A stretch of DNA of 64,000 bases from Sclerodactyla briareus (Eukaryota; Echinodermata; Holothuroidea; Dendrochirotida; Sclerodactylidae): positions 124,001 to 188,000 of the forward strand of contig JAODTK010002010.1 in assembly GCA_026419785.1 (NCBI GenBank). The letters run 5' to 3'. Position numbers and translations under genes: made by a program. The notes under the pieces were generated by a model. It did no database searches. It was not told where the DNA came from and saw only the letters and a list, made by a program, of their open reading frames with translations. How positions within the stretch are numbered: the first letter of the stretch is position 1; every line of letters starts with the position of its first letter. This document shows positions 1 through 64,000 of the stretch, piece after piece.

Positions 1-1690
1 CCTTTAGTAGCCCTTCTGATGTTTTGTCTACTTAGCTCTAGAAATGAAGACTGACTGGGGTCAATAGTCAGCTACATGTATGTCAAGGTTGTTTATCGTG
101 AAACTTTGTTGTAATCTGTTGGTTCGTTGAAGGAACGTCCGGCTATCAGGGAGTGTGGACTCCACATATACGCCATAGTGAACATTTTTTTCTTTCTTTA
201 TTGGTCAGTCGAGACAACAAACAGATATCTTGATGAGTTAGGTAAGAATGTCTTGCATGTTCCGTTCGAAAAGTGTGTACATTTGACCATTTTGCTTTTT
301 TTTTCTTTTGTTAGACACGGGTCATTTTTTGAGGACTAATGGGACATTATATTCAGAGAAATCAATATTTTAACCATTTTAGCTTGTAACATGCAACAAT
401 TCCATTCCAGGTGTGTATTGATGTCTTTTCATGACAGTTACACCAAGAATTTGCAGACTCCATATATCTACAAATGCCTTATTGATTTATCTCATTACCT
501 GTTTTAGGTCCTTCTTAATCCTCTAGAAAAGAGTAACATACTTCAACATTCCAGCCATAGTATACTAGTACGGTACCGGGTTTATTATCAACACACTCTC
601 CCACCTCACTGCTTGTATTGTACTCATTAAGAAAAGATTACAGAATGATACAGCAATCACTCGATTACTACATACTATAACAGAAGTGGAGTCCATACAA
701 GTGTCAAATAGGCCAAGTATTGCACAATTACGTGCAACTGTATGGGTGGCGTAGGGTTGGGATGGGCGAGCAAGTTCCTGCGACGGAGTGGTCCGAGGAC
801 TGATCAAACAGAAGTGTAACATTGTTGTTTTTTCAGGGACATTACAAATATATCCATACGACTTTTACAGCCAATGGCTACAGTGTATATTTTGTATGAT
901 GAAGGTGGCAGCATGGTTTGACATACTGATCCTAAACTAAGCAGGAGACTGAGATATAAGTATGAGGCGTGCGATTTTCAGCTGTAATATACAAATTTTC
1001 ACCAGGACTACAGGTTGAATAATAATACTGTGGGGGCAATCAGCACTCGTATCGAGATGTGTGGAAATTTTTAGCATATTCCCGTCTCGGCTAGTACCCG
1101 ACAAAATGGGCCATATTCCCCGACGGGCATGGGGGGGGAAGTCCCCCGCTTCCCCCTGGCGCCACTCCTGTGCACTGCATAGGCTCAACCTCCATATCTT
1201 CCATCATTGGTTATGTAATGACCTTGTGCTAGCGGTGCTTGTGGAATTCGTCTTCCGTTCAATAATGTTCTATTAAAAATGAGAGTCCCATTGGTAAGTA
1301 TATGTTGTTGTTCCACCTACACAAAATGATCAGTCCTTCGTATTAGATATTGTTAAATCTTATTCTCTGCCTACCCTCTCTTCAGCATACACCTCCACTA
1401 AGTACACTCACTCTATAACATGCCACTCGCCATCCACCTCTTAACCCCCCTTTACATTCCACTGTATTAACACCCACTCTCCCCGTCACACTCACTCTTA
1501 CATAGATAATGCTTCCCTGATCCATAGGTATGTTTTAAGGGGCTAGAGCTATTGATGAGGGGGTGTAGTTAATCTTCCTTGCCTCGACAGCAACATCCAT
1601 ACACCTCCTAAAATGTGCCTACTCAGCCGCTATGGGCACAAACTGTCCAATGTTAGGTTTTGCAATTACTTATTTGGAAGAGGTACACAA
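1..1690. other. Non-coding, nothing recognised
   Basis: I see no exon, repeat unit or RNA gene I can support here. Open frames are under 90 codons on either strand and show no recognisable protein motif. A short G-run and CCCC-rich stretch near 1125-1160 is low complexity only. Confidence 0.5.
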
Positions 1691-2029
1691 GTATTGAGAC
1701 AAGGACTCTCATGACGCAGGGTCCGCGTTGTTTGACTTTTTCCTCCCCCTCTCAGTTTCGCTTCTGGTTTTGGACACTCTGTTTTTTGTTTCGACACCAT
1801 TATTCCGTTTTGGACACCCTAGTTTCTGTTCTGGAGACGTATTGATTCCAAATCCTGATGGTCTGTTTTTTCCATTCTTGATGATTTTGTTACACGCCGC
1901 GCACCAGGCTGTGCGGAGTGGATCACACTTGAAGGTGAATGGCACGGCAATACAATGAAATATCCTGTTAATGGTGGAGGTCATGGAGTATCCTATGATG
2001 TACATTTCTTGTTTGGAATAGGCTGATGC

Positions 2030-2130
2030 CGCTTTTCAATGGGTTTGTTCATTCTTTGAAGCTTGATTCTGTTTTCGATGGGTTTTTTATTCTTTTTTTC
2101 GATGGGTTGATTCTGTTTTCGATGGTTGAT
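2030..2130 (+). repeat. Short T-rich tandem repeat, TTTTCGATGGGTT unit
   Basis: The motif TTTTCGATGGGTT or a close variant occurs about four times in 100 bases, separated by ATTCT-type spacers. A looser T-rich repeat of the type TTTGGACAC precedes it at 1740-1850. It lies directly upstream of the inverted 30-bp minisatellite arms and may be part of the same structure. Confidence 0.6.
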
Positions 2131-2189
2131 CTTTTTTTACGTATGGGTTATATTCCAACGTGATAGATTTTTGTTACGTTTCGCGCTCA

Positions 2190-2765
2190 AGAAAAGGTCC
2201 AATATTCCATAATGGACAAAAAGTCCGCTATTCAGAATAGGAAAAAATGGTCGTTAATTCATAATAGGGAAAAGGGTCCGATATCCAAATCGGAAAAAGA
2301 GTCCGTTCTTCATAATAGTAAAACAAACACCTGTCGTGGATCTGTCAGGGCTCGCAGCTTACAAAGTGCAGTTTTAGGGTTTGGATCCTTGCCGGACCTC
2401 GCTTAGGTAGAATCATCGTGTTTGGCAAGTATCTATTGAAGGAAACCATTATATAACGGCCCTTCTTCGCGATTTAATAACGGACCTTTTTGACTATTAT
2501 GAATAACGGAAATTTTTCACTATTATGAATGACGGGCCTTCTCTGCGATTATGAATACGGAACTCTTTTGCTCTTAGGAATAAACGATCCCTTTGCCCTT
2601 TTGATTTACGGACCCTTTTCGCCATATGAGATATCGGACCATTTTTAACTATCAATGAATATCGACCTTATGCTTTGTTATGATAACAAACCCTTTTGAT
2701 AATTAAATGAAACGGGCTTTTTCGGTCATTTATGAATATCGGACCTTATGAACCACGACCCTTTT
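2190..2765. repeat. Inverted pair of degenerate ~30-bp minisatellite arms
   Basis: From about 2195 to 2325 a unit like GTCCGATATTCATAATAGG followed by GAAAAA repeats about four times. From about 2455 to 2765 the reverse complement (CTATTATGAATAACGGACC type) repeats about ten times. The two arms are separated by roughly 130 bases of non-repeat sequence, so a single strand could fold back. The units are divergent. The right arm runs into repeat family A. It may be a fold-back-type element or an inverted satellite; no transposase is present. Confidence 0.65.
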
Positions 2766-4330
2766 TTGTCTCGCCTGAACTTTGTTCAAGGAGATTCATA
2801 GTGATCACTTTGTTGTGTGGGTCTGTCCTGTCTATCTGTCCCGCTGTCCTGTCCTCTGTCTGTCCGCATGTGCGGTCGTTAATTTCTCCTGAACCGTGAA
2901 AGCAATCGTGCTGGGACCTTTTTGTGGTGGAGTTGCGCGGTGAAGAGTTTGCTGGGTGTGACTCCACTTTTCGTCCCGAAAGACCATACTCCTTTGCATG
3001 GCTGTGCATATTTATGAAAATTTGCCCGGAAGCTTGTTTACAAGATAGCCTCTTGATCGGTAGATGCATTGTGATGTCGTTCGGAGTATATAACCACTAT
3101 GAAGATTACAACAAACTGATAGATTACTGGCATGATATTGCTAATTAAGTAGTCTAACTTGGATAATTTCTGGTGAATAATTTTGAAGTTTTTTTTGATT
3201 TGGACTAAACTCGGTGGGAGATGGTTTATCTATAGTCCCAATGACTTTTACAGTAGGGACGAGGCCCCAGAGGTCAGTTAAATGGTTCTAATTCGCATTT
3301 ACCTAGCTAATTTGCATAAATTTTTATGCATATTTTAAATATTGGTTGAATCCTCATGAAACTTGGTGGAGATGGTTACACCTTTGATCCTGATAAAGTT
3401 AACAACAGGGTAAAGTTCACTCACGGGCTTAATTGAATAATTTGCATAAATTAACCCAATTTTTTCAAAGTTTTGTTAAATGGTCGTAAACAATTGGATT
3501 GAGTGCATTTAGGTGCTCGTAGAGATTGGTCCTGGTAAATTTTTGGGTTCAGGATCAACACCATCTAAAAACGTGAGTTCAAAAGTGTCAAAGGGTCCAA
3601 GCTCTTAAGAAAAGTGCTTATTTTAGGAGTTACGGGCAAAGAAATAAAAACTGTCAATTTTTGGATATGGTGATAGATCTCTGTCTGCTATAAATGAAAC
3701 CAACCCGTGCTGCTTCGATCTGACTGACACTTGGTCCTTTCAAGTTACAAGGGGCCAAAGGTGATTTTAATACCTTTTGGGCGTTAGCATAGGGTGTGTG
3801 TACCTGATCCATAATGCTGATGGGGGTCTTTGTTTCATCCCATTGAGGCACGCATTTTTTTTCATAAAAACCGTCATTTCATCAAAAAGGCCATTCAGTT
3901 CAACAAATGCCGAATACTAAACATTCTGCAATCATTTCTAGGGACTGTGTGCGTATTGGCTGAGATTTTGGAGCATGCTGCATATTATCAAGGTAACATG
4001 TTTCATAAAATGTCATCAAAGTCATCAAGGTCCCCTATGGGCCAAAAACTGTCAATAATAACATTTCCTGCAACAGCCCTGGAACTGTGATGCTACCGTC
4101 TTTAGGAATGTGTATAGAGTCGGGGGGTACCCTACCTGCCCATCATGATGCTTACATCACTATTATTATAACAAGCTATCAATAACAAATGTTTCAGAAC
4201 TATCGCTCTTTGGAGTTTACTGGCTTATCCAACCCCAGGTCGTGGTATTTTCATTCATCTGTTAACCAGTATCCGATCTGTGCACAGACAGAGAATTTCA
4301 TCCTATTGTCAAAACCCCCCTCTTTATTTA
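2745..4330 (+). repeat. Interspersed repeat family A, copy 1
   Basis: It opens with TGTCTCGCCTGAACTTTGTTC followed by an AAGGAGATTCATAGTGATCACTTTG-type segment. It runs through blocks of the type 'CATGAAACTTTGTGGAGATGG' and 'ATAATTTGCATAAATT', and ends near CAGACAGAGAATTTCATC. The same landmarks occur in the same order at 13715-15375, so this is one element of about 1.6 kb. There is no long ORF and no obvious terminal repeat, so it is probably non-autonomous or a decayed transposon. The short open frames inside it are chance. Confidence 0.8.
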
Positions 4331-5990
4331 CCTTGCGGCCACTTCTGCTTGTTCACTACTACTTCATCTGGAAATCCCCAAGAGATTTGTTTCATTTGCC
4401 TTCACCAAACATGCCCTTGCCTGCTGAGCATGGGCGTCAACATGTGGGGGACTGGGTGGGACATTTCCCCCCACTTTCAAAAATTGGGGGGGATATCATA
4501 TCGTTTGCCCCCCCCTTTTCCGGACCGTAATAAAATTAATGCACAATGCCCCGTATTTTGTATCACTCTAAACTGATTCACTTTTTTCTAACCAAACAAT
4601 AATCGCGTTATCTCAAGTCACTAATTCCGGTGAGGAAGTATTCCCTATGTTTCATACCGAGTTTCGAATTTTAAATCCAATTGCCAAAAGTGCCTAATTT
4701 CTCAAGTGTTTCGTTTCGCTTGCAATGGCGTTTTTTTTCTCCCAGCGTTGTAGCTAAATAAATGCGATGTAATGCTTCAATCATTTCGTTCACCTGGGGT
4801 GGGATTGATCAATTTCAGAAGCCTTGGGGCAGACTGCCCCTCCCCCCCCCCCAATTTTTTTCGGAATGCAAATTCTGGCGAAAATTCGTGACCCATTTGG
4901 GAAGGAACAAGCAAAGTGAAAAAAAATGCCTGAACTTTTTGCAGACCTTTTCGATGAAATGTCGAAAATAGTCAATTTTTTTTTCGCCGCGCGCCGGTGG
5001 TTTCAAATGACCTGACTTTTAAAATTTGGTTAAAGTTTTTTCTGCTCCCAAACATAGAGTGGTTCACCGTACACCTAGGGGCTTTTCCCTTCGATACCAC
5101 ATAGACATTTTCGGTAGACCCCTGGAATCCCACGCAAACCAAGCCAAGTAGAAAATGTATAAAAAATACCATGTGTGATACTCGTAAATCATCTTAGTAT
5201 GCACAATGAACTTTTTGTCGTCTTTACTCAAATCACACAGGGTGCTGATGGGTGCTATTGAGGCCGGCAAGTGCCGTTTCCATCGATCTGAGGATGGAAA
5301 CTGTAATTTTCTTTGTACTCTCCGCGCCAACCTATGGTGGCGCTCCGCTTAGATGGTCCATTTCATTCGATGTGTCCCCCACCCACTTTTTGAAACTCTC
5401 CCGACGCCCTGCCTGCTGAGTGAATCTGTAAACAATTAATGAGTGCTGGCCCAGAAATGCATTGGTGCTGGTTTCATGTATTAACTTGAGACAGCCTTAA
5501 AAGCAGCATGTTTAAGATAGGCCTACATTATTTGGATTTTTTCAGCAAGGGGTTAGAGGAGGGATCGGGTCTTGAATAGACTGTATTATATGGGGCCATT
5601 TTTGCCTTTGAACACAGATCATGGACCTCACTCTACAGGATACACAGAGTTTCACCGACTATACATGACGTTCTTTATTGTTGCTGTTTCGTGATGTTGA
5701 GAACCATAGTAGTTATCAGTTGTTTTTGAAATAATGATATGAATACAACAACTACCAAATGAAATGTAACTATAAAAATAAAAACCATAACTACAGCTTG
5801 CCAGTTACCTCCCTCCCCCCCCCCCCCCTCAAAGACAGATTAATGTAGGCCCAGGTACGACAGTAACCAGTAATGTGTTAATGCAAGGTTATTGTGGAAC
5901 CTATTACTACAATTTCAACTGAGAACTACTCGGGTTGGTATGGACCGCGTATGGATTACCTTTCCTCTCCGACATTCTTAACATAGACTG
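4331..5990. other. Non-coding with C-runs, nothing recognised
   Basis: No exon or known repeat is supported. Poly-C tracts occur at about 4510, 4843-4853 and 5813-5829. Several overlapping open frames on both strands (60-113 codons) carry no motif I recognise. Confidence 0.45.
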
Positions 5991-5999
5991 GAGGTCCAC

Positions 6000-6730
6000 T
6001 AGAGGTCATTCACTGTGTCTATTTTGCATAGTTTATTCAAAATTTTCAAGTTTGTTTCGATTTTACATGAGCTTCATGGGTATGGTCCGACTGTAGTCCC
6101 CCTAAAATTTTTATATGACTACAGTTTTCCTGTGGGTTATTCAATGTGTAGAATTACAATCATTCATGGCAACATTCAAGTTTTTTGGACATTCCCATGA
6201 ACCTACTTAAGTGTGTTCCACTATTGGTCCTGAAAAAATGGGTCTATGGAAGTAGAGTATGTGTCTCATTTGCATAACTTATGACATTTTAGTCACATTT
6301 CGACACACACGTATACTCCTTTGTCAGACATGTTCCATAATCAGTCTTATGAATTGAATTGGTCACTGATTAATAGGCCCTTCCTGTTGAAGCTAGACCA
6401 AAACCGTAAAGCAACAGGTTAGAATTGACTCATATTATCCGCATCGTACCTTTGGAGGAAACCACTGCTCACCAAACCAGCTAGACACTGGGTGCGACCA
6501 CCTTTTTTTTTTACTTGACCTAACATCCCTGTTTTCTCTGCAAAATTGATACACTTTACACACATTTTGTACATCCCCCGGTTGACGGCTTAGTACAAGT
6601 AGCGTTTGTGGTGCACGTAATGTGTGTCCCACTTTCTCGTTAGCGTTTCTCTGAAACGGTAAGAACCAATTTTGCTGAATTTTGTATGTAGTATCGGGGT
6701 TGGTGAACACATCTGATATATTATGGGCCC
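6000..6730 (+). repeat. Interspersed repeat A-prime, copy 1
   Basis: It begins AGAGGTCATTCACTGTGTCTATTTTGCAT and continues through CATGAGCTTCATGGGTATGGTC, a 'CCTGAAAAAATGGGTC' segment and 'CTGATTAATAGGCCC', ending around the block TAGACACTGGGTGCGACC. The same order of blocks recurs at 7140-7640 and at 18300-18800. The ATGAAACTT.GTGGAGATGG-type phrases link it to family A. No coding capacity was seen. Confidence 0.65.
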
Positions 6731-7139
6731 AAAGTCACTTGATTAATTAGGAATTACTACTTAGTCCTATTTCTATTATTCAATTCATTGTTTAGGCTCT
6801 TCATCAACTTACCTAACCGTAGATGTGCTATGGTGATTTAGTTTGGCAATAGGTGCATTATATAAGTAGATGACTAATGAGATTTTTTCTGCATGAAATA
6901 TGCTAATTAAATATGCTAATTTAATTGTCTGATTTGCATAATTCATCCAAATTTCAAAATTTTTTTGGATTTTCCACAGAATTTTGTGGATATGGTCTAC
7001 TTTTTAGTCCTGAGACTTTTTAACAAAAATTCCAGGATCACGGAGTTCATTCCAATGTTTTCTGTTACATCCCGCCGCATTTTTTCATGGAATTTTGTGT
7101 TGGGTAGATGTGGCTTACCATTACTCTCAACGTTTTTAA

Positions 7140-7640
7140 CTAGACGGGAGTCACTAGAGGTCATTCCTTGTGTCTATTCTGCATTGTTTATTCCAATTTT
7201 CAAAGTTTTTCGATTTGTTTCGTTAAGTTGCAATGAACCTTTTGTCCCCCAATTTTTATCTTAGCTTGACTCGAGTCACGTGGTTATTCAATGTGTATAA
7301 TTTTTCTTCTTCAGCAAATGTTCAAATTCGGAATTCCCATGAAACATTGGTCCTGAGAAAATGGGTCAATGGAATTTAGTATTGTGTCTAATTTCATAAT
7401 TTAGGAAATTTTAGTCACATTTCCACAAAACGTTACTCGCTTCGTAGGCTTGGTCAATAATCAGAACCTCCTTATGAATTTAAATTGGGTCACTTGATTA
7501 ACACGCTGTTTCTGTTGAAGGCTATCCACGATCTGGAAAGCAACACATGAATGCCTTGTATTGTTTGCATGGTGACAAATAGAAACACTGATCGTGCAAC
7601 CCCTGCGAGACACTGGGGGCGATCGCCTTTATTTGTGAAA
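7140..7640 (+). repeat. Interspersed repeat A-prime, copy 2
   Basis: This is a direct repeat of the 6000-6500 sequence about 1.14 kb downstream. Shared landmarks are AGAGGTCATTCCTTGTGTC, GTCCTGAGAAAATGGGTC, a 'TTGATTAACACGCTG' block, and CGAGACACTGGGGGCGATC at the right end. Both copies have drifted, with many small indels. It is non-coding. Confidence 0.65.
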
Positions 7641-8625
7641 ACTGGGATGAATAGGGTAATTCATCAGTTGTAAAAAAAAATACATCACTATGGGTCTAAG
7701 GACTCTCTAATATTGTGCACCTTTCAACATCAATTTGAACAATAAAGGGTATGTTACAGTTTGATCTTGCACTTGCAACAAAACATAGTGGTATAACACC
7801 GCAGACCACTTCCTTTCAAATGCAGATAATCTTGGAGGTTTTTACATTATATGATAATGATTAAAGGGGAATTAGTAGTTCCAGTTTTTATGGCCATTCC
7901 TGGTGTTAACAATCAATTTGGTGTTACACTGTATGAGAAATGTACAGTGTGACACTACAGTTTCATCTGAATTTGGTCAAAGTTCACTAAAGTGCAATCC
8001 AGTCTATGGTTATGTTTAAAAATCAATACTGGTAGAACAAAAGTCTGTATTTGTTTCTCAAGATGTGGATGCATTGATTAGAATTTTATTGTTATGTGAT
8101 ACTGTTACAGTGTGAACTCTAGCTCGAAAAGAGTTTTCACCAAATCCAACCATGACCAACTTACAGTTATCAGAACTCGCCATACTTAGGTATTAGTATT
8201 AACACTCCAAAAATGGGGAAATCTACAATTTGTGAATAAGTAAAACAATGATGCAAGGCATTGATATCACTCAGGACTATATGTTATATATTACTTTTTG
8301 GTGTCATGTTACATGTGGTACTTTGCTGACATTCCTGCCTGTATGAGGTTAACAGATGCGATTTCTATGAGAAATGTTTTCATTTGTTTTTATCCTCACA
8401 CATATACCAGTACACAAACTGTTGGTTATATTGATTTATTATTTGGAGAATGGAGTGGACTTGTAAGTTGCACATTCACCCCTACCCATATGTAAAATAG
8501 CTTAAAAAGAGGGTAATTTAATTTTTCCTACAGGTGCTGCATAATTGTACCCTCGGAACCTAGTTCATTGTCATTGCAGGCTAGTAGAACAATACAAATA
8601 AACTAGGAACCAATGTTCAGTAGCT
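7641..8625. other. Non-coding, nothing recognised
   Basis: This is AT-rich sequence without a supported exon, RNA gene or repeat unit. It precedes the start of the GPR143-like gene, so it could hold distal promoter sequence, but I see no defined element. Confidence 0.4.
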
Positions 8626-8629
8626 CAAC

Positions 8630-9335
8630 TGGACCATTTTCATCGTAGTGACTGTAATGTGATATTGGAGTTTGCATTGATTTCATTTACTGGAACTTGA
8701 TGACACTGAGCGGCATCATGAAGACACAACTTCATTTGTGAGAGGAATACATGGTTTTTCACATAATAGCTCATTAGGCAGGCTCCCTCAATGACCTTTG
8801 ACCTTGACCTCTGGCTGGTCAAATGTCACCCAGCAGTCAATGAATAGTATGTTCAACTCTGGTTAATATCCATCAGAGCATGAGCATTTAACAGCCAAAA
8901 AACATGCAATTCACATATTATTCTACCATTCGAACAAAATTGCCTAGTACCCCCCTTTTAATGACCTCCCACCTACAATTCCTGTGAGACCTATGAGTAC
9001 TACCATTCAATGATTAAACCGTTCACATACGTACCATGGCAATCTGACCTTAGTGCAGGAGAAGTAGCGTTTTGCTGTTTTTTCACATCATGGCCAATTG
9101 TGCCTCTTTAATGCCATTTGACCTTGACTTTCAGGTGGTCAAAGATGACCCATCAGTCGATAAACATCGTGACCAAGTCTGGTGAAGATTCTGAAGAAGT
9201 ACAAACATTTTGTAGCCCCAAAACCAAAAGTTACGACTGGATAGATAGAAGGTTAAAAGGATAGATAGGTTGGTAGATTAGAATGACTGGGCATCACAAT
9301 AGCTCAACTAGCATAGCTGGTTGAGCAACAATTAT
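8630..9335 (+). repeat. Repeat family C with GATA microsatellite and terminal hairpin
   Basis: Two internal units carry 'AATGACCTTTGACCTTGAC..CTGG(C)TGGTCAAA' (about 8788 and 9110). They are followed by 'CAGTC(G/A)AT(A/G)AA' and 'ACAAACATTTTGTAGCC' blocks. The right end is a GATAGATAG-rich stretch (9238-9275) and the hairpin TAGCTCAACTAGCATAGCTGGTTGAGCA (9300-9327). The same layout, unit then GATA then hairpin, recurs at 59850-60445 and 60980-61250. It lies about 100 bases upstream of the GPR143-like start codon, so it sits where the promoter or 5' UTR should be. Confidence 0.7.
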
Positions 9336-9427
9336 AAATCAATAAAAATTGTGAACATGCCAGTTTCTTCCACAGTTTTTATACTTGACCCATTATCATA
9401 TGTAACTTTTCATTTACACAGATAAAG

Positions 9428-9723
9428 ATGGCCTCTCCAACATTAGACCTGCTCTGTTGCGTTTTTCAAGAGAATGCAAGTGATAACACTACTCCATCTA
9501 CTCACTAAACGACCATCACCCTAGCCAAGAAAACAGATGCTCATTCTGGGCTATGTGTTCTTCACAAGCCTCTTCCTCTCTGCTCTGGCGAGCATCATCG
9601 GAACTATCATCACACTGGTGCCCAAGAAAGGAAGCACACGCACGAGGCGAGAGGCAGTGGCGGACGACAGACAGAGGATTATACTATCGTGGCTAGCTGC
9701 TGCTGATCTATCAGCATGTATAG
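9428..9723 (+). CDS. GPR143: GPR143-like receptor, exon 1 (N-terminus, TM1, start of TM2)
   Basis: The first ATG reads MASPTLDLLCC, close to the start of vertebrate GPR143 (MASPRL...CC). An N-glycosylation-type stretch NASDNTT follows. From 9537 another frame reads a clear TM1 (LILGYVFFTSLFLSAL), a basic loop (KKGSTRTRREAV) and the start of TM2 (RIILSWLAAADLSACIG), matching the family's RILRAAAACDLLGCLG. The exon ends in phase 1 at a GTAAGA donor. The two parts are in different frames: TAA at 9506 closes the first and TAG at 9522 lies ahead of the second. Two one-base changes near 9500-9535, one possibly in an AAAA run, would join them. GPR143 is a seven-pass receptor of pigment-granule and lysosome membranes. 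That this is its orthologue is inferred from all the exons together. Confidence 0.8.
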
Positions 9724-10133
9724 GTAAGAGATGTTAACTGGCATCTAGGAGCAGGCAGGAGCAGATGCATGAGACGATAGTCGGTGGCAGTGCCCTCCAT
9801 CACACACCTATGCCCATGAGGTTACACTTTGTTATGGAAAGGTTCTTACTTTCCAATATCAGGGTTTGAAATAGTGCCGGACACTTGTGCCGGACAATCT
9901 TGGGAGGATTGTAGAAAACCTGTATGCTGTCTATAGTTTTTTGTGTACAAAACTGGCTGCTATGCACTTCCGAACCCAGGGTGTAGCAATCTGGCTTGTT
10001 TGAGGCGCATTTCGCGATGTTACAGCTATTCTGAAGCTGCCGGAGATATTATTTCACAATGTTCCCTAAATAGGCTACAAAAGCCTTGCATGAAGCCATG
10101 CATTTTTAAGCTTTTGTCATTGTTTTTCGCCAG
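9724..10133 (+). other. Intron 1 of the GPR143-like gene
   Basis: This is a short intron of about 410 bases, with a GTAAGA donor and a TTGTTTTTCGCCAG acceptor. No other feature was seen in it. Confidence 0.75.
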
Positions 10134-10242
10134 GTGTCTTGGTGTTTGCGTTCTATTGTATGCTGGAGATGCAGGAGTATGTGAGTGGCTCAGAGAAAGC
10201 AGAGGGCTCACAGACTGAGATGGCACTCTGTGTCTTTTCACG
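10134..10242 (+). CDS. GPR143: GPR143-like receptor, exon 2 (rest of TM2, first outer loop)
   Basis: The phase-1 join to exon 1 completes a glycine, giving ...SACIG-VLVFAFYCMLEMQ. This finishes TM2 and leads into a polar outer loop (EYVSGSEKAEGSQTE), then MALCVFSR. The last cysteine falls where vertebrate GPR143 has AAFCVGSA, at the top of TM3. The exon ends at a GTGAGT donor with two bases left over, but exon 3 reads correctly only in phase 0. One base therefore seems to be missing from this exon, or the donor is slightly misplaced. Both splice sites are otherwise canonical. Confidence 0.8.
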
Positions 10243-10779
10243 GTGAGTGGCTTATAGAACTTTCACCTACAGTAATATTACATTTGATGTGAATGTTTTC
10301 ACTCAATTTCCTCTGCTGAAGAACACTGAAATTTCCATATATTTCTTCTCAATTTTAGAATGGTATGATGTATCTTCTTTTTAGGAGTGTGCTTCTAAAC
10401 AGGGTCTGCTATATGGTCTCCCAACCGTGTTAGTTCCCCAATCTCATCACCCCCCCTCCCACTCCCGCTTGAATTATCTCAACAGTAAGAGATTTGAAGG
10501 GGCTGGCTGCTGGAACGGCCTCGTATGGTTAATGCAGCTCATGCAGCTTCGCAGGTACTTTTGCAGACAATTGGAGGGGGGAGGGGAGGGGTCATGTTCA
10601 GGCTCGATCATTTGCCCAGAGGAGGCAGGGTGGAATATTATATTGTAAGAATCATCGACTGACAATTCAACTCAAATCCGGACACTAATTTTAAATCGGA
10701 TGCTAAGCCTGCATCATGATAGGTACTATATCTAGGATTGAATGACCGAACTGCAGTTATTCAGAGTTATTCTGAGGAG

Positions 10780-11660
10780 TTGGATAATCATCCATGACCA
10801 TGCATATGGTGTCTAGTAATTGCCTAGGATTGCATGATCTTTCCACCACAATGCATATGGAGGGGTCTTTATTAATGCCCGAGGCATTGGATGAATGATC
10901 CCTGTGGCCAAGCAATAAGGGTGGCTTCATGAATTCCTAGAATTGGATGATCTTCCATGACAAACATGAGGGTGAGTCTCAACCCCTGAGCAGTTGGTGA
11001 TCATTCCGACTCATGAGTGATCATCCACGATCATGGGTGATCATCTACGACCATGGGTGATCATCCCGACCTGGGTTCATCAGCCATGACCATGGGTGAT
11101 CATCCATGACCATGGTGATCCATCTACTACCATGGTATCATCTACACCAATGGGTGATCATCCATGACCATGGGTGATCATCCATGAACGTGGTGATCAT
11201 CGCCATACGCGGGTGGATCATCCACGACCTTGGTGATCAACCACGACCATGGGTGGAGCACCATGACCATGGGGATCATCCACTACCATGAGTGACATCT
11301 ACACCATGGGAGGAAATCTACACCATGGGTGATCATCCACGACCATGGGAGAATCATCCCACGCCATGGGAGAACAATCTACGCCCATGGCAATCACATC
11401 CCGACCATGGTATCCGTCCACGAACCTGGGAGAGTATCCACGCCCATGTTATCCATAGCCATGACCATGGGTGATCATCCACTTAGTCAAATGGGTGATC
11501 ATCCACACATGGGTGCTCATCCACAACCATGGGTGATCATCCATGTCCATGGGTTGATTCATCATGACCATGGGTGGAGCATCCACAACATGGGTGATCA
11601 TCTGGCGTCCATGGTTGATCATCCACGACCATGGGTGACCATCCATGACCATTCATGAGG
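10780..11660 (+). repeat. 20-bp minisatellite (TGATCATCCATGACCATGGG)
   Basis: About 880 bases are built from a 20-bp unit, TGATCATCCATGACCATGGG, with variants such as CCACGACCATGG. The regular core starts near 10985, with about 30 or more partly degenerate copies. Each unit contains two short palindromes, TGATCA and CCATGG, which makes most open frames here artefacts. It lies in intron 2 of the GPR143-like gene. Confidence 0.9.
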
Positions 11661-13714
11661 GTGTTCCCTGACCCCTGAAGAGTTTGATTTGATTTCTCAA
11701 AGCTAAATACGGTGACTATGGGTGCATTTTAGTCAAGTGATAGTTTGCTGTTTTTTTCATATATTGACATAACCATATATGGTATGTCAATTCTCAATTG
11801 GAATAACAGAGAATTAACAAACCGACGACATAAAGCACTCTAATGTGAGATTGAGTGACCTAGCCATAACCCTAACTTATTAGGTTATCTAAACCGTTTC
11901 CTTCTTCAGCTGTATTCTCCGTATTCGACCTTGTCTACTGGCGAAACTGTAAAGTGAGGGATATCTCTGAACGGAAGTAATTGGATTTCTTATTGTCTTG
12001 TGGGTTGGGTGGAATATTGGGCCTACTGTCTTCTTACAGTGATGCAATTTGCACTAACCTAGTTTATAAGTTCCTTCGCACAGATTATGTTTCTTCTTTG
12101 AACCCCTGTCGCATTGATTTCCACCCCCCGACTTTTCCTTCCTGGGAAGCACCCAGGTCTGGACAAGCTCACACCCCACCCCCCCCCCTCTTCAACCCCC
12201 AGAGTACCCAGGAGGAAGCCATGGCAACCATGCATACTTGTCTGGTGCCACCTCCCACCCACTGGTTCCATGCTGAATGAAATGATTTTCAGGCTGAAAC
12301 CATGTGAGACCAATGAGACTCCAGTGTGGACCCTCCCACCATGTGGCTATTGGGTCTATTCGGCAATTCTATCATATCACAGTTAGACAACCCATAGCCA
12401 CTCTTTTCGCAGATTCATTGTTTGAGCAATTTGCCAAAGTGCAGAGTCTTGTTGAAAACAAAAATGGAAAAGGTTTGAATGAAGCTTCTACTGATACATA
12501 TTTTGTGTTTTTGGTAGCTTTTCTCTCGGGTTGGATCTAGCATTCGTACACATTTTTTTGCAACTCTCTTGTCACAGTTAGGAGGGACTGCAGGGTGATT
12601 CCTTACATGTCTCTACTATCTTATTCCAGGATTCATGACTTAATCATTATTATTATTAATATTTAACGACGGCCGTGCATATCGCCAGGGAAAGGAGGAA
12701 ACGACAATCCACCTTTCATTATTATTCCAATTTCCATCTTTGCCAGTTGAAGGACAGTTTGCTACTTGCACTTGCACTTTGAGGCAGTTTCATTTTCGGC
12801 ACGTCTTAACAGGAAGTGTGTTAGTGGTTTGAAGAGAAATGTTGTCTCGCACTACCTGGCGGACAATACAAGGTGTCACTTGCATGCCGTCAAAACCAAA
12901 TATCATCCAACAGTATATCAAAACTTAATGTATTAAAGTGACAGGATGGACGAGGTTGTTGATACATGTTGTTGTGACATAAATCTTCTCAGTGTATCAA
13001 GACTAATTTTACATTGAATATCATCATGACCGACATGACGATGTACTGTATACTTTCGAAATCGAACCACATCGGAAATTTCCTTTGCTAATTGCTTCCA
13101 GACGAGTGCCTCTATTATGTCACGATGAAGATATACTGTAATCGATATTGAATCGCCCAAAGCTGGCGAAACTTTACTGTGGCATGATGCATTGGAATTT
13201 TCTCTCATTTTTGACATCATGCAAACATTTCTTGCTCTTCTCTGCTAAAAGCTACCAGACAAGTTCTCTGACATACTGTCTATCTGATTAAGATTTACTG
13301 TGATCGATATTGAATTAAGCCGGCGCTTTTTTACTGGTACGGCTAGCAAACACTGCTGCTGTCGCTTTCTTACTAGTCCGCTACTGGACTATTTTACCCC
13401 TTTGAATAATTGCAAAAATATTTGAACCATGCCTTGGAACAATTTATTCCTATTCACATGTTCTTTGACCTTTGTTTCAAGAATGGTGGATCTCTTCTTG
13501 TTGAAGGGAAGGAAGAAAGCTGTGTTTTACCAATATTCTCCCTTAATTCAAATACCCTCCATACATCTAATAGGAACTCATGGCCTGGTAGAGGCGCCCA
13601 TGTATTTTCGTCCAACCTGTTTTTCACTTGAAGCCTGAAACAATGTTTCTTCTAGATGATCGTCCTTGTCCTTCTTGTGACCAAAAAAGTATGTCCTGGT
13701 CACAATGGGGTGTT
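11661..13714. other. Intron 2 sequence, nothing recognised
   Basis: No exon or repeat is supported. The stretch 11895-11970 looks like an acceptor followed by a short open frame, but it fits the receptor less well than exon 2 and was rejected. A C-run lies at 12176-12188 and a TTATTATTATTA stretch near 12648. Confidence 0.4.
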
Positions 13715-15375
13715 TTTTGTCTCGCCTGAACTTTGTTCAAGGAGATTCATAGTGATCACTTTGTTGTGTGTGTGTCTGTTGTCGGTCTCCGAGTGTGGTT
13801 CGAGATTCCTGAACCGTGAAAACTGTCATGCTGGAACCCTTATTGTGGAGATGTACGGTGAAGAGTTGTCGATGTGCATCCACTTTTTGTCCTGAAAATC
13901 TATACTCACTCGCATAAATTTGCATATTCAATGAAAATTGGCCTAGGAGCTTGTGTACAAGATACCTCTTGATCGATAGGGGCATTGCTGATGCAGTTCA
14001 GCATATATACCAACTATGAAGTGTAGATGAACTGATTAGATATCCAGCTTATATGTGCTGATTCAGTATGAATTTGCATTATTTTATGTGATTTTTAAAA
14101 GTTTGTTTGGATTCTCATGAAACTTTGTGGAGATGGTTTGTTTATAGTCCGATCAATTTTCGCAGTAGTAACAAGGTCACCAGAGGTCATTTAATGTGAA
14201 TAATTTGCATTTAAGTAGTACAATTTGCATAATTTATGCAGATTTTGAAGTTAGTTGAATTTCCATGAAACTTTGTGGAGATGGTACACCTTCAATCCTG
14301 ATCAATTTAACAATAGTGTCAAGGTCACTGAAGGTCATTTAATGTGAATAATTTGCATTTAAGTAGTACAATTTGCATAATTTATGCCGATTTTTTGATT
14401 AGTTGAATTTCCATGAAACTTTGTGGAGATGGTACACCTTCAATCCTGATCAATTTAACAATAGTGTCAAGGTCACTGAAGGTCTTTAATGTGACTAATT
14501 TGCATAAATTATGCAATTTTTGGTAAAAGAAGTCAATGATCGAAATGATTGCAGTCAGGGTGTTCGTGAGATTGTCATGGTGATTTTCGGATTGGGTGGA
14601 TCGAACACATCGAATGACAAGGTCAAAAGGTCAGAGATCAAGTCTTGGAAAATGTGCTTATTTTAGGAGTTATAGGACAAAGAAATAAAAACTGTCAATT
14701 TTTGGATATGTGATAGAGCTTTGTGTGCTACATAGACGAAACCAACTCTCGCTTCAATCTGACACCTGGTCTTTGAGTTTTAAGGGGTCAAAGGTTGGTT
14801 TTGATACTTTTGGGGGATAGCACTAAGTGTGTGTATCTGATTACCTAATACTTTTAGGGCTTGGTGCATCATTTGGAGGCAAGCATTTTCCATAAAAAAT
14901 GTCATGTGATCAAAGGTCATTCAAGGTCAACAAACTGCCAAATAATAACATTTTCTGCAATAACTTCTTCTAAGGACTGTGTGTGATATGGCTGAAATTT
15001 TGGGACATGCTGCATATTATCAAGGATAACATTTTTCATAAAAAACGTCATTTCATTGAAGGTCACTTATGGACCAAAACTGTCAAATAATAACATTTCC
15101 TGCAACAACCTATAGAGACTGTATGCTACCGTTTTAAGAATGGTTTAGTCTTGAGGCAACCTAGCGGACATTGCTGAGGCTGAGCTGACATCACTATTAT
15201 TAAAGCATGCTATTAATAACAAGATATGCAGAACTATCTCTATTTGGAGTTTTACACATTCAACCCCTGAGGTATGGTATTTCCATTTTCATTCATCTTA
15301 ACTAGTATTCCTATCTGTGACAGACAGAGATTTCATTTATTGTCAAAACCTGCCTTTTTACCTTGAGGCCTAATT
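13715..15375 (+). repeat. Interspersed repeat family A, copy 2, with 147-bp internal tandem
   Basis: It has the same start (TGTCTCGCCTGAACTTTGTTC) and the same end (CAGACAGAGATTTCAT) as the copy at 2745-4330. Between 14193 and about 14520 an internal block starting AATGTGAATAATTTGCAT occurs three times, at 14193, 14341 and 14488, a spacing of 147-148 bases. Copy 1 has only a degenerate version of this block, so the unit number varies between copies. There is no coding capacity. Confidence 0.85.
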
Positions 15376-15985
15376 GTCCACTTCTGGCTGTCATCACCTC
15401 TTCTGAGCCCCCCAACACTGACCATAAATCAAGGGTGTAGGAACCGGTGGGGGGGGGCTAGCAGGGGGGCTGGGGGGCGCAAGCCCCCCACTCAAATTGT
15501 AGAGGGGCAGAAATATCATTCTGCCCCCCCACTTCCCAAGGCAGAAAACCCCTTCTTTTTATTTCACAAATTATTAGAAATTATTGTAGGCTATAATTCA
15601 GCATTAATTTATGTTATTCTCCACACTTCACTTTCCACGGGGCACGATTGCTAAGGACCTGTGTGCTGAGTGCGGACCAGCAATATAAAGCTCTTCATGT
15701 ATGTACTGTATGCCATAAAGCCCAGTACACTGAGTATTGTGTATGTAGCAGTCGTACCGGCATGCACAGCACTGCACTGGTCAGCTGGTGAATGAGTCAG
15801 TGCCAACAATAGAACCCGTATTGCCAAATAAAATATATATATAATGAAACTATTTATTGAGTTGTAACACAAATTTGCAAAGTGGGTTCAAAACATAAAG
15901 AACTTGGATCCAGGTCTTGAAAAACACATCTGAGCATTACTATCGAGTTGGGCTTCAGACACCTCAGCAGCTAGCGGTTTCACAA
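15376..15985. other. Intron 2 sequence with G/C homopolymers
   Basis: The stretch 15440-15535 is dominated by G-runs and C-runs. The rest shows nothing I recognise. Confidence 0.4.
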
Positions 15986-15989
15986 GATT

Positions 15990-16560
15990 AAATGACAGCT
16001 GCAGGATGATTTATACAGGAGCTGGTTTAATAGCTGGATAAAAACTGAATGCGCCAGTTCAAACCGGAAGTTTCAATATATAAGGACTTTCCGTTACGGA
16101 GTTATAGTCATTTGAAGTTTGTGTATTGTGAAGCATGTGTATTGTGCAAGATCGAATGCCTCCCATCATGCCATAATTAAATTGATGTCAACCTTGCACA
16201 ACCCTGCAAACATTCTTTGTTTTCTTTTGAAATTCGAACATTACTTTCACTTCGAAAAGCATTTAGTCTATGGGAAAGGATTGCTATATTGGTTTTATTA
16301 CTGTTAGGTTCTCTTTGGTGAGACGAAAGAACAAAGAACTTCTGCTGAATGTTGACTTATTCAACAAAATGAAACAATCAAATACATAACATAATTTCCT
16401 GTGTTGTGTATGTGTGACGTCATGCGTTATTGCACAATTGGGTATCTCCCCAATTTCTCTGCTTAATGGCCCAAACTTTGAAGGCCAATAACTCCACATA
16501 GAGACATCGTATTGAAATGGGGTTTGGACCTATAGATAGAGTGTTCTATTCTCCACAATA
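15990..16560 (+). repeat. Interspersed repeat family D, forward copy
   Basis: The segment matches the reverse complement of 28505-29075 over most of its length. Shared landmarks are the TTTCCGTTACG type near 16090, CACTTCGAAAAGCATT near 16250, CATAATTTCCTGTGTTG near 16390 and TGGGGTTTGGACCTATAG near 16520. The two copies lie on opposite strands in introns 2 and 4 of the same gene. There is no ORF of note. Confidence 0.75.
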
Positions 16561-17109
16561 TGGCTTCTGCTGTATCCAAGCGTGCAGTTGTCCTTCAAGA
16601 TTCCAAATGTATTGAAGATTCCAACTAGAATGACGAGTATATTGGAATTCTTCCAACATAAGATAATCTGGCATGTGTATTCCTTAGCCATACCGACAGT
16701 TGCATCTGCCTATGGACGTGGGTTTATTCCCTGCACTTTCTGGTTAGTAGACTGCATACTAGTTGCTTCCATTGTCCGTGAGCCTATCGGTAAAATTTTG
16801 TTTTAAGAGAGCTGTCTGTGTAAAATGTAGCAGTGTTCAGAAATAATGGTCTTTTTATGGACTGGACGACTCGCAAAGCTCCACAGGGATTCTACGCTCT
16901 CCTTATTTTCTACTGATTTTTTGGTTATTATACATTTTCTGTCTGCAAGCCTGCAGGGATGTTAACAGAAAATTGTCAGTCTTACATTAAAACTGGATCA
17001 GTACAGTTAACAGTATATAAATACTTTATGATTCACATGAACCAAAAGTTTTCTCTTAGAACTAATTACAAAATATGTCAAAGATGTTTCTTCAATCCCT
17101 AATTGGATC

Positions 17110-17340
17110 GGAGATCGGATTAGCTCAGTTAGTAGAGCTCCAGACTGCCAATTGGGAGAACATGAGTTTGAATCAATCTGATCAGCTTTTCCGTTGTGCC
17201 CTTGGGCAAGGTGCTTCACCTTCATTGCTCCTCTATTCCCAGATGTTAAATGGGGCACCTGCGAGGGAGTTGAGAACAATCGGCATTGTATAGGCTGCTG
17301 CCAGTTACTCTTGCTGTGATTAATCAGATCTTGCTCCATT
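17110..17340 (+). mobile_element. tRNA-derived SINE
   Basis: A tRNA-like head (17119-17180) has an A box, TTAGCTCAGTTAGTAGAGC, and a degenerate B box, GAGTTTGAATC. The body carries CCTTGGGCAAGGTGCTTCACC, CATTGCTCC and CCCAGATGTTAAATGGG. The same body order, diverged, is found inverted at 25640-26030, which supports a dispersed SINE family rather than a lone tRNA pseudogene. The open frames on both strands here are chance. Confidence 0.8.
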
Positions 17341-18289
17341 TCACAAACATGAAACTTAATCAAGGATTTATAATCAAGCGATTGTAGGTAATCACCAGCA
17401 ACACCTACAGTATAAGTGAGTCCCAGAGATTTTATGGGTGGGTGACTGTGACAACGTCCTATCATACCACTATTTCAACATGGAACACCTATTAAACAGA
17501 TTTAGGCATATAGCCGCATAAGTGATTCGCATCAACCCAAGGCCTTTGGTTTCCTTCACATTTTGGTAACAGAAAAAATGTGGATCACCAAGTCGTAATC
17601 AAAAATGTGATTTTTTCCCCCAAATGGAATGGGTGTATAAGTGTGCTAAATTGCACCAAATTGCATCTAGACCTATCTGAAAATGCAATGCACCCGATAG
17701 ACCCCTCCCCCATTTTCCGTCTAAAACTTCACTACACACTTCCGAGCCGGCCCCCACTCAAACATTTGTTCCTATGCCACTGCCATAAATTATAAACACT
17801 GGGCATGTGACCCAGGAAAACTGTGCTGGATGTAATTACTGGAGCCTAACTTAAAGCAGTGTTAAGATTACACTACATTATTGTACCCAGTGTCATATAT
17901 GGCAGGCTACGGGACCAGGACTTCACTTAATTAGGGAGGTTGGAATAGACTGTCCCCAAGAACAATTTAAAGCCACTAAAATTAGAAATTACATCAATTT
18001 TGCTGAACTACTTGTTTCACAAATGGTTGGGTTGTTGCAAGAGCTTAGTGTCCAGTGGCATGGTCTGCATTCCATTGTTATGGAAGGGTGAGGGCAGCCT
18101 CGAGAAATTGTAATTCTTGAAGACCTTGCTGGGCTGAAACGAGGGTCAAGTCAATGAGTCATGTTGCAGAAATGTATCACAAGATAAATGTGGTAGTTAG
18201 CCCCCTCCCCTCCTGTCATCCTCCCCAAGCCCACTCTTTTCTGTGATGCTCAACAGATGGTCTGAAGTACATTTTGGAAACCAAAATAA

Positions 18290-18800
18290 TTGTTATATTT
18301 ATTTGCATGGTTGATTCCATATTTCGAAGTTTATTCCATTTTCATGAAGTTTGATGGGTAATGGCTACCTTGGTCCCCAAAAATGGTAACACTGACTTGA
18401 GTCACTGGGGTTATGCAGTGTGTATAATAACTTGCTCCATTCATGCAAATGTTTAAGTTTGTTAGAATCCCATGAAATATGTAATTGAGTGGTGCATGGT
18501 CCACTATTGCCTGAGATTTAAATGAGAACATGGGTCATTGGAAGTTGAATATTGGGTCTAATTCACATAATTTATTCACATTTCCTCCCCAAACTTGTAC
18601 TCCTTTAGTAGAAACACATGGTCGATGATCAGTCTCCAATCTGATATTGGTCACTGAATAGTAGGCTATTTCTGTATATAAATGCTAAAAAAACGGAAAG
18701 CACACACTGGAAATGCCTTGTAATTGTTTTTGCATAGTGACTAATAGAAAAACCACTGATCCGCACACATCGAGACACTGGGGGCGTTGTTGTCTCATGT
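18290..18800 (+). repeat. Interspersed repeat A-prime, copy 3
   Basis: Blocks shared with 6000-6500 and 7140-7640 include TTCATGAAGTTTGATGGGTAATGG, GATTTAAATGAGAACATGGGTC, GGTCGATGATCAGTC and CGAGACACTGGGGGCG. It lies within intron 2 of the GPR143-like gene. Confidence 0.65.
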
Positions 18801-20590
18801 TCAGGAAGATGTCTTTCTGCTCTTGGTTGATTCTGATTGTACAATGTGCCTTCCACGTACCTATATACCAGGTACATGTGCTTGGGTTTTTGGCGAATCT
18901 TTATGTTCTTATGAATGTGCAGTCGCACACGCTTGAGTATTCGCCAGAAATAAGACTAGTAGCTACAAGGGGGGGGGGGCAAGTTGAAGTATGAAATAGG
19001 TTCCTGTCGCTCGTAGACTAGGTAGGTTTTTTTGGATTCGTGCAGTTGCGCCTCCCTATCACAAATGCATAGGGTATGTTCACTGGTATTCTAATTAATT
19101 ACCTCATTTCTTTAAAGTTCTTCACATTAACAAATTTACCCCAGGCCTGCTCAGGCACTTACATTGATCTGTGCTTTTACTTAACTATTTTCACTTCTCA
19201 TACTCGGTTAATATTTATGACATGAGATTTCGCTTTCAATAAAACATAATTGTAAGAATGATCTGGAATTTTAATGGTTATTCAATTTAATATATGGGCC
19301 TATCTTGTGTCTACTAATCAGTGACCTATTTTGAATTCATGAATTTCCTCTTGTGCAATGACTTATAATTTTCAATGACTGTTGACCTACATTCCTTCCT
19401 AGTGCAGGTTCGGTGAGTTTGAAGCCGAGCTGATGCCCAATCAAACTAAACAAAAAAAAAGAAAAGTGAGGCTTGGCTATCCTAATGTAATGCACTTTTA
19501 GTTCAATGGTCATGGAATCAATGAGGTAAATTCTGGGAAAAGATCTTGGTGAGTATTTTGATGCTAAATGGAGAAGCTGCTTGCAAAGTTGCGAGAGGCT
19601 TGGCAGTTTTTTCTGACAAAGACGTTTTTGTCAGGCTGTTGGGCAGATGATGGGACCTCACTTGGAGTTTGCCATGCGAGTGTGAAATCCTTATCTCGCA
19701 AAAAAATAGGCTGCAAATTGAGAACGCCCAAAGGGGGGCTACGAGATTGAAGCAAAGGTAAACTCAGGGTGATTCAATTCAGGTTTTGAAATGGTCCCTG
19801 GCTTTGATGACCTTCGACTATTCCTTTGATTGTTTACACTAATAGGGACCATTGTCTCAAGCTTCGTGGTAAACGTTGCAAATCAGACATTTGGAAGTAA
19901 TTACTTTTGCAAAGAGTGACTATTGAGTGGATAGTCTCCCTGCAAAAGTTGTTTGGTCTAAATGCCTTCAAGAACAGTCTTGACTCATTTCTCTGGGATT
20001 GTCAGAGAATCTTTTGAGTTCGGTTCTTCTTAGGATGTTGTGGTCTCATGGTCATTTATGAGGACCCTTCCCTACTAAACCAGACCAAATTTGTGATTTC
20101 CAAAATTTGGACTAATATGTAATCCCAACTGATGGCTAGAACGTTGCTGCTACATCTGGTTACCCGAATATGCCAGGACCTTGGGATAAAATTTTGAGAA
20201 AAATTGGCCCATTAGCTGTGATGATCAAAGCACCTAGCTCTACTATGAGACAAGATATCACCATCAGGGAAGCAATGCCAGGCAAGCTCCGGAGAAAAAG
20301 CTGCAGTGGCACTGTATCAAAACTGTTGGTGAAGGGAAAACTCCTTGGGAGAAAACAACATGAGAGGTGCCTCTGATTCTCCAAGAAATGCTGGGGTGGA
20401 TACAATTGTACATTGTTGTACTTCTGACAAGGTCTGCCACTCCCCCCAATATGGTTTGTTTTTCATAAGAGTCATTTCCCATGGTTTGTTGTTCGTGATG
20501 CAGAAATGAGAAGAAATGAGAAGATGCCAATGAGTTATATTCTCTAGCCGTATAATTGATAGTTATTCAAACTTTCTCATTTCTTCACAG
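18801..20590. other. Intron 2, 3' part, nothing recognised
   Basis: There are no supported exons. A G10 run lies at 18970. Overlapping opposite-strand open frames at 19564-19755 and 20160-20405 have no recognisable protein features. Confidence 0.4.
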
Positions 20591-20679
20591 GCCTGGGTGC
20601 AGTTCTTTTACCTAGCCACTTATTTTTGGACACTGTTCTATTCCCTCGATGTCTACCTGATGCTGAGAGGTGTCAAAAA
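20591..20679 (+). CDS. GPR143: GPR143-like receptor, exon 3 (TM3)
   Basis: A TTTCTTCACAG acceptor is followed by AWVQFFYLATYFWTLFY, then SLDVYLMLRGVKK, and a GTATGT donor in phase 2. This lines up with human TM3 (MWIQLLYSACFWWLFCY then AVDAYLVIRR). Shared positions are W, Q, the aromatic-rich core and the DxYL at the inner end of TM3, which takes the place of the DRY motif of most class A receptors. It is the clearest single exon of the gene together with the last one. Exon 2 to 3 phase does not match by one base (see exon 2). Confidence 0.85.
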
Positions 20680-22235
20680 GTATGTTATTACCTGCAGGTG
20701 CCCAGCCCTGCCCCCCTCCGATAACTGTTCTGAGCAATACCATTATTTAAAGGCGAAGTCCAGCCAAATTAATACTCTTTTTAGTGTTATAATGATTTCA
20801 TATCTACCAATTACGAGGGAAAGACATATTTCTTAACCTTTTTTTTTTAATGGTAGATTGCCATCATCCAAATTGTCCCACTTCTTGTCAAAATTGCCAA
20901 CATTAACAGTGATTTTTTAATCTTTGAAAATTTGTAACTTATAACCGAACATGCTATGAACATGAAACAAAGTTTGGTTGGCATGTTTTTCATGCTCATC
21001 AATTGCATTTATATTTTTGGCTGTTCTTGCCCATCAACACTGTTTGCTAGCTGAGAATTGGACCTTACCTGGTGATATCATCTGATGGTACCATGATCTA
21101 GTATGCTTCACCCTGCAGTTCATGATCTTGCTCTGCTTAGATGGGTGCATCATAGTTAGCCGCCACATCCCTCCCCTCCCCTCCCCTCCCCTCCCCCCCC
21201 AAATTTTGTTAAACTGGGTGTGTAACTGTGTTTTGAGTCACCAGTGTAGCATATAGCTTAGTCGCTAGAGAATTAAAGTGTATTTGTAACTATAGGTCGA
21301 ACCAGGGGTAGCGCCAAGCTCAAAATTTAGTGGGTCCGAGCATAGGCTTTCGGACCCCTTAAAAATCTACATCTTTGAATCTAAGGGGTCAGCTCTATTT
21401 TCAAGGTCCAATCATCATAGTCGGGATTTATTAATGCATTAGTTGCAGCCAGGGAACTGATGTTGCTTGTCACTAGCCTAGGCCTTTATTATTTTCACCC
21501 ATTAAGCCTGCTCACAATCAAGATGGGACGTATCCCAATCCGAACGAATTAAGCAGAAGTGCATCAACAATCCTAAGTCAACAATCATCCACTAATGATT
21601 TAATAGGCTTGTAGATAGCACAGCATAGCTGCTTGAATAGACTCCACAATATACTGCACCATCAATACTCTAATTCGAAACAAAGTCTCTGTCAACCATC
21701 GTGTGAGTGTTCATGTGGAATGATATTGAGCACTGGCAGCTACATTAGGTTCCACCTGTACTTGCCTGTAACTGATGTTGTTCTGTTTATGCAGAGTCAG
21801 AGGGAAGTTCTCTTTACAGAATAGCAATCATTATGATCTCTACTAGTCTAAGGTATGCCACATCCTTGTGTTAAGGCCTCACAATTAATGTTATAGATAT
21901 CGTACGCTGGCTACGTTTCAGTAACAAACACAAAACTAGAGTGAGCTAGCTTGCAACACCCAGATATTTAAGCTAAGTCCCAAGCCTGTGATACTGCCTA
22001 GGCCTCTGCTCACAGACATTCACATTATTTAAGCAATCTTGAATTGGTGTCAAATAGCCCAAAATCCCTTGCACATCTTGGCACTTGCAGGTAAAGTAGT
22101 GGAGTAGCTGTATAAACTCTAATTACACAAAGTAGCCATGCCCTCAAAGGTCGATAGCTGGGCTTAATAGACCAATGTTAGGCCTAGTGTTATCCTTCGG
22201 TACACAAATCTATGGTAACATAGCCTATAACCGTC
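20680..22235. other. Intron 3, 5' part, with CCCCT microsatellite
   Basis: A short (CCCCT)n tract lies at about 21170-21200. Nothing else is recognised; open frames are under 85 codons. Confidence 0.45.
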
Positions 22236-23095
22236 CCCAAATCATTGTGACAGAATTTGGCCTAAGAGTAAGACTTCCAACTATTATTAGTTTGAGAATC
22301 TCTGCTGTGACCATCAAAAGATAGAGAAATGATCATCACTCCCCTCGTCAAAGTTAGCAAAGTAAGAGAATAATCTAGCCTAATATACGGCGAAAACTAA
22401 ACAGTCTGGCAACGCAATGAAGCCTAGCACAAGCAGTAAATTACACTTGCTTAGTCTAGGCGCTTGCAAACGTTTGTTGTATCTTTTGTTTATGACAGTT
22501 TTTATTTGCACTACAAGTAAGTTGGAAAACCATGCAGTCAAACTTCCCGTAAAAAAAAATCCTGATCATAAAAATTGTTGTGCGTCCGAGCAGGGAGACC
22601 TGGACGCACTGGTGAGGGGGCTGTTGTCGTTTTTATGCATCCACAATGTAAACAAAGCGTCCTGAACGCGCAGAAGCGCAAAAACGCGACCCCTGGGTCG
22701 AACCCCCTCCCCATGATCAATCATCAATCAAATACAAAAATATTGTACACATTTATTGCAGCCTTTCGTTCATATAATTTACAGATTGAGTATTTACCAA
22801 TCTATTGCATGGAATTTCCTGGTTTGGTCACTTTGTCTCTTTGCAATGATATCTGACATCACCCTCAAACAATATTATTACAATAACATTATTCTGTTTC
22901 ATAATGTTAACATATGGTTATTCATGAAATGTTAAGGGTGTATGGGAAACACTTGTATGATATAATGTGATCCCTGGAAGCTAGAAATTGTTTTTGCGTT
23001 CTGTGCTGAGTAGCAGAATATTCCAGATCATCAGGGGCAGCAAATACAGAATACCGGCCCAGTCTCCATAGTGACCGGTTTGAGCAGCAGTGGGT
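22236..23095 (+). repeat. Direct duplication, left copy
   Basis: It starts near AATTTGGCCTAAGAGTAAGAC and ends near CCATAGTGACCGGTTTGA. The same sequence, in the same orientation and order, recurs at about 24450-25360, roughly 2.2 kb away. Both contain a distinctive GC-rich block with AACGCGACCCCTGGGTCG (near 22683 and 24917). The two copies differ mainly by small indels. Confidence 0.85.
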
Positions 23096-23939
23096 ACCTG
23101 CAGTGGGTACCTTGCAGTAACTGAAGTTGGCGCCGCTGCGTTGGCTGCCAGGGTTTAGTAGATCGTGAGCGAAAGTGCACCCTGGGTGGTGCGGGCAAGG
23201 TCTTCATCAGGTTACCAATGACCAGGGGATTAAGTCGATAGTCGGATGAACGAGGCGCTGCCTTGATACAAGACTATAAACCCGAGTCTTAATCCTAATC
23301 TTAGTATAATTGACCAGGAATTTATAGTTCAAGCTTGTCAATTGGAAATTAGGATTTATTTCTATTTGGTATTAATTTTTTATTCATATTCAAGCCTAAA
23401 GTTTGTAGAGTGAATGAGTAGCTATGCCTAAGGACATTCAGTGTAGCACATAGGCAAGTTAGTACACACAGTTTGTATGTGATATATAGCTAGGCCAAGT
23501 CTGGTGCAATTTGTGTGTGGTTAGGCCTATTACTGGTATTAACATGTTGAACAATGCGTATTTAATATGCGTTAAACCCCTTGGCAGGAAAAATGAGGAT
23601 CACAATTATCTGACTGGTAGGTTCCTTTGTGTTATTTTTGAAAATTATTGGATAACGGCTAATTAGGCCAAATGTTCGAAGCTAAGAATTTATTATGCTA
23701 GTCTATCAGCCTCAGTTAGGTAATGCACTGCATAGTTTTATTTTTTCCATTTCCGGATGCGCAATATTAAAAAATATATTTTATATCAAAGTTAGCCTGC
23801 AGCGCGAGACCGCCCCGGTGGGGAGAGGGGTGGGAAGGGGGGGGGGGTTGTCAGCTATTCAACTATTTGCCATAACCGATCAAGGTAGTATAGGCTTGTG
23901 TTCATACCAGAATTAGAGTATGATTCTCTTTAGACATTA
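23096..23939. other. Spacer between duplicated segments
   Basis: This is unique-looking sequence with a G11-type run near 23835. No gene was recognised. Confidence 0.4.
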
Positions 23940-24420
23940 TTGAGAGATTCTTTAGTGATTCTTCGGAGAATCCACAGAGTTTCCATGGAATATGTTATAG
24001 ATTTTCTTTAGAGATTTTCCCAGATCCTATAGAATTTCTATAGCGTTTCTATAGATTTTTCTTATAAATTTTCTTTAGATTTCTATAGAGTTTTCTCTTC
24101 TATGAGTTTTCTATAGAGTTTCTATAGAAATCTTATAGATTTTTCTTCAGAATTTCTATAGTTCTATAGAATTCCTAATAGATTTTCTTTAGAAATTCTT
24201 TAGAATTCTTTAGAAATTTTTTAGAAATTCTTTAGAGTTTCTATGAAATATCCTATCGTTTTCTTTAGAAATTCTTTAAAAATTCTTTAGAAATTCCTTT
24301 AGAATTTCTTTATTAGAAATTTTTAGAAATTCTTCACCCAATTTCTAGAGTTTCTTAGAGGGGCGCCATAGAAAATTGTATAGATGTTCTATAGATTTTT
24401 TTTAATCGAATCTAGACCTT
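23940..24420 (+). repeat. AT-rich minisatellite, TTTCTATAGA/AATTCTTTAGA units
   Basis: About 480 bases consist of 10-12-base units alternating between TTTCTATAGA and AATTCTTTAGA forms. The unit is nearly self-complementary (TCTATAGA and TTCTAAAGAA types), so either strand can form small hairpins. It lies immediately before the right copy of the 0.9-kb duplication. Confidence 0.85.
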
Positions 24421-24449
24421 TTTTTGTAAATGGTTAACCAGTTCCCAAA

Positions 24450-25360
24450 ACATTGTTTTGGAAACAAAAAATTTGGCCTAAAGAGTAAACTTCCAACTAT
24501 TGGTTTAGTGGAATCTCTGCTGTGAACCATCAAAAAGATAGAGAAATTGATCATCCACTACCCTCGTCAATTGTTAGCAAAAGTCGAGAATAATCTAGCC
24601 TACTATAACGGTGAAACTAAACAGTCTAGCCACTCAATAAAGCCTAGCACTAAGCAGTAAGTTAGCACTTGTCTTAGTCCTAGTCCCTGTTGGCAAAACA
24701 AGCACGTTGTTTGTGCTTTGTGTTTATGGACCTTTTTATTTATTTGCACACAAAGTAAGTTGGAAAACCTGCAGTCCAACTTCCCGTAAAAAAAATCTGA
24801 GTATAAAATTTTTGTGCGTTCCCGAGCGGGAAGACCTGGAACGCACTGGGTGAGGGGCTGTTTTGTCGGTTTTTATTGCATCCCACAATGTACACAAAGC
24901 GTCCTGCACGCGCAGACGCGCAAAAACGCGACCCCTGGGTCGCACCCCCTCCCCATGATCAATCATCAATCAAATACAAGAATATTGTACACATTTATAT
25001 GCAGCTTCGTTCATAATAATTTACAGATTGAAAGTTATTTAACAATCTAGTGGGCATGGAATTTCCTGGTTGGGTCACTTTGTCTCTTTCAATGATACCT
25101 GTCATCACCCTCAACAATTTATTACAATAACAATTATCCTGTTTCATAATGTATAACATTATGTTTATTCATGAAATGTGAGGTGTATGGAAAACACTTG
25201 TATGAAATATATATGGTGGGGGATCCCTGGAAGCTAGAAATTGTTTTTTTTTTTTTTGCTTTCTGTGCTGAGTAAGCAGAATATCCAGATCATCAGGGGT
25301 CAGCAAATAACAGAATACCCCGGCCCGTCCTCCCATAGTGACCGGTTTGACGCAGGTCAC
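24450..25360 (+). repeat. Direct duplication, right copy
   Basis: This is the second copy of 22236-23095, with the same landmarks in the same order. It carries extra single bases in many homopolymers and is about 50 bases longer. It may be a real tandem duplication or a second haplotype placed in series by the assembler. Confidence 0.85.
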
Positions 25361-25639
25361 AGAAGGTATACTGAGATAAGCGGGGGACATGGGGGACATT
25401 AAAAATCATGGCGACCAATGTTTCGAAGGCTTTGGCCGATCCCCCATGTATTATGTGATTTTGAACAAGTTTCAAAGGACCATCACCCCAGGCATTAATG
25501 GAAAAATGTCTACAATTGCGCAGTTTGTCCTTTTCAATTCAGTTGATGTCATGAATGTACAACCCTTTATAATTCATATAAAATGTCCACTTATTTATCT
25601 GAATGAAGTTTCCTATAAATGTTGATCATCATAATATCT

Positions 25640-26030
25640 AGGTGCTTTTATAGCGCTTTTTCGATGTGATTAAGCCCTTCACAGACATTACCCCTGATCA
25701 CTAGTTAATTGTCCCACCTGTACTATATTTATATAGTTCCGCATCTCTCCTTCTTGTTCACGGTCCCGACACACCATTTCCGTGCGCCACTCATCGTGGT
25801 CCCTGGGGGACCTTCCCATAAGTGTGCAGCCACATACGATGCAAGCCTTCTAATCCAAGTCACCTCTACAAGTCCACCAGTTTTACACGTGGGCAACCTG
25901 AGACAATGGAGGAGAGATGCCTTGTCTAAGGACCACTACGGAAAAAGCATGTGGGCTTTGTTAGATTCGAATCACGATCTTCTGGATCACATGTCTGGCG
26001 CTCTGCGACTGAGCTAATCAACCTCCCTAT
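25640..26030 (-). mobile_element. tRNA-derived SINE, inverted copy
   Basis: On the minus strand a tRNA-like head (about 25960-26025) shows an A box, TTAGCTCAGTCGCAGAGC, and a B box, GTGATTCGAATC. It is followed by CCTTAGACAAGGC, CATTGTCTCAGG and CACGTGTAAAACTGG, the same order as in the SINE at 17110-17340. The far end reads AAAAAGCGCTATAAAAGC, a typical SINE tail. The anticodon arm does not pair, so it is not a working tRNA gene. It lies in intron 3. Confidence 0.85.
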
Positions 26031-26603
26031 CAATGCACATGTAGAGGGACAGTTAACTGGGACAAAAACGTAACATGACTGACTCATATGCAGGAGTAGT
26101 TATATGGGGTGGCTGCTCAACTAAATAGAGTAATTATTAGATTATCCTTTAAAAGCCTTTCTATAAACCAGACCTAGCCATCCATTAAAGCTGAGTGACA
26201 CTTTCAGTCCTGTTAAATCTCTCCCATTGAAACTGAAACTGATTGATCCACGCTTTGTTTACACAGCCCCACTCCCTCATTGATGTTTCACATCGAAATG
26301 TCAAATGGCAGCCAATTTGTCAGGTGTGTATAACAAAGACTCATATGGGCTATGTGTTTCCTCCTTGCCCTGACAGATCTACAACTGCAGGCATGTAGTC
26401 TATCAGCCAAAGACAAAAGAAGAAATTTCTATCCCCACCCAAGTCTGAGAACACTATATCTTTAGCTCTTTCACTCACTGTGGTCACAATAAATTTTCAA
26501 TAGAACTATCTGTAACTCATGAATAATATTGAGGACCAACAACCCAACGCCATTGAAATTGGCATCCCCAATGATGTCTGCAGAAGAAGATATTACTGCC
26601 TCT

Positions 26604-26604
<1 letters not shown>

Positions 26605-26645
<41 letters not shown>

Positions 26646-26656
26646 GGGGGGGGGGG
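26605..26656 (+). repeat. T40 followed by G12 homopolymer
   Basis: A run of about 40 T is followed directly by about 12 G. Lengths should be treated as approximate given the assembly quality. It could be the inverted poly(A) tail of an old insertion, but no matching element body was recognised. Confidence 0.9.
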
Positions 26657-26719
26657 TTGAGGGGCTTATACTACCAATCACAATTGGGACCATCTACTCC
26701 ATTGTGGTGAGCTCCATGA

Positions 26720-27000
26720 GGAATCTGCATGACGAGCTCATCATAGAACCAGCTGGAATGACAAGCTTGTCTGTTAATGTGACGAGCTCACTTCACAATT
26801 TCACAAGTGTGCGTTACGAGCTCATGGGTATGGTGACCAGCCAAACGAGCTCACCTTTGTCTATCCTGAAGATCCTGAGCTTGTTTTTGTAAGACGAACC
26901 AGTCAGCAAGCTCGGTTTCTGCATGACGAGTTTGTCATATGTTCATTGCGAGCACACATTGAAAAAATGAGCTTGTAGGAGCTAATACGAGCTCAAATAC
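26720..27000 (+). repeat. Irregularly spaced ACGAGCTCA motif cluster
   Basis: ACGAGCTCA or a near variant appears at about 26730, 26783, 26816, 26844, 26927, 26950 and 26985, in a non-repetitive background. The core GAGCTC is a palindrome. The spacing is uneven, between about 28 and 83 bases, so this is not a simple tandem array. Confidence 0.6.
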
Positions 27001-27970
27001 CCTCTGCTGTTCAGCTGCCATGGCTACAAAAACCTTGGGAAAATTCCTTCTAGCCCCACTCCTCACGAATATGATTGAGAATAACTAATTTGGTACTTGT
27101 TGGCGATCTATAATACCGACGTGACCCAAACAAGTTTGAAGAAAATCGGACCTGTGGTGGTCAAGATATCAGCATTTTAAGTTCTGCTTCCCAGTCCAAC
27201 CAGTGGCAAGAAGATAGTATTCAGATCACTACAAATAGGGACCTCCATCTACTCAGTATGGGATACTATGAGACCAAAGGGTACCCTGCAGTCGTCCCCC
27301 TATTGTGGTTGCAAGTCTCTTTTATATTTTTATCTTCAGGAAACTACTTTTGAGAATGTGAGAGACAATGACAGGATTGTCCAAGGTGGGGGGGGGGTTG
27401 ATTTTCTCCCCACCCCCCATGGAATGTGCAACTATGGGTGGTGCTGTTGGAGAGAGAAGACATGCCTTCTGTAGCAATGACAGCTGATGCTAAAATACTG
27501 TAGTAGAATGGATGCAAATTTGACATTTGATGACATCGAGAACACCTATGTTATTTTCAATTTAAAATCTCTTGTACTATGGACATTGGATTTGCTTAGT
27601 CAGTGGAACTCCAGACTTTTTGATCAAATGATTGTGAGTTTAATTACAAGTAATTATACAAATTATCTAACCCTTTTTGCCAAAGAGAATACGAATCCCT
27701 GTGTATAATACAAGATCAGCTACACCGGATATGACATTTATATGAAGACCAGTCATCTTCTTCCCTGCGCAGGAGGCTCTGTCCCTATTGTACCTGTCTA
27801 ATCAGATGATAATTGAGGCTCATGAGGATCTTGACTATTCTTTCAGGTCTGGATATTTCAACGTACTTCAGGTAATATACAGAGTATGTTATTGAGGTTG
27901 AGATTGAGCAGACATTCATGAGGTAAACAGTAATGACCTGTATATCTCTTTTTTCTCTCCATGCATCCAG
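27001..27970. other. Intron 3, 3' end, nothing recognised
   Basis: No exon or repeat is supported. It ends with the pyrimidine-rich tract leading to the exon 4 acceptor. Confidence 0.4.
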
Positions 27971-28074
27971 TAAGTTTCTCTTCATCCTGTATTTCCTGCT
28001 GACATGGTCTCTATCCGCGACTCTGATCATCGGCAGCCGCTGTCTCATCTTACAATACTGGCAGCGGATGATGG
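27971..28074 (+). CDS. GPR143: GPR143-like receptor, exon 4 (TM4)
   Basis: A pyrimidine tract (TCTTTTTTCTCTCC) and ATGCATCCAG acceptor are followed by a phase-2 join that makes AAT. The exon then reads KFLFILYFLLTWSLSA, TLIIGSRCLILQYW and QRMMG, ending at a GTGAGT donor in phase 1. The TWSLSATL core lines up with AWGLATLL of human TM4, and the following aromatic pair (YW) with the family's YY. The phases on both sides agree with the neighbouring exons. Confidence 0.8.
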
Positions 28075-28504
28075 GTGAGTAGAACAGTCAGCCGGGAGGG
28101 AGGCAATCAGTGTAAGCAGAATTCACCTGTAATCCCCTCAGGAGTACTTCATTCTCACAAAATCAAAGCTACTGCCAAAAATAGAACTTGTTATGATATT
28201 ACTCATATATTAGTATACCTCTCTGTTTTATTAGAATGCATGCACCTACAAGGAAGAGCTACGAGGTAGAGTACAGAATAACTCATTGCCTGTAACCAAA
28301 TGAATGAAATTCATAGGGTATTATTTTGTGGGGACATGGATGGGGGAATTGACTACGGTTTAAAGGACTATCCGGCAATCCGCCATGAATAATGAGCTTT
28401 CCAGTAAGTCTCTGGGTCTCTACCCCCGAATTATCAAAGACTGGCTTACACTTCTGCTGTTAAGGGAAGTACAGTTTCAAAGACACGTGCAGGCTTGGAG
28501 ACAC

Positions 28505-29075
28505 AGAGGTTATATTGCGGAGAATGGAAAACTGTATCTATAGGTCAAACCCCATTTTCAATACGAGTTCATTTGTAGAGTTATGGCCTTCAAAATTTGG
28601 TTCAATAAGCAGACAGAACTGGGGAGAATCCCAATTGCGCATAATGGCATGCGTCACACTATGGACAACACAGGAAATTAGGTTTTAAGTATCAAGTATT
28701 GATGGTTCATTGTTGAATAAGTCAAACATTTTGAAGAAGTTCTGTGTCTTTCTCTCACCAAAGTACCCACACACTTACCGAGCCCACTAAAGCAATCTCT
28801 CCTCATAGACTGAATACTTTTCGAAGTGAATTTAAAGTCTGAATTCAATAGAAAAACCAAAGATGTTGGCAGGGTTGGGCAAGTATGACCTTCTTTATTA
28901 TTGCATTGATGGGATGCATTTCCATGCTTGAGCAATACACATGCTTCACAGATTTCAAATGACTATAACTCGTAACGGAAAGTCCTATTAAATTCAGGTT
29001 TGGACTGATGCATCAGTTTTTCTCCAGCAAGTATATTAGCCTCCTGTTATAAACCATCCTGCATTCTGCCCTAAG
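28505..29075 (-). repeat. Interspersed repeat family D, inverted copy
   Basis: This is the reverse complement of 15990-16560. Landmarks are TATAGGTCAAACCCCA (28540), ACACAGGAAATTAGG (28668), ATACTTTTCGAAGTG (28812) and CGTAACGGAAAGTCC (28972). It occupies most of intron 4 of the GPR143-like gene. Confidence 0.75.
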
Positions 29076-29478
29076 GGAGGCATAGACAGATGTCTTATAC
29101 TCTCTGAAGTGGGGACTACTTGAGTATGTTAATTAGGAGTCTTGGTTGCATGAGCAAAAACTCAAGGTACCATCTATTTCATCAGTGCAGTATATTGTTG
29201 AGAGTATATCGAAGCCTATTGCTAGGAGAAACCACTTGTTTGAAGTTGGGGGTTTGGGAGGGGTCCAGTGGGGGAAGCAAAAGTGATGTGCAGAGGCCCT
29301 GATAGAGGTTGGGGGTGTCATTTAACCCTGGGAATGGTGGTTACACAGTACATGCACTGAAGCAAGACCCAGTGATGCGTTAGCGGCCTCGCTATGTCAT
29401 TAACCACATACTCTCATTCATGAGTGAAGCTGTATATTATCTCTGTGATTATTGTATGATTGTTTCTCTTTATCTTAG

Positions 29479-29608
29479 GCGAAATGCAGTACTGAGGTCA
29501 AAAGAGGAGGAGGAATTTGGTTTTATCGGGGTCATACATCGCCCTACTCCTGACGTATTTTGTGATGCCAGTCTCTATGATGTCTCCTACAGACTGAGAA
29601 GTCGCATG
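29479..29608 (+). CDS. GPR143: GPR143-like receptor, exon 5 (TM5, start of third inner loop)
   Basis: A TCTTTATCTTAG acceptor and a CATGGTAAGC donor bound the exon. The phase-1 join from exon 4 gives GEMQY and then a TGA. In another frame the middle reads SYIALLLTYFVMPVSMM, a good TM5 (human HYVTMYLPLLLVLVANPI, with P conserved). The end of the exon must leave one base to join exon 6 correctly, which calls for a further frame (LQTEKSH). Two one-base shifts are therefore needed. The third frame is open right through (RSKEEEEFGF..) but gives no membrane helix. Assignment rests on position, splice sites and the TM5 match. Confidence 0.6.
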
Positions 29609-29742
29609 GTAAGCAAGCTTTTGTTGTTTGAGGTATAGAAGCCTTCCCCACAATGTGAGAACGGATTCTCACCACTGAACAGCTCGGGGGTATGAACAAG
29701 ATTCTCCCCATGGCTAAATAGATAGTCAATTACGGCATTTTT
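29609..29742. other. Intron 5, start
   Basis: This short stretch follows the exon 5 donor and leads into repeat family A. Nothing was recognised. Confidence 0.4.
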
Positions 29743-30450
29743 GTCTGCCTGAACTTTGTTCAAAGAGAGACATAGTGGGCACTTTTTGTGTGTAGTCTGG
29801 CCGTATGGGCGGTTCGATATCTCCTGAAACCATGAAAGCTGTCATGCTGAAACCTTTTTGCGGAGGTGTAGGGTGAAGAGTTGTCGATGTGCCTACACTT
29901 TTCGTCCCGAAAATCCATATGATTTGCCATAAAATTGCATATTGATGATAATTGGCATAGGAGCTTGGTGTACAAAAGATATCTATTGATCGGTAATGCA
30001 GTTGATGATGCAGTTCAGCATATATACTGACCCAGGAGTGTAGATGAAAACTGATTAGCTTCCCAGCATTATATGGCTAATTAAGTAGTCTAACTTGGAT
30101 AATTTAGGCAGATTTTCAGAGTTTGTGGATTTTCATGAAACTTAGTGGAGATGGGTCATTTATATTCCCAGAATAATTTTGCGTAGTGACCAGGTCACCA
30201 GAAGCCATTTAATGTGACTAATAGATTAATACGATAGAGCTCTGTGTGACTACATTACCTATTACCCTTTATAAGACGACATGGTCGATGATCAGTCCTT
30301 ACGAATTTGAATTGGTCAATGATCAGTAGGCTGTTTCTGTAAATGCTAATACCAGAAACAACACAGGATGCCTTGTAATTGATTGTATGGTGACTAATAG
30401 AAAGAAACCACTCATCGCGCAACCAAGCGAGACACTGAGGGCGATCACTG
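29743..30450 (+). repeat. Interspersed repeat family A, truncated copy 3, joined to A-prime end
   Basis: It starts TTGTCTGCCTGAACTTTGTTC like copies 1 and 2, and keeps the block GTTGTCGATGTGCCTACACTTTTCGTCC. After about 500 bases it passes into the right end of A-prime (GGTCGATGATCAGTCC, then CGAGACACTGAGGGCGATC). It shows that A and A-prime are parts of one larger family. Confidence 0.75.
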
Positions 30451-31044
30451 TTTTAAACTGTTACCACTACGCGAAAACGACAACAGAATCATCCCATTCC
30501 CCGGATGTTATTGTTGTAAAGTGTAGGGGGGATATCGTAAAGTGTTGTGCTGGTAGGCTTGTGTAGTTTCTTCAGGGGAGTTTCCAAAGGTTGTTCTGCT
30601 CAACGGTTCATGCAAGGGTTGAAACTGCCAGGTATACCCATTGACCTCTGATCTATTATATATAATAATAAATTTATTAATTAATTTATAATGACTTCTT
30701 ATATAATTTTAATCTCATTAACTGTGTTGGTGAAAAGGCTTATTCTGACTTAATGTGAAAGGGATTCAGTATATTCTAATTCGATTGCACAAATTGCACT
30801 AACCTCTTACACTAACATGGGCAGTAGGCCACAGGACCAGGTACCTGGATGTGCATAATTGTTCGGCCGGAGTGGCCACCTTCGCCATTTCACATTATGC
30901 TAGCCGAAAGGCCACAAGCTTCCAGATCGTAAGATTTTTTTCTCGCATGATTACCTATTAGAGACCAGATTTGAACTGTTTTTGTCCCCAAAGGGCTTTT
31001 GGTACTTCAATTTAATGATTAGGAAGGTTGAGCAAGTGTTTGAT
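30451..31044. other. Intron 5 sequence, nothing recognised
   Basis: An AT-rich tract (TATATAATAATAAATTTATTAATTAATTT type) lies at 30655-30690. Nothing else was recognised. Confidence 0.4.
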
Positions 31045-33540
31045 CCTTGACGAAGTAGGAGGAATCTATGAAGTCATGCAGTTGTGTGTATGGGTGTGTG
31101 TGTGTGTGTGTGTGTTGTGGTGACGCCTGGCTTGTGAACACAATAAACTTGACCCCACCTGGATGGATGATGTGTTCACCATGATGAGTACATGACCCTT
31201 ATGTTTTGGGTCAGGTCAGAGGTCACTAGAGGTCAAAGTCTGAAAACTTGTGAACACGATAAGTCCAGAATGGTTGGTCTGTGGGGTTCAAATTTGGTGT
31301 GGTAGGTTTCTTTATGGGGAGTATCAGGAACCCTATTGTTTTTGGTGTTAAGGTCGGCGGTGAATTTTGGTGTTCAAAAATAGAAAAATTGTGAAAGGCA
31401 ATAATTTGTCCAATTTTGGGTTGTAAACACGATACTCCTCAACCCACCTGGATGGATAAAGCTCATACTTGATATGTTGTTCCCCCATGGAAGCGTACAT
31501 GAACCCTGTTGTTTTGGGGTTCCGGTCAGAGGTCATCTGAGGTCAACCAGAGGTTCCAGAATGGTTGGTCTGATCAGTTTCAAATTAATGTGTGGTGTGG
31601 CTTTCTTATGGGGATTACAGGTCCCCTATTGTTTTTTGGGTACAGGTGCGGGGGGTGAATTTTGGTCAAAAATAGAAAATTGTGAAAAGTCAAATAATTG
31701 GCCAATTTTGGCTGGTGAACACGGATAACTCAACCCCACCGGATGGATGAAGCTCAGTATACTTGATATGTGTGTTCCCCATGAAGGCGTACATGAACCC
31801 TGTTGTTTTGGGCAGGTCAGAGGTCATCTGAGGTCACAGAGGGCAGAAGGTGGTATGATCAGGTTCAAATTAATGTGTGGCTTTCTTATGGGGAGTACAG
31901 GTACGCCTATTGTTTTGGTACAGGTCGGGGTGAATTTTGTCAAAAAAAAAATGTTTGTGAAAAGTCCATAATTTGGGCAATTTTGGGATGTAAACACGAT
32001 AACTCCACCCCATCTGGATGATGAGCTCATACTTGGTATGTGTAGTTCCCATGATAATGACGGGTACATGGACCCTATTGATTTGGGGTCAGGTCAGAGG
32101 TCACCAGAGGTGTAAAGCTGATAACCTGTGAACAAGATAAGTCCAGAATGGTTGGTATGATCAGGATGGATATTTGGTGTGTAGCTTCCTATGGGGAGTA
32201 CAGGAACCCGATTCTTTTGGTTATAGGTAGGGGTGAATTTTTGTCGAAAATAGAAAAATTGTGAAAAAGTCAAATGTTGGCCAATTAGGATGTGAACATG
32301 ATAAATCGACCCAACCTAGATGGATGAAGCTCTCACTTGGTAGTTGTTCGATAATTGAGTCATGAACCCTATTTTGTTTTGAGGGCCACCATAGGTCAAA
32401 GTCGGAAATCCTTGAAATAGTGTGTAGCTATCTTATCAAGATTATAGGAACCTATTGTTGGGTGAAAAAAATGAGAAAAGTTGTCCACGTTATGTTTCCA
32501 CAATGAGCTGATACAATTTCTTTTTTTTTGCCATTTGTCCTTGAGTCTGCTATAGGTTGTTAGAAAGAGTCAAGAATCACTAAGCCTTTTGCTTCCTGGT
32601 TATAGTGAGTTTTAGCTCAACCCAGCATAGGGTGAGATATGTGATCCTGTATTTCTATCTATCTATCTGTTCACAGCTGATTCAAATTGCTACTACAGTG
32701 TGTGGTCGATCATACTGAAAAGCGGTCACAATGATCACGGAGTGGAGGGGAATCTGGGGGTTCATCAAGTTGTGGGCAAAGTCGCTAGGGTTAATTCAGG
32801 CCCTTTGGTGAAAAACTGCAAATGCTCTTTTCCTGCGTTCCAACGTCACAATGTGGCGTATTAGCGTGACCATGTACATACGAGGTCAAATGTCATCTAG
32901 GGGTAATTTCTGCCAAAAAGTTATTTTTGGGGTCAAACACAAAAAATGCTTCTTCTCCCAGAGATTGAATGACCATGATAGTTGGTCAATATTATTTTGA
33001 CAATGGTGCATAATGGGGTTCAGGAATTTTGAGGTCCAAATGTCATCTATGGGTCAATTTTAGTGTGAATATGCAATGCTTCCTACCGAAATTTGAATGG
33101 GCGATCATAATTGATCATTTATTATTGAGTGCCCATGCTTGCATACAGGGTTCTTCGGGATCTGAGGTCCAGGGTCATTTAGAGGTCATTTAGGCTAAAA
33201 TTCTTTTTTAGGGTCCATATGAACAAATCTTCTTTAATTCCACAGATTGATCAGATGGACATGCCTAGTATCACTATTACCATTGACTATAGTTACCTAT
33301 GGGTTTCATCAATTAGATCAAGGTCAACTGGGTTTCATTGCACAGCCACTTGTTGTAACGGTCAACAGCTCCTACTCCTCCGGAATAATGAATGATCATG
33401 AGTGTCCGGTTATCATGATTATCATTGACCAATAGTTTTTAAATGAGTGTCCTGAATTTGTAGTCAAAGGCCATCCTAAGCCTGAGGGCCATTACAGCCA
33501 TTTTATGTTGACATGTCCTTTGCCTCTATTACAGAATAAA
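31045..33540 (+). mobile_element. Composite satellite element 1 (Helentron-like, non-autonomous?)
   Basis: Order of parts: a left end, CCTTGACGAAGTAGGAGGAATC; a TG microsatellite (31080-31120); four to five copies of a roughly 300-base unit starting TGTGAACACGATAACTCGACCCC-like at about 31135, 31424, 31710, 31992 and 32293; a module AGTCAAGAATCACTAAGCC; an imperfect hairpin (32613-32639); a TCTA microsatellite; and then several copies of a second unit of roughly 150 bases carrying 'GAGGTCAAATGTCATCTAGGGG'. Elements 2 and 3 share the left end, the satellite and the right module. There is no ORF for a transposase or Rep/helicase. The class is inferred from architecture. Confidence 0.7.
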
Positions 33541-33740
33541 TGGCTGATAATGAGTTTCAGTTTTCATTAGCCAATGGCACATATGGGACCATGATTAAAG
33601 ATCAATTGGGGAAAATATATCAACATGTACTTGAACCACCACCTATCTTTATATATGCTCCATACTTTGTATAATAGAATAGGTTCGATTAGAGCAGATC
33701 AATAGCATGAACTAACTTATTACTATTCTCCTCTTTTTAG

Positions 33741-33874
33741 TTAAACCAATGCTTCAAAGTACAGGAGTCTACACAATCGTGACCGAGGAAGGTCAAAGCC
33801 CAGATACAGAGAATTTCATGCGTATCGTCATCGGTCTTCATTGTTTGGGAATGTTTTCAGTTTTGTGCCATTAG
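33741..33874 (+). CDS. GPR143: GPR143-like receptor, exon 6 (third inner loop, possible start of TM6)
   Basis: A CTCCTCTTTTTAG acceptor is followed by KPMLQSTGVYTIVTEEGQ, which lines up with the family's LLKGRQGIYTENE (GVYT for GIYT). It then reads SPDTENFMRIVIGLHCLGMF and a TAG at 33872. Human TM6 begins at the corresponding place (KIRFFKIMLVLIICWL), but the match after GVYT is weak. A possible donor GTGTTC follows the TAG. The 3' boundary is uncertain, and either the TM6 part is split off into an undetected exon or another indel disturbs the frame. Confidence 0.6.
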
Positions 33875-34589
33875 GTGTTCACTTTTTTATTCGATTTGAA
33901 TTCGACAAGGTGCACGGAAATTCAATTGGACTCAGCAAGAGAACCCTGATCCAAGCTGAGCGCCGGTCATGACTCACTTTCTCTGCTCGACAAGTGCTCA
34001 GTGATTTGAAGCAGGGGTTAACTAATCCCCCGACCTGCATGCTCCATGCGACTGCCATCTATGTCTCCATCCGTGAAGACAACCATGACCTCCAGAACTT
34101 GACCACTGTCTCAGACATAACCTGGAGGAGAGTACAAGTTCATTGTGACCGCTCAACAGCCGAACATACCAGACATATTGCACAAATATCCCGTAAAAAA
34201 TCCGTAACCCCGAGTACACTCCATTACAGGGGTAGCAAGAAGTGAAGAACCAAGACCTCCCTCCATCGTACTGCAGTTTCGAACCACCTGGGAAAAACAT
34301 CCGGTGCTGCTGGATTTGCGAACTCGGAATATTTGCTTGCCAAATGTCACTCTACCGTTCGTTCCCATGCTGTGCCTATAATGGTGTCTTGGTTGATATG
34401 CCACAATGATTTGGTGAAGTCATTTACTCTACTCATTATCTTTGCTAACAGTCATTTCCACTGTTTATGTTCTTTTTCTAATCTCTACACCCAGCACCCC
34501 CATGACCCCCCTCCCCCACCCTTATTACCTTCTTCAGAGCACCACTACTCCTGTTCTATTGCTTAGATGGACACTGTGTAGTAAGTCCC
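33875..34589. other. Intron 6, 5' part, nothing recognised
   Basis: The open frame continuing past 33874 in a second frame (to about 33970) is not similar to TM6. The rest has no recognisable feature. Confidence 0.4.
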
Positions 34590-34860
34590 CGGCCTGTCCC
34601 TGATGAAGTTCAGAGAGGAACTTATGATCACTTTGCCGTGTGTACGTGCTTGTCACGCTTGCCTGTTAGTAAGATTTCTTTCTAACTATGTGGTATCAGG
34701 GTTAATGAAGACAGTCTCATCAAATTTTTATTGTGAAACTCACTTATTGATCAGGCTAATAGCTGTTGGTATTGGTTCATGCTTATGTCATTTCTCTTGC
34801 ATTCTATCTATCTATCATTAATCACTTGACAAAAACACTGATCGCGAAAACGGAGTACTT
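34590..34860 (+). repeat. Fragment of repeat family A
   Basis: A weak copy of the family A left end, CCTGATGAAGTTCAGAGAGGA, is followed by TTATGATCACTTTGCCGTGTG. The spacing to neighbouring blocks is eroded. Confidence 0.5.
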
Positions 34861-35204
34861 GCGCTCATCTTTCCTCTGAGGGTTTAACCTATCTTTCTTT
34901 TCTCCCATCTTCATCCACATCTGGGCTCTAATGTAGTAAATTGGGATCCTACAGCTGCACCTGGCCGTCAGTAATGATAAGTTACACTGTGGCATCCTCA
35001 AATGGATGGTTTCCTGTAATGGTTCCTATGGTGAGCTATATACCATAATTACCAATCTTGTTACGTTCATGGATAGTTTAGCTATGTATGGTATATCAGA
35101 TTGGGTAATGTTTAACAGTGTCATTGAATGCTAACATGTGAAGCACAATTAATGGGCACACCTAGCTGCAAAGCTTAGGCTTCCGTGCATTAGTCTGTTT
35201 TTTC

Positions 35205-35245
35205 AATCCCGCCCCCCCCTCCCCCCCCCCTCCCCCCCCCCCCCA
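35205..35245 (+). repeat. C-rich homopolymer tract
   Basis: Runs of 7-12 C are broken by single T. Similar C-tracts at 35785-35798 and 35845-35860 lie nearby. The tracts are low complexity. Confidence 0.85.
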
Positions 35246-36029
35246 ACTCCCGAAGGAACCACAGCAAAGCTTGCTGACCGAAACATTTAGGCTGTCCCTC
35301 CTGATTATCACATATAATATATTATGTTACATCTGTAGGGCAGCACAAAATATATGGATTTTGATGCGCTGAGAAGAACAAGGCGATTGCCAAAAAGTGT
35401 CTCGCCTGGTTGGCGATCGGTGGTTTCTAATAATCACTACACACTATACACCAAGTTCACAACCAACTAGTCCATGCAGACCATCGTCCTTGTCAAACAA
35501 CATCACATATTTTCACATAAAACACATTAAAATTTCTAAAAATCCTGAAAGAACTGACTCAATAATTTTGACCCTTATTACAAAAGCCCCTAATTGCTTT
35601 TTTTTTTCAATGCCCCCCCCCACTCTTCTCTCCATAAATACCACCCAAATTTGAATAAAGTCTTATCGCTCAGTCACTGAGAATTTTCTAAATCCACTTA
35701 GCAGCTCGGGCTTCTTTGCCTTTTAAAATCATTCCTCACTATTCATTGCCTTTTTTTTCCAAACCGCCAGGACATGCCATCCCCCCCCCCCCCCTGCCAG
35801 CAACCAACCACCTCTTCGCCTCCACGACCCCTCCAACAACCTATCTCTCCCCCCCCCACCAGCAGATTCAAGGATGGTCTTCAAAATAGTCTTTAGAACC
35901 TCACATTTGTCCCCAGTCCCAGGCAAGAAGAGAGGAAAGAAAAATGTTTCAGTATTTTTGAATGGTCTAATCAACTTATCAAATTGGTTGGGTGAGAATC
36001 GGGTTGCTTTGTGGGCAGCTTATACGCAC

Positions 36030-36445
36030 AATGCCACCAGGAGCTAATGGTTCACTCGTTCCTCGTGCTTTATTCTAATAGCTTATTATATGATGGAATG
36101 CCAATCCAATTCATTAACATCAAACACAACAGATTCAGCAAAATGTGTACGGACCATACCTACTGATGTTGGCGAAATTCTTACCAAGTTGGCGAAATTC
36201 TTACAAGTTGGAAATTGCAAAATTAGGCACATACATGAGCTTATAATAACATCGTACAATTGTCACAGGAGCTATTGTTGGCTCGTGCTCAGTGCTTTAT
36301 TCTAACAGAACGATATAGATGGAATTCAAATTCCTGAATATCAGATACATCAGACCCAGGAATGTTAACGGACCATACCTACTTAGTTTGGCAAAAGTCT
36401 TACCAAGTTGGAAAATTGGAATATAATGCAAATTAGGCCATACAA
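36030..36445 (+). repeat. Two-copy tandem repeat of ~228 bases
   Basis: Blocks GGAGCTA.TG.T, GTGCTTTATTCTAA, GATGGAAT, and GGACCATACCTACT..GTTGGC, then CTTACCAAGTTGG, occur first at 36041-36210 and again at 36268-36415. The copies are diverged. The region downstream to about 37010 contains further eroded repeat-like text, for example GAAAAATCCTGCTAACGAGAA near 36820, which reappears near 47925. Confidence 0.6.
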
Positions 36446-37019
36446 TGACCTCTACTGGCCCCAGCTGTACCTCAAAATGATCTGGATCATGGTAATCCAC
36501 ATCCACCAATTTCCGTGAAAATCCGACAACTTGGACAATTTGCATAAATTATTCAAAGTAGAAGACCACTTAATTATGCATTTTCCAGGCTGAAAATCTT
36601 CATCCGTTCTCTACCGTCATCCAGGTCCTACATGCCAAACTACATCACTGTAGCACCAACGGTTCTTGCGTAATCTTGCTAAAGAGCTTCAACAATAAAT
36701 TACATAAAAATAAGCTAATTACCACCCAAATTATTAATGACTTTGCTGCCCAAATCTAATCAATCGTGTACACCCAACTCGGTGCTCACACAAAATTTCA
36801 GCATCATCGGCCTCACGTTTTCTGAAAAATCCTGCTAACGAGAAAGTGGGACATACACACCCACACATACAGCCAGGAACACAGCACACACCTCCATAGT
36901 GACCACTATGCTCTCCGAATTTCATTCCGGCCATGACAAACTGACTTGCACTAGATAACAAGAACATTGAGAGCAGTGACTCGAAGATGTTATATACGGT
37001 GAGACACAAGGAATGTTAT

Positions 37020-38509
37020 TCCTAACTGTTAGTGCAGCTAGAGCGAAAGCTCTAATGCCATAAAAAAATATTTTTCTGCAAGATCCTGTTTTAGCAACTT
37101 CCTTTAGAAATCAATTTTTCAAATTCTTTGTCTTTCCTGTATAATGTGGTCCATCTATTGTTCTGAGGTGATAAATTTATGGGAAGGGGTCACTGGAGGT
37201 ATCTAATTCACACATAACTTAATGCTAATTTCTAATTTGGTCACATGTTTCTCAAAACGGATGGTGGGAACTTGTTACTGGTTTTGGCATATTTATACGT
37301 AAGGCTCTCAAGGGCCTGCAGACTATAGTCATACCCCATGGTGAATGCTTTTAGGATCTCTGTTATATCTGCTAAAGCCACATGGCCTTTAATTCGGTAT
37401 ACTGGAAACCGCCAGTGTAGTCCCCTCCTCCCTCCTACCCCTGTCAAGACAGTTATACTACTTTGCTGTCTGCAATCAATTACCAATCATCTCCCTACAG
37501 GGACACGCCTGCCCCAGTAAAAGCACTAAGGCTGTTCACGGTTTCAAGTGGGCATGCTCACCACTCCGCAGTATTCGGGTACAGACCAGATTTTTGCAAT
37601 TGCTATTTCATTATGGCTTATTTTAAACTGTGACTACTCTTCAATCTTAACTCTTCCGAAAACGAAACCATTCATCTCATGTTTTTTGGTATGTTATTGT
37701 TTGTAAGAATGGGGGGAAATTTGTGTGCTGGTTATGAATGTAGTTTTTTCGGCAAGGATTTCAAAAGATCCCCCTTCTCCTGTTTGGGCTGCGTGTGCGT
37801 CCATTCCGTTCAATTTACTACCCGACTGACCTTTGTCCTCATATCATTATCATATCCCTATTCGCAACCGTGAACAGGCTTATAAAACTAAAGGTCTCAC
37901 TTGGTATTGGTCAGGGAAAGCAAATCTTCTATGTTTTTTTTCCGTTTCTCTCCTGGCTGCTTCTGGAGGCGAATTTTTACCTTGACACATTTGGATTTTT
38001 GTTGGGTATTTTTCCGGCTAGGATGAGTATGAATGTTCGGGCATGAAATCTTGTCGACCTCCCAGATTAGGATATTGAAACCAATTAATGGCTCCACAAA
38101 GTGACCACTGATCGTTGAACAGGCGAGACAAGCAAACTCAAGACACACTGTCCAGGCATGAAGTTTGTTCATTCGTCCTTGTCACCATGCAGAGGATATA
38201 GCACACACGAGTCACAAGCCTAGAGGCAAATGTCAGATGACAGATTCCCTTTACACACTACAGATAGAAGAGAACCATCAAAACCCCATCCAACATTTGG
38301 AGTTCTAGCAAGTTGTCCTATGAGGTTCTTGTAGTTATTGTTGATGAATTCAAGGAATCTTTAATGCATGCGGGAAAATTCTAGGTTGCCCATACACCTA
38401 CACAGTAATGCTGTATTTTTGCGCCTTGATACCACCAGACAGTCGAATCGAGGGTATTCACTCAGAATGCGTGAGATTGTTTCTGCAAATGTCTTGTCCC
38501 TTGCAACAT
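37020..38509. other. Intron 6, middle, nothing firmly recognised
   Basis: One hydrophobic open frame at 37795-38046 (IFYVFFPFLSWLLLEANFYL) was considered for the missing TM6 exon but not accepted, because the flanking splice sites and conserved residues do not fit well. Confidence 0.35.
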
Positions 38510-41500
38510 TTTTTATATTCCTTGAACGAAGTCGAGGAATCTATGCACATGCCAGTGGTGTGTGTGTGTAGGTGTTATGTGTGTGTTTGTGTGTGTTGTA
38601 ATGTGTGTGACACCTGCTTGTGAAAACGATAACTCGACCCCACCTGGGATGGATTACTCTTACTTGTATTGTGTTCCCCATGATGAGTACATGAACCCTA
38701 TTGTTTTGGGGTCAATCAAAGGGTCAAAGTCCTGGAAACCTTTTGAACACGATAAGTCCAGAATGGTTGGTCTGATCGGTTCAAATGTGGTGTGTGCAGC
38801 TTTCTTATGGGGAGTACCTAACCCTATTTTTTTTTGGTATAGGTCAGGGTGGAATTTTAATCAAAATATAAATTTGTGAAAGTCCAATAATTTTGGCCAA
38901 TTTTTGGCTTTTGAACACGATAACTCGACCCACCTAGATGAAGAAGCAGTCATAACTTTGGTATGTGTGTTCCCCATGATAGTAATGACCCCTATTGTTT
39001 TGAGGTCAGGTCCAAGTTCATCTGAGCTCACCAAGAGCAAAGCCTGGAACCTTGTGAACACTACTAAGCCAGAATGGTTGGTCTGACGGGTTCAAATTTG
39101 GTGGTGTGTAAGCTCTCTTACGGGGAGTACGGAACCCTATTGTTTTTGGTATCGGTCGGGTGATTTTGGGTCTAAAATAGAAAAATTTTGTGAAAAAAGT
39201 TAATAATTTGCCAATTTTGGCTTGTGAACACGATCACTCTACCCCACCTAATGAATTAAGCTCATACTTGGTATGTATGTTCCCATGATGAGTACATGAC
39301 CCCATTGTTTTTGAGGTCAGTCAGAAGTCATCTGAGCTCACCGAGGGTCAAAGTCGGAAACCGTGTGCACCCGAATAAGTCCAGATGTTGGTCTGACGGG
39401 TTCAAATTTGGTGTGTAGATCCCTTACCCTTACTGGAGTACAGACCCTATTGTTTCTTGGTAGAAGGTCGGGGTGAATTTTGGTCGTCAAAATTAGAAAA
39501 TTTGTGAAAAATCAATATGGGGCCAATTTTGGCTTGTGAACACGATAACTCGACCCCACCCTGTATGAGAAAGTCATTTTTGGTATGTGTGTTCCCCATG
39601 ATGAGTACATGAACCCTATTGTTTTGATGTCAGGTCAGAGTTCATCTTAGGTCGCCAGAATTCAAAGTCTGAAAACCTTGTGAACCACGATAAGTCCAGA
39701 ATGGTTGTGTCTATCGTGTTCAATTTGGTGTGTAGCTTTCTTGTGGGGGAGTACAGGAACCCCCAATTGTTTTTGTATAGGTCGGGGTGAGTTTGGTTAA
39801 AATATAAATTTTTGAAAATCAATAATTTTGGCCAATTTTGGCATTGTGAAACGCTAACTCGCCCCCACCTGTAATGATGAAGTCATACTTTTAGGTAGTG
39901 TTCCCCGTATTGGAGTATCATGAACCCTATTGTGGTGGGGTAGGTCATAGGTCATATAAGTCATACAGCGGTACCATCTCCCATTTTCCTGTTTCCTGGC
40001 TATAGTTTGTCAGGAATAGTCAAGGAATCACCTAGCCTTTTGGCTTTCTGAAGTTTTTAGCTCACCCAGCATGTGCTGAGTGGTGAGCTATTGTGATCCT
40101 GCATGTCTATCTATCTTCTATCTATCCATCTATCTATCATCTATTTATCTATCTATCTATCTATCATCTGTCTGTCTTTCTGTCTGTCTGTCTGTCAAAA
40201 TTATTCAAATTTCCTATCCTATGGTGGATGGGTGATCAGATGAACTTGGTCACATGAGCACTGAGTAAAGGAGCTTCGCTTTTTCAGGATGTGAGGTCAA
40301 AGTCATTCAGGTCATTTTGCTAAAAACTGCAAAATACTTCTCCTACAGTTCACATCCGATTTCATGAAACTTTGGTCACTCGTGACCATGTTTCATGCGG
40401 AGTGTTCAGGAATTGAGGTCAAGGTCATCTAGGGGTCTTTTGGCCGAAAAAGGTGATTTCTGTGGTAAAACAAACGAATGCTGCTTCTTCCCACAGATTG
40501 AATTAGATGCTCGTGGATAGTTGGTCCAGTTTTCATTGACAATGGTACATACGGGGTGTTTCCGGCATTTGGGATCAAGGTCTCTAGGGGACAATTTTGG
40601 TCATTTCAAATCGGTCAGCGGCTCTCCTAACATTTCAAAGCGAGCTCTCATGCAACTTTGGGGGTCATTTGTTAACTAAAAAAGGCTCATTTTTTTGGTC
40701 AAACAAACAAAACCTCTCCTTCCGAGATGCATTGGATGATCGTGATAGATAGTCAGTATTACCATTGACCCCTGTACCTTTCGGGCGGGTGTTCATGAAT
40801 GTGGATCAAATGTCATCTAGGGGGCATTTTTGTCATTTCGTTCAACAGTCAAGCGGCTTCTTCTCCACAGGTTGAATCAGATGCTCATGAAACTTAGTCT
40901 ATTATCGTGAAGAGTATTACATATGGGATGTTCAGAATTTGAGGTCAAAGGTCATCTAGGGATAATTTGGGCCAAACAGCTCATTTTTTAGCTCAAACAA
41001 CAAAACGCTTCTCCTCCCAGAGATTGAACTGTAGTGCCCAGATAGTTGGTCCCCTATTATCATTGTCCAATGGTTCATACAGGTGTTCAGGAATTTTGAG
41101 TCAAAGGTCATCTATGGGGTCAATTTTTGGCCATTTTTGGTTCAAACGGTCAGCGCTTCTTCTCCTATGGGACAGATTGCCGATCATAAAAATTGGTCAG
41201 TATGATCAGTGACCAGTGGTACTTATGTGTTGTTCAGGAATTTGAGGTCAAAGGTCATCTAGGGGTCAATTTTGGCCATTTGGGTCAAATGGTCAAGCGG
41301 TTCTTCTCCTATGGGACAGATCAGACTACCAAGAAAGTTGGTCAGTATAATCATTGACCAGTGGTACGTTAGGGTGTTTAGGATTCAAGGTCACGTCATC
41401 TAGGGTCATTCGGCCATTTTGTTGCATGGTCCAGCTGCTCTCTTCCTACAGAATAGATTAGATGATCATGAAAGTTGGTCAGTGTAATCATTGACTAGTG

Positions 41501-41940
41501 ATACATATTGAGTGTTCAGGAATTTGAGGTCAAAGGTCAGCTAAGATGGTCCTTGGGCCATTTTGTTCAAACAGTCAAGCGGCTTCTGCTATGGGACAGA
41601 TAGACGATTCATTGAATTGGTCATTATAATCATTGAGCACCAGTGAATGATGTGGGGTGTTCGCAGTTTGAGTCAAAACAATCCTTCCACAATACCACTG
41701 AAGTCACCACATCTTGCTGTATGTAAGAATTGTTCAGCTTGTGATAGCAAGTGCTTATAATAGGTCTAAGGTTGAATACTGATAAGTCTGTAATGAGGTG
41801 TACAAAAGGTCATCTGAATTCTTGTAACAAATTAACCTAAGTTAACTCTTCCACATCACCAGGGGAAATCACTAAACCTCTGGCTTGCCGGTTAGCTCAC
41901 CCAGCTACATTGCATGTGGCTGGATGTTGAGCTAAGTGCC
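38510..41940 (+). mobile_element. Composite satellite element 2 (Helentron-like, non-autonomous?)
   Basis: It has the same plan as element 1. Parts are the left end TCCTTGAACGAAGTCGAGGAATC; a TG microsatellite (38550-38610); about four to five satellite units starting near 38618, 38908, 39221, 39533 and 39842 (spacing about 290-315 bases); the module AGTCAAGGAATCACCTAGCC; a hairpin TAGCTCACCCAGCA / TGCTGAGTGGTGAGCTA (40058-40090); and TCTA then TCTG microsatellites (40110-40196). Next come about ten diverged copies of a roughly 150-base unit with GAGGTCAAAGGTCATCTAGGG, and finally a second hairpin at 41892-41935. It is the most complete copy. It fills much of the last intron of the GPR143-like gene. 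Confidence 0.75.
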
Positions 41941-42837
41941 TTTTTGTTTGGCTGATGAGGATGAAACTTGGTCACAACGTTCATCAATTTAAGAACATCT
42001 GGGTTGTTTTCAGGATTTCAGGCCCAAGATCCAGTGTGGGCCCCTGGCCCCATTATGTAAATCATGCATAGAATGCTTCTTCTCCTCCGAATTTTAGTGC
42101 TAGTGCTGATATTCAATCATGATGATGTTCCAATAGGCGTACCTTCAGGGTGCTCAGAAAGTTTGGGGTCCCAGGCCACATTCCTTCCCATTTATGAAAT
42201 TAAACACAATGATGCTTGAAATGCACTTCCTCTACAAGCTTCAGTTGATTTTCCCTTTGAACCTGGGAGCAATGATCTTGTGTGGACCATTTGGGTCATT
42301 GGACCTATGGATCATTTGGGCTGTTACCTCAATCTATCACTTCCCATCACATTGCACAAGTAGAACCTAAACAACAAACCAATGTACACATACAGTACCA
42401 GGATGAGCTACTGGGTGCCATGGCACTCTTGTTCTATTTGGATCCTTTTTATAGTTTGTTCATTACAGAGTTTTGGGGTTCGACTTGCATAATGTAATGA
42501 ATACAAAGTACCAAAAGTGAAGTCATATTTATATGGCCATTGGCATTTATCAAAGGTAGGTCGCTGAAATCATGCCATAACCTGTAGACAACCCTTAGGG
42601 AAACTCAATCCCGTTTAAAACCAAAACCTACAGGCATACCAATCTGGGCCAGAAAAAAACACCCATAGACATCTATATCAATGAGAAACAAGCTATGAAT
42701 TAATTCAATCTTGTGAGTGATTGAATAGGGTAGTCAGTAGGGCGATATGTTGTTGACAAATTCATTAAAACAGCTCAAGTCGTGCATTACGCCTTTCAAT
42801 ACATCACGGTCTATTTCCTTCTTTTCTACCTGACCAG
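41941..42837. other. Last intron, 3' end
   Basis: The first 400 bases read like a further, diverged relative of the array in element 2 (GATGAAACTTGGTCACAACG, AATGCTTCTTCTCCTCCG). The final 300 bases end in the pyrimidine tract CTATTTCCTTCTTTTCTACCTGACCAG that serves the last exon. Confidence 0.45.
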
Positions 42838-43046
42838 TCTCTCCTGAATCCTATGCAAGCATTCCTCAATGCCCTAGTGTACTGGGGGCCACTGCTGTGC
42901 CAAGATCCAATCAAGAGGCCACCATTGATTCCCTGTACCAGGACACGACGTACAGCATCTTCCCCGGGATGACTGGCCATACTTCCCTAAACACCGCATT
43001 CTCTAATGGAGAGCAGACACCTCTCCTCAGAAGCATGAACATGTGA
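42838..43046 (+). CDS. GPR143: GPR143-like receptor, last exon (TM7 end, C-terminal tail, stop)
   Basis: The exon opens SLLNPMQAFLNALVYWG, matching the family's ILNPAQGFLLSLAFYG with the NPxQ motif of TM7. After the run of five G at 42884-42888 the frame must shift by one base (one G probably missing). It then reads ATAVPRSNQEATIDSLYQD and ends GEQTPLLRSMNM before TGA at 43044. EQTPLL fits the acidic dileucine signal [DE]xxxL[LI] used for sorting to lysosomes and related organelles, as expected for this receptor. Without the shift the frame stops 54 bases or so before the tail finishes. The 5' acceptor is canonical. Confidence 0.85.
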
Positions 43047-43054
43047 TATCACAG

Positions 43055-43310
43055 GGAGGGCGGTAGAGCGGTATCAGTGCGAGTGAACCATCTGCGTTCA
43101 AATTCCACCAATCACCAGGGGATTTTCCCTGGTGTGCCCCCAGTTGGGATGAGGGAGGGCTTTGTCTTCTGTTCATGGTGTCTTATTCGGGGCTGTGGAC
43201 CCAGGGGGTTTGGAGTGCACTCGGAGATATTTGCAGTTAGTCTCATTGGTCAGCTATGAGGACTCCGTTGGACAGAAATTTTTCATCCATCCAGGTTCCA
43301 AGAAAGTGGT
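43055..43310 (+). mobile_element. Possible tRNA-derived SINE in the 3' UTR
   Basis: GCGTTCAAATTCC near 43091 looks like an RNA polymerase III B box, and GGCGGTAGAGCGGTA near 43060 like a weak A box, spaced as in a tRNA. A GC-rich body with TTCCCTGGTGTGCCCCCAG follows. It begins about 10 bases after the GPR143-like stop codon, so it would form most of the proximal 3' UTR. No second copy was found in the window. Confidence 0.4.
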
Positions 43311-44886
43311 CATTATCTCCTACCTGGCAATTTGCTCTCATTTGCCTCCGAGGTCTTGTTAGTTGAAACATACTAAATGCAAAAAGGAACAGCCACTGAT
43401 TGCCAAGGAGGAGAGACTAGCAGTTTATGAACCCACTCGATCTCTTTATGATATACTCATGAGACAGACACTCGAACCTTGTTTCGAAGTGAGATGTCTG
43501 GAACTGAACAAGTATCACTGCTATATATACTTAATTGAGAGTTTTAAGGTGCAAGGGAGCTCACTGCAGCCTTGCTCTATGAACATGATGCTAGTGAGGA
43601 TGTAGTCTGATATCAGCTACTAACTAGCCTTGGGTCAATTGCAGTTCTTTCCTTACTAATTGGCTGCCTGCAACTAGCCTACACAATAACCCATCACCAT
43701 ATCAGTGTTTTAAGTTTTAAAACTGGTGAGTGAAACAGACTTTGAAAACTGTTTCATCTTCCTGATATGAACTATGACCATATTGGAAATTCTCCGGCCA
43801 TCGCTGTGAAAGTCGTGCTATAGCGCTTTCGATTGGCGCTGGTATATTGCTCCTATAACGGGAGAAACTGCAAGCAGAATGTCTTGAACAAGACCAGCTA
43901 TTAACAGGAAAAAAAAAATAGATAAATGACTTCTGGATAATACACTTCTACAAAATCCCACAGGAATCTAGTGCTTTTGTGAACAAACATGAAGTTGACT
44001 CTAGAGATATGGCATAGTGCAACAGGCATGTACCTGATCTCTCTTGATGTAGTTGCTGTAGTTCCTGCCTATAGATTAGTCAGTGGAACACTTATTTGGA
44101 AATGTGGGGGGGGGGGGGGATGGGCCTTTAAACCAGAAATTACTAAGCATTGCTGAAAATGTGAGATATGTAGCTCCCCATCTCCCATGGGTTGTGAGCC
44201 CATGGGTTCATCGATTCCGAGGGCATAGAGAGATTGACCTGGTATTTATTATGTTCTATGTAACTTATTGAATATTGTAAATCACAATAACCCTTATAGA
44301 CATGCATCGATTGCTTGTAAACTTGCACATTAGGGGGGTCTCTGGAATGGTTGACCTTAGGGAGAAAACTCTGAAGCCCCAGTGGTTGCAGACAAGTGTA
44401 TTTGCCGTTTGTCTCATTTATTTATGACTTTGCAACTCAATTCACTTTCTGAGGGCATATCATTCGGAGGCTTTCAACCGAATTATGACCTAATATTAAA
44501 TATTACAACTTATAAGGATAGTAGGTTCATGTTGCACAGTGTGCTAACTGTCAGTTTTTAATATAATCTGATTTAATCTGCGTGTTGATATAACGTAAGA
44601 GCATTGTGGCATTTAATCAGTCAGTCTCATTTTGTTAAATATAGGGAAACTTTTTAAAGGTGTATTGAGACCTTGACTTTGGCAAACCACCATGTTCCCA
44701 GGAAGGGAGTGAAGGAATACCCAGTTTTGGAATGCTGATACCATTTGTATTTCATTTGTGAAAGCCTTTGATAGTTAGTTCTTTCTGCTCTTGTACAGGC
44801 GCCACTGAACAAACCTGTGTTTAAAGAGATGCTTCATAGTGGTTATCATTATTATCTAATTCTTTATTCGAGCATATGCTATACAG

Positions 44887-44892
44887 AATAAA
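44887..44892 (+). promoter_or_regulatory. Candidate poly(A) signal AATAAA
   Basis: AATAAA in ATACAGAATAAATTTTTG lies about 1.85 kb after the stop codon, followed by T/GT-rich sequence. It is the best 3' UTR end I see for the GPR143-like gene, but the true site could be elsewhere. Confidence 0.35.
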
Positions 44893-45189
44893 TTTTTGAA
44901 AAGTTTAGGCTGATATTCTTCTCCTGAATTTAAAGTTTTATGTACACTTTTGGAATATGTGTGAATATTTTTCTATGATATATTTTATGACAAGCATTTA
45001 GAAAGTTACCTCTGTGGTTGACTTGTTCTGTTTAATTTTGCGAACAACTCAAATGTAGCACGTTGCTGAGGAAACCTGAATAAGTGGCAGATTCAAGACA
45101 AAATGTAGGTAATTTAATATGTACTTATTTGATTGTTGGTGGTGGTAGATTATTTCTCTTACTGTAGCACAGAGAGGGAGCCTGCTTGA

Positions 45190-45530
45190 GAAGAAAATCG
45201 TATGAATTTTACAGCATACCAACACAGCATTCATTTCACTCTTGAAACACAACTAGGTATGACTTCTACAGCATACCAACACAGCATTCATCTTACTCAG
45301 GTGATACAAATTGTTATCAATTTTACATGTACAACATATCAACTCAGCTCTAATTTTTACACAACAGATACAACTCAGTATGGAATTTCACTGCTACCAA
45401 CACCACAACAGTTGAATGGTACTCATGGGATACAAAATTGCTATGCTTCTACAGCATACCAACAACATCCGAGATGCAATTTGTTATCCATTTTACAGCA
45501 CACCAACACAGCATTCATTTTATTCAGATT
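45190..45530 (+). repeat. Degenerate repeat with ACAGCATACCAACACAGCATTCAT
   Basis: CAGCATACCAACACAGCATT occurs at about 45212 and 45270, with weaker copies near 45330, 45460 and 45496. The intervals are uneven (about 35-130 bases). A 132-codon open frame at 45202-45600 exists because the unit lacks stops in that frame; the product, rich in T, Q, H and Y, is not a recognised protein. Confidence 0.6.
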
Positions 45531-47029
45531 GTTCATCAGGAGTTGTGTTACGGCTTTTCCCCACTACTTGTTACAACTTGGCATAAGGCTATGCTGTTAA
45601 TTCTGCAATTTTGACATCTATTTACACTGACAAGAGACCTGTTCAACTGCCTCAAGCCACTTCACAAACTCACGAAATTGAGAAAATTTAGTGAAAACAA
45701 ACAAACCAAGCTTTTTTACATTCTCCTAGAGTTTTGACCACTCTTTTTGTTTCACCCAATATTCAAATATCTGAAATTTCCAGCTTCCATATTGTCTCAC
45801 GATGGTGACAAATTAACGGCCGAGAGGTTGGCCGATTGTGCACATTTTAGCGTACTACTAAATTTAGGGCTCCTCGCCATGGGGAGGGGGGTATACCTCA
45901 TCCTGCAGCCATGATTTTAGCAATGTTCTCCAAGATCATGAGATCACTCATCACATAGAATGTTTACCCTCCATTATGCAGTGAAGAATGTACAAAACAC
46001 AAGTAAATATTATTTTTATTCGCAATATTTTGGTGTAGAATACTAGAGGCTCTTTTTGATTTTTTTTTTTATGATGTAACAATATATGCTCCAGAATTTA
46101 TGACAGGCATTGAGAATTTCTTTTATCTGGCGGTTACTTTTAGCACTTGTATCTGATGTTTCCATATTATTACCCTGTAAATTATTCAGTCTGATTCATG
46201 TTTAGTGTTTCTAGTGATCTAAATTGAAAACTGGTACTGTTCTGCAGCCCATGCATTTAATGGCTACTATGTGCTATTTATGTAATAAGTATACATGAAC
46301 ATATTACTGTGTTCAAATGTGTGGCGGTTTGTCCGTCTCGTATGACCAAGTTTGTTCTGTGAACCTCCACATCCATCGTTCTCATATTAATTTATGTAAC
46401 ATAGCTTGGTTGACAACCAGGCATCCTAGCCTCGGTTGGGACATCTCCCACTTTCTGGTAGCATGTGCTGTCTTGCAGTTGTTGGGTTGCGGGCTTTTCA
46501 GATTATAATTCCCACCAAATTTTTCAAATTTGTGAGGAGGCTAGGTCTCTTGATCACTCACGTCTACAAACTGTGGTCGGTGATAAGCCAGAGCATGCTC
46601 CCCATAGGAATTCTGCTCCAACCAAGCCTCATGGCAATACGAAGCATGGAACACACGCCAGCCCAAAGGCTGGGGTGGGCTTGTTTACCTGCCTCCTTAA
46701 AAACGTAATTTCATGCAAAACTTCGCTCTGGGTCGTGCAAGCAATGGCTTATATCAGGTTCTTGCAGTTTCTGGCGAATGCATTTTCCATTAATTTTCCG
46801 TGACTTTTCCAACACCAAGATGAAGAATTTTCCATGACCAATTTGCTTGATGTCCACATAAAAACAGGCGCCTCGCAGCTTGGAAACAGCGGAAAGCCTA
46901 ATGCCACTTTGGGGAGATTTCCTTGACTTGGAACAATTTTTCTAAATTCAAAAATTTTTCGAGCCTGATTTGCGTTCCCAAAAATTCATGACTTTTTACG
47001 ACGTTTCATGACTGACTATATGATGTAGG
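45531..47029. other. Intergenic, nothing recognised
   Basis: There is no supported gene. Short overlapping open frames at 46317-46803 have no motif I know. Confidence 0.4.
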
Positions 47030-47290
47030 GAGACAGGATGAGCGGCTTGGAGTGCAGATTCCTGGTTGGAATGTAGGAAGTCTGTGTTGGGAGGGGGGAC
47101 AAGTGCGGGGAGAGCGGTAGGAAGAGGAGGGCGGGTGGTGTTTGTTTCCAGGAAGTAAGATGGAGAAGCTGGGATGATGGGGAGTCAAAGAAAGGAGGTA
47201 CAGGCTGTGGTGGTCGAGGGAAGATGAAGTGGGGTGTTATAGTCTTGGGGAGGAATGTACTCTGTCGAGCAGGTTGGGAAATGTTAGAGA
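47030..47290 (+). repeat. Purine-rich (GGA/GAAG) tract
   Basis: About 250 bases are strongly biased to G and A on the + strand (GGGAGGGGGGACAAGTGCGG and similar). The complementary pyrimidine strand yields serine/proline-rich open frames, which I take as composition artefacts. Confidence 0.6.
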
Positions 47291-49754
47291 AGGCGACGAG
47301 TGATGGTGAATAATACTGGCTTCCGAGGAACATAATTCAGAGAGGGATGTCGGCTAGGTGGTTCACCATTTATACAACATTGTGACACAGTTTGTCCTGC
47401 TTTCATTTCAAGTGGTCCCAAGTCAAAGTTTTTTTGTAAAGATTCTAGTAACAGTTCCTGGTTCCTACAGGATTCTGATTAGCAAAAGCTAGCAGCTGCT
47501 GATGTTATACTATCAAGCATTAACGTTTATTGATGGTAGGGATTCCATGATGTAGAGGCATAATGAAGTATTGTAGGACATAGTTTCAACTTTCTGAATA
47601 CAGTCCAAAAATGTCTATGAATGACACCAAGCACACGCTGGACCTTCTTGACAGTTTGGAATGTGTGGAGAGACCAATTCCAATGTTTTCTGTGACTCCC
47701 GGTACCCTCTGCAGTACAGTATTTGCCCAAGAAGTGTAGTCCTCACTGGCGGTTTCCCCTCTTTTTGAAATTTGAGTTACACATGTTCCAGAACGATTCC
47801 TCTGTATTACGATGATAAATTAACATAAAGGCGGTTACTAATGCTTTCAGTGACCAAATTCTAATAAGTATCCAATGGTTCACCTAACATTATTCTCATC
47901 AAAATTTCATCAAAATCAGTATCGAAAAATCCTGCTATCAGAACGGGTCACCCACACACCCGCCAAACTGAATCGCTGACGCTAAGTCTCTTCCTGATTT
48001 ATGTCACAGGCAAGACACAACTATAGAGTAAGAATCTGGTATGTAATTATAATTTATTCTCTGAGCATTTACCCAACTAGATAGCAATTGTATCATGTTG
48101 GTGGCATGCAATTCTGAGTAATCATTTTTTGTCCAAATGTCAGGAGCCAAAAAACTATGGACCTAGGTTTCAATGAATATTCCTTCAACTGCCACCCCGT
48201 ATCTCCTACATAAGATATCGCTATTAACATAATATAGACGAATGGTGCATGCAATTGAATTGCAAAAAATCCAAAGTGATCATTTCCTGTCAAATGTCCC
48301 GCCTAAATTAATGGATGCCTAGGTGAATACCACAGTGAAATGCCAACTTTGATTCGTGAGAGCAAAGTTCCTGATATTATAGAAGCACGTCCCTGATTAA
48401 ATCAGGGGTTTTTTCTTCTGAATGACCAGCCATCCTGTCAGGTTATTAGGAAGTGCTAATTCTGAACATGCATTTTTTGGGTCCATGAAATATTGCCGAG
48501 ATGTGAATGAGCAATATCTCTATTGCACAGAATGTGGATCTTCATAAAAATCATTATGCAGAGAACGAGCAATACATAGGTCTAGATCATTATGCTTAGC
48601 TGTGGAGAAACCTGTTATCACTGTTCCAATTCGCTACATCAACGACAGAAATCGGGAAGGATTCACGGTTGACCGTACAGTGGCAAGCTCACCGCTCACT
48701 GAAAGCCACACAGTACCACCATCTACAGACGGTTAGATAGCAGAGATGCTATTTACAGTACATCTCCCCGGCCTCTCCACAAATGCCCCAGGTAACCGCC
48801 ATGTTTCCTCGCTCCATCACGTAGCAAAATCAATGTAAAAGCAAACTTCCATGTGGATTAGGTTTAGATGGACGTGAAATGAGACAGACACAACCGTCCA
48901 GATAGGCCTCCTTCCATCAGAGCCACACAGACACGTGTTGGTGCTAGGGATGGGAAAAAGAGGGGTTCTCCTGCCTAATTGCTGAATGAAATCTTCCCAA
49001 ACTGTTGTCCACGGGGTGAAAAACATTCTGGGTTTCGGGCTGTTCGGTGTTACTGCAAAGAAAGTTCCCTATTTCATTCTAAAATCCCCCTTGAAATGAA
49101 CAACAAGAGGGAATTCCTCCTAGAAGCTTAAAAGCTTCGCGCCACAATGCCCCAGAACAACCACCTGGAGGCATGCCTCGGCAGATTCCAACATCAACAC
49201 TCAAGAAGTCTTCCATAATAATCAATTGTTCCATGTCTTGGTTTTTGTCCATTGTGTGAGGGCACTGAATGGAAAAATCGCAAAAGATAAGGGAGGTGGT
49301 CCCTCAAAGTCATTATTCATGATTGATTTTCGTGGATTTCAGATGACCCAATTGGCATGAGGCCTATTAGATACTGGGAATCATAATGCAAATGATCCAT
49401 CTTGTCCTCACAGTCATGAATTGATGGATATATTGATTTTTTTTTATATCATTGCTCAAGTCTCACCAGGAAGTACTCGGGGTTGGCAACAAGAACTATG
49501 AGGTAATATCAGGAAAAAATTGATGCATTACCATGGTGAAAGTGGTCACAATGGTCCCCCCATACCCCCTCTGACTTTCAAACCATGAACCCCAACTGGA
49601 TTGGACATTGCTATCTTCTATGAAACATATTGGATCATTTTCTAGTGAATACCAATGGGAAGAGATTCGCGATTCAGAAGGCTGCTGTGATCACCTCTTC
49701 AAGGCCGCCAACTTCAGAGGATTTCTCATTGCATGAGTGACCCCTCTTTTACAG
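47291..49754. other. Intergenic, nothing firmly recognised
   Basis: A block near 47880-47975 (ATTCTCATCAAAATTTCATC, then GAAAAATCCTGCTATCAGAA) resembles 36780-36860 and is probably an old interspersed repeat. Upstream exons of the lipid phosphatase candidate should lie here if it is a complete gene, but I could not find its KxxxxxxRP-type exon. Confidence 0.35.
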
Positions 49755-50115
49755 CAGAAACCAACACGATCAGTTCTCAAGGTGGGATCATCTCCACTCC
49801 TCTGTCATTTCCACGACCACTCCAAAATTCGTGCCGGAAGCCGCCTTCCGTCACCATTATGGCCATTCTGGCCCTGCCAGGTATTGTACTACCCCTGTCC
49901 CGGTGGCTGCCGGGGGCCGGGTTCGCTGCCGCTGCTCTGCATCTTTCTCGTGAGCTTCTTCCCCTAGGACTCGTGGATCTCCAGGTACTTGGCCCCCGAT
50001 CGGTCAGTAACACCGCTTCACCATTGGACAGATCCCCCTAACGGTGGTAGTATTTTAGGAATGACTTCTTATGGCAGGCTGTGTTAATCCTGGAAAATGT
50101 AAAGCAAGACAGGAG
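49755..50115 (+). CDS. PAP2-type lipid phosphatase-like exon (broken frame)
   Basis: An acceptor CTCTTTTACAG precedes the exon and a donor GAGGTATGTC follows. One frame carries YGHSGPARY, reminiscent of the PSGHS motif. A second carries hydrophobic sequence (SLPLLCIFLVSFFP), then SRYLAPDRSV and HHWTDPPNGGSILGMTSY. The last part resembles the third catalytic motif SRx5HxxxD and following glycine-rich helix of phospholipid phosphatases, for example HHWQDVLVGSMIGMT in PLPP5 as recalled. Several one-base shifts are needed, and the SR to H spacing is longer than usual. If real, it dephosphorylates lipid phosphates at a membrane. Not enough is seen to name the subtype. Confidence 0.4.
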
Positions 50116-50436
50116 GTATGTCGCAGGCCTGGCCATTGTGTTCGGTTGTTTCGTGTGGTAATGTGCTGTAACATCAAAGCCGTCCAAGTATTTCTGTTGT
50201 GTGAGGGTTACATTACACTTAGGAGTGGTTACACCATAATAGAGGGCGCTGAGGAAATTCGGACTTCTGGCCAAGGACATGAGGCAAACTGGCAGGAAGA
50301 GAAGACACTGTGATGGTGCGATGAACCTTGAACATTAAGCAAGCACAGTGAAAGAAAAGCAAAACAACTCTTGCAGTTGCTCCTTTTAAGTTCCAAAACA
50401 GCCTTGATTGTATGTCTTCTTTCTGCCTCTTTCCAG

Positions 50437-50479
50437 CCCCGAAGCTACCCTAGACTATGATATAATTGAAGTATATTGA
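50437..50479 (+). CDS. Possible last exon of the lipid phosphatase candidate
   Basis: A good acceptor (TTCTGCCTCTTTCCAG) is followed by a short open frame, PEATLDYDIIEVY, then TGA. The position, about 320 bases after the candidate donor at 50116, suits a short terminal exon encoding a cytoplasmic tail. There is no sequence match to support it beyond position and splice site. Confidence 0.25.
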
Positions 50480-51240
50480 CTGTTACAAGAACTATAATTG
50501 AAAGATCGGTGGCTGGAACGATAGTAATTAGGTCCAACTTTGTAATTTTGGGAATAGGCCCCGTGGCCAGAACATTCAAAATTTGTTGCAGCCGGCCGCT
50601 CCTTGAAAAGTCGGTGACTGATCACCATTTCCCTAAGGACTAGAGATGATGAGTGCCGTAATTATGACTGAAAGTTCTTCTTGAGATGAGGATATCGAAA
50701 CGAGGACATCATTTTTCCAATATCAATGATGCTTATTTCTCGAATATTTCGAAGGCTAATTGTAACTATTTAATAATAACACAGGATCCACTCACTCTCA
50801 TTAATGGGAGCAACATGCCTGGAAGGAGACAGTGCAAGCATTGCAGTTGGGAAATGTGTTTGTAACAACTCTGATAGTCAATGTATATGACCTGAAACAA
50901 ACAAGCACCCGTATATGTATCCATTGGTCACGGGGACCCAGTGTAAATTTAATCCCTGAGGACCGAATGAGGGACCTAAAAACAAACACTTTCCTGATCA
51001 AACAATCGAACTGAACATTTAGCTCTTCTTTACAGAATGGCTGGACAGTAGTAACTACAGTATGAGGTGACATTTGACCTTCAACGATCGACGCGCCGCG
51101 GCAAATTGTTTTTCTTCCGATTTTGGCCCTGCATAACAAAGAATGCAGGGCAAATCCTATTAGAAAATTAGTGTTGTCTTTGTGTGGTACGGTACCTTCG
51201 TTGCGTACCCATTCCATTTATTTTGGGAGATGTACGCCTG
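50480..51240. other. Intergenic, one unexplained minus-strand open frame
   Basis: A 138-codon open frame lies on the minus strand (50801-51217). It has ten or so cysteines and no motif I recognise, no clear splice sites and no second copy, so I do not call a gene. Confidence 0.35.
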
Positions 51241-51250
51241 ATTATTAGGA

Positions 51251-51277
51251 GGGGGGGGGGGGGGGGGGGGGGGGGGG
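51251..51277 (+). repeat. G27 homopolymer
   Basis: This is an uninterrupted run of about 27 G. On this strand it can form stacked G-quadruplex structures. A second G-rich cluster with runs of 8-14 G lies at 56250-56300. Confidence 0.9.
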
Positions 51278-51733
51278 AGATACAATAGGAGGATTCCCCC
51301 AACTCCAAAGATGGGGAGATGTATGTCCCTCCCCTGACCCCCCCTTGCCCCACCCCTCCAGGATTACGCCTATGGTATTTGCAAGGTGTCTTGAGATGGT
51401 CACTTATCTGTTTCAGGCTAAGTTTGGTCCCTGAGGAGCAAAATAATAGGCAAGTTCAGAGGCCAAGGGCCTACTGTGGCTGAAATTGTGGGAATTAGTG
51501 CGGAAGCTATTGAAAATTATACTTTTGATCCTTATTTTTAGTTCACACATAATACAATTTTGCCTGGAAAGAAGAGATCACTACGGCCAGAAAATTTGCC
51601 GTGAACTGAAGGATTTGCCCTTCCAGTTAAGTTAGGTAGCTACTGGGAAGCAGGAACGGGATGGCATGGAGTGCATGAATTCCCTATTGTACCCACTACC
51701 CATGCCTATAGAGTACACACTTTTACAGTTAAA

Positions 51734-52050
51734 CTTGTGTGAGCAATTGTTGCAATGTAGTGTTTAGAGAGAGGGAGTCAACAAGGAGACAAACTTGGGC
51801 CAACTTGGCAGTATGTGGCAACTTCGGCGTGTATGACATGGTACCAGAGATTTGCTGATTGTTATTGTCTGAGCCCCCCCCCCCCCCAGATTCCCAGACA
51901 GTATTAATTGTGTTAGCAATTGTTTGCAATGTACGTTTAGAGAGAGGGCGTAAGGGACAAACTTGGCCAACCTGTGGGCAATGGGAACTTTCGGCGGAGC
52001 ATGGTACCAGAGATTTGCTGATTTGTTATTTTCTGAGCCCCCCCCCCCCA
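51734..52050 (+). repeat. Two-copy tandem repeat of ~172 bases with C-run
   Basis: The first unit (from 51736) and the second (from 51910) share AGCAATTGTTGCAATGTA, TTAGAGAGAGGG, ACAAACTTGGCCAAC-like, CATGGTACCAGAGATTTGCTG and a run of C at the right end. Each copy begins with GTGTGAGC or GTGTTAGC. The open frames on both strands follow from the duplication. Confidence 0.85.
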
Positions 52051-52849
52051 GGATTCACAAATTCCCCTTTAAAAGATGTTAAGGGGGAGGGGGAAGGAAA
52101 TCACCACATTTGGGTCTAGCACTGGAAATGTTGCAGTGTCTCTGTGTAAAGGTAAGAGGTTGCAAGAGGGGAGGAACTGTTTCGTCTGGCCAATTCGACC
52201 ATGACCACCGCGATCCACTATGTCTTGGGGTGATCAGGATTGGCTCGTGTAAATTTTATATTCTGTGACTCTGCCGGTATACATTTGACAGTTTTATAAT
52301 TCCTTGTGCTAACAACCCCTTCGAGGTTAAGAGAGAAAACACGGGGTAGCTACATATAGGTTAGTCATACTCGTAAATCAGTGCAAAAAGAGAGAAGGAA
52401 GTAGGAAATCAATTTATACATCAGAAAAGAAAAAAATGACTGGAAATTACTTGCGGTCAGGTGCCGCGACTCCAAGAAAGAAGCTCCAGGCAAAGAGCGC
52501 TCTGCACGAGAAGCATTTGTGAAGAAATACTACTTAAGCAGTTGGGAGACCGTGATACCTCTTGCTCGGAAAAAAACAAAAATCATACTCAGGGAGGTTC
52601 AACATTAACAGTTTGGAGGACGCAATAAACCTCTGCGCAAAGATTGTGATTACGTTGGGCAGAGGTTGAATCACTGACCGTCCGGATATACGAGACTCAA
52701 CCTACTAACATTTCGTGTTGCATTATCAAAGACAGCTTAGTGCTAACGAGCAAAATGGTGGGCAGATGCTTATTATGTGTGACATCATTTAATACTAAAA
52801 GAATGGCAATTATGGAGACAAGTTTTCAAGAGCATAGTAAGTTGAGGCT

Positions 52850-54530
52850 TTCATAATAAACCAGAAAGCCACAATGCTTAGTGATTCCTTGACTCTTTCT
52901 GACAACCTAAGCCAGACACAAGGACAATGGGAGATTGTACCCTTGTTATGGCAACATACATCTGTCAAATTTTCCCACTTTTTTCCCAACCCCCTAGTGT
53001 CCTATACCTTGATAAGATAGCTACATACTAATTTCGAGGATTTCAGAATTTGACTCGTGGTGACCCATCAAACAGTAAAGGGTTCAGACTAATCATCGGA
53101 AACAAAATAATACCGAGTATGAGCTTCATCCATTCAGGTGGGTCGAGTTTATCATGTTCACAGCCCAAAATTGACCAAAATAATATTGACTATTTTAAAC
53201 AATTCTCCTATTTTCGACCAAAATTTCACCCCACCTGACCTATACCAAACAACAAAGGTTCCTGTACTCTCCTAAGAAGCTAACACAAATTTTCAACCTT
53301 TCAACCCGTCAGACCAACCATTCGGACTTTACCATCATCACAAGGTTTTCAGACTTTAACCCTGGGCCCTCACGATACCCTGACCTAACCCCACAACAAT
53401 ATGGTTCATATACTTATCACAGGGGAACACACATACCAAGTATGCACGTCATCCATCCAGATGTGCCGATAGTCGTGTTTAACAAGCCAAAATTGGCCAA
53501 ATTATTGATTTTCACAAATTTTTGTATTTTTGATGACCAAAAATTCCCACCCCTCGACCTATACAAAAAACAATAGGGTTCCCTGCACTCCCCATAAGAA
53601 GCTACAACATATTTGAACCCGATCAGACGCAACATTCTGGACTCATCGTGTTCACAAGGTTTTCAACTTTGACCTCTTGTGCCTTCTCCGATGATCCTGA
53701 CTGACCCAAACAATAGTTCATGAACCCATCATGGGGAACACACGTACCATGTATAAACTTCAATTCATCATGTGGGGATTAGAGTGATCGTGTTCACAGA
53801 TCCAAATTGGCCAAATCAATTGATTTTTCACAATTTTTTCTATTTTTGACCAACTTCACACCCCGACCTATAACCAAAAACATGAGGTTCTGGACCTCCC
53901 ATCCTTAAGAAAGCTACACACTAAATCGAACCCGATCAGAACCAACCATTCGGACTTCATGTGTCACAAGGTTTTCAGACTTTGACCTCTGGTGACCTCA
54001 GATGGCTCCTGACCTGACCCCAAAACAATAGGGTTACATGTACCATCATGGGGAACACACATACCAGGTTCTCAACTTCATCCATCCATGTGGGGTTCAC
54101 GTATCGTGTTCACAAGCCAAAATTGGCAAAATTATTGACTCTTTTCACAAATTTTCATTTTTGACACAAAATTCACTCCGACCTTTTACCCAAACAATAG
54201 GGTTCCTGACTCCCCCACCTTAAGAAAGGCTACACACCAAATTTTAACCCAATCAGACCAACCATTCTGGACTTATCCTGTTCACAAGGTTTCACACTTG
54301 AACCTCTGGTGACTTCAGATGACCTCTGACCTACCCCAAAACAATAGTTTCACGTACTCATTATTGGGAACACACACCCTAAGTATATGAGTTCCATCCA
54401 TACCAGGTGGGGTTCGAGTTATATCGTGTTCACACAAAGCCAGCGTCACATACACACATAACACATACATAGACACACACTTTCAATGAACTGCATAGAT
54501 TCTTCTGGACTTCGTCAAGGAAATCAAAAA
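52850..54530 (-). mobile_element. Composite satellite element 3, inverted
   Basis: Read on the minus strand it repeats the plan of elements 1 and 2. The left end, CCTTGACGAAGTCCAGAAGAATC, is at about 54498-54525. It is followed by a TG-type microsatellite (54450-54480) and about five satellite units bounded by TCGTGTTCACA on the + strand near 53150, 53472, 53791, 54108 and 54422, spaced about 315 bases. The right module AGTCAAGGAATCACTAAGC is at about 52877-52896. The hairpin and the second array are not seen. It lies outside the receptor gene, so the element is dispersed. Confidence 0.75.
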
Positions 54531-56240
54531 CAATCCCTAACAAACACCCTAATCTCTAAACAGTAACACTATTCTCTACACCCATGTAGCACATGGGCAT
54601 CATGCCTATCTGTTGATACCAAGCCCCAGACATGCTGTCCTAAGTTCCTATACAGAACAGAAGTCAGTATGAACCCTGTTGCTATGTTGGCTAACATGTG
54701 ACAGCGCTTTCAATTATAGTAGTGCTACAGTGACATGTGATTCGGGCGAGATGGTTCGCAATCTACACGTAAGAATATGGGAATATGCTTGACATCCTCC
54801 TTTAATTCGAGCTTCACAATGAGCTCTAGTTCACCAGTAATGTCAATTTACGCCTAGATGGTGGGAATTCTGCCAGACGCAAGCGATTCGTATTCCCGAT
54901 TTAATCGTGTGTTTTCCCTGTGCTTACGATAGATCGTTTCCCTTCCCATCGATTTTCCTGCGACGTTTTCTGAAACAGGTAACACTCACTGAAGTAGTTG
55001 CAGAATCTTGCACTTTGATATACCATTTTTACTACTGGAGCAACGACGGGGTTTTATTTTCGGGGGGTCCTGGTCGAAGAAAGGCGCTGATAGAGAATGA
55101 ACAAACCGGACGTGTTTCACGATGTTACACACCACTAGGGTGCCATCTCACTTTAAGTTTGTGTTCTCTGACGAAATTTGGACAGGGCACACAATACGTA
55201 CTCTGATCATCTGATGTCCTGGGGTCCCAGTTAATAGAATAGCTCAATGGTTGATACGTCCAGACACCTGGACCAATGTGTAGTATTCCCTAACATCTGA
55301 AGACCCTCATATAGAAAATTTTAGGCACAGAATAAAATTTTTGGCAAAGAATAAAATCAAAACTGGGCGCTATTGATCTAAAGTGGCTCTCGGCTAATGC
55401 CATTTTGCAGTTGATTCGTGTTTGGCTGTTGGTGCACACGTACGCGATAACCAGATGAGGGTGTTTTGTTAGTGTGAAGGATACAGATAACAGATCCTCG
55501 ATCGAGGTCAATTATCTCATAGAGTCAGGAATGTAGAGTGTTAGGTAGCAGTTTCACGAAAAAGAATTCTTAGGGACATAACTCTCACTTACCTGTTATA
55601 ATAGCCGCCCATCATTTCGATCTCCAAGTACAGCTAAAATCTGCATGTGCTGTTGGTTTTGACGACAAATCATTGCATGTTGGTGTATACGAGCTCCAAC
55701 TATAAACTACTAAAACTAGGGTAAATTCACTTCGTCTTCCTTCAGGCAATGTGTAGTGAGTGCTGTGAGAGCATTTTCTTTTTACATTACAAATACGGGC
55801 ATCGCGCGTTGTACGATTGTACAGTTCGAAGAATTTCAACTTGATGATCGAAATTCAATTTCAAAGTTGTAGCTGTTTCCAGGTCATGCATATAACCTAT
55901 ATTGTAGGAGCTGCCCGTATTTATTGACGGATGATTCGCTGATGAACGTTTCTCTGAATACTGAGTGAAACCTACCCCTAAATGAAAACTATGCAGACGG
56001 GCCTGCTTACAGTTGTGCATGTGCAAGGCCAGATTTATCATGATTTCATTGACAGAACAAATGATAAGACAGCTTAGCACCAGCTACACACTAAATTTCC
56101 GACTTAATCAGCTCAAATATCGGAACTTCATCCGTTAGAGAAATTTACAAGGATTTTCCAGCTTCGACCCCTGTTCACCTCTCACTCCCCAAATAATGTC
56201 ATGTAATCACAGTGACGTCACCAGAACTTTCGTCCGGGAG
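54531..56240. other. Intergenic, nothing recognised
   Basis: There is no supported gene or repeat. Open frames at 54907-55206 (+) and 55787-56080 (-) have no motif I recognise. Confidence 0.4.
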
Positions 56241-56249
56241 GGCATCATC

Positions 56250-56300
56250 AGGGAGGGGGGGGGGGGGGACGGGAGGAGGGAGGGGGGCGGGGGGGGAACA
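56250..56300 (+). repeat. G-rich tract
   Basis: The tract has G-runs of 4 to about 14 bases with single A or C breaks. It is low complexity with strong G-quadruplex potential. Confidence 0.85.
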
Positions 56301-57439
56301 GACATACTAGGCGGCCCAAGAATACTATCTAAGCGGAAGCGCCAACCATGATTGGCAGCGAATCGTACAAGGAATTTTTGGTTTTAGTTTTTCTTAGTTT
56401 TTAATCTTTAGTTTTCAGCCACTGGAAAATATTCGGTTGTGCAAGCCCCAGCTGCCGGAGATGGCCTTTCCCGGGCATTTTAGACTGCATGTACCAAATT
56501 TCAAAACTGGGCCTTGTATGAATGATACAAATTGTAACGGTGGAATGATTGGATATTTGACGGACTTCGTCCTATCATTGCCCCGGAATTTTCGGCCAGA
56601 ATTGTTCAACAATTACTGCATCCTTACTACGTACACAAGTTGCGAGCGCGCAAAAATGTTCCGTATTTCCAGGGCACTTCTGAATAAAACAAGCGAGCCC
56701 AGCAAAAATTTAGCGGCCACATTAGCCAGATTTTAGCTCCATTGTCCCCACCATGAGTAAACTTTCAGCTTGAGAGCAGGGATATTCCGAGTAGAGTGTA
56801 CCTGAAGCACTATAACTAGTCCATGAAGACTAAAAACCAGCATTGAAAATCTCAGCAGTCTGATAGCCTATGCTACTGCCAGTTCGAAATTGCGGTCGGG
56901 TTGAGAGAGGAAGAGAAACGGACAAAAGGCTAGGAAGGTTGGTAACTCAAAAGAGGTTGATTGTAGTTTTCAAGGTCAATGAGCATGTTGTTGTAATGTT
57001 CACCCTCACAGATATGTATAAGCGTGGCGGGGGGGGCCAATGCGGCAGACATTTCCCATAGAGCTTGCGGGGATTGTAGGGAGACGGGCAGGAGGCAACG
57101 GACGAATGCCCCAGTAATCTGATAATACCACGCGCGAAGCACGACCTTTGTACACTTTTTAGTGCATTCGAGGCAAATTTGGCATAATTTTCTGCTTTCT
57201 TGTCATAAAAAACAACCACAATTAGCCAGTCTATATCAAACCTCAGTGGGAGTCGAAACTGCTACATATCTTTTTTCGAAATCCAAATCTCAACAGCTGG
57301 GGCACCACGGGGGCACAAGGTTTTTCGAAGGGGCACGTGCCCTCGCCCCCCCCCCTTCCTTGCGACGCACTGTGTCTGGGTGACACAAATACCTAGTCAT
57401 GATCTAATGATCGGCTTCATTGCAGTGATTCATGTTTAT
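56301..57439. other. Intergenic, nothing recognised
   Basis: A 99-codon open frame at 56437-56736 contains GPCMNDTNCNGG and several cysteines, but no family is evident. G- and C-runs lie near 57030 and 57350. Confidence 0.35.
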
Positions 57440-57800
57440 CATGTTTAGTTTTTACAAGCTGAAATTGGCTAAATTATCACTCCTCACACATCACTCTTAC
57501 ACAGGGTACCTTACTTTGGATCAGACCGAATTTTCGGCGTGGCTTGCTGTTACCTCAGGTGGCCGCGAACCTTGCCCAACCCACGGGTGTTCCCTGTACT
57601 CAATCCTGGGGAACACACATGCCAAATAGAGTTTTCAATTCCTTAGGGGATCGGATAAACTGTTCACAACTAAATTTGGCCAAAATTATCTTTTTTCATT
57701 TATTTTCAGTCCGAACCAATTTGTTTCCTGAAACAAAAGGGTTTCTGTAATCCCCCCAAAAGCGTACATCAAATTTCACTGATCTGACCACCATCGGTAG
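57440..57800 (-). repeat. Lone degenerate copy of the ~310-base satellite unit
   Basis: On the minus strand this shares the phrases of composite elements 1-3. On the + strand they appear as GGGGAACACACATGCCAA, TGTTCACAACTAAATTTGGCC, CAAAAGGGTTTCTGTAATCC and CATCAAATTTCACTGATCTGACCA. Only about one unit is present, without microsatellite or hairpin. Confidence 0.65.
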
Positions 57801-58249
57801 ACCCTGTTGGTCTGCTCGGCGTATGTATTACTCTACTATGAATGCCTGTTATATCTGCCGTGGCCGTTGGCTGCTTGCCGACAGATCCGAGGTACGGACA
57901 GATCGGAGGGATGGGAAAATTAGCTGGCGCCGTGGCCGGCGTGTATGTCGGAAAGCAATGGCGAAAAGCCCTTTACCAATGGCTAGAAGCAGCGGGGGAC
58001 CGAGGAAAGAGGGAATAGTTGGGAAGGGTAGATGAATGGAGAGCGAGAAGGAGCATCAAGGAGAACGGGGGAGTGAGATGGTAGGTGGAGGCTCTCTGTC
58101 GATGGGTTGGTAACGTGTCGGGATGACCGTAGAATCGAGTCCACGACAACCATGATCGTGGGGGTAAGATTGCGTTGAGGTAGCTTTTAAGAAACATTGG
58201 ACGGAATTAGGTCAGTTTTCGACCTTGGTAGTAGCCTCCTGTCTCCTCG

Positions 58250-58490
58250 TCTAGTTCTATAGAGGGATTTCGTTGAGGTCGAATCAGCAGACGTGTAAGC
58301 TCTTTTAAGAATAGGGGTGATATGATTTCGTGTCTCAACCCTGCAAAACTACTCTAGGCAGTAGTATTCTGAATTCTATGCAACCGAGATAAATGGTTAG
58401 CGGAAACCCCCGACAGTGAGGAATTTCCACAGTCGATCGCTCGAAGTTTCTGGGATAGCGCCCTTATCGAGTTAATTTCATTCATATTTT
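58250..58490 (-). mobile_element. CR1/L2-like non-LTR retrotransposon relic (end of RT)
   Basis: On the minus strand the frame reads AIDCGNSSLSGVSANHLSRL, then HRIQNTTA, a stop, and LRHEIISPLFLKELTRLLI. This follows the C-terminal part of reverse transcriptases of CR1/L2 type (LDYCNSLLSGV..LQRIQNAAARLV..HITPVLKELHWLPV). It has stops and shifts, so it is dead. No endonuclease or full RT was seen. Confidence 0.6.
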
Positions 58491-59339
58491 TTATTTAAAT
58501 AATTAAGTTGCTCCTCTCCATTATGAAATACATCACGGACTTGCATAGCATATAGATTCGGTGATAAAAGTAGGTGAATGTCCATGTGAATGTTCAGATT
58601 TTTCTGACCAATGCATAGACTGGAATGATTCATTGCCATCATAATGGGAATTCGATTGGGTAGAATGGACACGGGCCCTACCACGGAAACCTCACTTCGG
58701 GTTTTTTTTTCAATTATTGAGTGGCCATCCAAGAGTAATCTTCCTGTGATGCACGACTAACGTAAGACTAGGACCCTCGGCCAATCGCAACTGCAAGTAC
58801 CTCCACCTGAGGGAAAAACGCTCGTGACTGTTGGAATTTGAAAACCCATAATGTTTGCTTCGTTTCTTCTTTTTTCTTTTCTTCTTTTTGCCTTCCTGAC
58901 TCCACGTGTCGGCCTATGACATCGCAAAACAATTCGGCGTCTTTCGCGTATAGTTAAGACAGTCATCCATCTATTAGACCAACATTTAGTTTATTTCACC
59001 AAGACTTGAAGCTTCGTACCCATGTACCCTCGGAACTTTGGGGTATATTCACATGCCCCCCCCCCCCTTCCTGTGATAGACGGTTAAGGGGCAGGTAACC
59101 CTTGGTTGATCCGTGCGCTCTAGATCCTAACCTAACTTCACCGATCACCCGACAACCTTTACAAAACCGAGCTCGAATACTTTGGCATGCGTCAGTTCGT
59201 GACCTATCTTGTATAGGGTTAATGTGACCGAGATGACGGCCATTCATGCAGTTTAAAGCGGTTAAGTCAATAGAACTGGAGTACCTAATAAATACGACCA
59301 GCTGATAGGAAACTCTATAACTAACAACAACCCGGTACT
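58491..59339. other. Intergenic, nothing recognised
   Basis: A C11-type run lies near 59056. Open frames of up to 130 codons on the minus strand show no motif. Confidence 0.35.
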
Positions 59340-59580
59340 TTGTACCAAATGATTTTGTCTTACGGAGCGCACTTTCCGCAGGTCGCACTCCGACAATCCG
59401 GGAGAGTAATGTGGCTGTACTCCGCGCCGGTGTACTCGCAGGATCTTAAACAGGTTCCCAATGGTGTGAAGGCAGGTGCGAGAATTATACCTTTGCGAAT
59501 GGCACTACCTGACTCGAATCCATAACTTCCTGGATTACGAGCGTCGGAGGTTTTACCGCGAGACCACCCTAGCCTCAGGT
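59340..59580 (-). mobile_element. tRNA-derived SINE, second type
   Basis: On the minus strand a tRNA-like head (about 59500-59575) shows GTGGTCTCGCGGTAAAACC, an anticodon loop CTCGTAA (Thr-CGT-like) and a B box GGATTCGAGTC. The anticodon stem does not pair, so it is not a working tRNA gene. The body differs from the SINE at 17110 and 25640, which suggests a separate family. Confidence 0.5.
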
Positions 59581-59849
59581 ATAATGATTTTTAAATTTTT
59601 GCAAGGCTAATGCATCTACGCGGAAATGGCTACAGAACCGCCATGTCGAGCCAGTATACTCGTCATGTAACAATACAAACCCGTAGTCGGCACAACAAAA
59701 ATGGGACGTATTGGTTGTTCATGTCTCCGACAAAAAAAACAAGAGCACCTTGTGCTGTACTCAAACTGCACAAATTTACCGGGGACAGATGTATAATTAT
59801 GTGATAAATGTTCAAGATCATGATGTCAAGAAAGGTAGTTTTTCAAAGA

Positions 59850-60445
59850 ATGACCTATTGTGCCTGTAAAAACTTTTTACCATGATCATATTGCCCAAGA
59901 TGTCTATCAGTCTATAGACATTCCCATAATGGGCCACAGGGACCATAGTGAGAAGTGGGCCTTGGGTCCTACTGCAAATCCCTGGGCATCCTGAAGTTAC
60001 AGCTAGTGGATCATCATTATGACTGAAACATCAGCAATTTTGCAAGAATTTGTTGGAGATACAAAATTTTGCAGTATTTCATATATTGGGCTCTATGGCC
60101 CAAACTGGACCCCAGATTCCCAAGGCAACACCTTATGGCCCTCATGAACATCAATTGAATCTTGGTGGAGGCGAATGCATTTCAAGTACCATTGTGTAGA
60201 GTTTTTTCAGGTAAATGGGCCGACGGGGCAAGTGGAAACCTTTAATTGCATTGAACCTGTCCTTTAGCAAGGTCAACCTGTCTCATGGGTCAATGAACAT
60301 TGTGTCCAGTTTTGGTCAACATCTATCGAAAAATGACTGTTTGGGGATCCAAAAAGGCAATGTTGACACACGGATAGGTAGAGTGATAGATGACTTTACA
60401 TGCAGAATCCAATAGCTCAACCAGCTGGCTGGTTTGAGCTAAAAA
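59850..60445 (+). repeat. Repeat family C with terminal hairpin, copy 2
   Basis: It contains AGGTCAACCTGTCTCATGGG, then TCAATGAACATTGTGTCCAG and TTTTGGTCAACATC blocks, a short GATAGGTAGAGTGATAGAT stretch, and the hairpin TAGCTCAACCAGC / GCTGGTTTGAGCTA (60413-60441). The same right end occurs at 9300-9327. Confidence 0.7.
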
Positions 60446-60979
60446 ATTGCAGGAATTTTGATTGAAATCTTATTTTTTCTAACTCAAATGAAGGCTGTTT
60501 TTTCGATCTTCGAAACAGCCACCATGATAAACAGGGAAGGAATGCCGAATTTGTAGGTATGTCAGGCATGGGAAACACACGGACCAATCAGGTCTAATAA
60601 CCTCCCATAGGTAGCTAATTTAGGAAAGCCTGGGACCTTCCACTTTCTGCTTCGCTACCTTCTCATATGAATTATTTCGGCAAACCCAATGCCCAGACCC
60701 TCCTGGAATTTGTAAGCTTTAACATCGAGGCAGTTTATTGATATAAAAAATAATTATTATTGATAATTATACCAAAGTCAATATCAATGATTTCGGATTT
60801 CAACTCCAGAGAAGAAGCATTTCATAGAGGCCGATTTGCTGAAATTTCCAAAATGCCTCTGCACCTGTGCCACTGTGCTTCACTACGCATTGTCAGAGGT
60901 CCGGACAAAATAATTCAGAATTTACAGGATTAACTTAGAATACTGATACGTCATACATGAAGTTCAAATTCTACACATA
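60446..60979. other. Intergenic, nothing recognised
   Basis: This is AT-rich sequence with an ATAATTATTATTGATAATTAT stretch near 60750. No feature is supported. Confidence 0.4.
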
Positions 60980-61250
60980 GTGGCCTATATTTGCCCTTTA
61001 ATGGCCTTCAATCTTGACCTTCACATGGCCAATCATATCCCATGGGTCAATGAACATTGTGTCCAGTTTGGTCAACATCCGTCGCAGAATGACTGTTTGG
61101 GAGCCAAAAAGGCAATTGCTGACATACTGGATAGATAGATAGATGGATAGATAGTCTAAGATGGATGGATTTAGAAGATTGATAGTAGATTGATAGACTA
61201 GTGACAATGCAGATCCATTCTCACATCATAGCTGGTTTGAGCTAACAAAT
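60980..61250 (+). repeat. Repeat family C with GATA microsatellite, copy 3
   Basis: It shares TCAATGAACATTGTGTCCAG and TTTGGTCAACATCCGTCG with the copy at 59850-60445. It has a clear GATA tract (61130-61160) and ends in a half hairpin, CATAGCTGGTTTGAGCTAA, its left arm being eroded. Confidence 0.75.
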
Positions 61251-61717
61251 GACAGGAATACATATGACATTCCTATGAAGAAACCTATGTTCCAACATTA
61301 GGCTGTAGTATAGTGGAGATGTCCGAGCACAAACTAGAGCCACTCCTGCCGACCCTCTCATATTCATATTATTTGTGATTTGGTGGTTATCCAAGTAGTT
61401 AATTATTGTTAACATTAATCGGATTCGATTCTTTGTGGACATTTACAGAACTGAGCTGCTAGCCGATAATTTTGGCTGAACCAATATCCTTCCATGTTGA
61501 AAAATCTTAGAATTTGGGTTGAGGTCTAATTCCCCGACACGTTTAACGCAACTTCTGACAGAGGGAAACTCGTCATAAATCGCTGCTGCCTCTCATCGGT
61601 TGGTTTGGCCATACAGTTATTGGCAGATGGGCGTACAGCAGCTCCAACTCTCCTGCCGCTTCCCGCCGGCGCCTCCTGTGCCGACTCAGCGATGCTGAGG
61701 CGCAATCGATGAGCAAT

Positions 61718-61962
61718 ATTCCCTGTGAATTTCACGCCCGCCTATCTGCCTATAGACCCTCGAGAAGGGCATAATGGTTTTGGAATCGAGGGGAAGAACG
61801 CTCTAGACTGCCCCTCCTGTAAGCGAATCTAAGAGCTATATTCCCTGTGAATTTCACGCCCGCCTATCTGCCTATAGACCCTCGAGAAGGGCATAATGGT
61901 TTTGGAAATCGAGGGGAAGGATTCTCTAGACTGCCCCTCTTGTAAGCGAATCTTATCAACTT
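61718..61962 (+). repeat. Two-copy tandem repeat, 122-base unit
   Basis: Two nearly identical units start CCCTGTGAATTTCACGCCCG at 61721 and 61843. The few differences (GGAATCGAGG against GGAAATCGAGG, AACGCTCTAG against GATTCTCTAG) suggest a recent duplication. Confidence 0.9.
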
Positions 61963-62019
61963 AGACGAGATTATAGTGATATTTTGTTAATGTTCCCCCT
62001 CTCCGATAGGGTACAAAGG

Positions 62020-62300
62020 TTCATCAGTTGATCCGTTCATGTTGTTAGGGCTCTTGTTTTTCCTAGGTTAGATTATTGTAATATGTTTACCTCTGGTGTG
62101 CAATGCACATGACTTTCTAACTACAACCATTCAAATTGAGGCAGTCTAAACTTGTCCTGTGGGCCCTTGTCTCCTTCGGCTACATTGGCTACCTGTCGGA
62201 TACAGGTGTGATGATAATATTTTAGTGTGTAAATTCTCTGGCTCCCACCTACTTTGCGGACCTTATAACACTATCACTCTGCCCTGGCAGGACTAGCTTA
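62020..62300 (+). mobile_element. CR1/L2-like retrotransposon relic, first fragment
   Basis: One frame reads FPRLDYCNMFTSGVQ, the conserved RLDYCN segment near the end of the RT. A shifted frame then gives LLRLHWLPVGYRCDDNILV, matching LHWLPVRYRIxFK. Several frameshifts and stops show it is dead. The fragment breaks off before 62300 and a second RT end begins. Confidence 0.7.
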
Positions 62301-62309
62301 CGTTACATT

Positions 62310-63150
62310 ATAAATATATCGTGACCTCACGTCTTGAATAATGTAATCCTCATTACTCTGGTCTTCCACAAGCTACCGTAAATCAACTCCAGCGTCTTCA
62401 TCACAGCGCAGCACGTGCGGTCATGCAGACTCCGAGCGCAAGCGGTAACACATCACGCCCGTTCTGAGAGAGCTGCACTGGATCACTCGCCAATATCGTT
62501 GGCAGTTTGAAGTGCTGCTGTGCACTTTTGAATCATTCAAAGGGTATGTTCCCTGCTATACTGAGGAGGAGCTTCCAAGATACATACTTGCTCGGTCGGT
62601 GCGCTGCAAGTCTAAGGCTAGGAGTCCATATGTTTTGCTTTATCCGGTCCGGTACGCATTGGAAAATGCGAATCCATTGAGACCCAGGGCCAGTGTCTGA
62701 ATTGGTCCATTCCTAGTTCGCAAAAGATAGCTGTCGGTGCCACAGAGCAAAAACATTTCTAGATGAAGCACCACCATGCATAGGCAAAATAAGCAGAATT
62801 TACCAATCATATGGATAGATGCTATCACCGCGAATGAATTTATATGGAATAATCTTCCTCAAATTAATCACGACAATAACGTCGTCTGCTGCATTTTTAT
62901 GGTCTTCCCATTTTGTGTTCTCTCGTGAAATGAACGTTTATTTCCGTAATATGTATTTCACATCCACCTCGGACACCCAACCGCAACAATGGATTCCACA
63001 GCCTGATCTTTACCATTTGTTACTCCCTACCAGGACTATCTTGCCGGGAAACCGTCGTTTTGACAAAATCTGCAGCAAAATTCTTGAACAGTCTGCCTGA
63101 CTCTGTGAAAAGATCTAAGACCACAATTTAGGAATCATTGGCAGGTGATT
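62310..63150 (+). mobile_element. CR1/L2-like retrotransposon relic, second fragment
   Basis: It reads TSRLE, a stop, CNPHYSGLP and VNQLQRLHHSAARAVMQT. In a shifted frame it continues TPVLRELHWITRQYRWQFEV and PRYILARSVRCKSKARSPY. Further on comes SAAKFLNSLPDSVKRSKTT (63070-63130), matching the family's AAPRLWNSLPDSIR.. end. This is the C-terminus of a non-LTR RT, dead by shifts and stops. It is not the same copy as the fragment just upstream, since the RLDYCN region is present twice. Confidence 0.75.
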
Positions 63151-63179
63151 TTCATATTTCTTTCCATCTGTTTCTAGTA

Positions 63180-63232
63180 TTATAAATCATAATATAATAT
63201 AATTGTATTATTATTATTATTATTATTATTTA
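63180..63232 (+). repeat. (ATT)n microsatellite after the RT relic
   Basis: ATAATATAATATAATTG is followed by about ten ATT units. CR1/L2-type elements usually end in short repeats rather than poly(A), so this may be the 3' end of the RT relic. Confidence 0.8.
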
Positions 63233-64000
63233 TCACTCATCATTATTGACAGTATCACACCTCCTTGCCCCAGGCGGCCTTAAACTAGAACTGCAGACTT
63301 TGACTGTCTGAACACAACCGACTTTACCTGGAACTCAAAATGAATCAATCATTTGATTGGTTAACGTACATTACCAAGTAAAGTCCTCAGCATCTCTAAA
63401 CTGTTGATCTTTGCTGACCATAGGTGATATACGCCTACCCCAAGGCAATAGGATTGTCCACTCAATCTGGCCACCTACCGCCAGTATGAGGGCCTGTTTT
63501 TTTTTGGTTTTTTCATACCCTGCGACTCGTACTCTGATAATCTTATGTGACCTTTTCGTTGAGCATTTATCGCGTTACTATGGATGTTATACATACAACA
63601 TACATAATACCTCATCCCGCACTCCAAATCAGCATCTTACAACATACACACACCCCTGCGATGCCTACTTAAAGCACCCAAATCAGCCATTTACCACACA
63701 AACACACAACTTCAACGAGGCATACGTCATACACACACACATACATATCATATATACATACATACAACACATTCTTTGCCTCACGCAAGACATTAAAGAG
63801 GAAAATATTAAGACTGTGATGGGGAAAATATGGTAACAAGACACAACGGGCGAAAAGACAGAATGTAGTACTATGGTCATTAGCATTAGCAAGAACAGGA
63901 ATAGTTTTGTTACTACCCGGGACAATGACCTTTTACAACCCCTCTGACCGATGACCTTGAATAACCCACTTCCCGCCCCTACAAATATAACAACATTGAA
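63233..64000. other. Intergenic with CA/TACA-rich tract
   Basis: A (CA)n/(TACA)n tract at about 63700-63770 explains the open frames on both strands here (up to 141 codons). Nothing else was recognised. Confidence 0.5.

Follow-up and report, generated by a model that had tools for sequence, protein, structure and literature searches.

Array-carrying elements in a Sclerodactyla briareus contig as probable copies of a non-autonomous Helentron family

Three features in a 64,000 nt window of the Sclerodactyla briareus genome (the whole stretch analysed: assembly GCA_026419785.1, contig JAODTK010002010.1, positions 124,001-188,000, forward strand) probably represent ancient copies of a single non-autonomous Helentron family (HINE, here family A), a reading to which we give a probability of roughly 0.82. 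The copies E1 (31.04-32.60 kb, +), E2 (38.52-40.05 kb, +) and E3 (54.52-52.86 kb, -) have in common a left end, a TG tract, a tandem array and a right end, and their aligned parts share 72-74% identity. The original prediction had described three such elements, which was borne out by blastn and a full edit-distance scan, and had read them as pearl-type/HINE transposons; this reading is partly supported, by the structural plan of family A, namely subterminal inverted repeats (subTIRs), an inverted repeat (IR), a microsatellite, an array, a small candidate 3' palindrome, a T-run at the left end and no protein found in the frames scanned. The single architecture proposed for all three holds for the A part, whereas the additional components (hairpin, TCTA tract and a further array) form a second HINE-like family, B, arranged head to tail with A (Table 1).

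Table 1 Features of families A and B, in window coordinates.
Feature	Position	Strand	Basis or detail
A-type left end, E1	31043..31066	+	5' subTIR, GAA, IR (decayed palindrome); TTT just upstream
TG microsatellite, E1	31083..31119	+	TRF
A array, E1	31133..32376 (right limit approximate)	+	TRF; 9 alternating half-units
A-type right end, E1	32568..32599	+	3' subTIR, AAGCCTTTTGCTT, CCTGG
B-type left end after E1	32610..32645	+	TTTT, AGCTCAACCCAGC, IR; not folded
TCTA tract and B array, E1 chain	32647..33604	+	alignment with E2 B part; no right end recognised; not called by TRF
A-type left end, E2	38518..38542	+	best-kept palindrome; one extra base in 5' arm
TG-rich tract, E2	38556..38610	+	read from sequence
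A array, E2	38619..39960 (right limit approximate)	+	TRF; 9 half-units
A-type right end, E2	40018..40050	+	AGTCAAGGAATCAC, AGCCTTTTGGCT, TTCTG
B-type left end after E2	40054..40101	+	TTTTT, AGCTCACCCAGC, IR; strong hairpin, z -5.3
TCTA microsatellite, E2 chain	40106..40193	+	TRF
B array, E2	40304..41677	+	TRF and alignment; ~137-base units
Second A-like right end inside E2 chain	41864..41892	+	shuffle test of score
Second B-type left end, E2 chain	41891..41935	+	hairpin, z -3.6
B-type right end closing E2 chain	42399..42433	+	subTIR-like CAGGATGAGCTA, palindrome, CTTGTT
A-type right end, E3	52859..52894	-	subTIR, AAGCATTGTGGCTT, TCTGGTT
A array, E3	53000..54434 (lower limit approximate)	-	TRF; 9 half-units
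A-type left end, E3	54494..54522	-	motif and edit-distance matches
Separate B element	8600..9331	-	left-end hairpin ~9,329; right-end pattern 8,631
Separate B element	59738..60446	-	left-end hairpin ~60,442; right-end pattern 59,768
Further B left end	60450..61250 (lower limit arbitrary)	-	left end ~61,247; right end not recognised

Ends, arrays and divergence of family A

In blastn alignments inside the window, E1 and E3 shared 72.4% identity over 1,752 columns, E1 and E2 72.3% over 1,489 and E2 and E3 73.9% over 1,497. The right end is spanned by the E1-E3 alignment only, that of E2 being recovered in separate alignments (82.7% over 81 columns with E3, 77.0% over 126 with E1). Best-match fuzzy searches can skip copies, and one such search had missed the E1 ends; the A ends were rescanned by full edit distance across the window. 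The left end gave only three matches (31,044 +, 38,519 + and 54,520 -, at distances 3, 1 and 3; 0, 0 and 0 matches in three shuffled windows), and the right end matched at 32,568 +, 40,019 + and 52,894 - (distances 1, 2 and 1), with one extra, weak match at 33,464 + (distance 4; 0, 1 and 0 in shuffled windows). Single strings were not significant in the window: AGTCAAGGAATCAC alone, with up to two mismatches, matched twice against 0.68 expected (17 of 100 shuffles had as many), and TTCCTTGACGAAGTC alone, with up to three mismatches, twice against 1.50 expected (41 of 100).

Both A ends carry subterminal inverted repeats, as expected of a HINE. The complementary 5' and 3' arms, TTCCTTGAC and GTCAAGGAA, are perfect in E3. 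In E2 the 3' arm is intact and the 5' arm carries an additional base; both arms of E1 show small changes. Exact arms numbered 0 and 0-1 in five shuffled windows and occurred once more in the real window outside the elements, at 46,919-46,927. A further HINE trait, an IR complementary to the 5' subTIR that renders the left end palindromic, was present with GAA between the arms, clear by folding against shuffles in E2 only (z -2.3) and decayed in E1 and E3 (-0.2 and +0.8). T-runs of 3, 6 and 5 directly precede the three left ends. A small 3' palindrome can be made out in the right ends of both families (three of A, three of B), but 0/6 beat shuffles by folding. A generic scan for 11-base palindromes returned 35 in the window against 11-20 in five shuffles, the A left ends not being among them, and palindromes followed by CTNGTT were not enriched (5 in the window vs. 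2-9 in ten shuffles).

The microsatellite in the left flank and the central tandem repeats likewise agree with HINE structure. TRF called the array in all three copies and the TG tract in E1 only; that of E3 was read from the sequence. Nine half-units of 113-179 bases follow one another in the identical order h1 h2 ... h1 in 3/3 copies, giving 4.5 dimeric units of ~310 bases, such that the predicted array of 4-5 copies of a ~300-315-base unit does exist, its unit being a dimer of two related half-units. The units diverge as much within one copy as between copies and hence give no indication that the arrays were homogenised once inserted. The half-units had no blastn match to the B elements at E 0.01. 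Positional orthology of the array units was also considered and is unsupported, since 2544 of 14400 arrangements of h1 units and 410 of 576 of h2 units score at least as high. The exception is the last h1 stretch, at 0.82 between E1 and E3 against 0.68-0.79 for either with the other's remaining h1 units, a stretch cut at a fixed 165 bases that may take in post-array sequence common to E1 and E3 and absent from E2. The gap-to-mismatch ratio of the A pairs was 0.12-0.16, compared with 0-0.38 for control repeats under the same aligner and 0.04-1.02 for other window repeats under blastn; sequencing noise may be a source of the divergence.

No Helitron protein family was found in the 30 scanned of 177 reading frames of at least 70 aa (28 without a match, two with weak, unrelated Pfam matches below the cut-off), and Rep, double-tyrosine and Walker A patterns were absent in six frames. 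Four patterns searched against viral contigs and one against genome contigs (own-genome records perhaps excluded) gave 0 matches. When four end sequences were searched against the literature, only the B subTIR string appeared among the matches listed, in papers with unrelated titles.

Family B and the head-to-tail chains

The hairpin, TCTA tract and second array that the two + strand copies were predicted to add are present, but they belong to family B, which has its own left end and also occurs without A; moreover, the 38.5-kb element does not end at 41.9 kb as proposed, the chain continuing to ~42,433. All four B left-end hairpins that were folded, of six, beat shuffles (z -3.6 to -5.3), and TT stands directly before five of the six left ends, the 9.3-kb one having TTGT. 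At three places a right end of one design follows downstream on the B left end's own strand, as recognised by a pattern drawn up after its three sites had been seen. E2 is the only copy in which TRF called the TCTA tract and the B array; behind E1 the tract was read from the sequence and the array recognised by alignment with the E2 B part.

An A right end is followed by a B left end at three junctions (E1, E2 and inside the E2 chain), in one order and orientation, with spacings of ~14, 8 and 2 bases. Thus in two of the three A copies (E1 and E2) a B left end lies within ~8-14 bases of the A right end, the gap ending in a T-run. The score of the inner A-like right end was reached by 0/500 shuffles against E1 and 4/500 against E3, with no match to the E2 right end (91/500). 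Upstream of the solitary B left ends, no significant A right end was found by comparison with E1, E2 and E3: 43, 209 and 169 of 500 shuffles did as well at 60.4 kb, 224, 168 and 357 at 61.2 kb, and 360, 413 and 469 at 9.3 kb. No B left end was detected behind E3, where a decayed B hairpin was not significant (476 and 304 of 500 shuffles).

The chains may, with about even odds, reflect adjacent insertions, either of B into the T-run at an A right end or of A into the T-run just upstream of a B element. All three junctions are T-rich or TT, and neighbouring Helitrons have precedents in bat and maize, where unlike Helitrons are described directly side by side (PMC4067079), and in Fusarium, where a FoHeli4 is described 2 bp from another (PMC5148889); the constant order and orientation at all three junctions count against it. 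That constancy, the sequence of A right end, T-run and B left end recurring in E1, E2 and again inside E2, would instead fit a composite running from the A left end and array A through the inner A right end and B left end to array B and the B right end, which would transpose in one piece by bypassing the inner terminator and so spread two satellites together. The E2 chain, where one B right end was recognised against two B left ends, would fit it too, and resembles plant arrays in which, according to a review, one 3' end goes with several 5' ends (PMC12628747). We regard such a composite as a possible but rather doubtful explanation, as E3 is an A element without detectable B, B occurs without A at 9.3, 60.4 and 61.2 kb, no B right end is recognised behind E1 and the junction spacing varies. 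Unlikely, in our estimate, is the bolder version, a compound rolling-circle element that would skip the inner A terminator and seed two unrelated satellites per event, the A-B junction serving as a reusable linker with a second instance within the 38.5-kb chain.

Left ends of a third family, D, were found by best-match fuzzy search at 2.8, 13.7 and 29.7 kb, 3/3 of them preceded by 5-6 T; a search for its right arm was non-discriminating (36-53 matches in shuffled windows, a similar number in the window).

Identity of the elements and their known relatives

Under the HINE reading, the Rep/helicase of a Helentron not seen here would once have mobilised family A, presumably copying it by rolling circle from the 5' end as far as the 3' palindrome and inserting it in T-runs, as inferred from the family, and each copy would have brought along its 4.5 dimeric units as a ready-made array; adjacent insertion and composite movement of the A-B chains would be two sub-cases of this explanation. 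Canonical Helitrons (Helitron1) begin with 5' TC, end with 3' CTRR and insert between A and T, and the recognised right ends, CTG(G) or CT[AT]GTT, together with left ends behind T-runs, appear from the sequence to speak against that type. The half-units are similar in size to satellite monomers, yet common satellite arrays, or duplicated segments whose neighbours are alike, are a most improbable source of two fixed ends at three places in both orientations, of blastn alignments that stop within ~10 bases of the left end and of an array layout identical in all three copies. A MITE of the TIR type, mobilised by a DD[E/D] transposase that leaves target duplications, would account for short inverted repeats near both ends, but is also very improbable: the repeat is subterminal and asymmetric, its left arm reads as a palindrome by itself, another small palindrome follows the right arm, and inspection by eye of E3, the only simple copy, showed no flanking duplication.

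The HINE reading places family A beside Cg_HINE of Crassostrea gigas, described (PMC7492417) with a 5' subTIR of 11-12 bp, a short spacer, a complementary IR and a left-flank microsatellite, a plan like that of A, and with a short satDNA-like array in constant orientation, a 3' subTIR, a palindrome and T-rich insertion sites, to which the array, 3' subTIR, candidate palindrome and T-runs before the left ends correspond here; the order of subTIR, IR, microsatellite, array, subTIR and palindrome is the same. Cg_HINE consensus monomers measure 138-181 bp against the ~310-base A dimer, compared by description only, and 2/11 Cg_HINE elements contain two arrays, whereas the second array here comes with a left end of its own (PMC7492417). 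HINE/DINE-1 elements are described (PMC4067079) with subterminal inverted repeats (palindromic in mite families), a 3' palindrome, boundary T-strings that vary in number and, in some copies, microsatellites or tandem repeats, features that the present copies appear to share, although the mite subTIRs are 12-15 bp long and 9-11 bases are shared here. By description, comparable builds are also found in the bivalve elements Pearl, DTC84 and MgE, with short central-repeat arrays (~160 bp repeats in Pearl; per PMC7492417). The sea urchin Tsp elements are counted among the DINE-1-like elements, a group in which some have tandem repeats (cited in PMC4067079). The Helitron2-type FoHeli1 and FoHeli2 of Fusarium form a left-end hairpin around GAA, the triplet between the A arms, and FoHeli elements likewise show asymmetric inverted repeats and one adjacent insertion; they differ in being fungal, in their terminal sequences and in including transposase genes as well as non-autonomous copies (PMC5148889).

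Published precedents exist for satellite-carrying HINEs, for double arrays and for tandem Helitrons, with oyster and fruit-fly elements known, and satellite seeding by mobile elements has been proposed for Crassostrea gigas (PMC7492417); the present family is an ordinary new example. It is nevertheless a small, clear example of Helentron-type elements carrying satellite units as a fixed-size block, and nine half-units in identical order in three copies, together with no sign of later homogenisation, speak for dispersal of a ready-made array over growth in place. The head-to-tail A-B chain, in turn, offers a way to ask whether these elements travel as composites.

Copies and anatomy of family A

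All of our conclusions are based on the 64-kb window and on published descriptions. Dispersed repeats, microsatellites and the shortness of its reading frames suggest that the window is eukaryotic. Family A, a candidate family of HINEs (non-autonomous Helentrons), is present in three real copies, E1, E2 and E3. By blastn inside the window, E1 and E3 share 72.4% identity across 1,752 columns, E1 and E2 72.3% across 1,489 columns and E2 and E3 73.9% across 1,497 columns, the right end of E2 forming a separate alignment (82.7% identity to E3, 77.0% to E1), and alignments break off at most ~10 bases from the left end. A full edit-distance scan of the window detected the left end in these copies only, with no occurrence in three shuffled windows; the right-end scan recovered the same three copies and, more weakly, a site at 33,464; three shuffled windows yielded a single hit. 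The short motifs in the original prediction were non-significant when tested alone.

Elements and other repeats in the window
Feature	Position	Strand	Remark
A, E1	left end 31,044; right end 32,568	+	
A, E2	left end 38,519; right end 40,019	+	
A, E3	left end 54,520; right end 52,894	-	
Isolated A arm	46,919-46,927		exact TTCCTTGAC, outside elements
Inverted repeat	52,842-52,875		11-base arms, one mismatch; across E3 right end and flank
A array-like stretch	57,547-57,628	-	~80 bases, 73% similar; surroundings resemble degraded array by eye
B, further left ends	41,893	+	
	9,328; 60,442; 61,247	-	
B, right ends	42,399	+	common right-end design
	8,631; 59,768	-	common right-end design
D copies	2,763-4,340; 13,714-15,370; 29,737-30,222	+	fixed left end behind a T-run (GTCTCGCCTGAACTTTGTTCA)
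Direct repeat, ~0.9 kb	22,254-23,087; 24,470-25,355		84% identity; gap openings (55) about equal mismatches (54)
Dispersed inverted repeat	16,000-16,598 (inverted); 28,476-29,063		77% identity
Minisatellite	10,995-11,652		units ~20 bases

Family A runs in the order left end, TG tract, array, GTCAAGGAATC, small palindrome and CTG(G). The idealised left end is TTCCTTGAC-GAA-GTCGAGGAATC, a composite of the three copies which is exact in none (one additional base in E2, changes in E1 and E3), and a T-run of 3, 6 and 5 T in the three copies lies a few bases upstream of the left arm. The left-end fold beats shuffles in E2 (z -2.3, 5 of 200 shuffles equally good) and is no better than shuffles in E1 (z -0.2) and E3 (z +0.8). 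The TG tract was called by TRF in E1 and identified by reading the sequence in E2 and E3. At the other end, GTCAAGGAATC is the complement of the left arm and the palindrome lies around AAGCCTTTTGGCTT; a stretch between the last array unit and the right end is common to E1 and E3 and missing from E2. Right-end palindromes are short, and singly none of six (A and B pooled) beat shuffles. This anatomy matches the published HINE plan (PMC7492417; PMC4067079), and GAA likewise separates the arms in FoHeli1 and FoHeli2 (PMC5148889). Within what the window can reveal, the originally predicted assignment to the HINE class is correct, and A is a new family of an already known kind.

Two further families and the A-B junctions

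In E1 and E2 a T-run and the hairpin AGCTCACCCAGC-x-GCTGGGTGAGCT come after the A right end, followed by a TCTA tract and an array, with units of ~137 bases in E2; by blastn, the units of this second part (B) show no relation to A units. Such left ends number six in the window, TT immediately preceding five of them and TTGT the one at 9.3 kb. Folding was done for four of the six hairpins, each of which scored better than its shuffles (z -3.6 to -5.3, 0/200 shuffles each). Downstream on the same strand three sites have a common right-end design, a stretch resembling the left-arm complement, a palindrome and CT[AT]GTT, found in 100 shuffles at a mean of 0.13 and a maximum of 1, a figure that flatters the pattern because it was written after the sites had been seen. 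Both ends are visible in two copies (9.3 and 60.4 kb). We therefore read B as a second HINE-like family, and the single architecture originally proposed separates into two families, A and B.

A third family, D, may be another HINE. Its left ends comprise 5-6 T and then GTCTCGCCTGAACTTTGTTCAAGGAGA (edit distances 0, 0 and 2), a pattern absent from three shuffled windows, a shorter, laxer version occurring three times in 20 shuffles. The left arm is palindrome-like, flanks upstream of the T-run differ among copies, and a 148-base array at 14.1 kb sits in one copy. None of the three hairpins beat shuffles, and a search for the right arm was non-discriminating.

A-type right ends precede B left ends three times, at 32.6, 40.05 and 41.89 kb, with ~14, 8 and 2 bases between A end and hairpin. 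For the A-like end at 41.89 kb, the score was reached by 0/500 shuffles against the E1 right end, 4/500 against E3 and 91/500 against E2. By shuffle comparison, no significant A end lies upstream of the remaining three B left ends, and no B was detectable downstream of E3. The E2 chain has a B left end at two points and a recognised B right end at one. Published routes to such chains include bypass of termination, insertion next to another element and rolling-circle products that combine multiple 5' ends with a single 3' end (PMC4067079; PMC5148889; PMC12628747). The A-B chains may represent either adjacent insertion or a composite.

Search for an enzyme

A Pfam scan of 30 of the 177 window reading frames of at least 70 aa left 28 unmatched; the other two gave weak hits under the curated cut-off, in families with no relation to Helitrons. 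Six frames gave no hit to patterns for Rep, double tyrosine or Walker A. A decayed Helentron could have slipped past both the Pfam and the pattern searches, neither of which revealed a partner. A frame at 62,449-62,700 (+) looks by eye like a non-LTR reverse transcriptase tail and has no Pfam match.

Structure and proposed origin of the A array

The array unit is a dimer of two related half-units, h1 (141) and h2 (166), whose consensuses align with a score of 45 against a maximum of 26 among 200 shuffles. In each of the three copies the half-units alternate as h1 h2 h1 h2 h1 h2 h1 h2 h1; h1 is spaced at 113-148 bases, with the shortest spacings in E1, and h2 at 162-179 bases. Mean identity of h1 is 0.77-0.82 inside one copy vs 0.79-0.80 across copies, and that of h2 0.83-0.85 vs 0.83; same-position units are no closer, arrangements as good or better numbering 2544/14400 and 410/576. 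We infer that the array was copied as one block from a source element, in which it would already have been uniform and of its present size, and that it would since have decayed without homogenisation. That such elements could seed satellites, as the original prediction proposed, is an idea already published.
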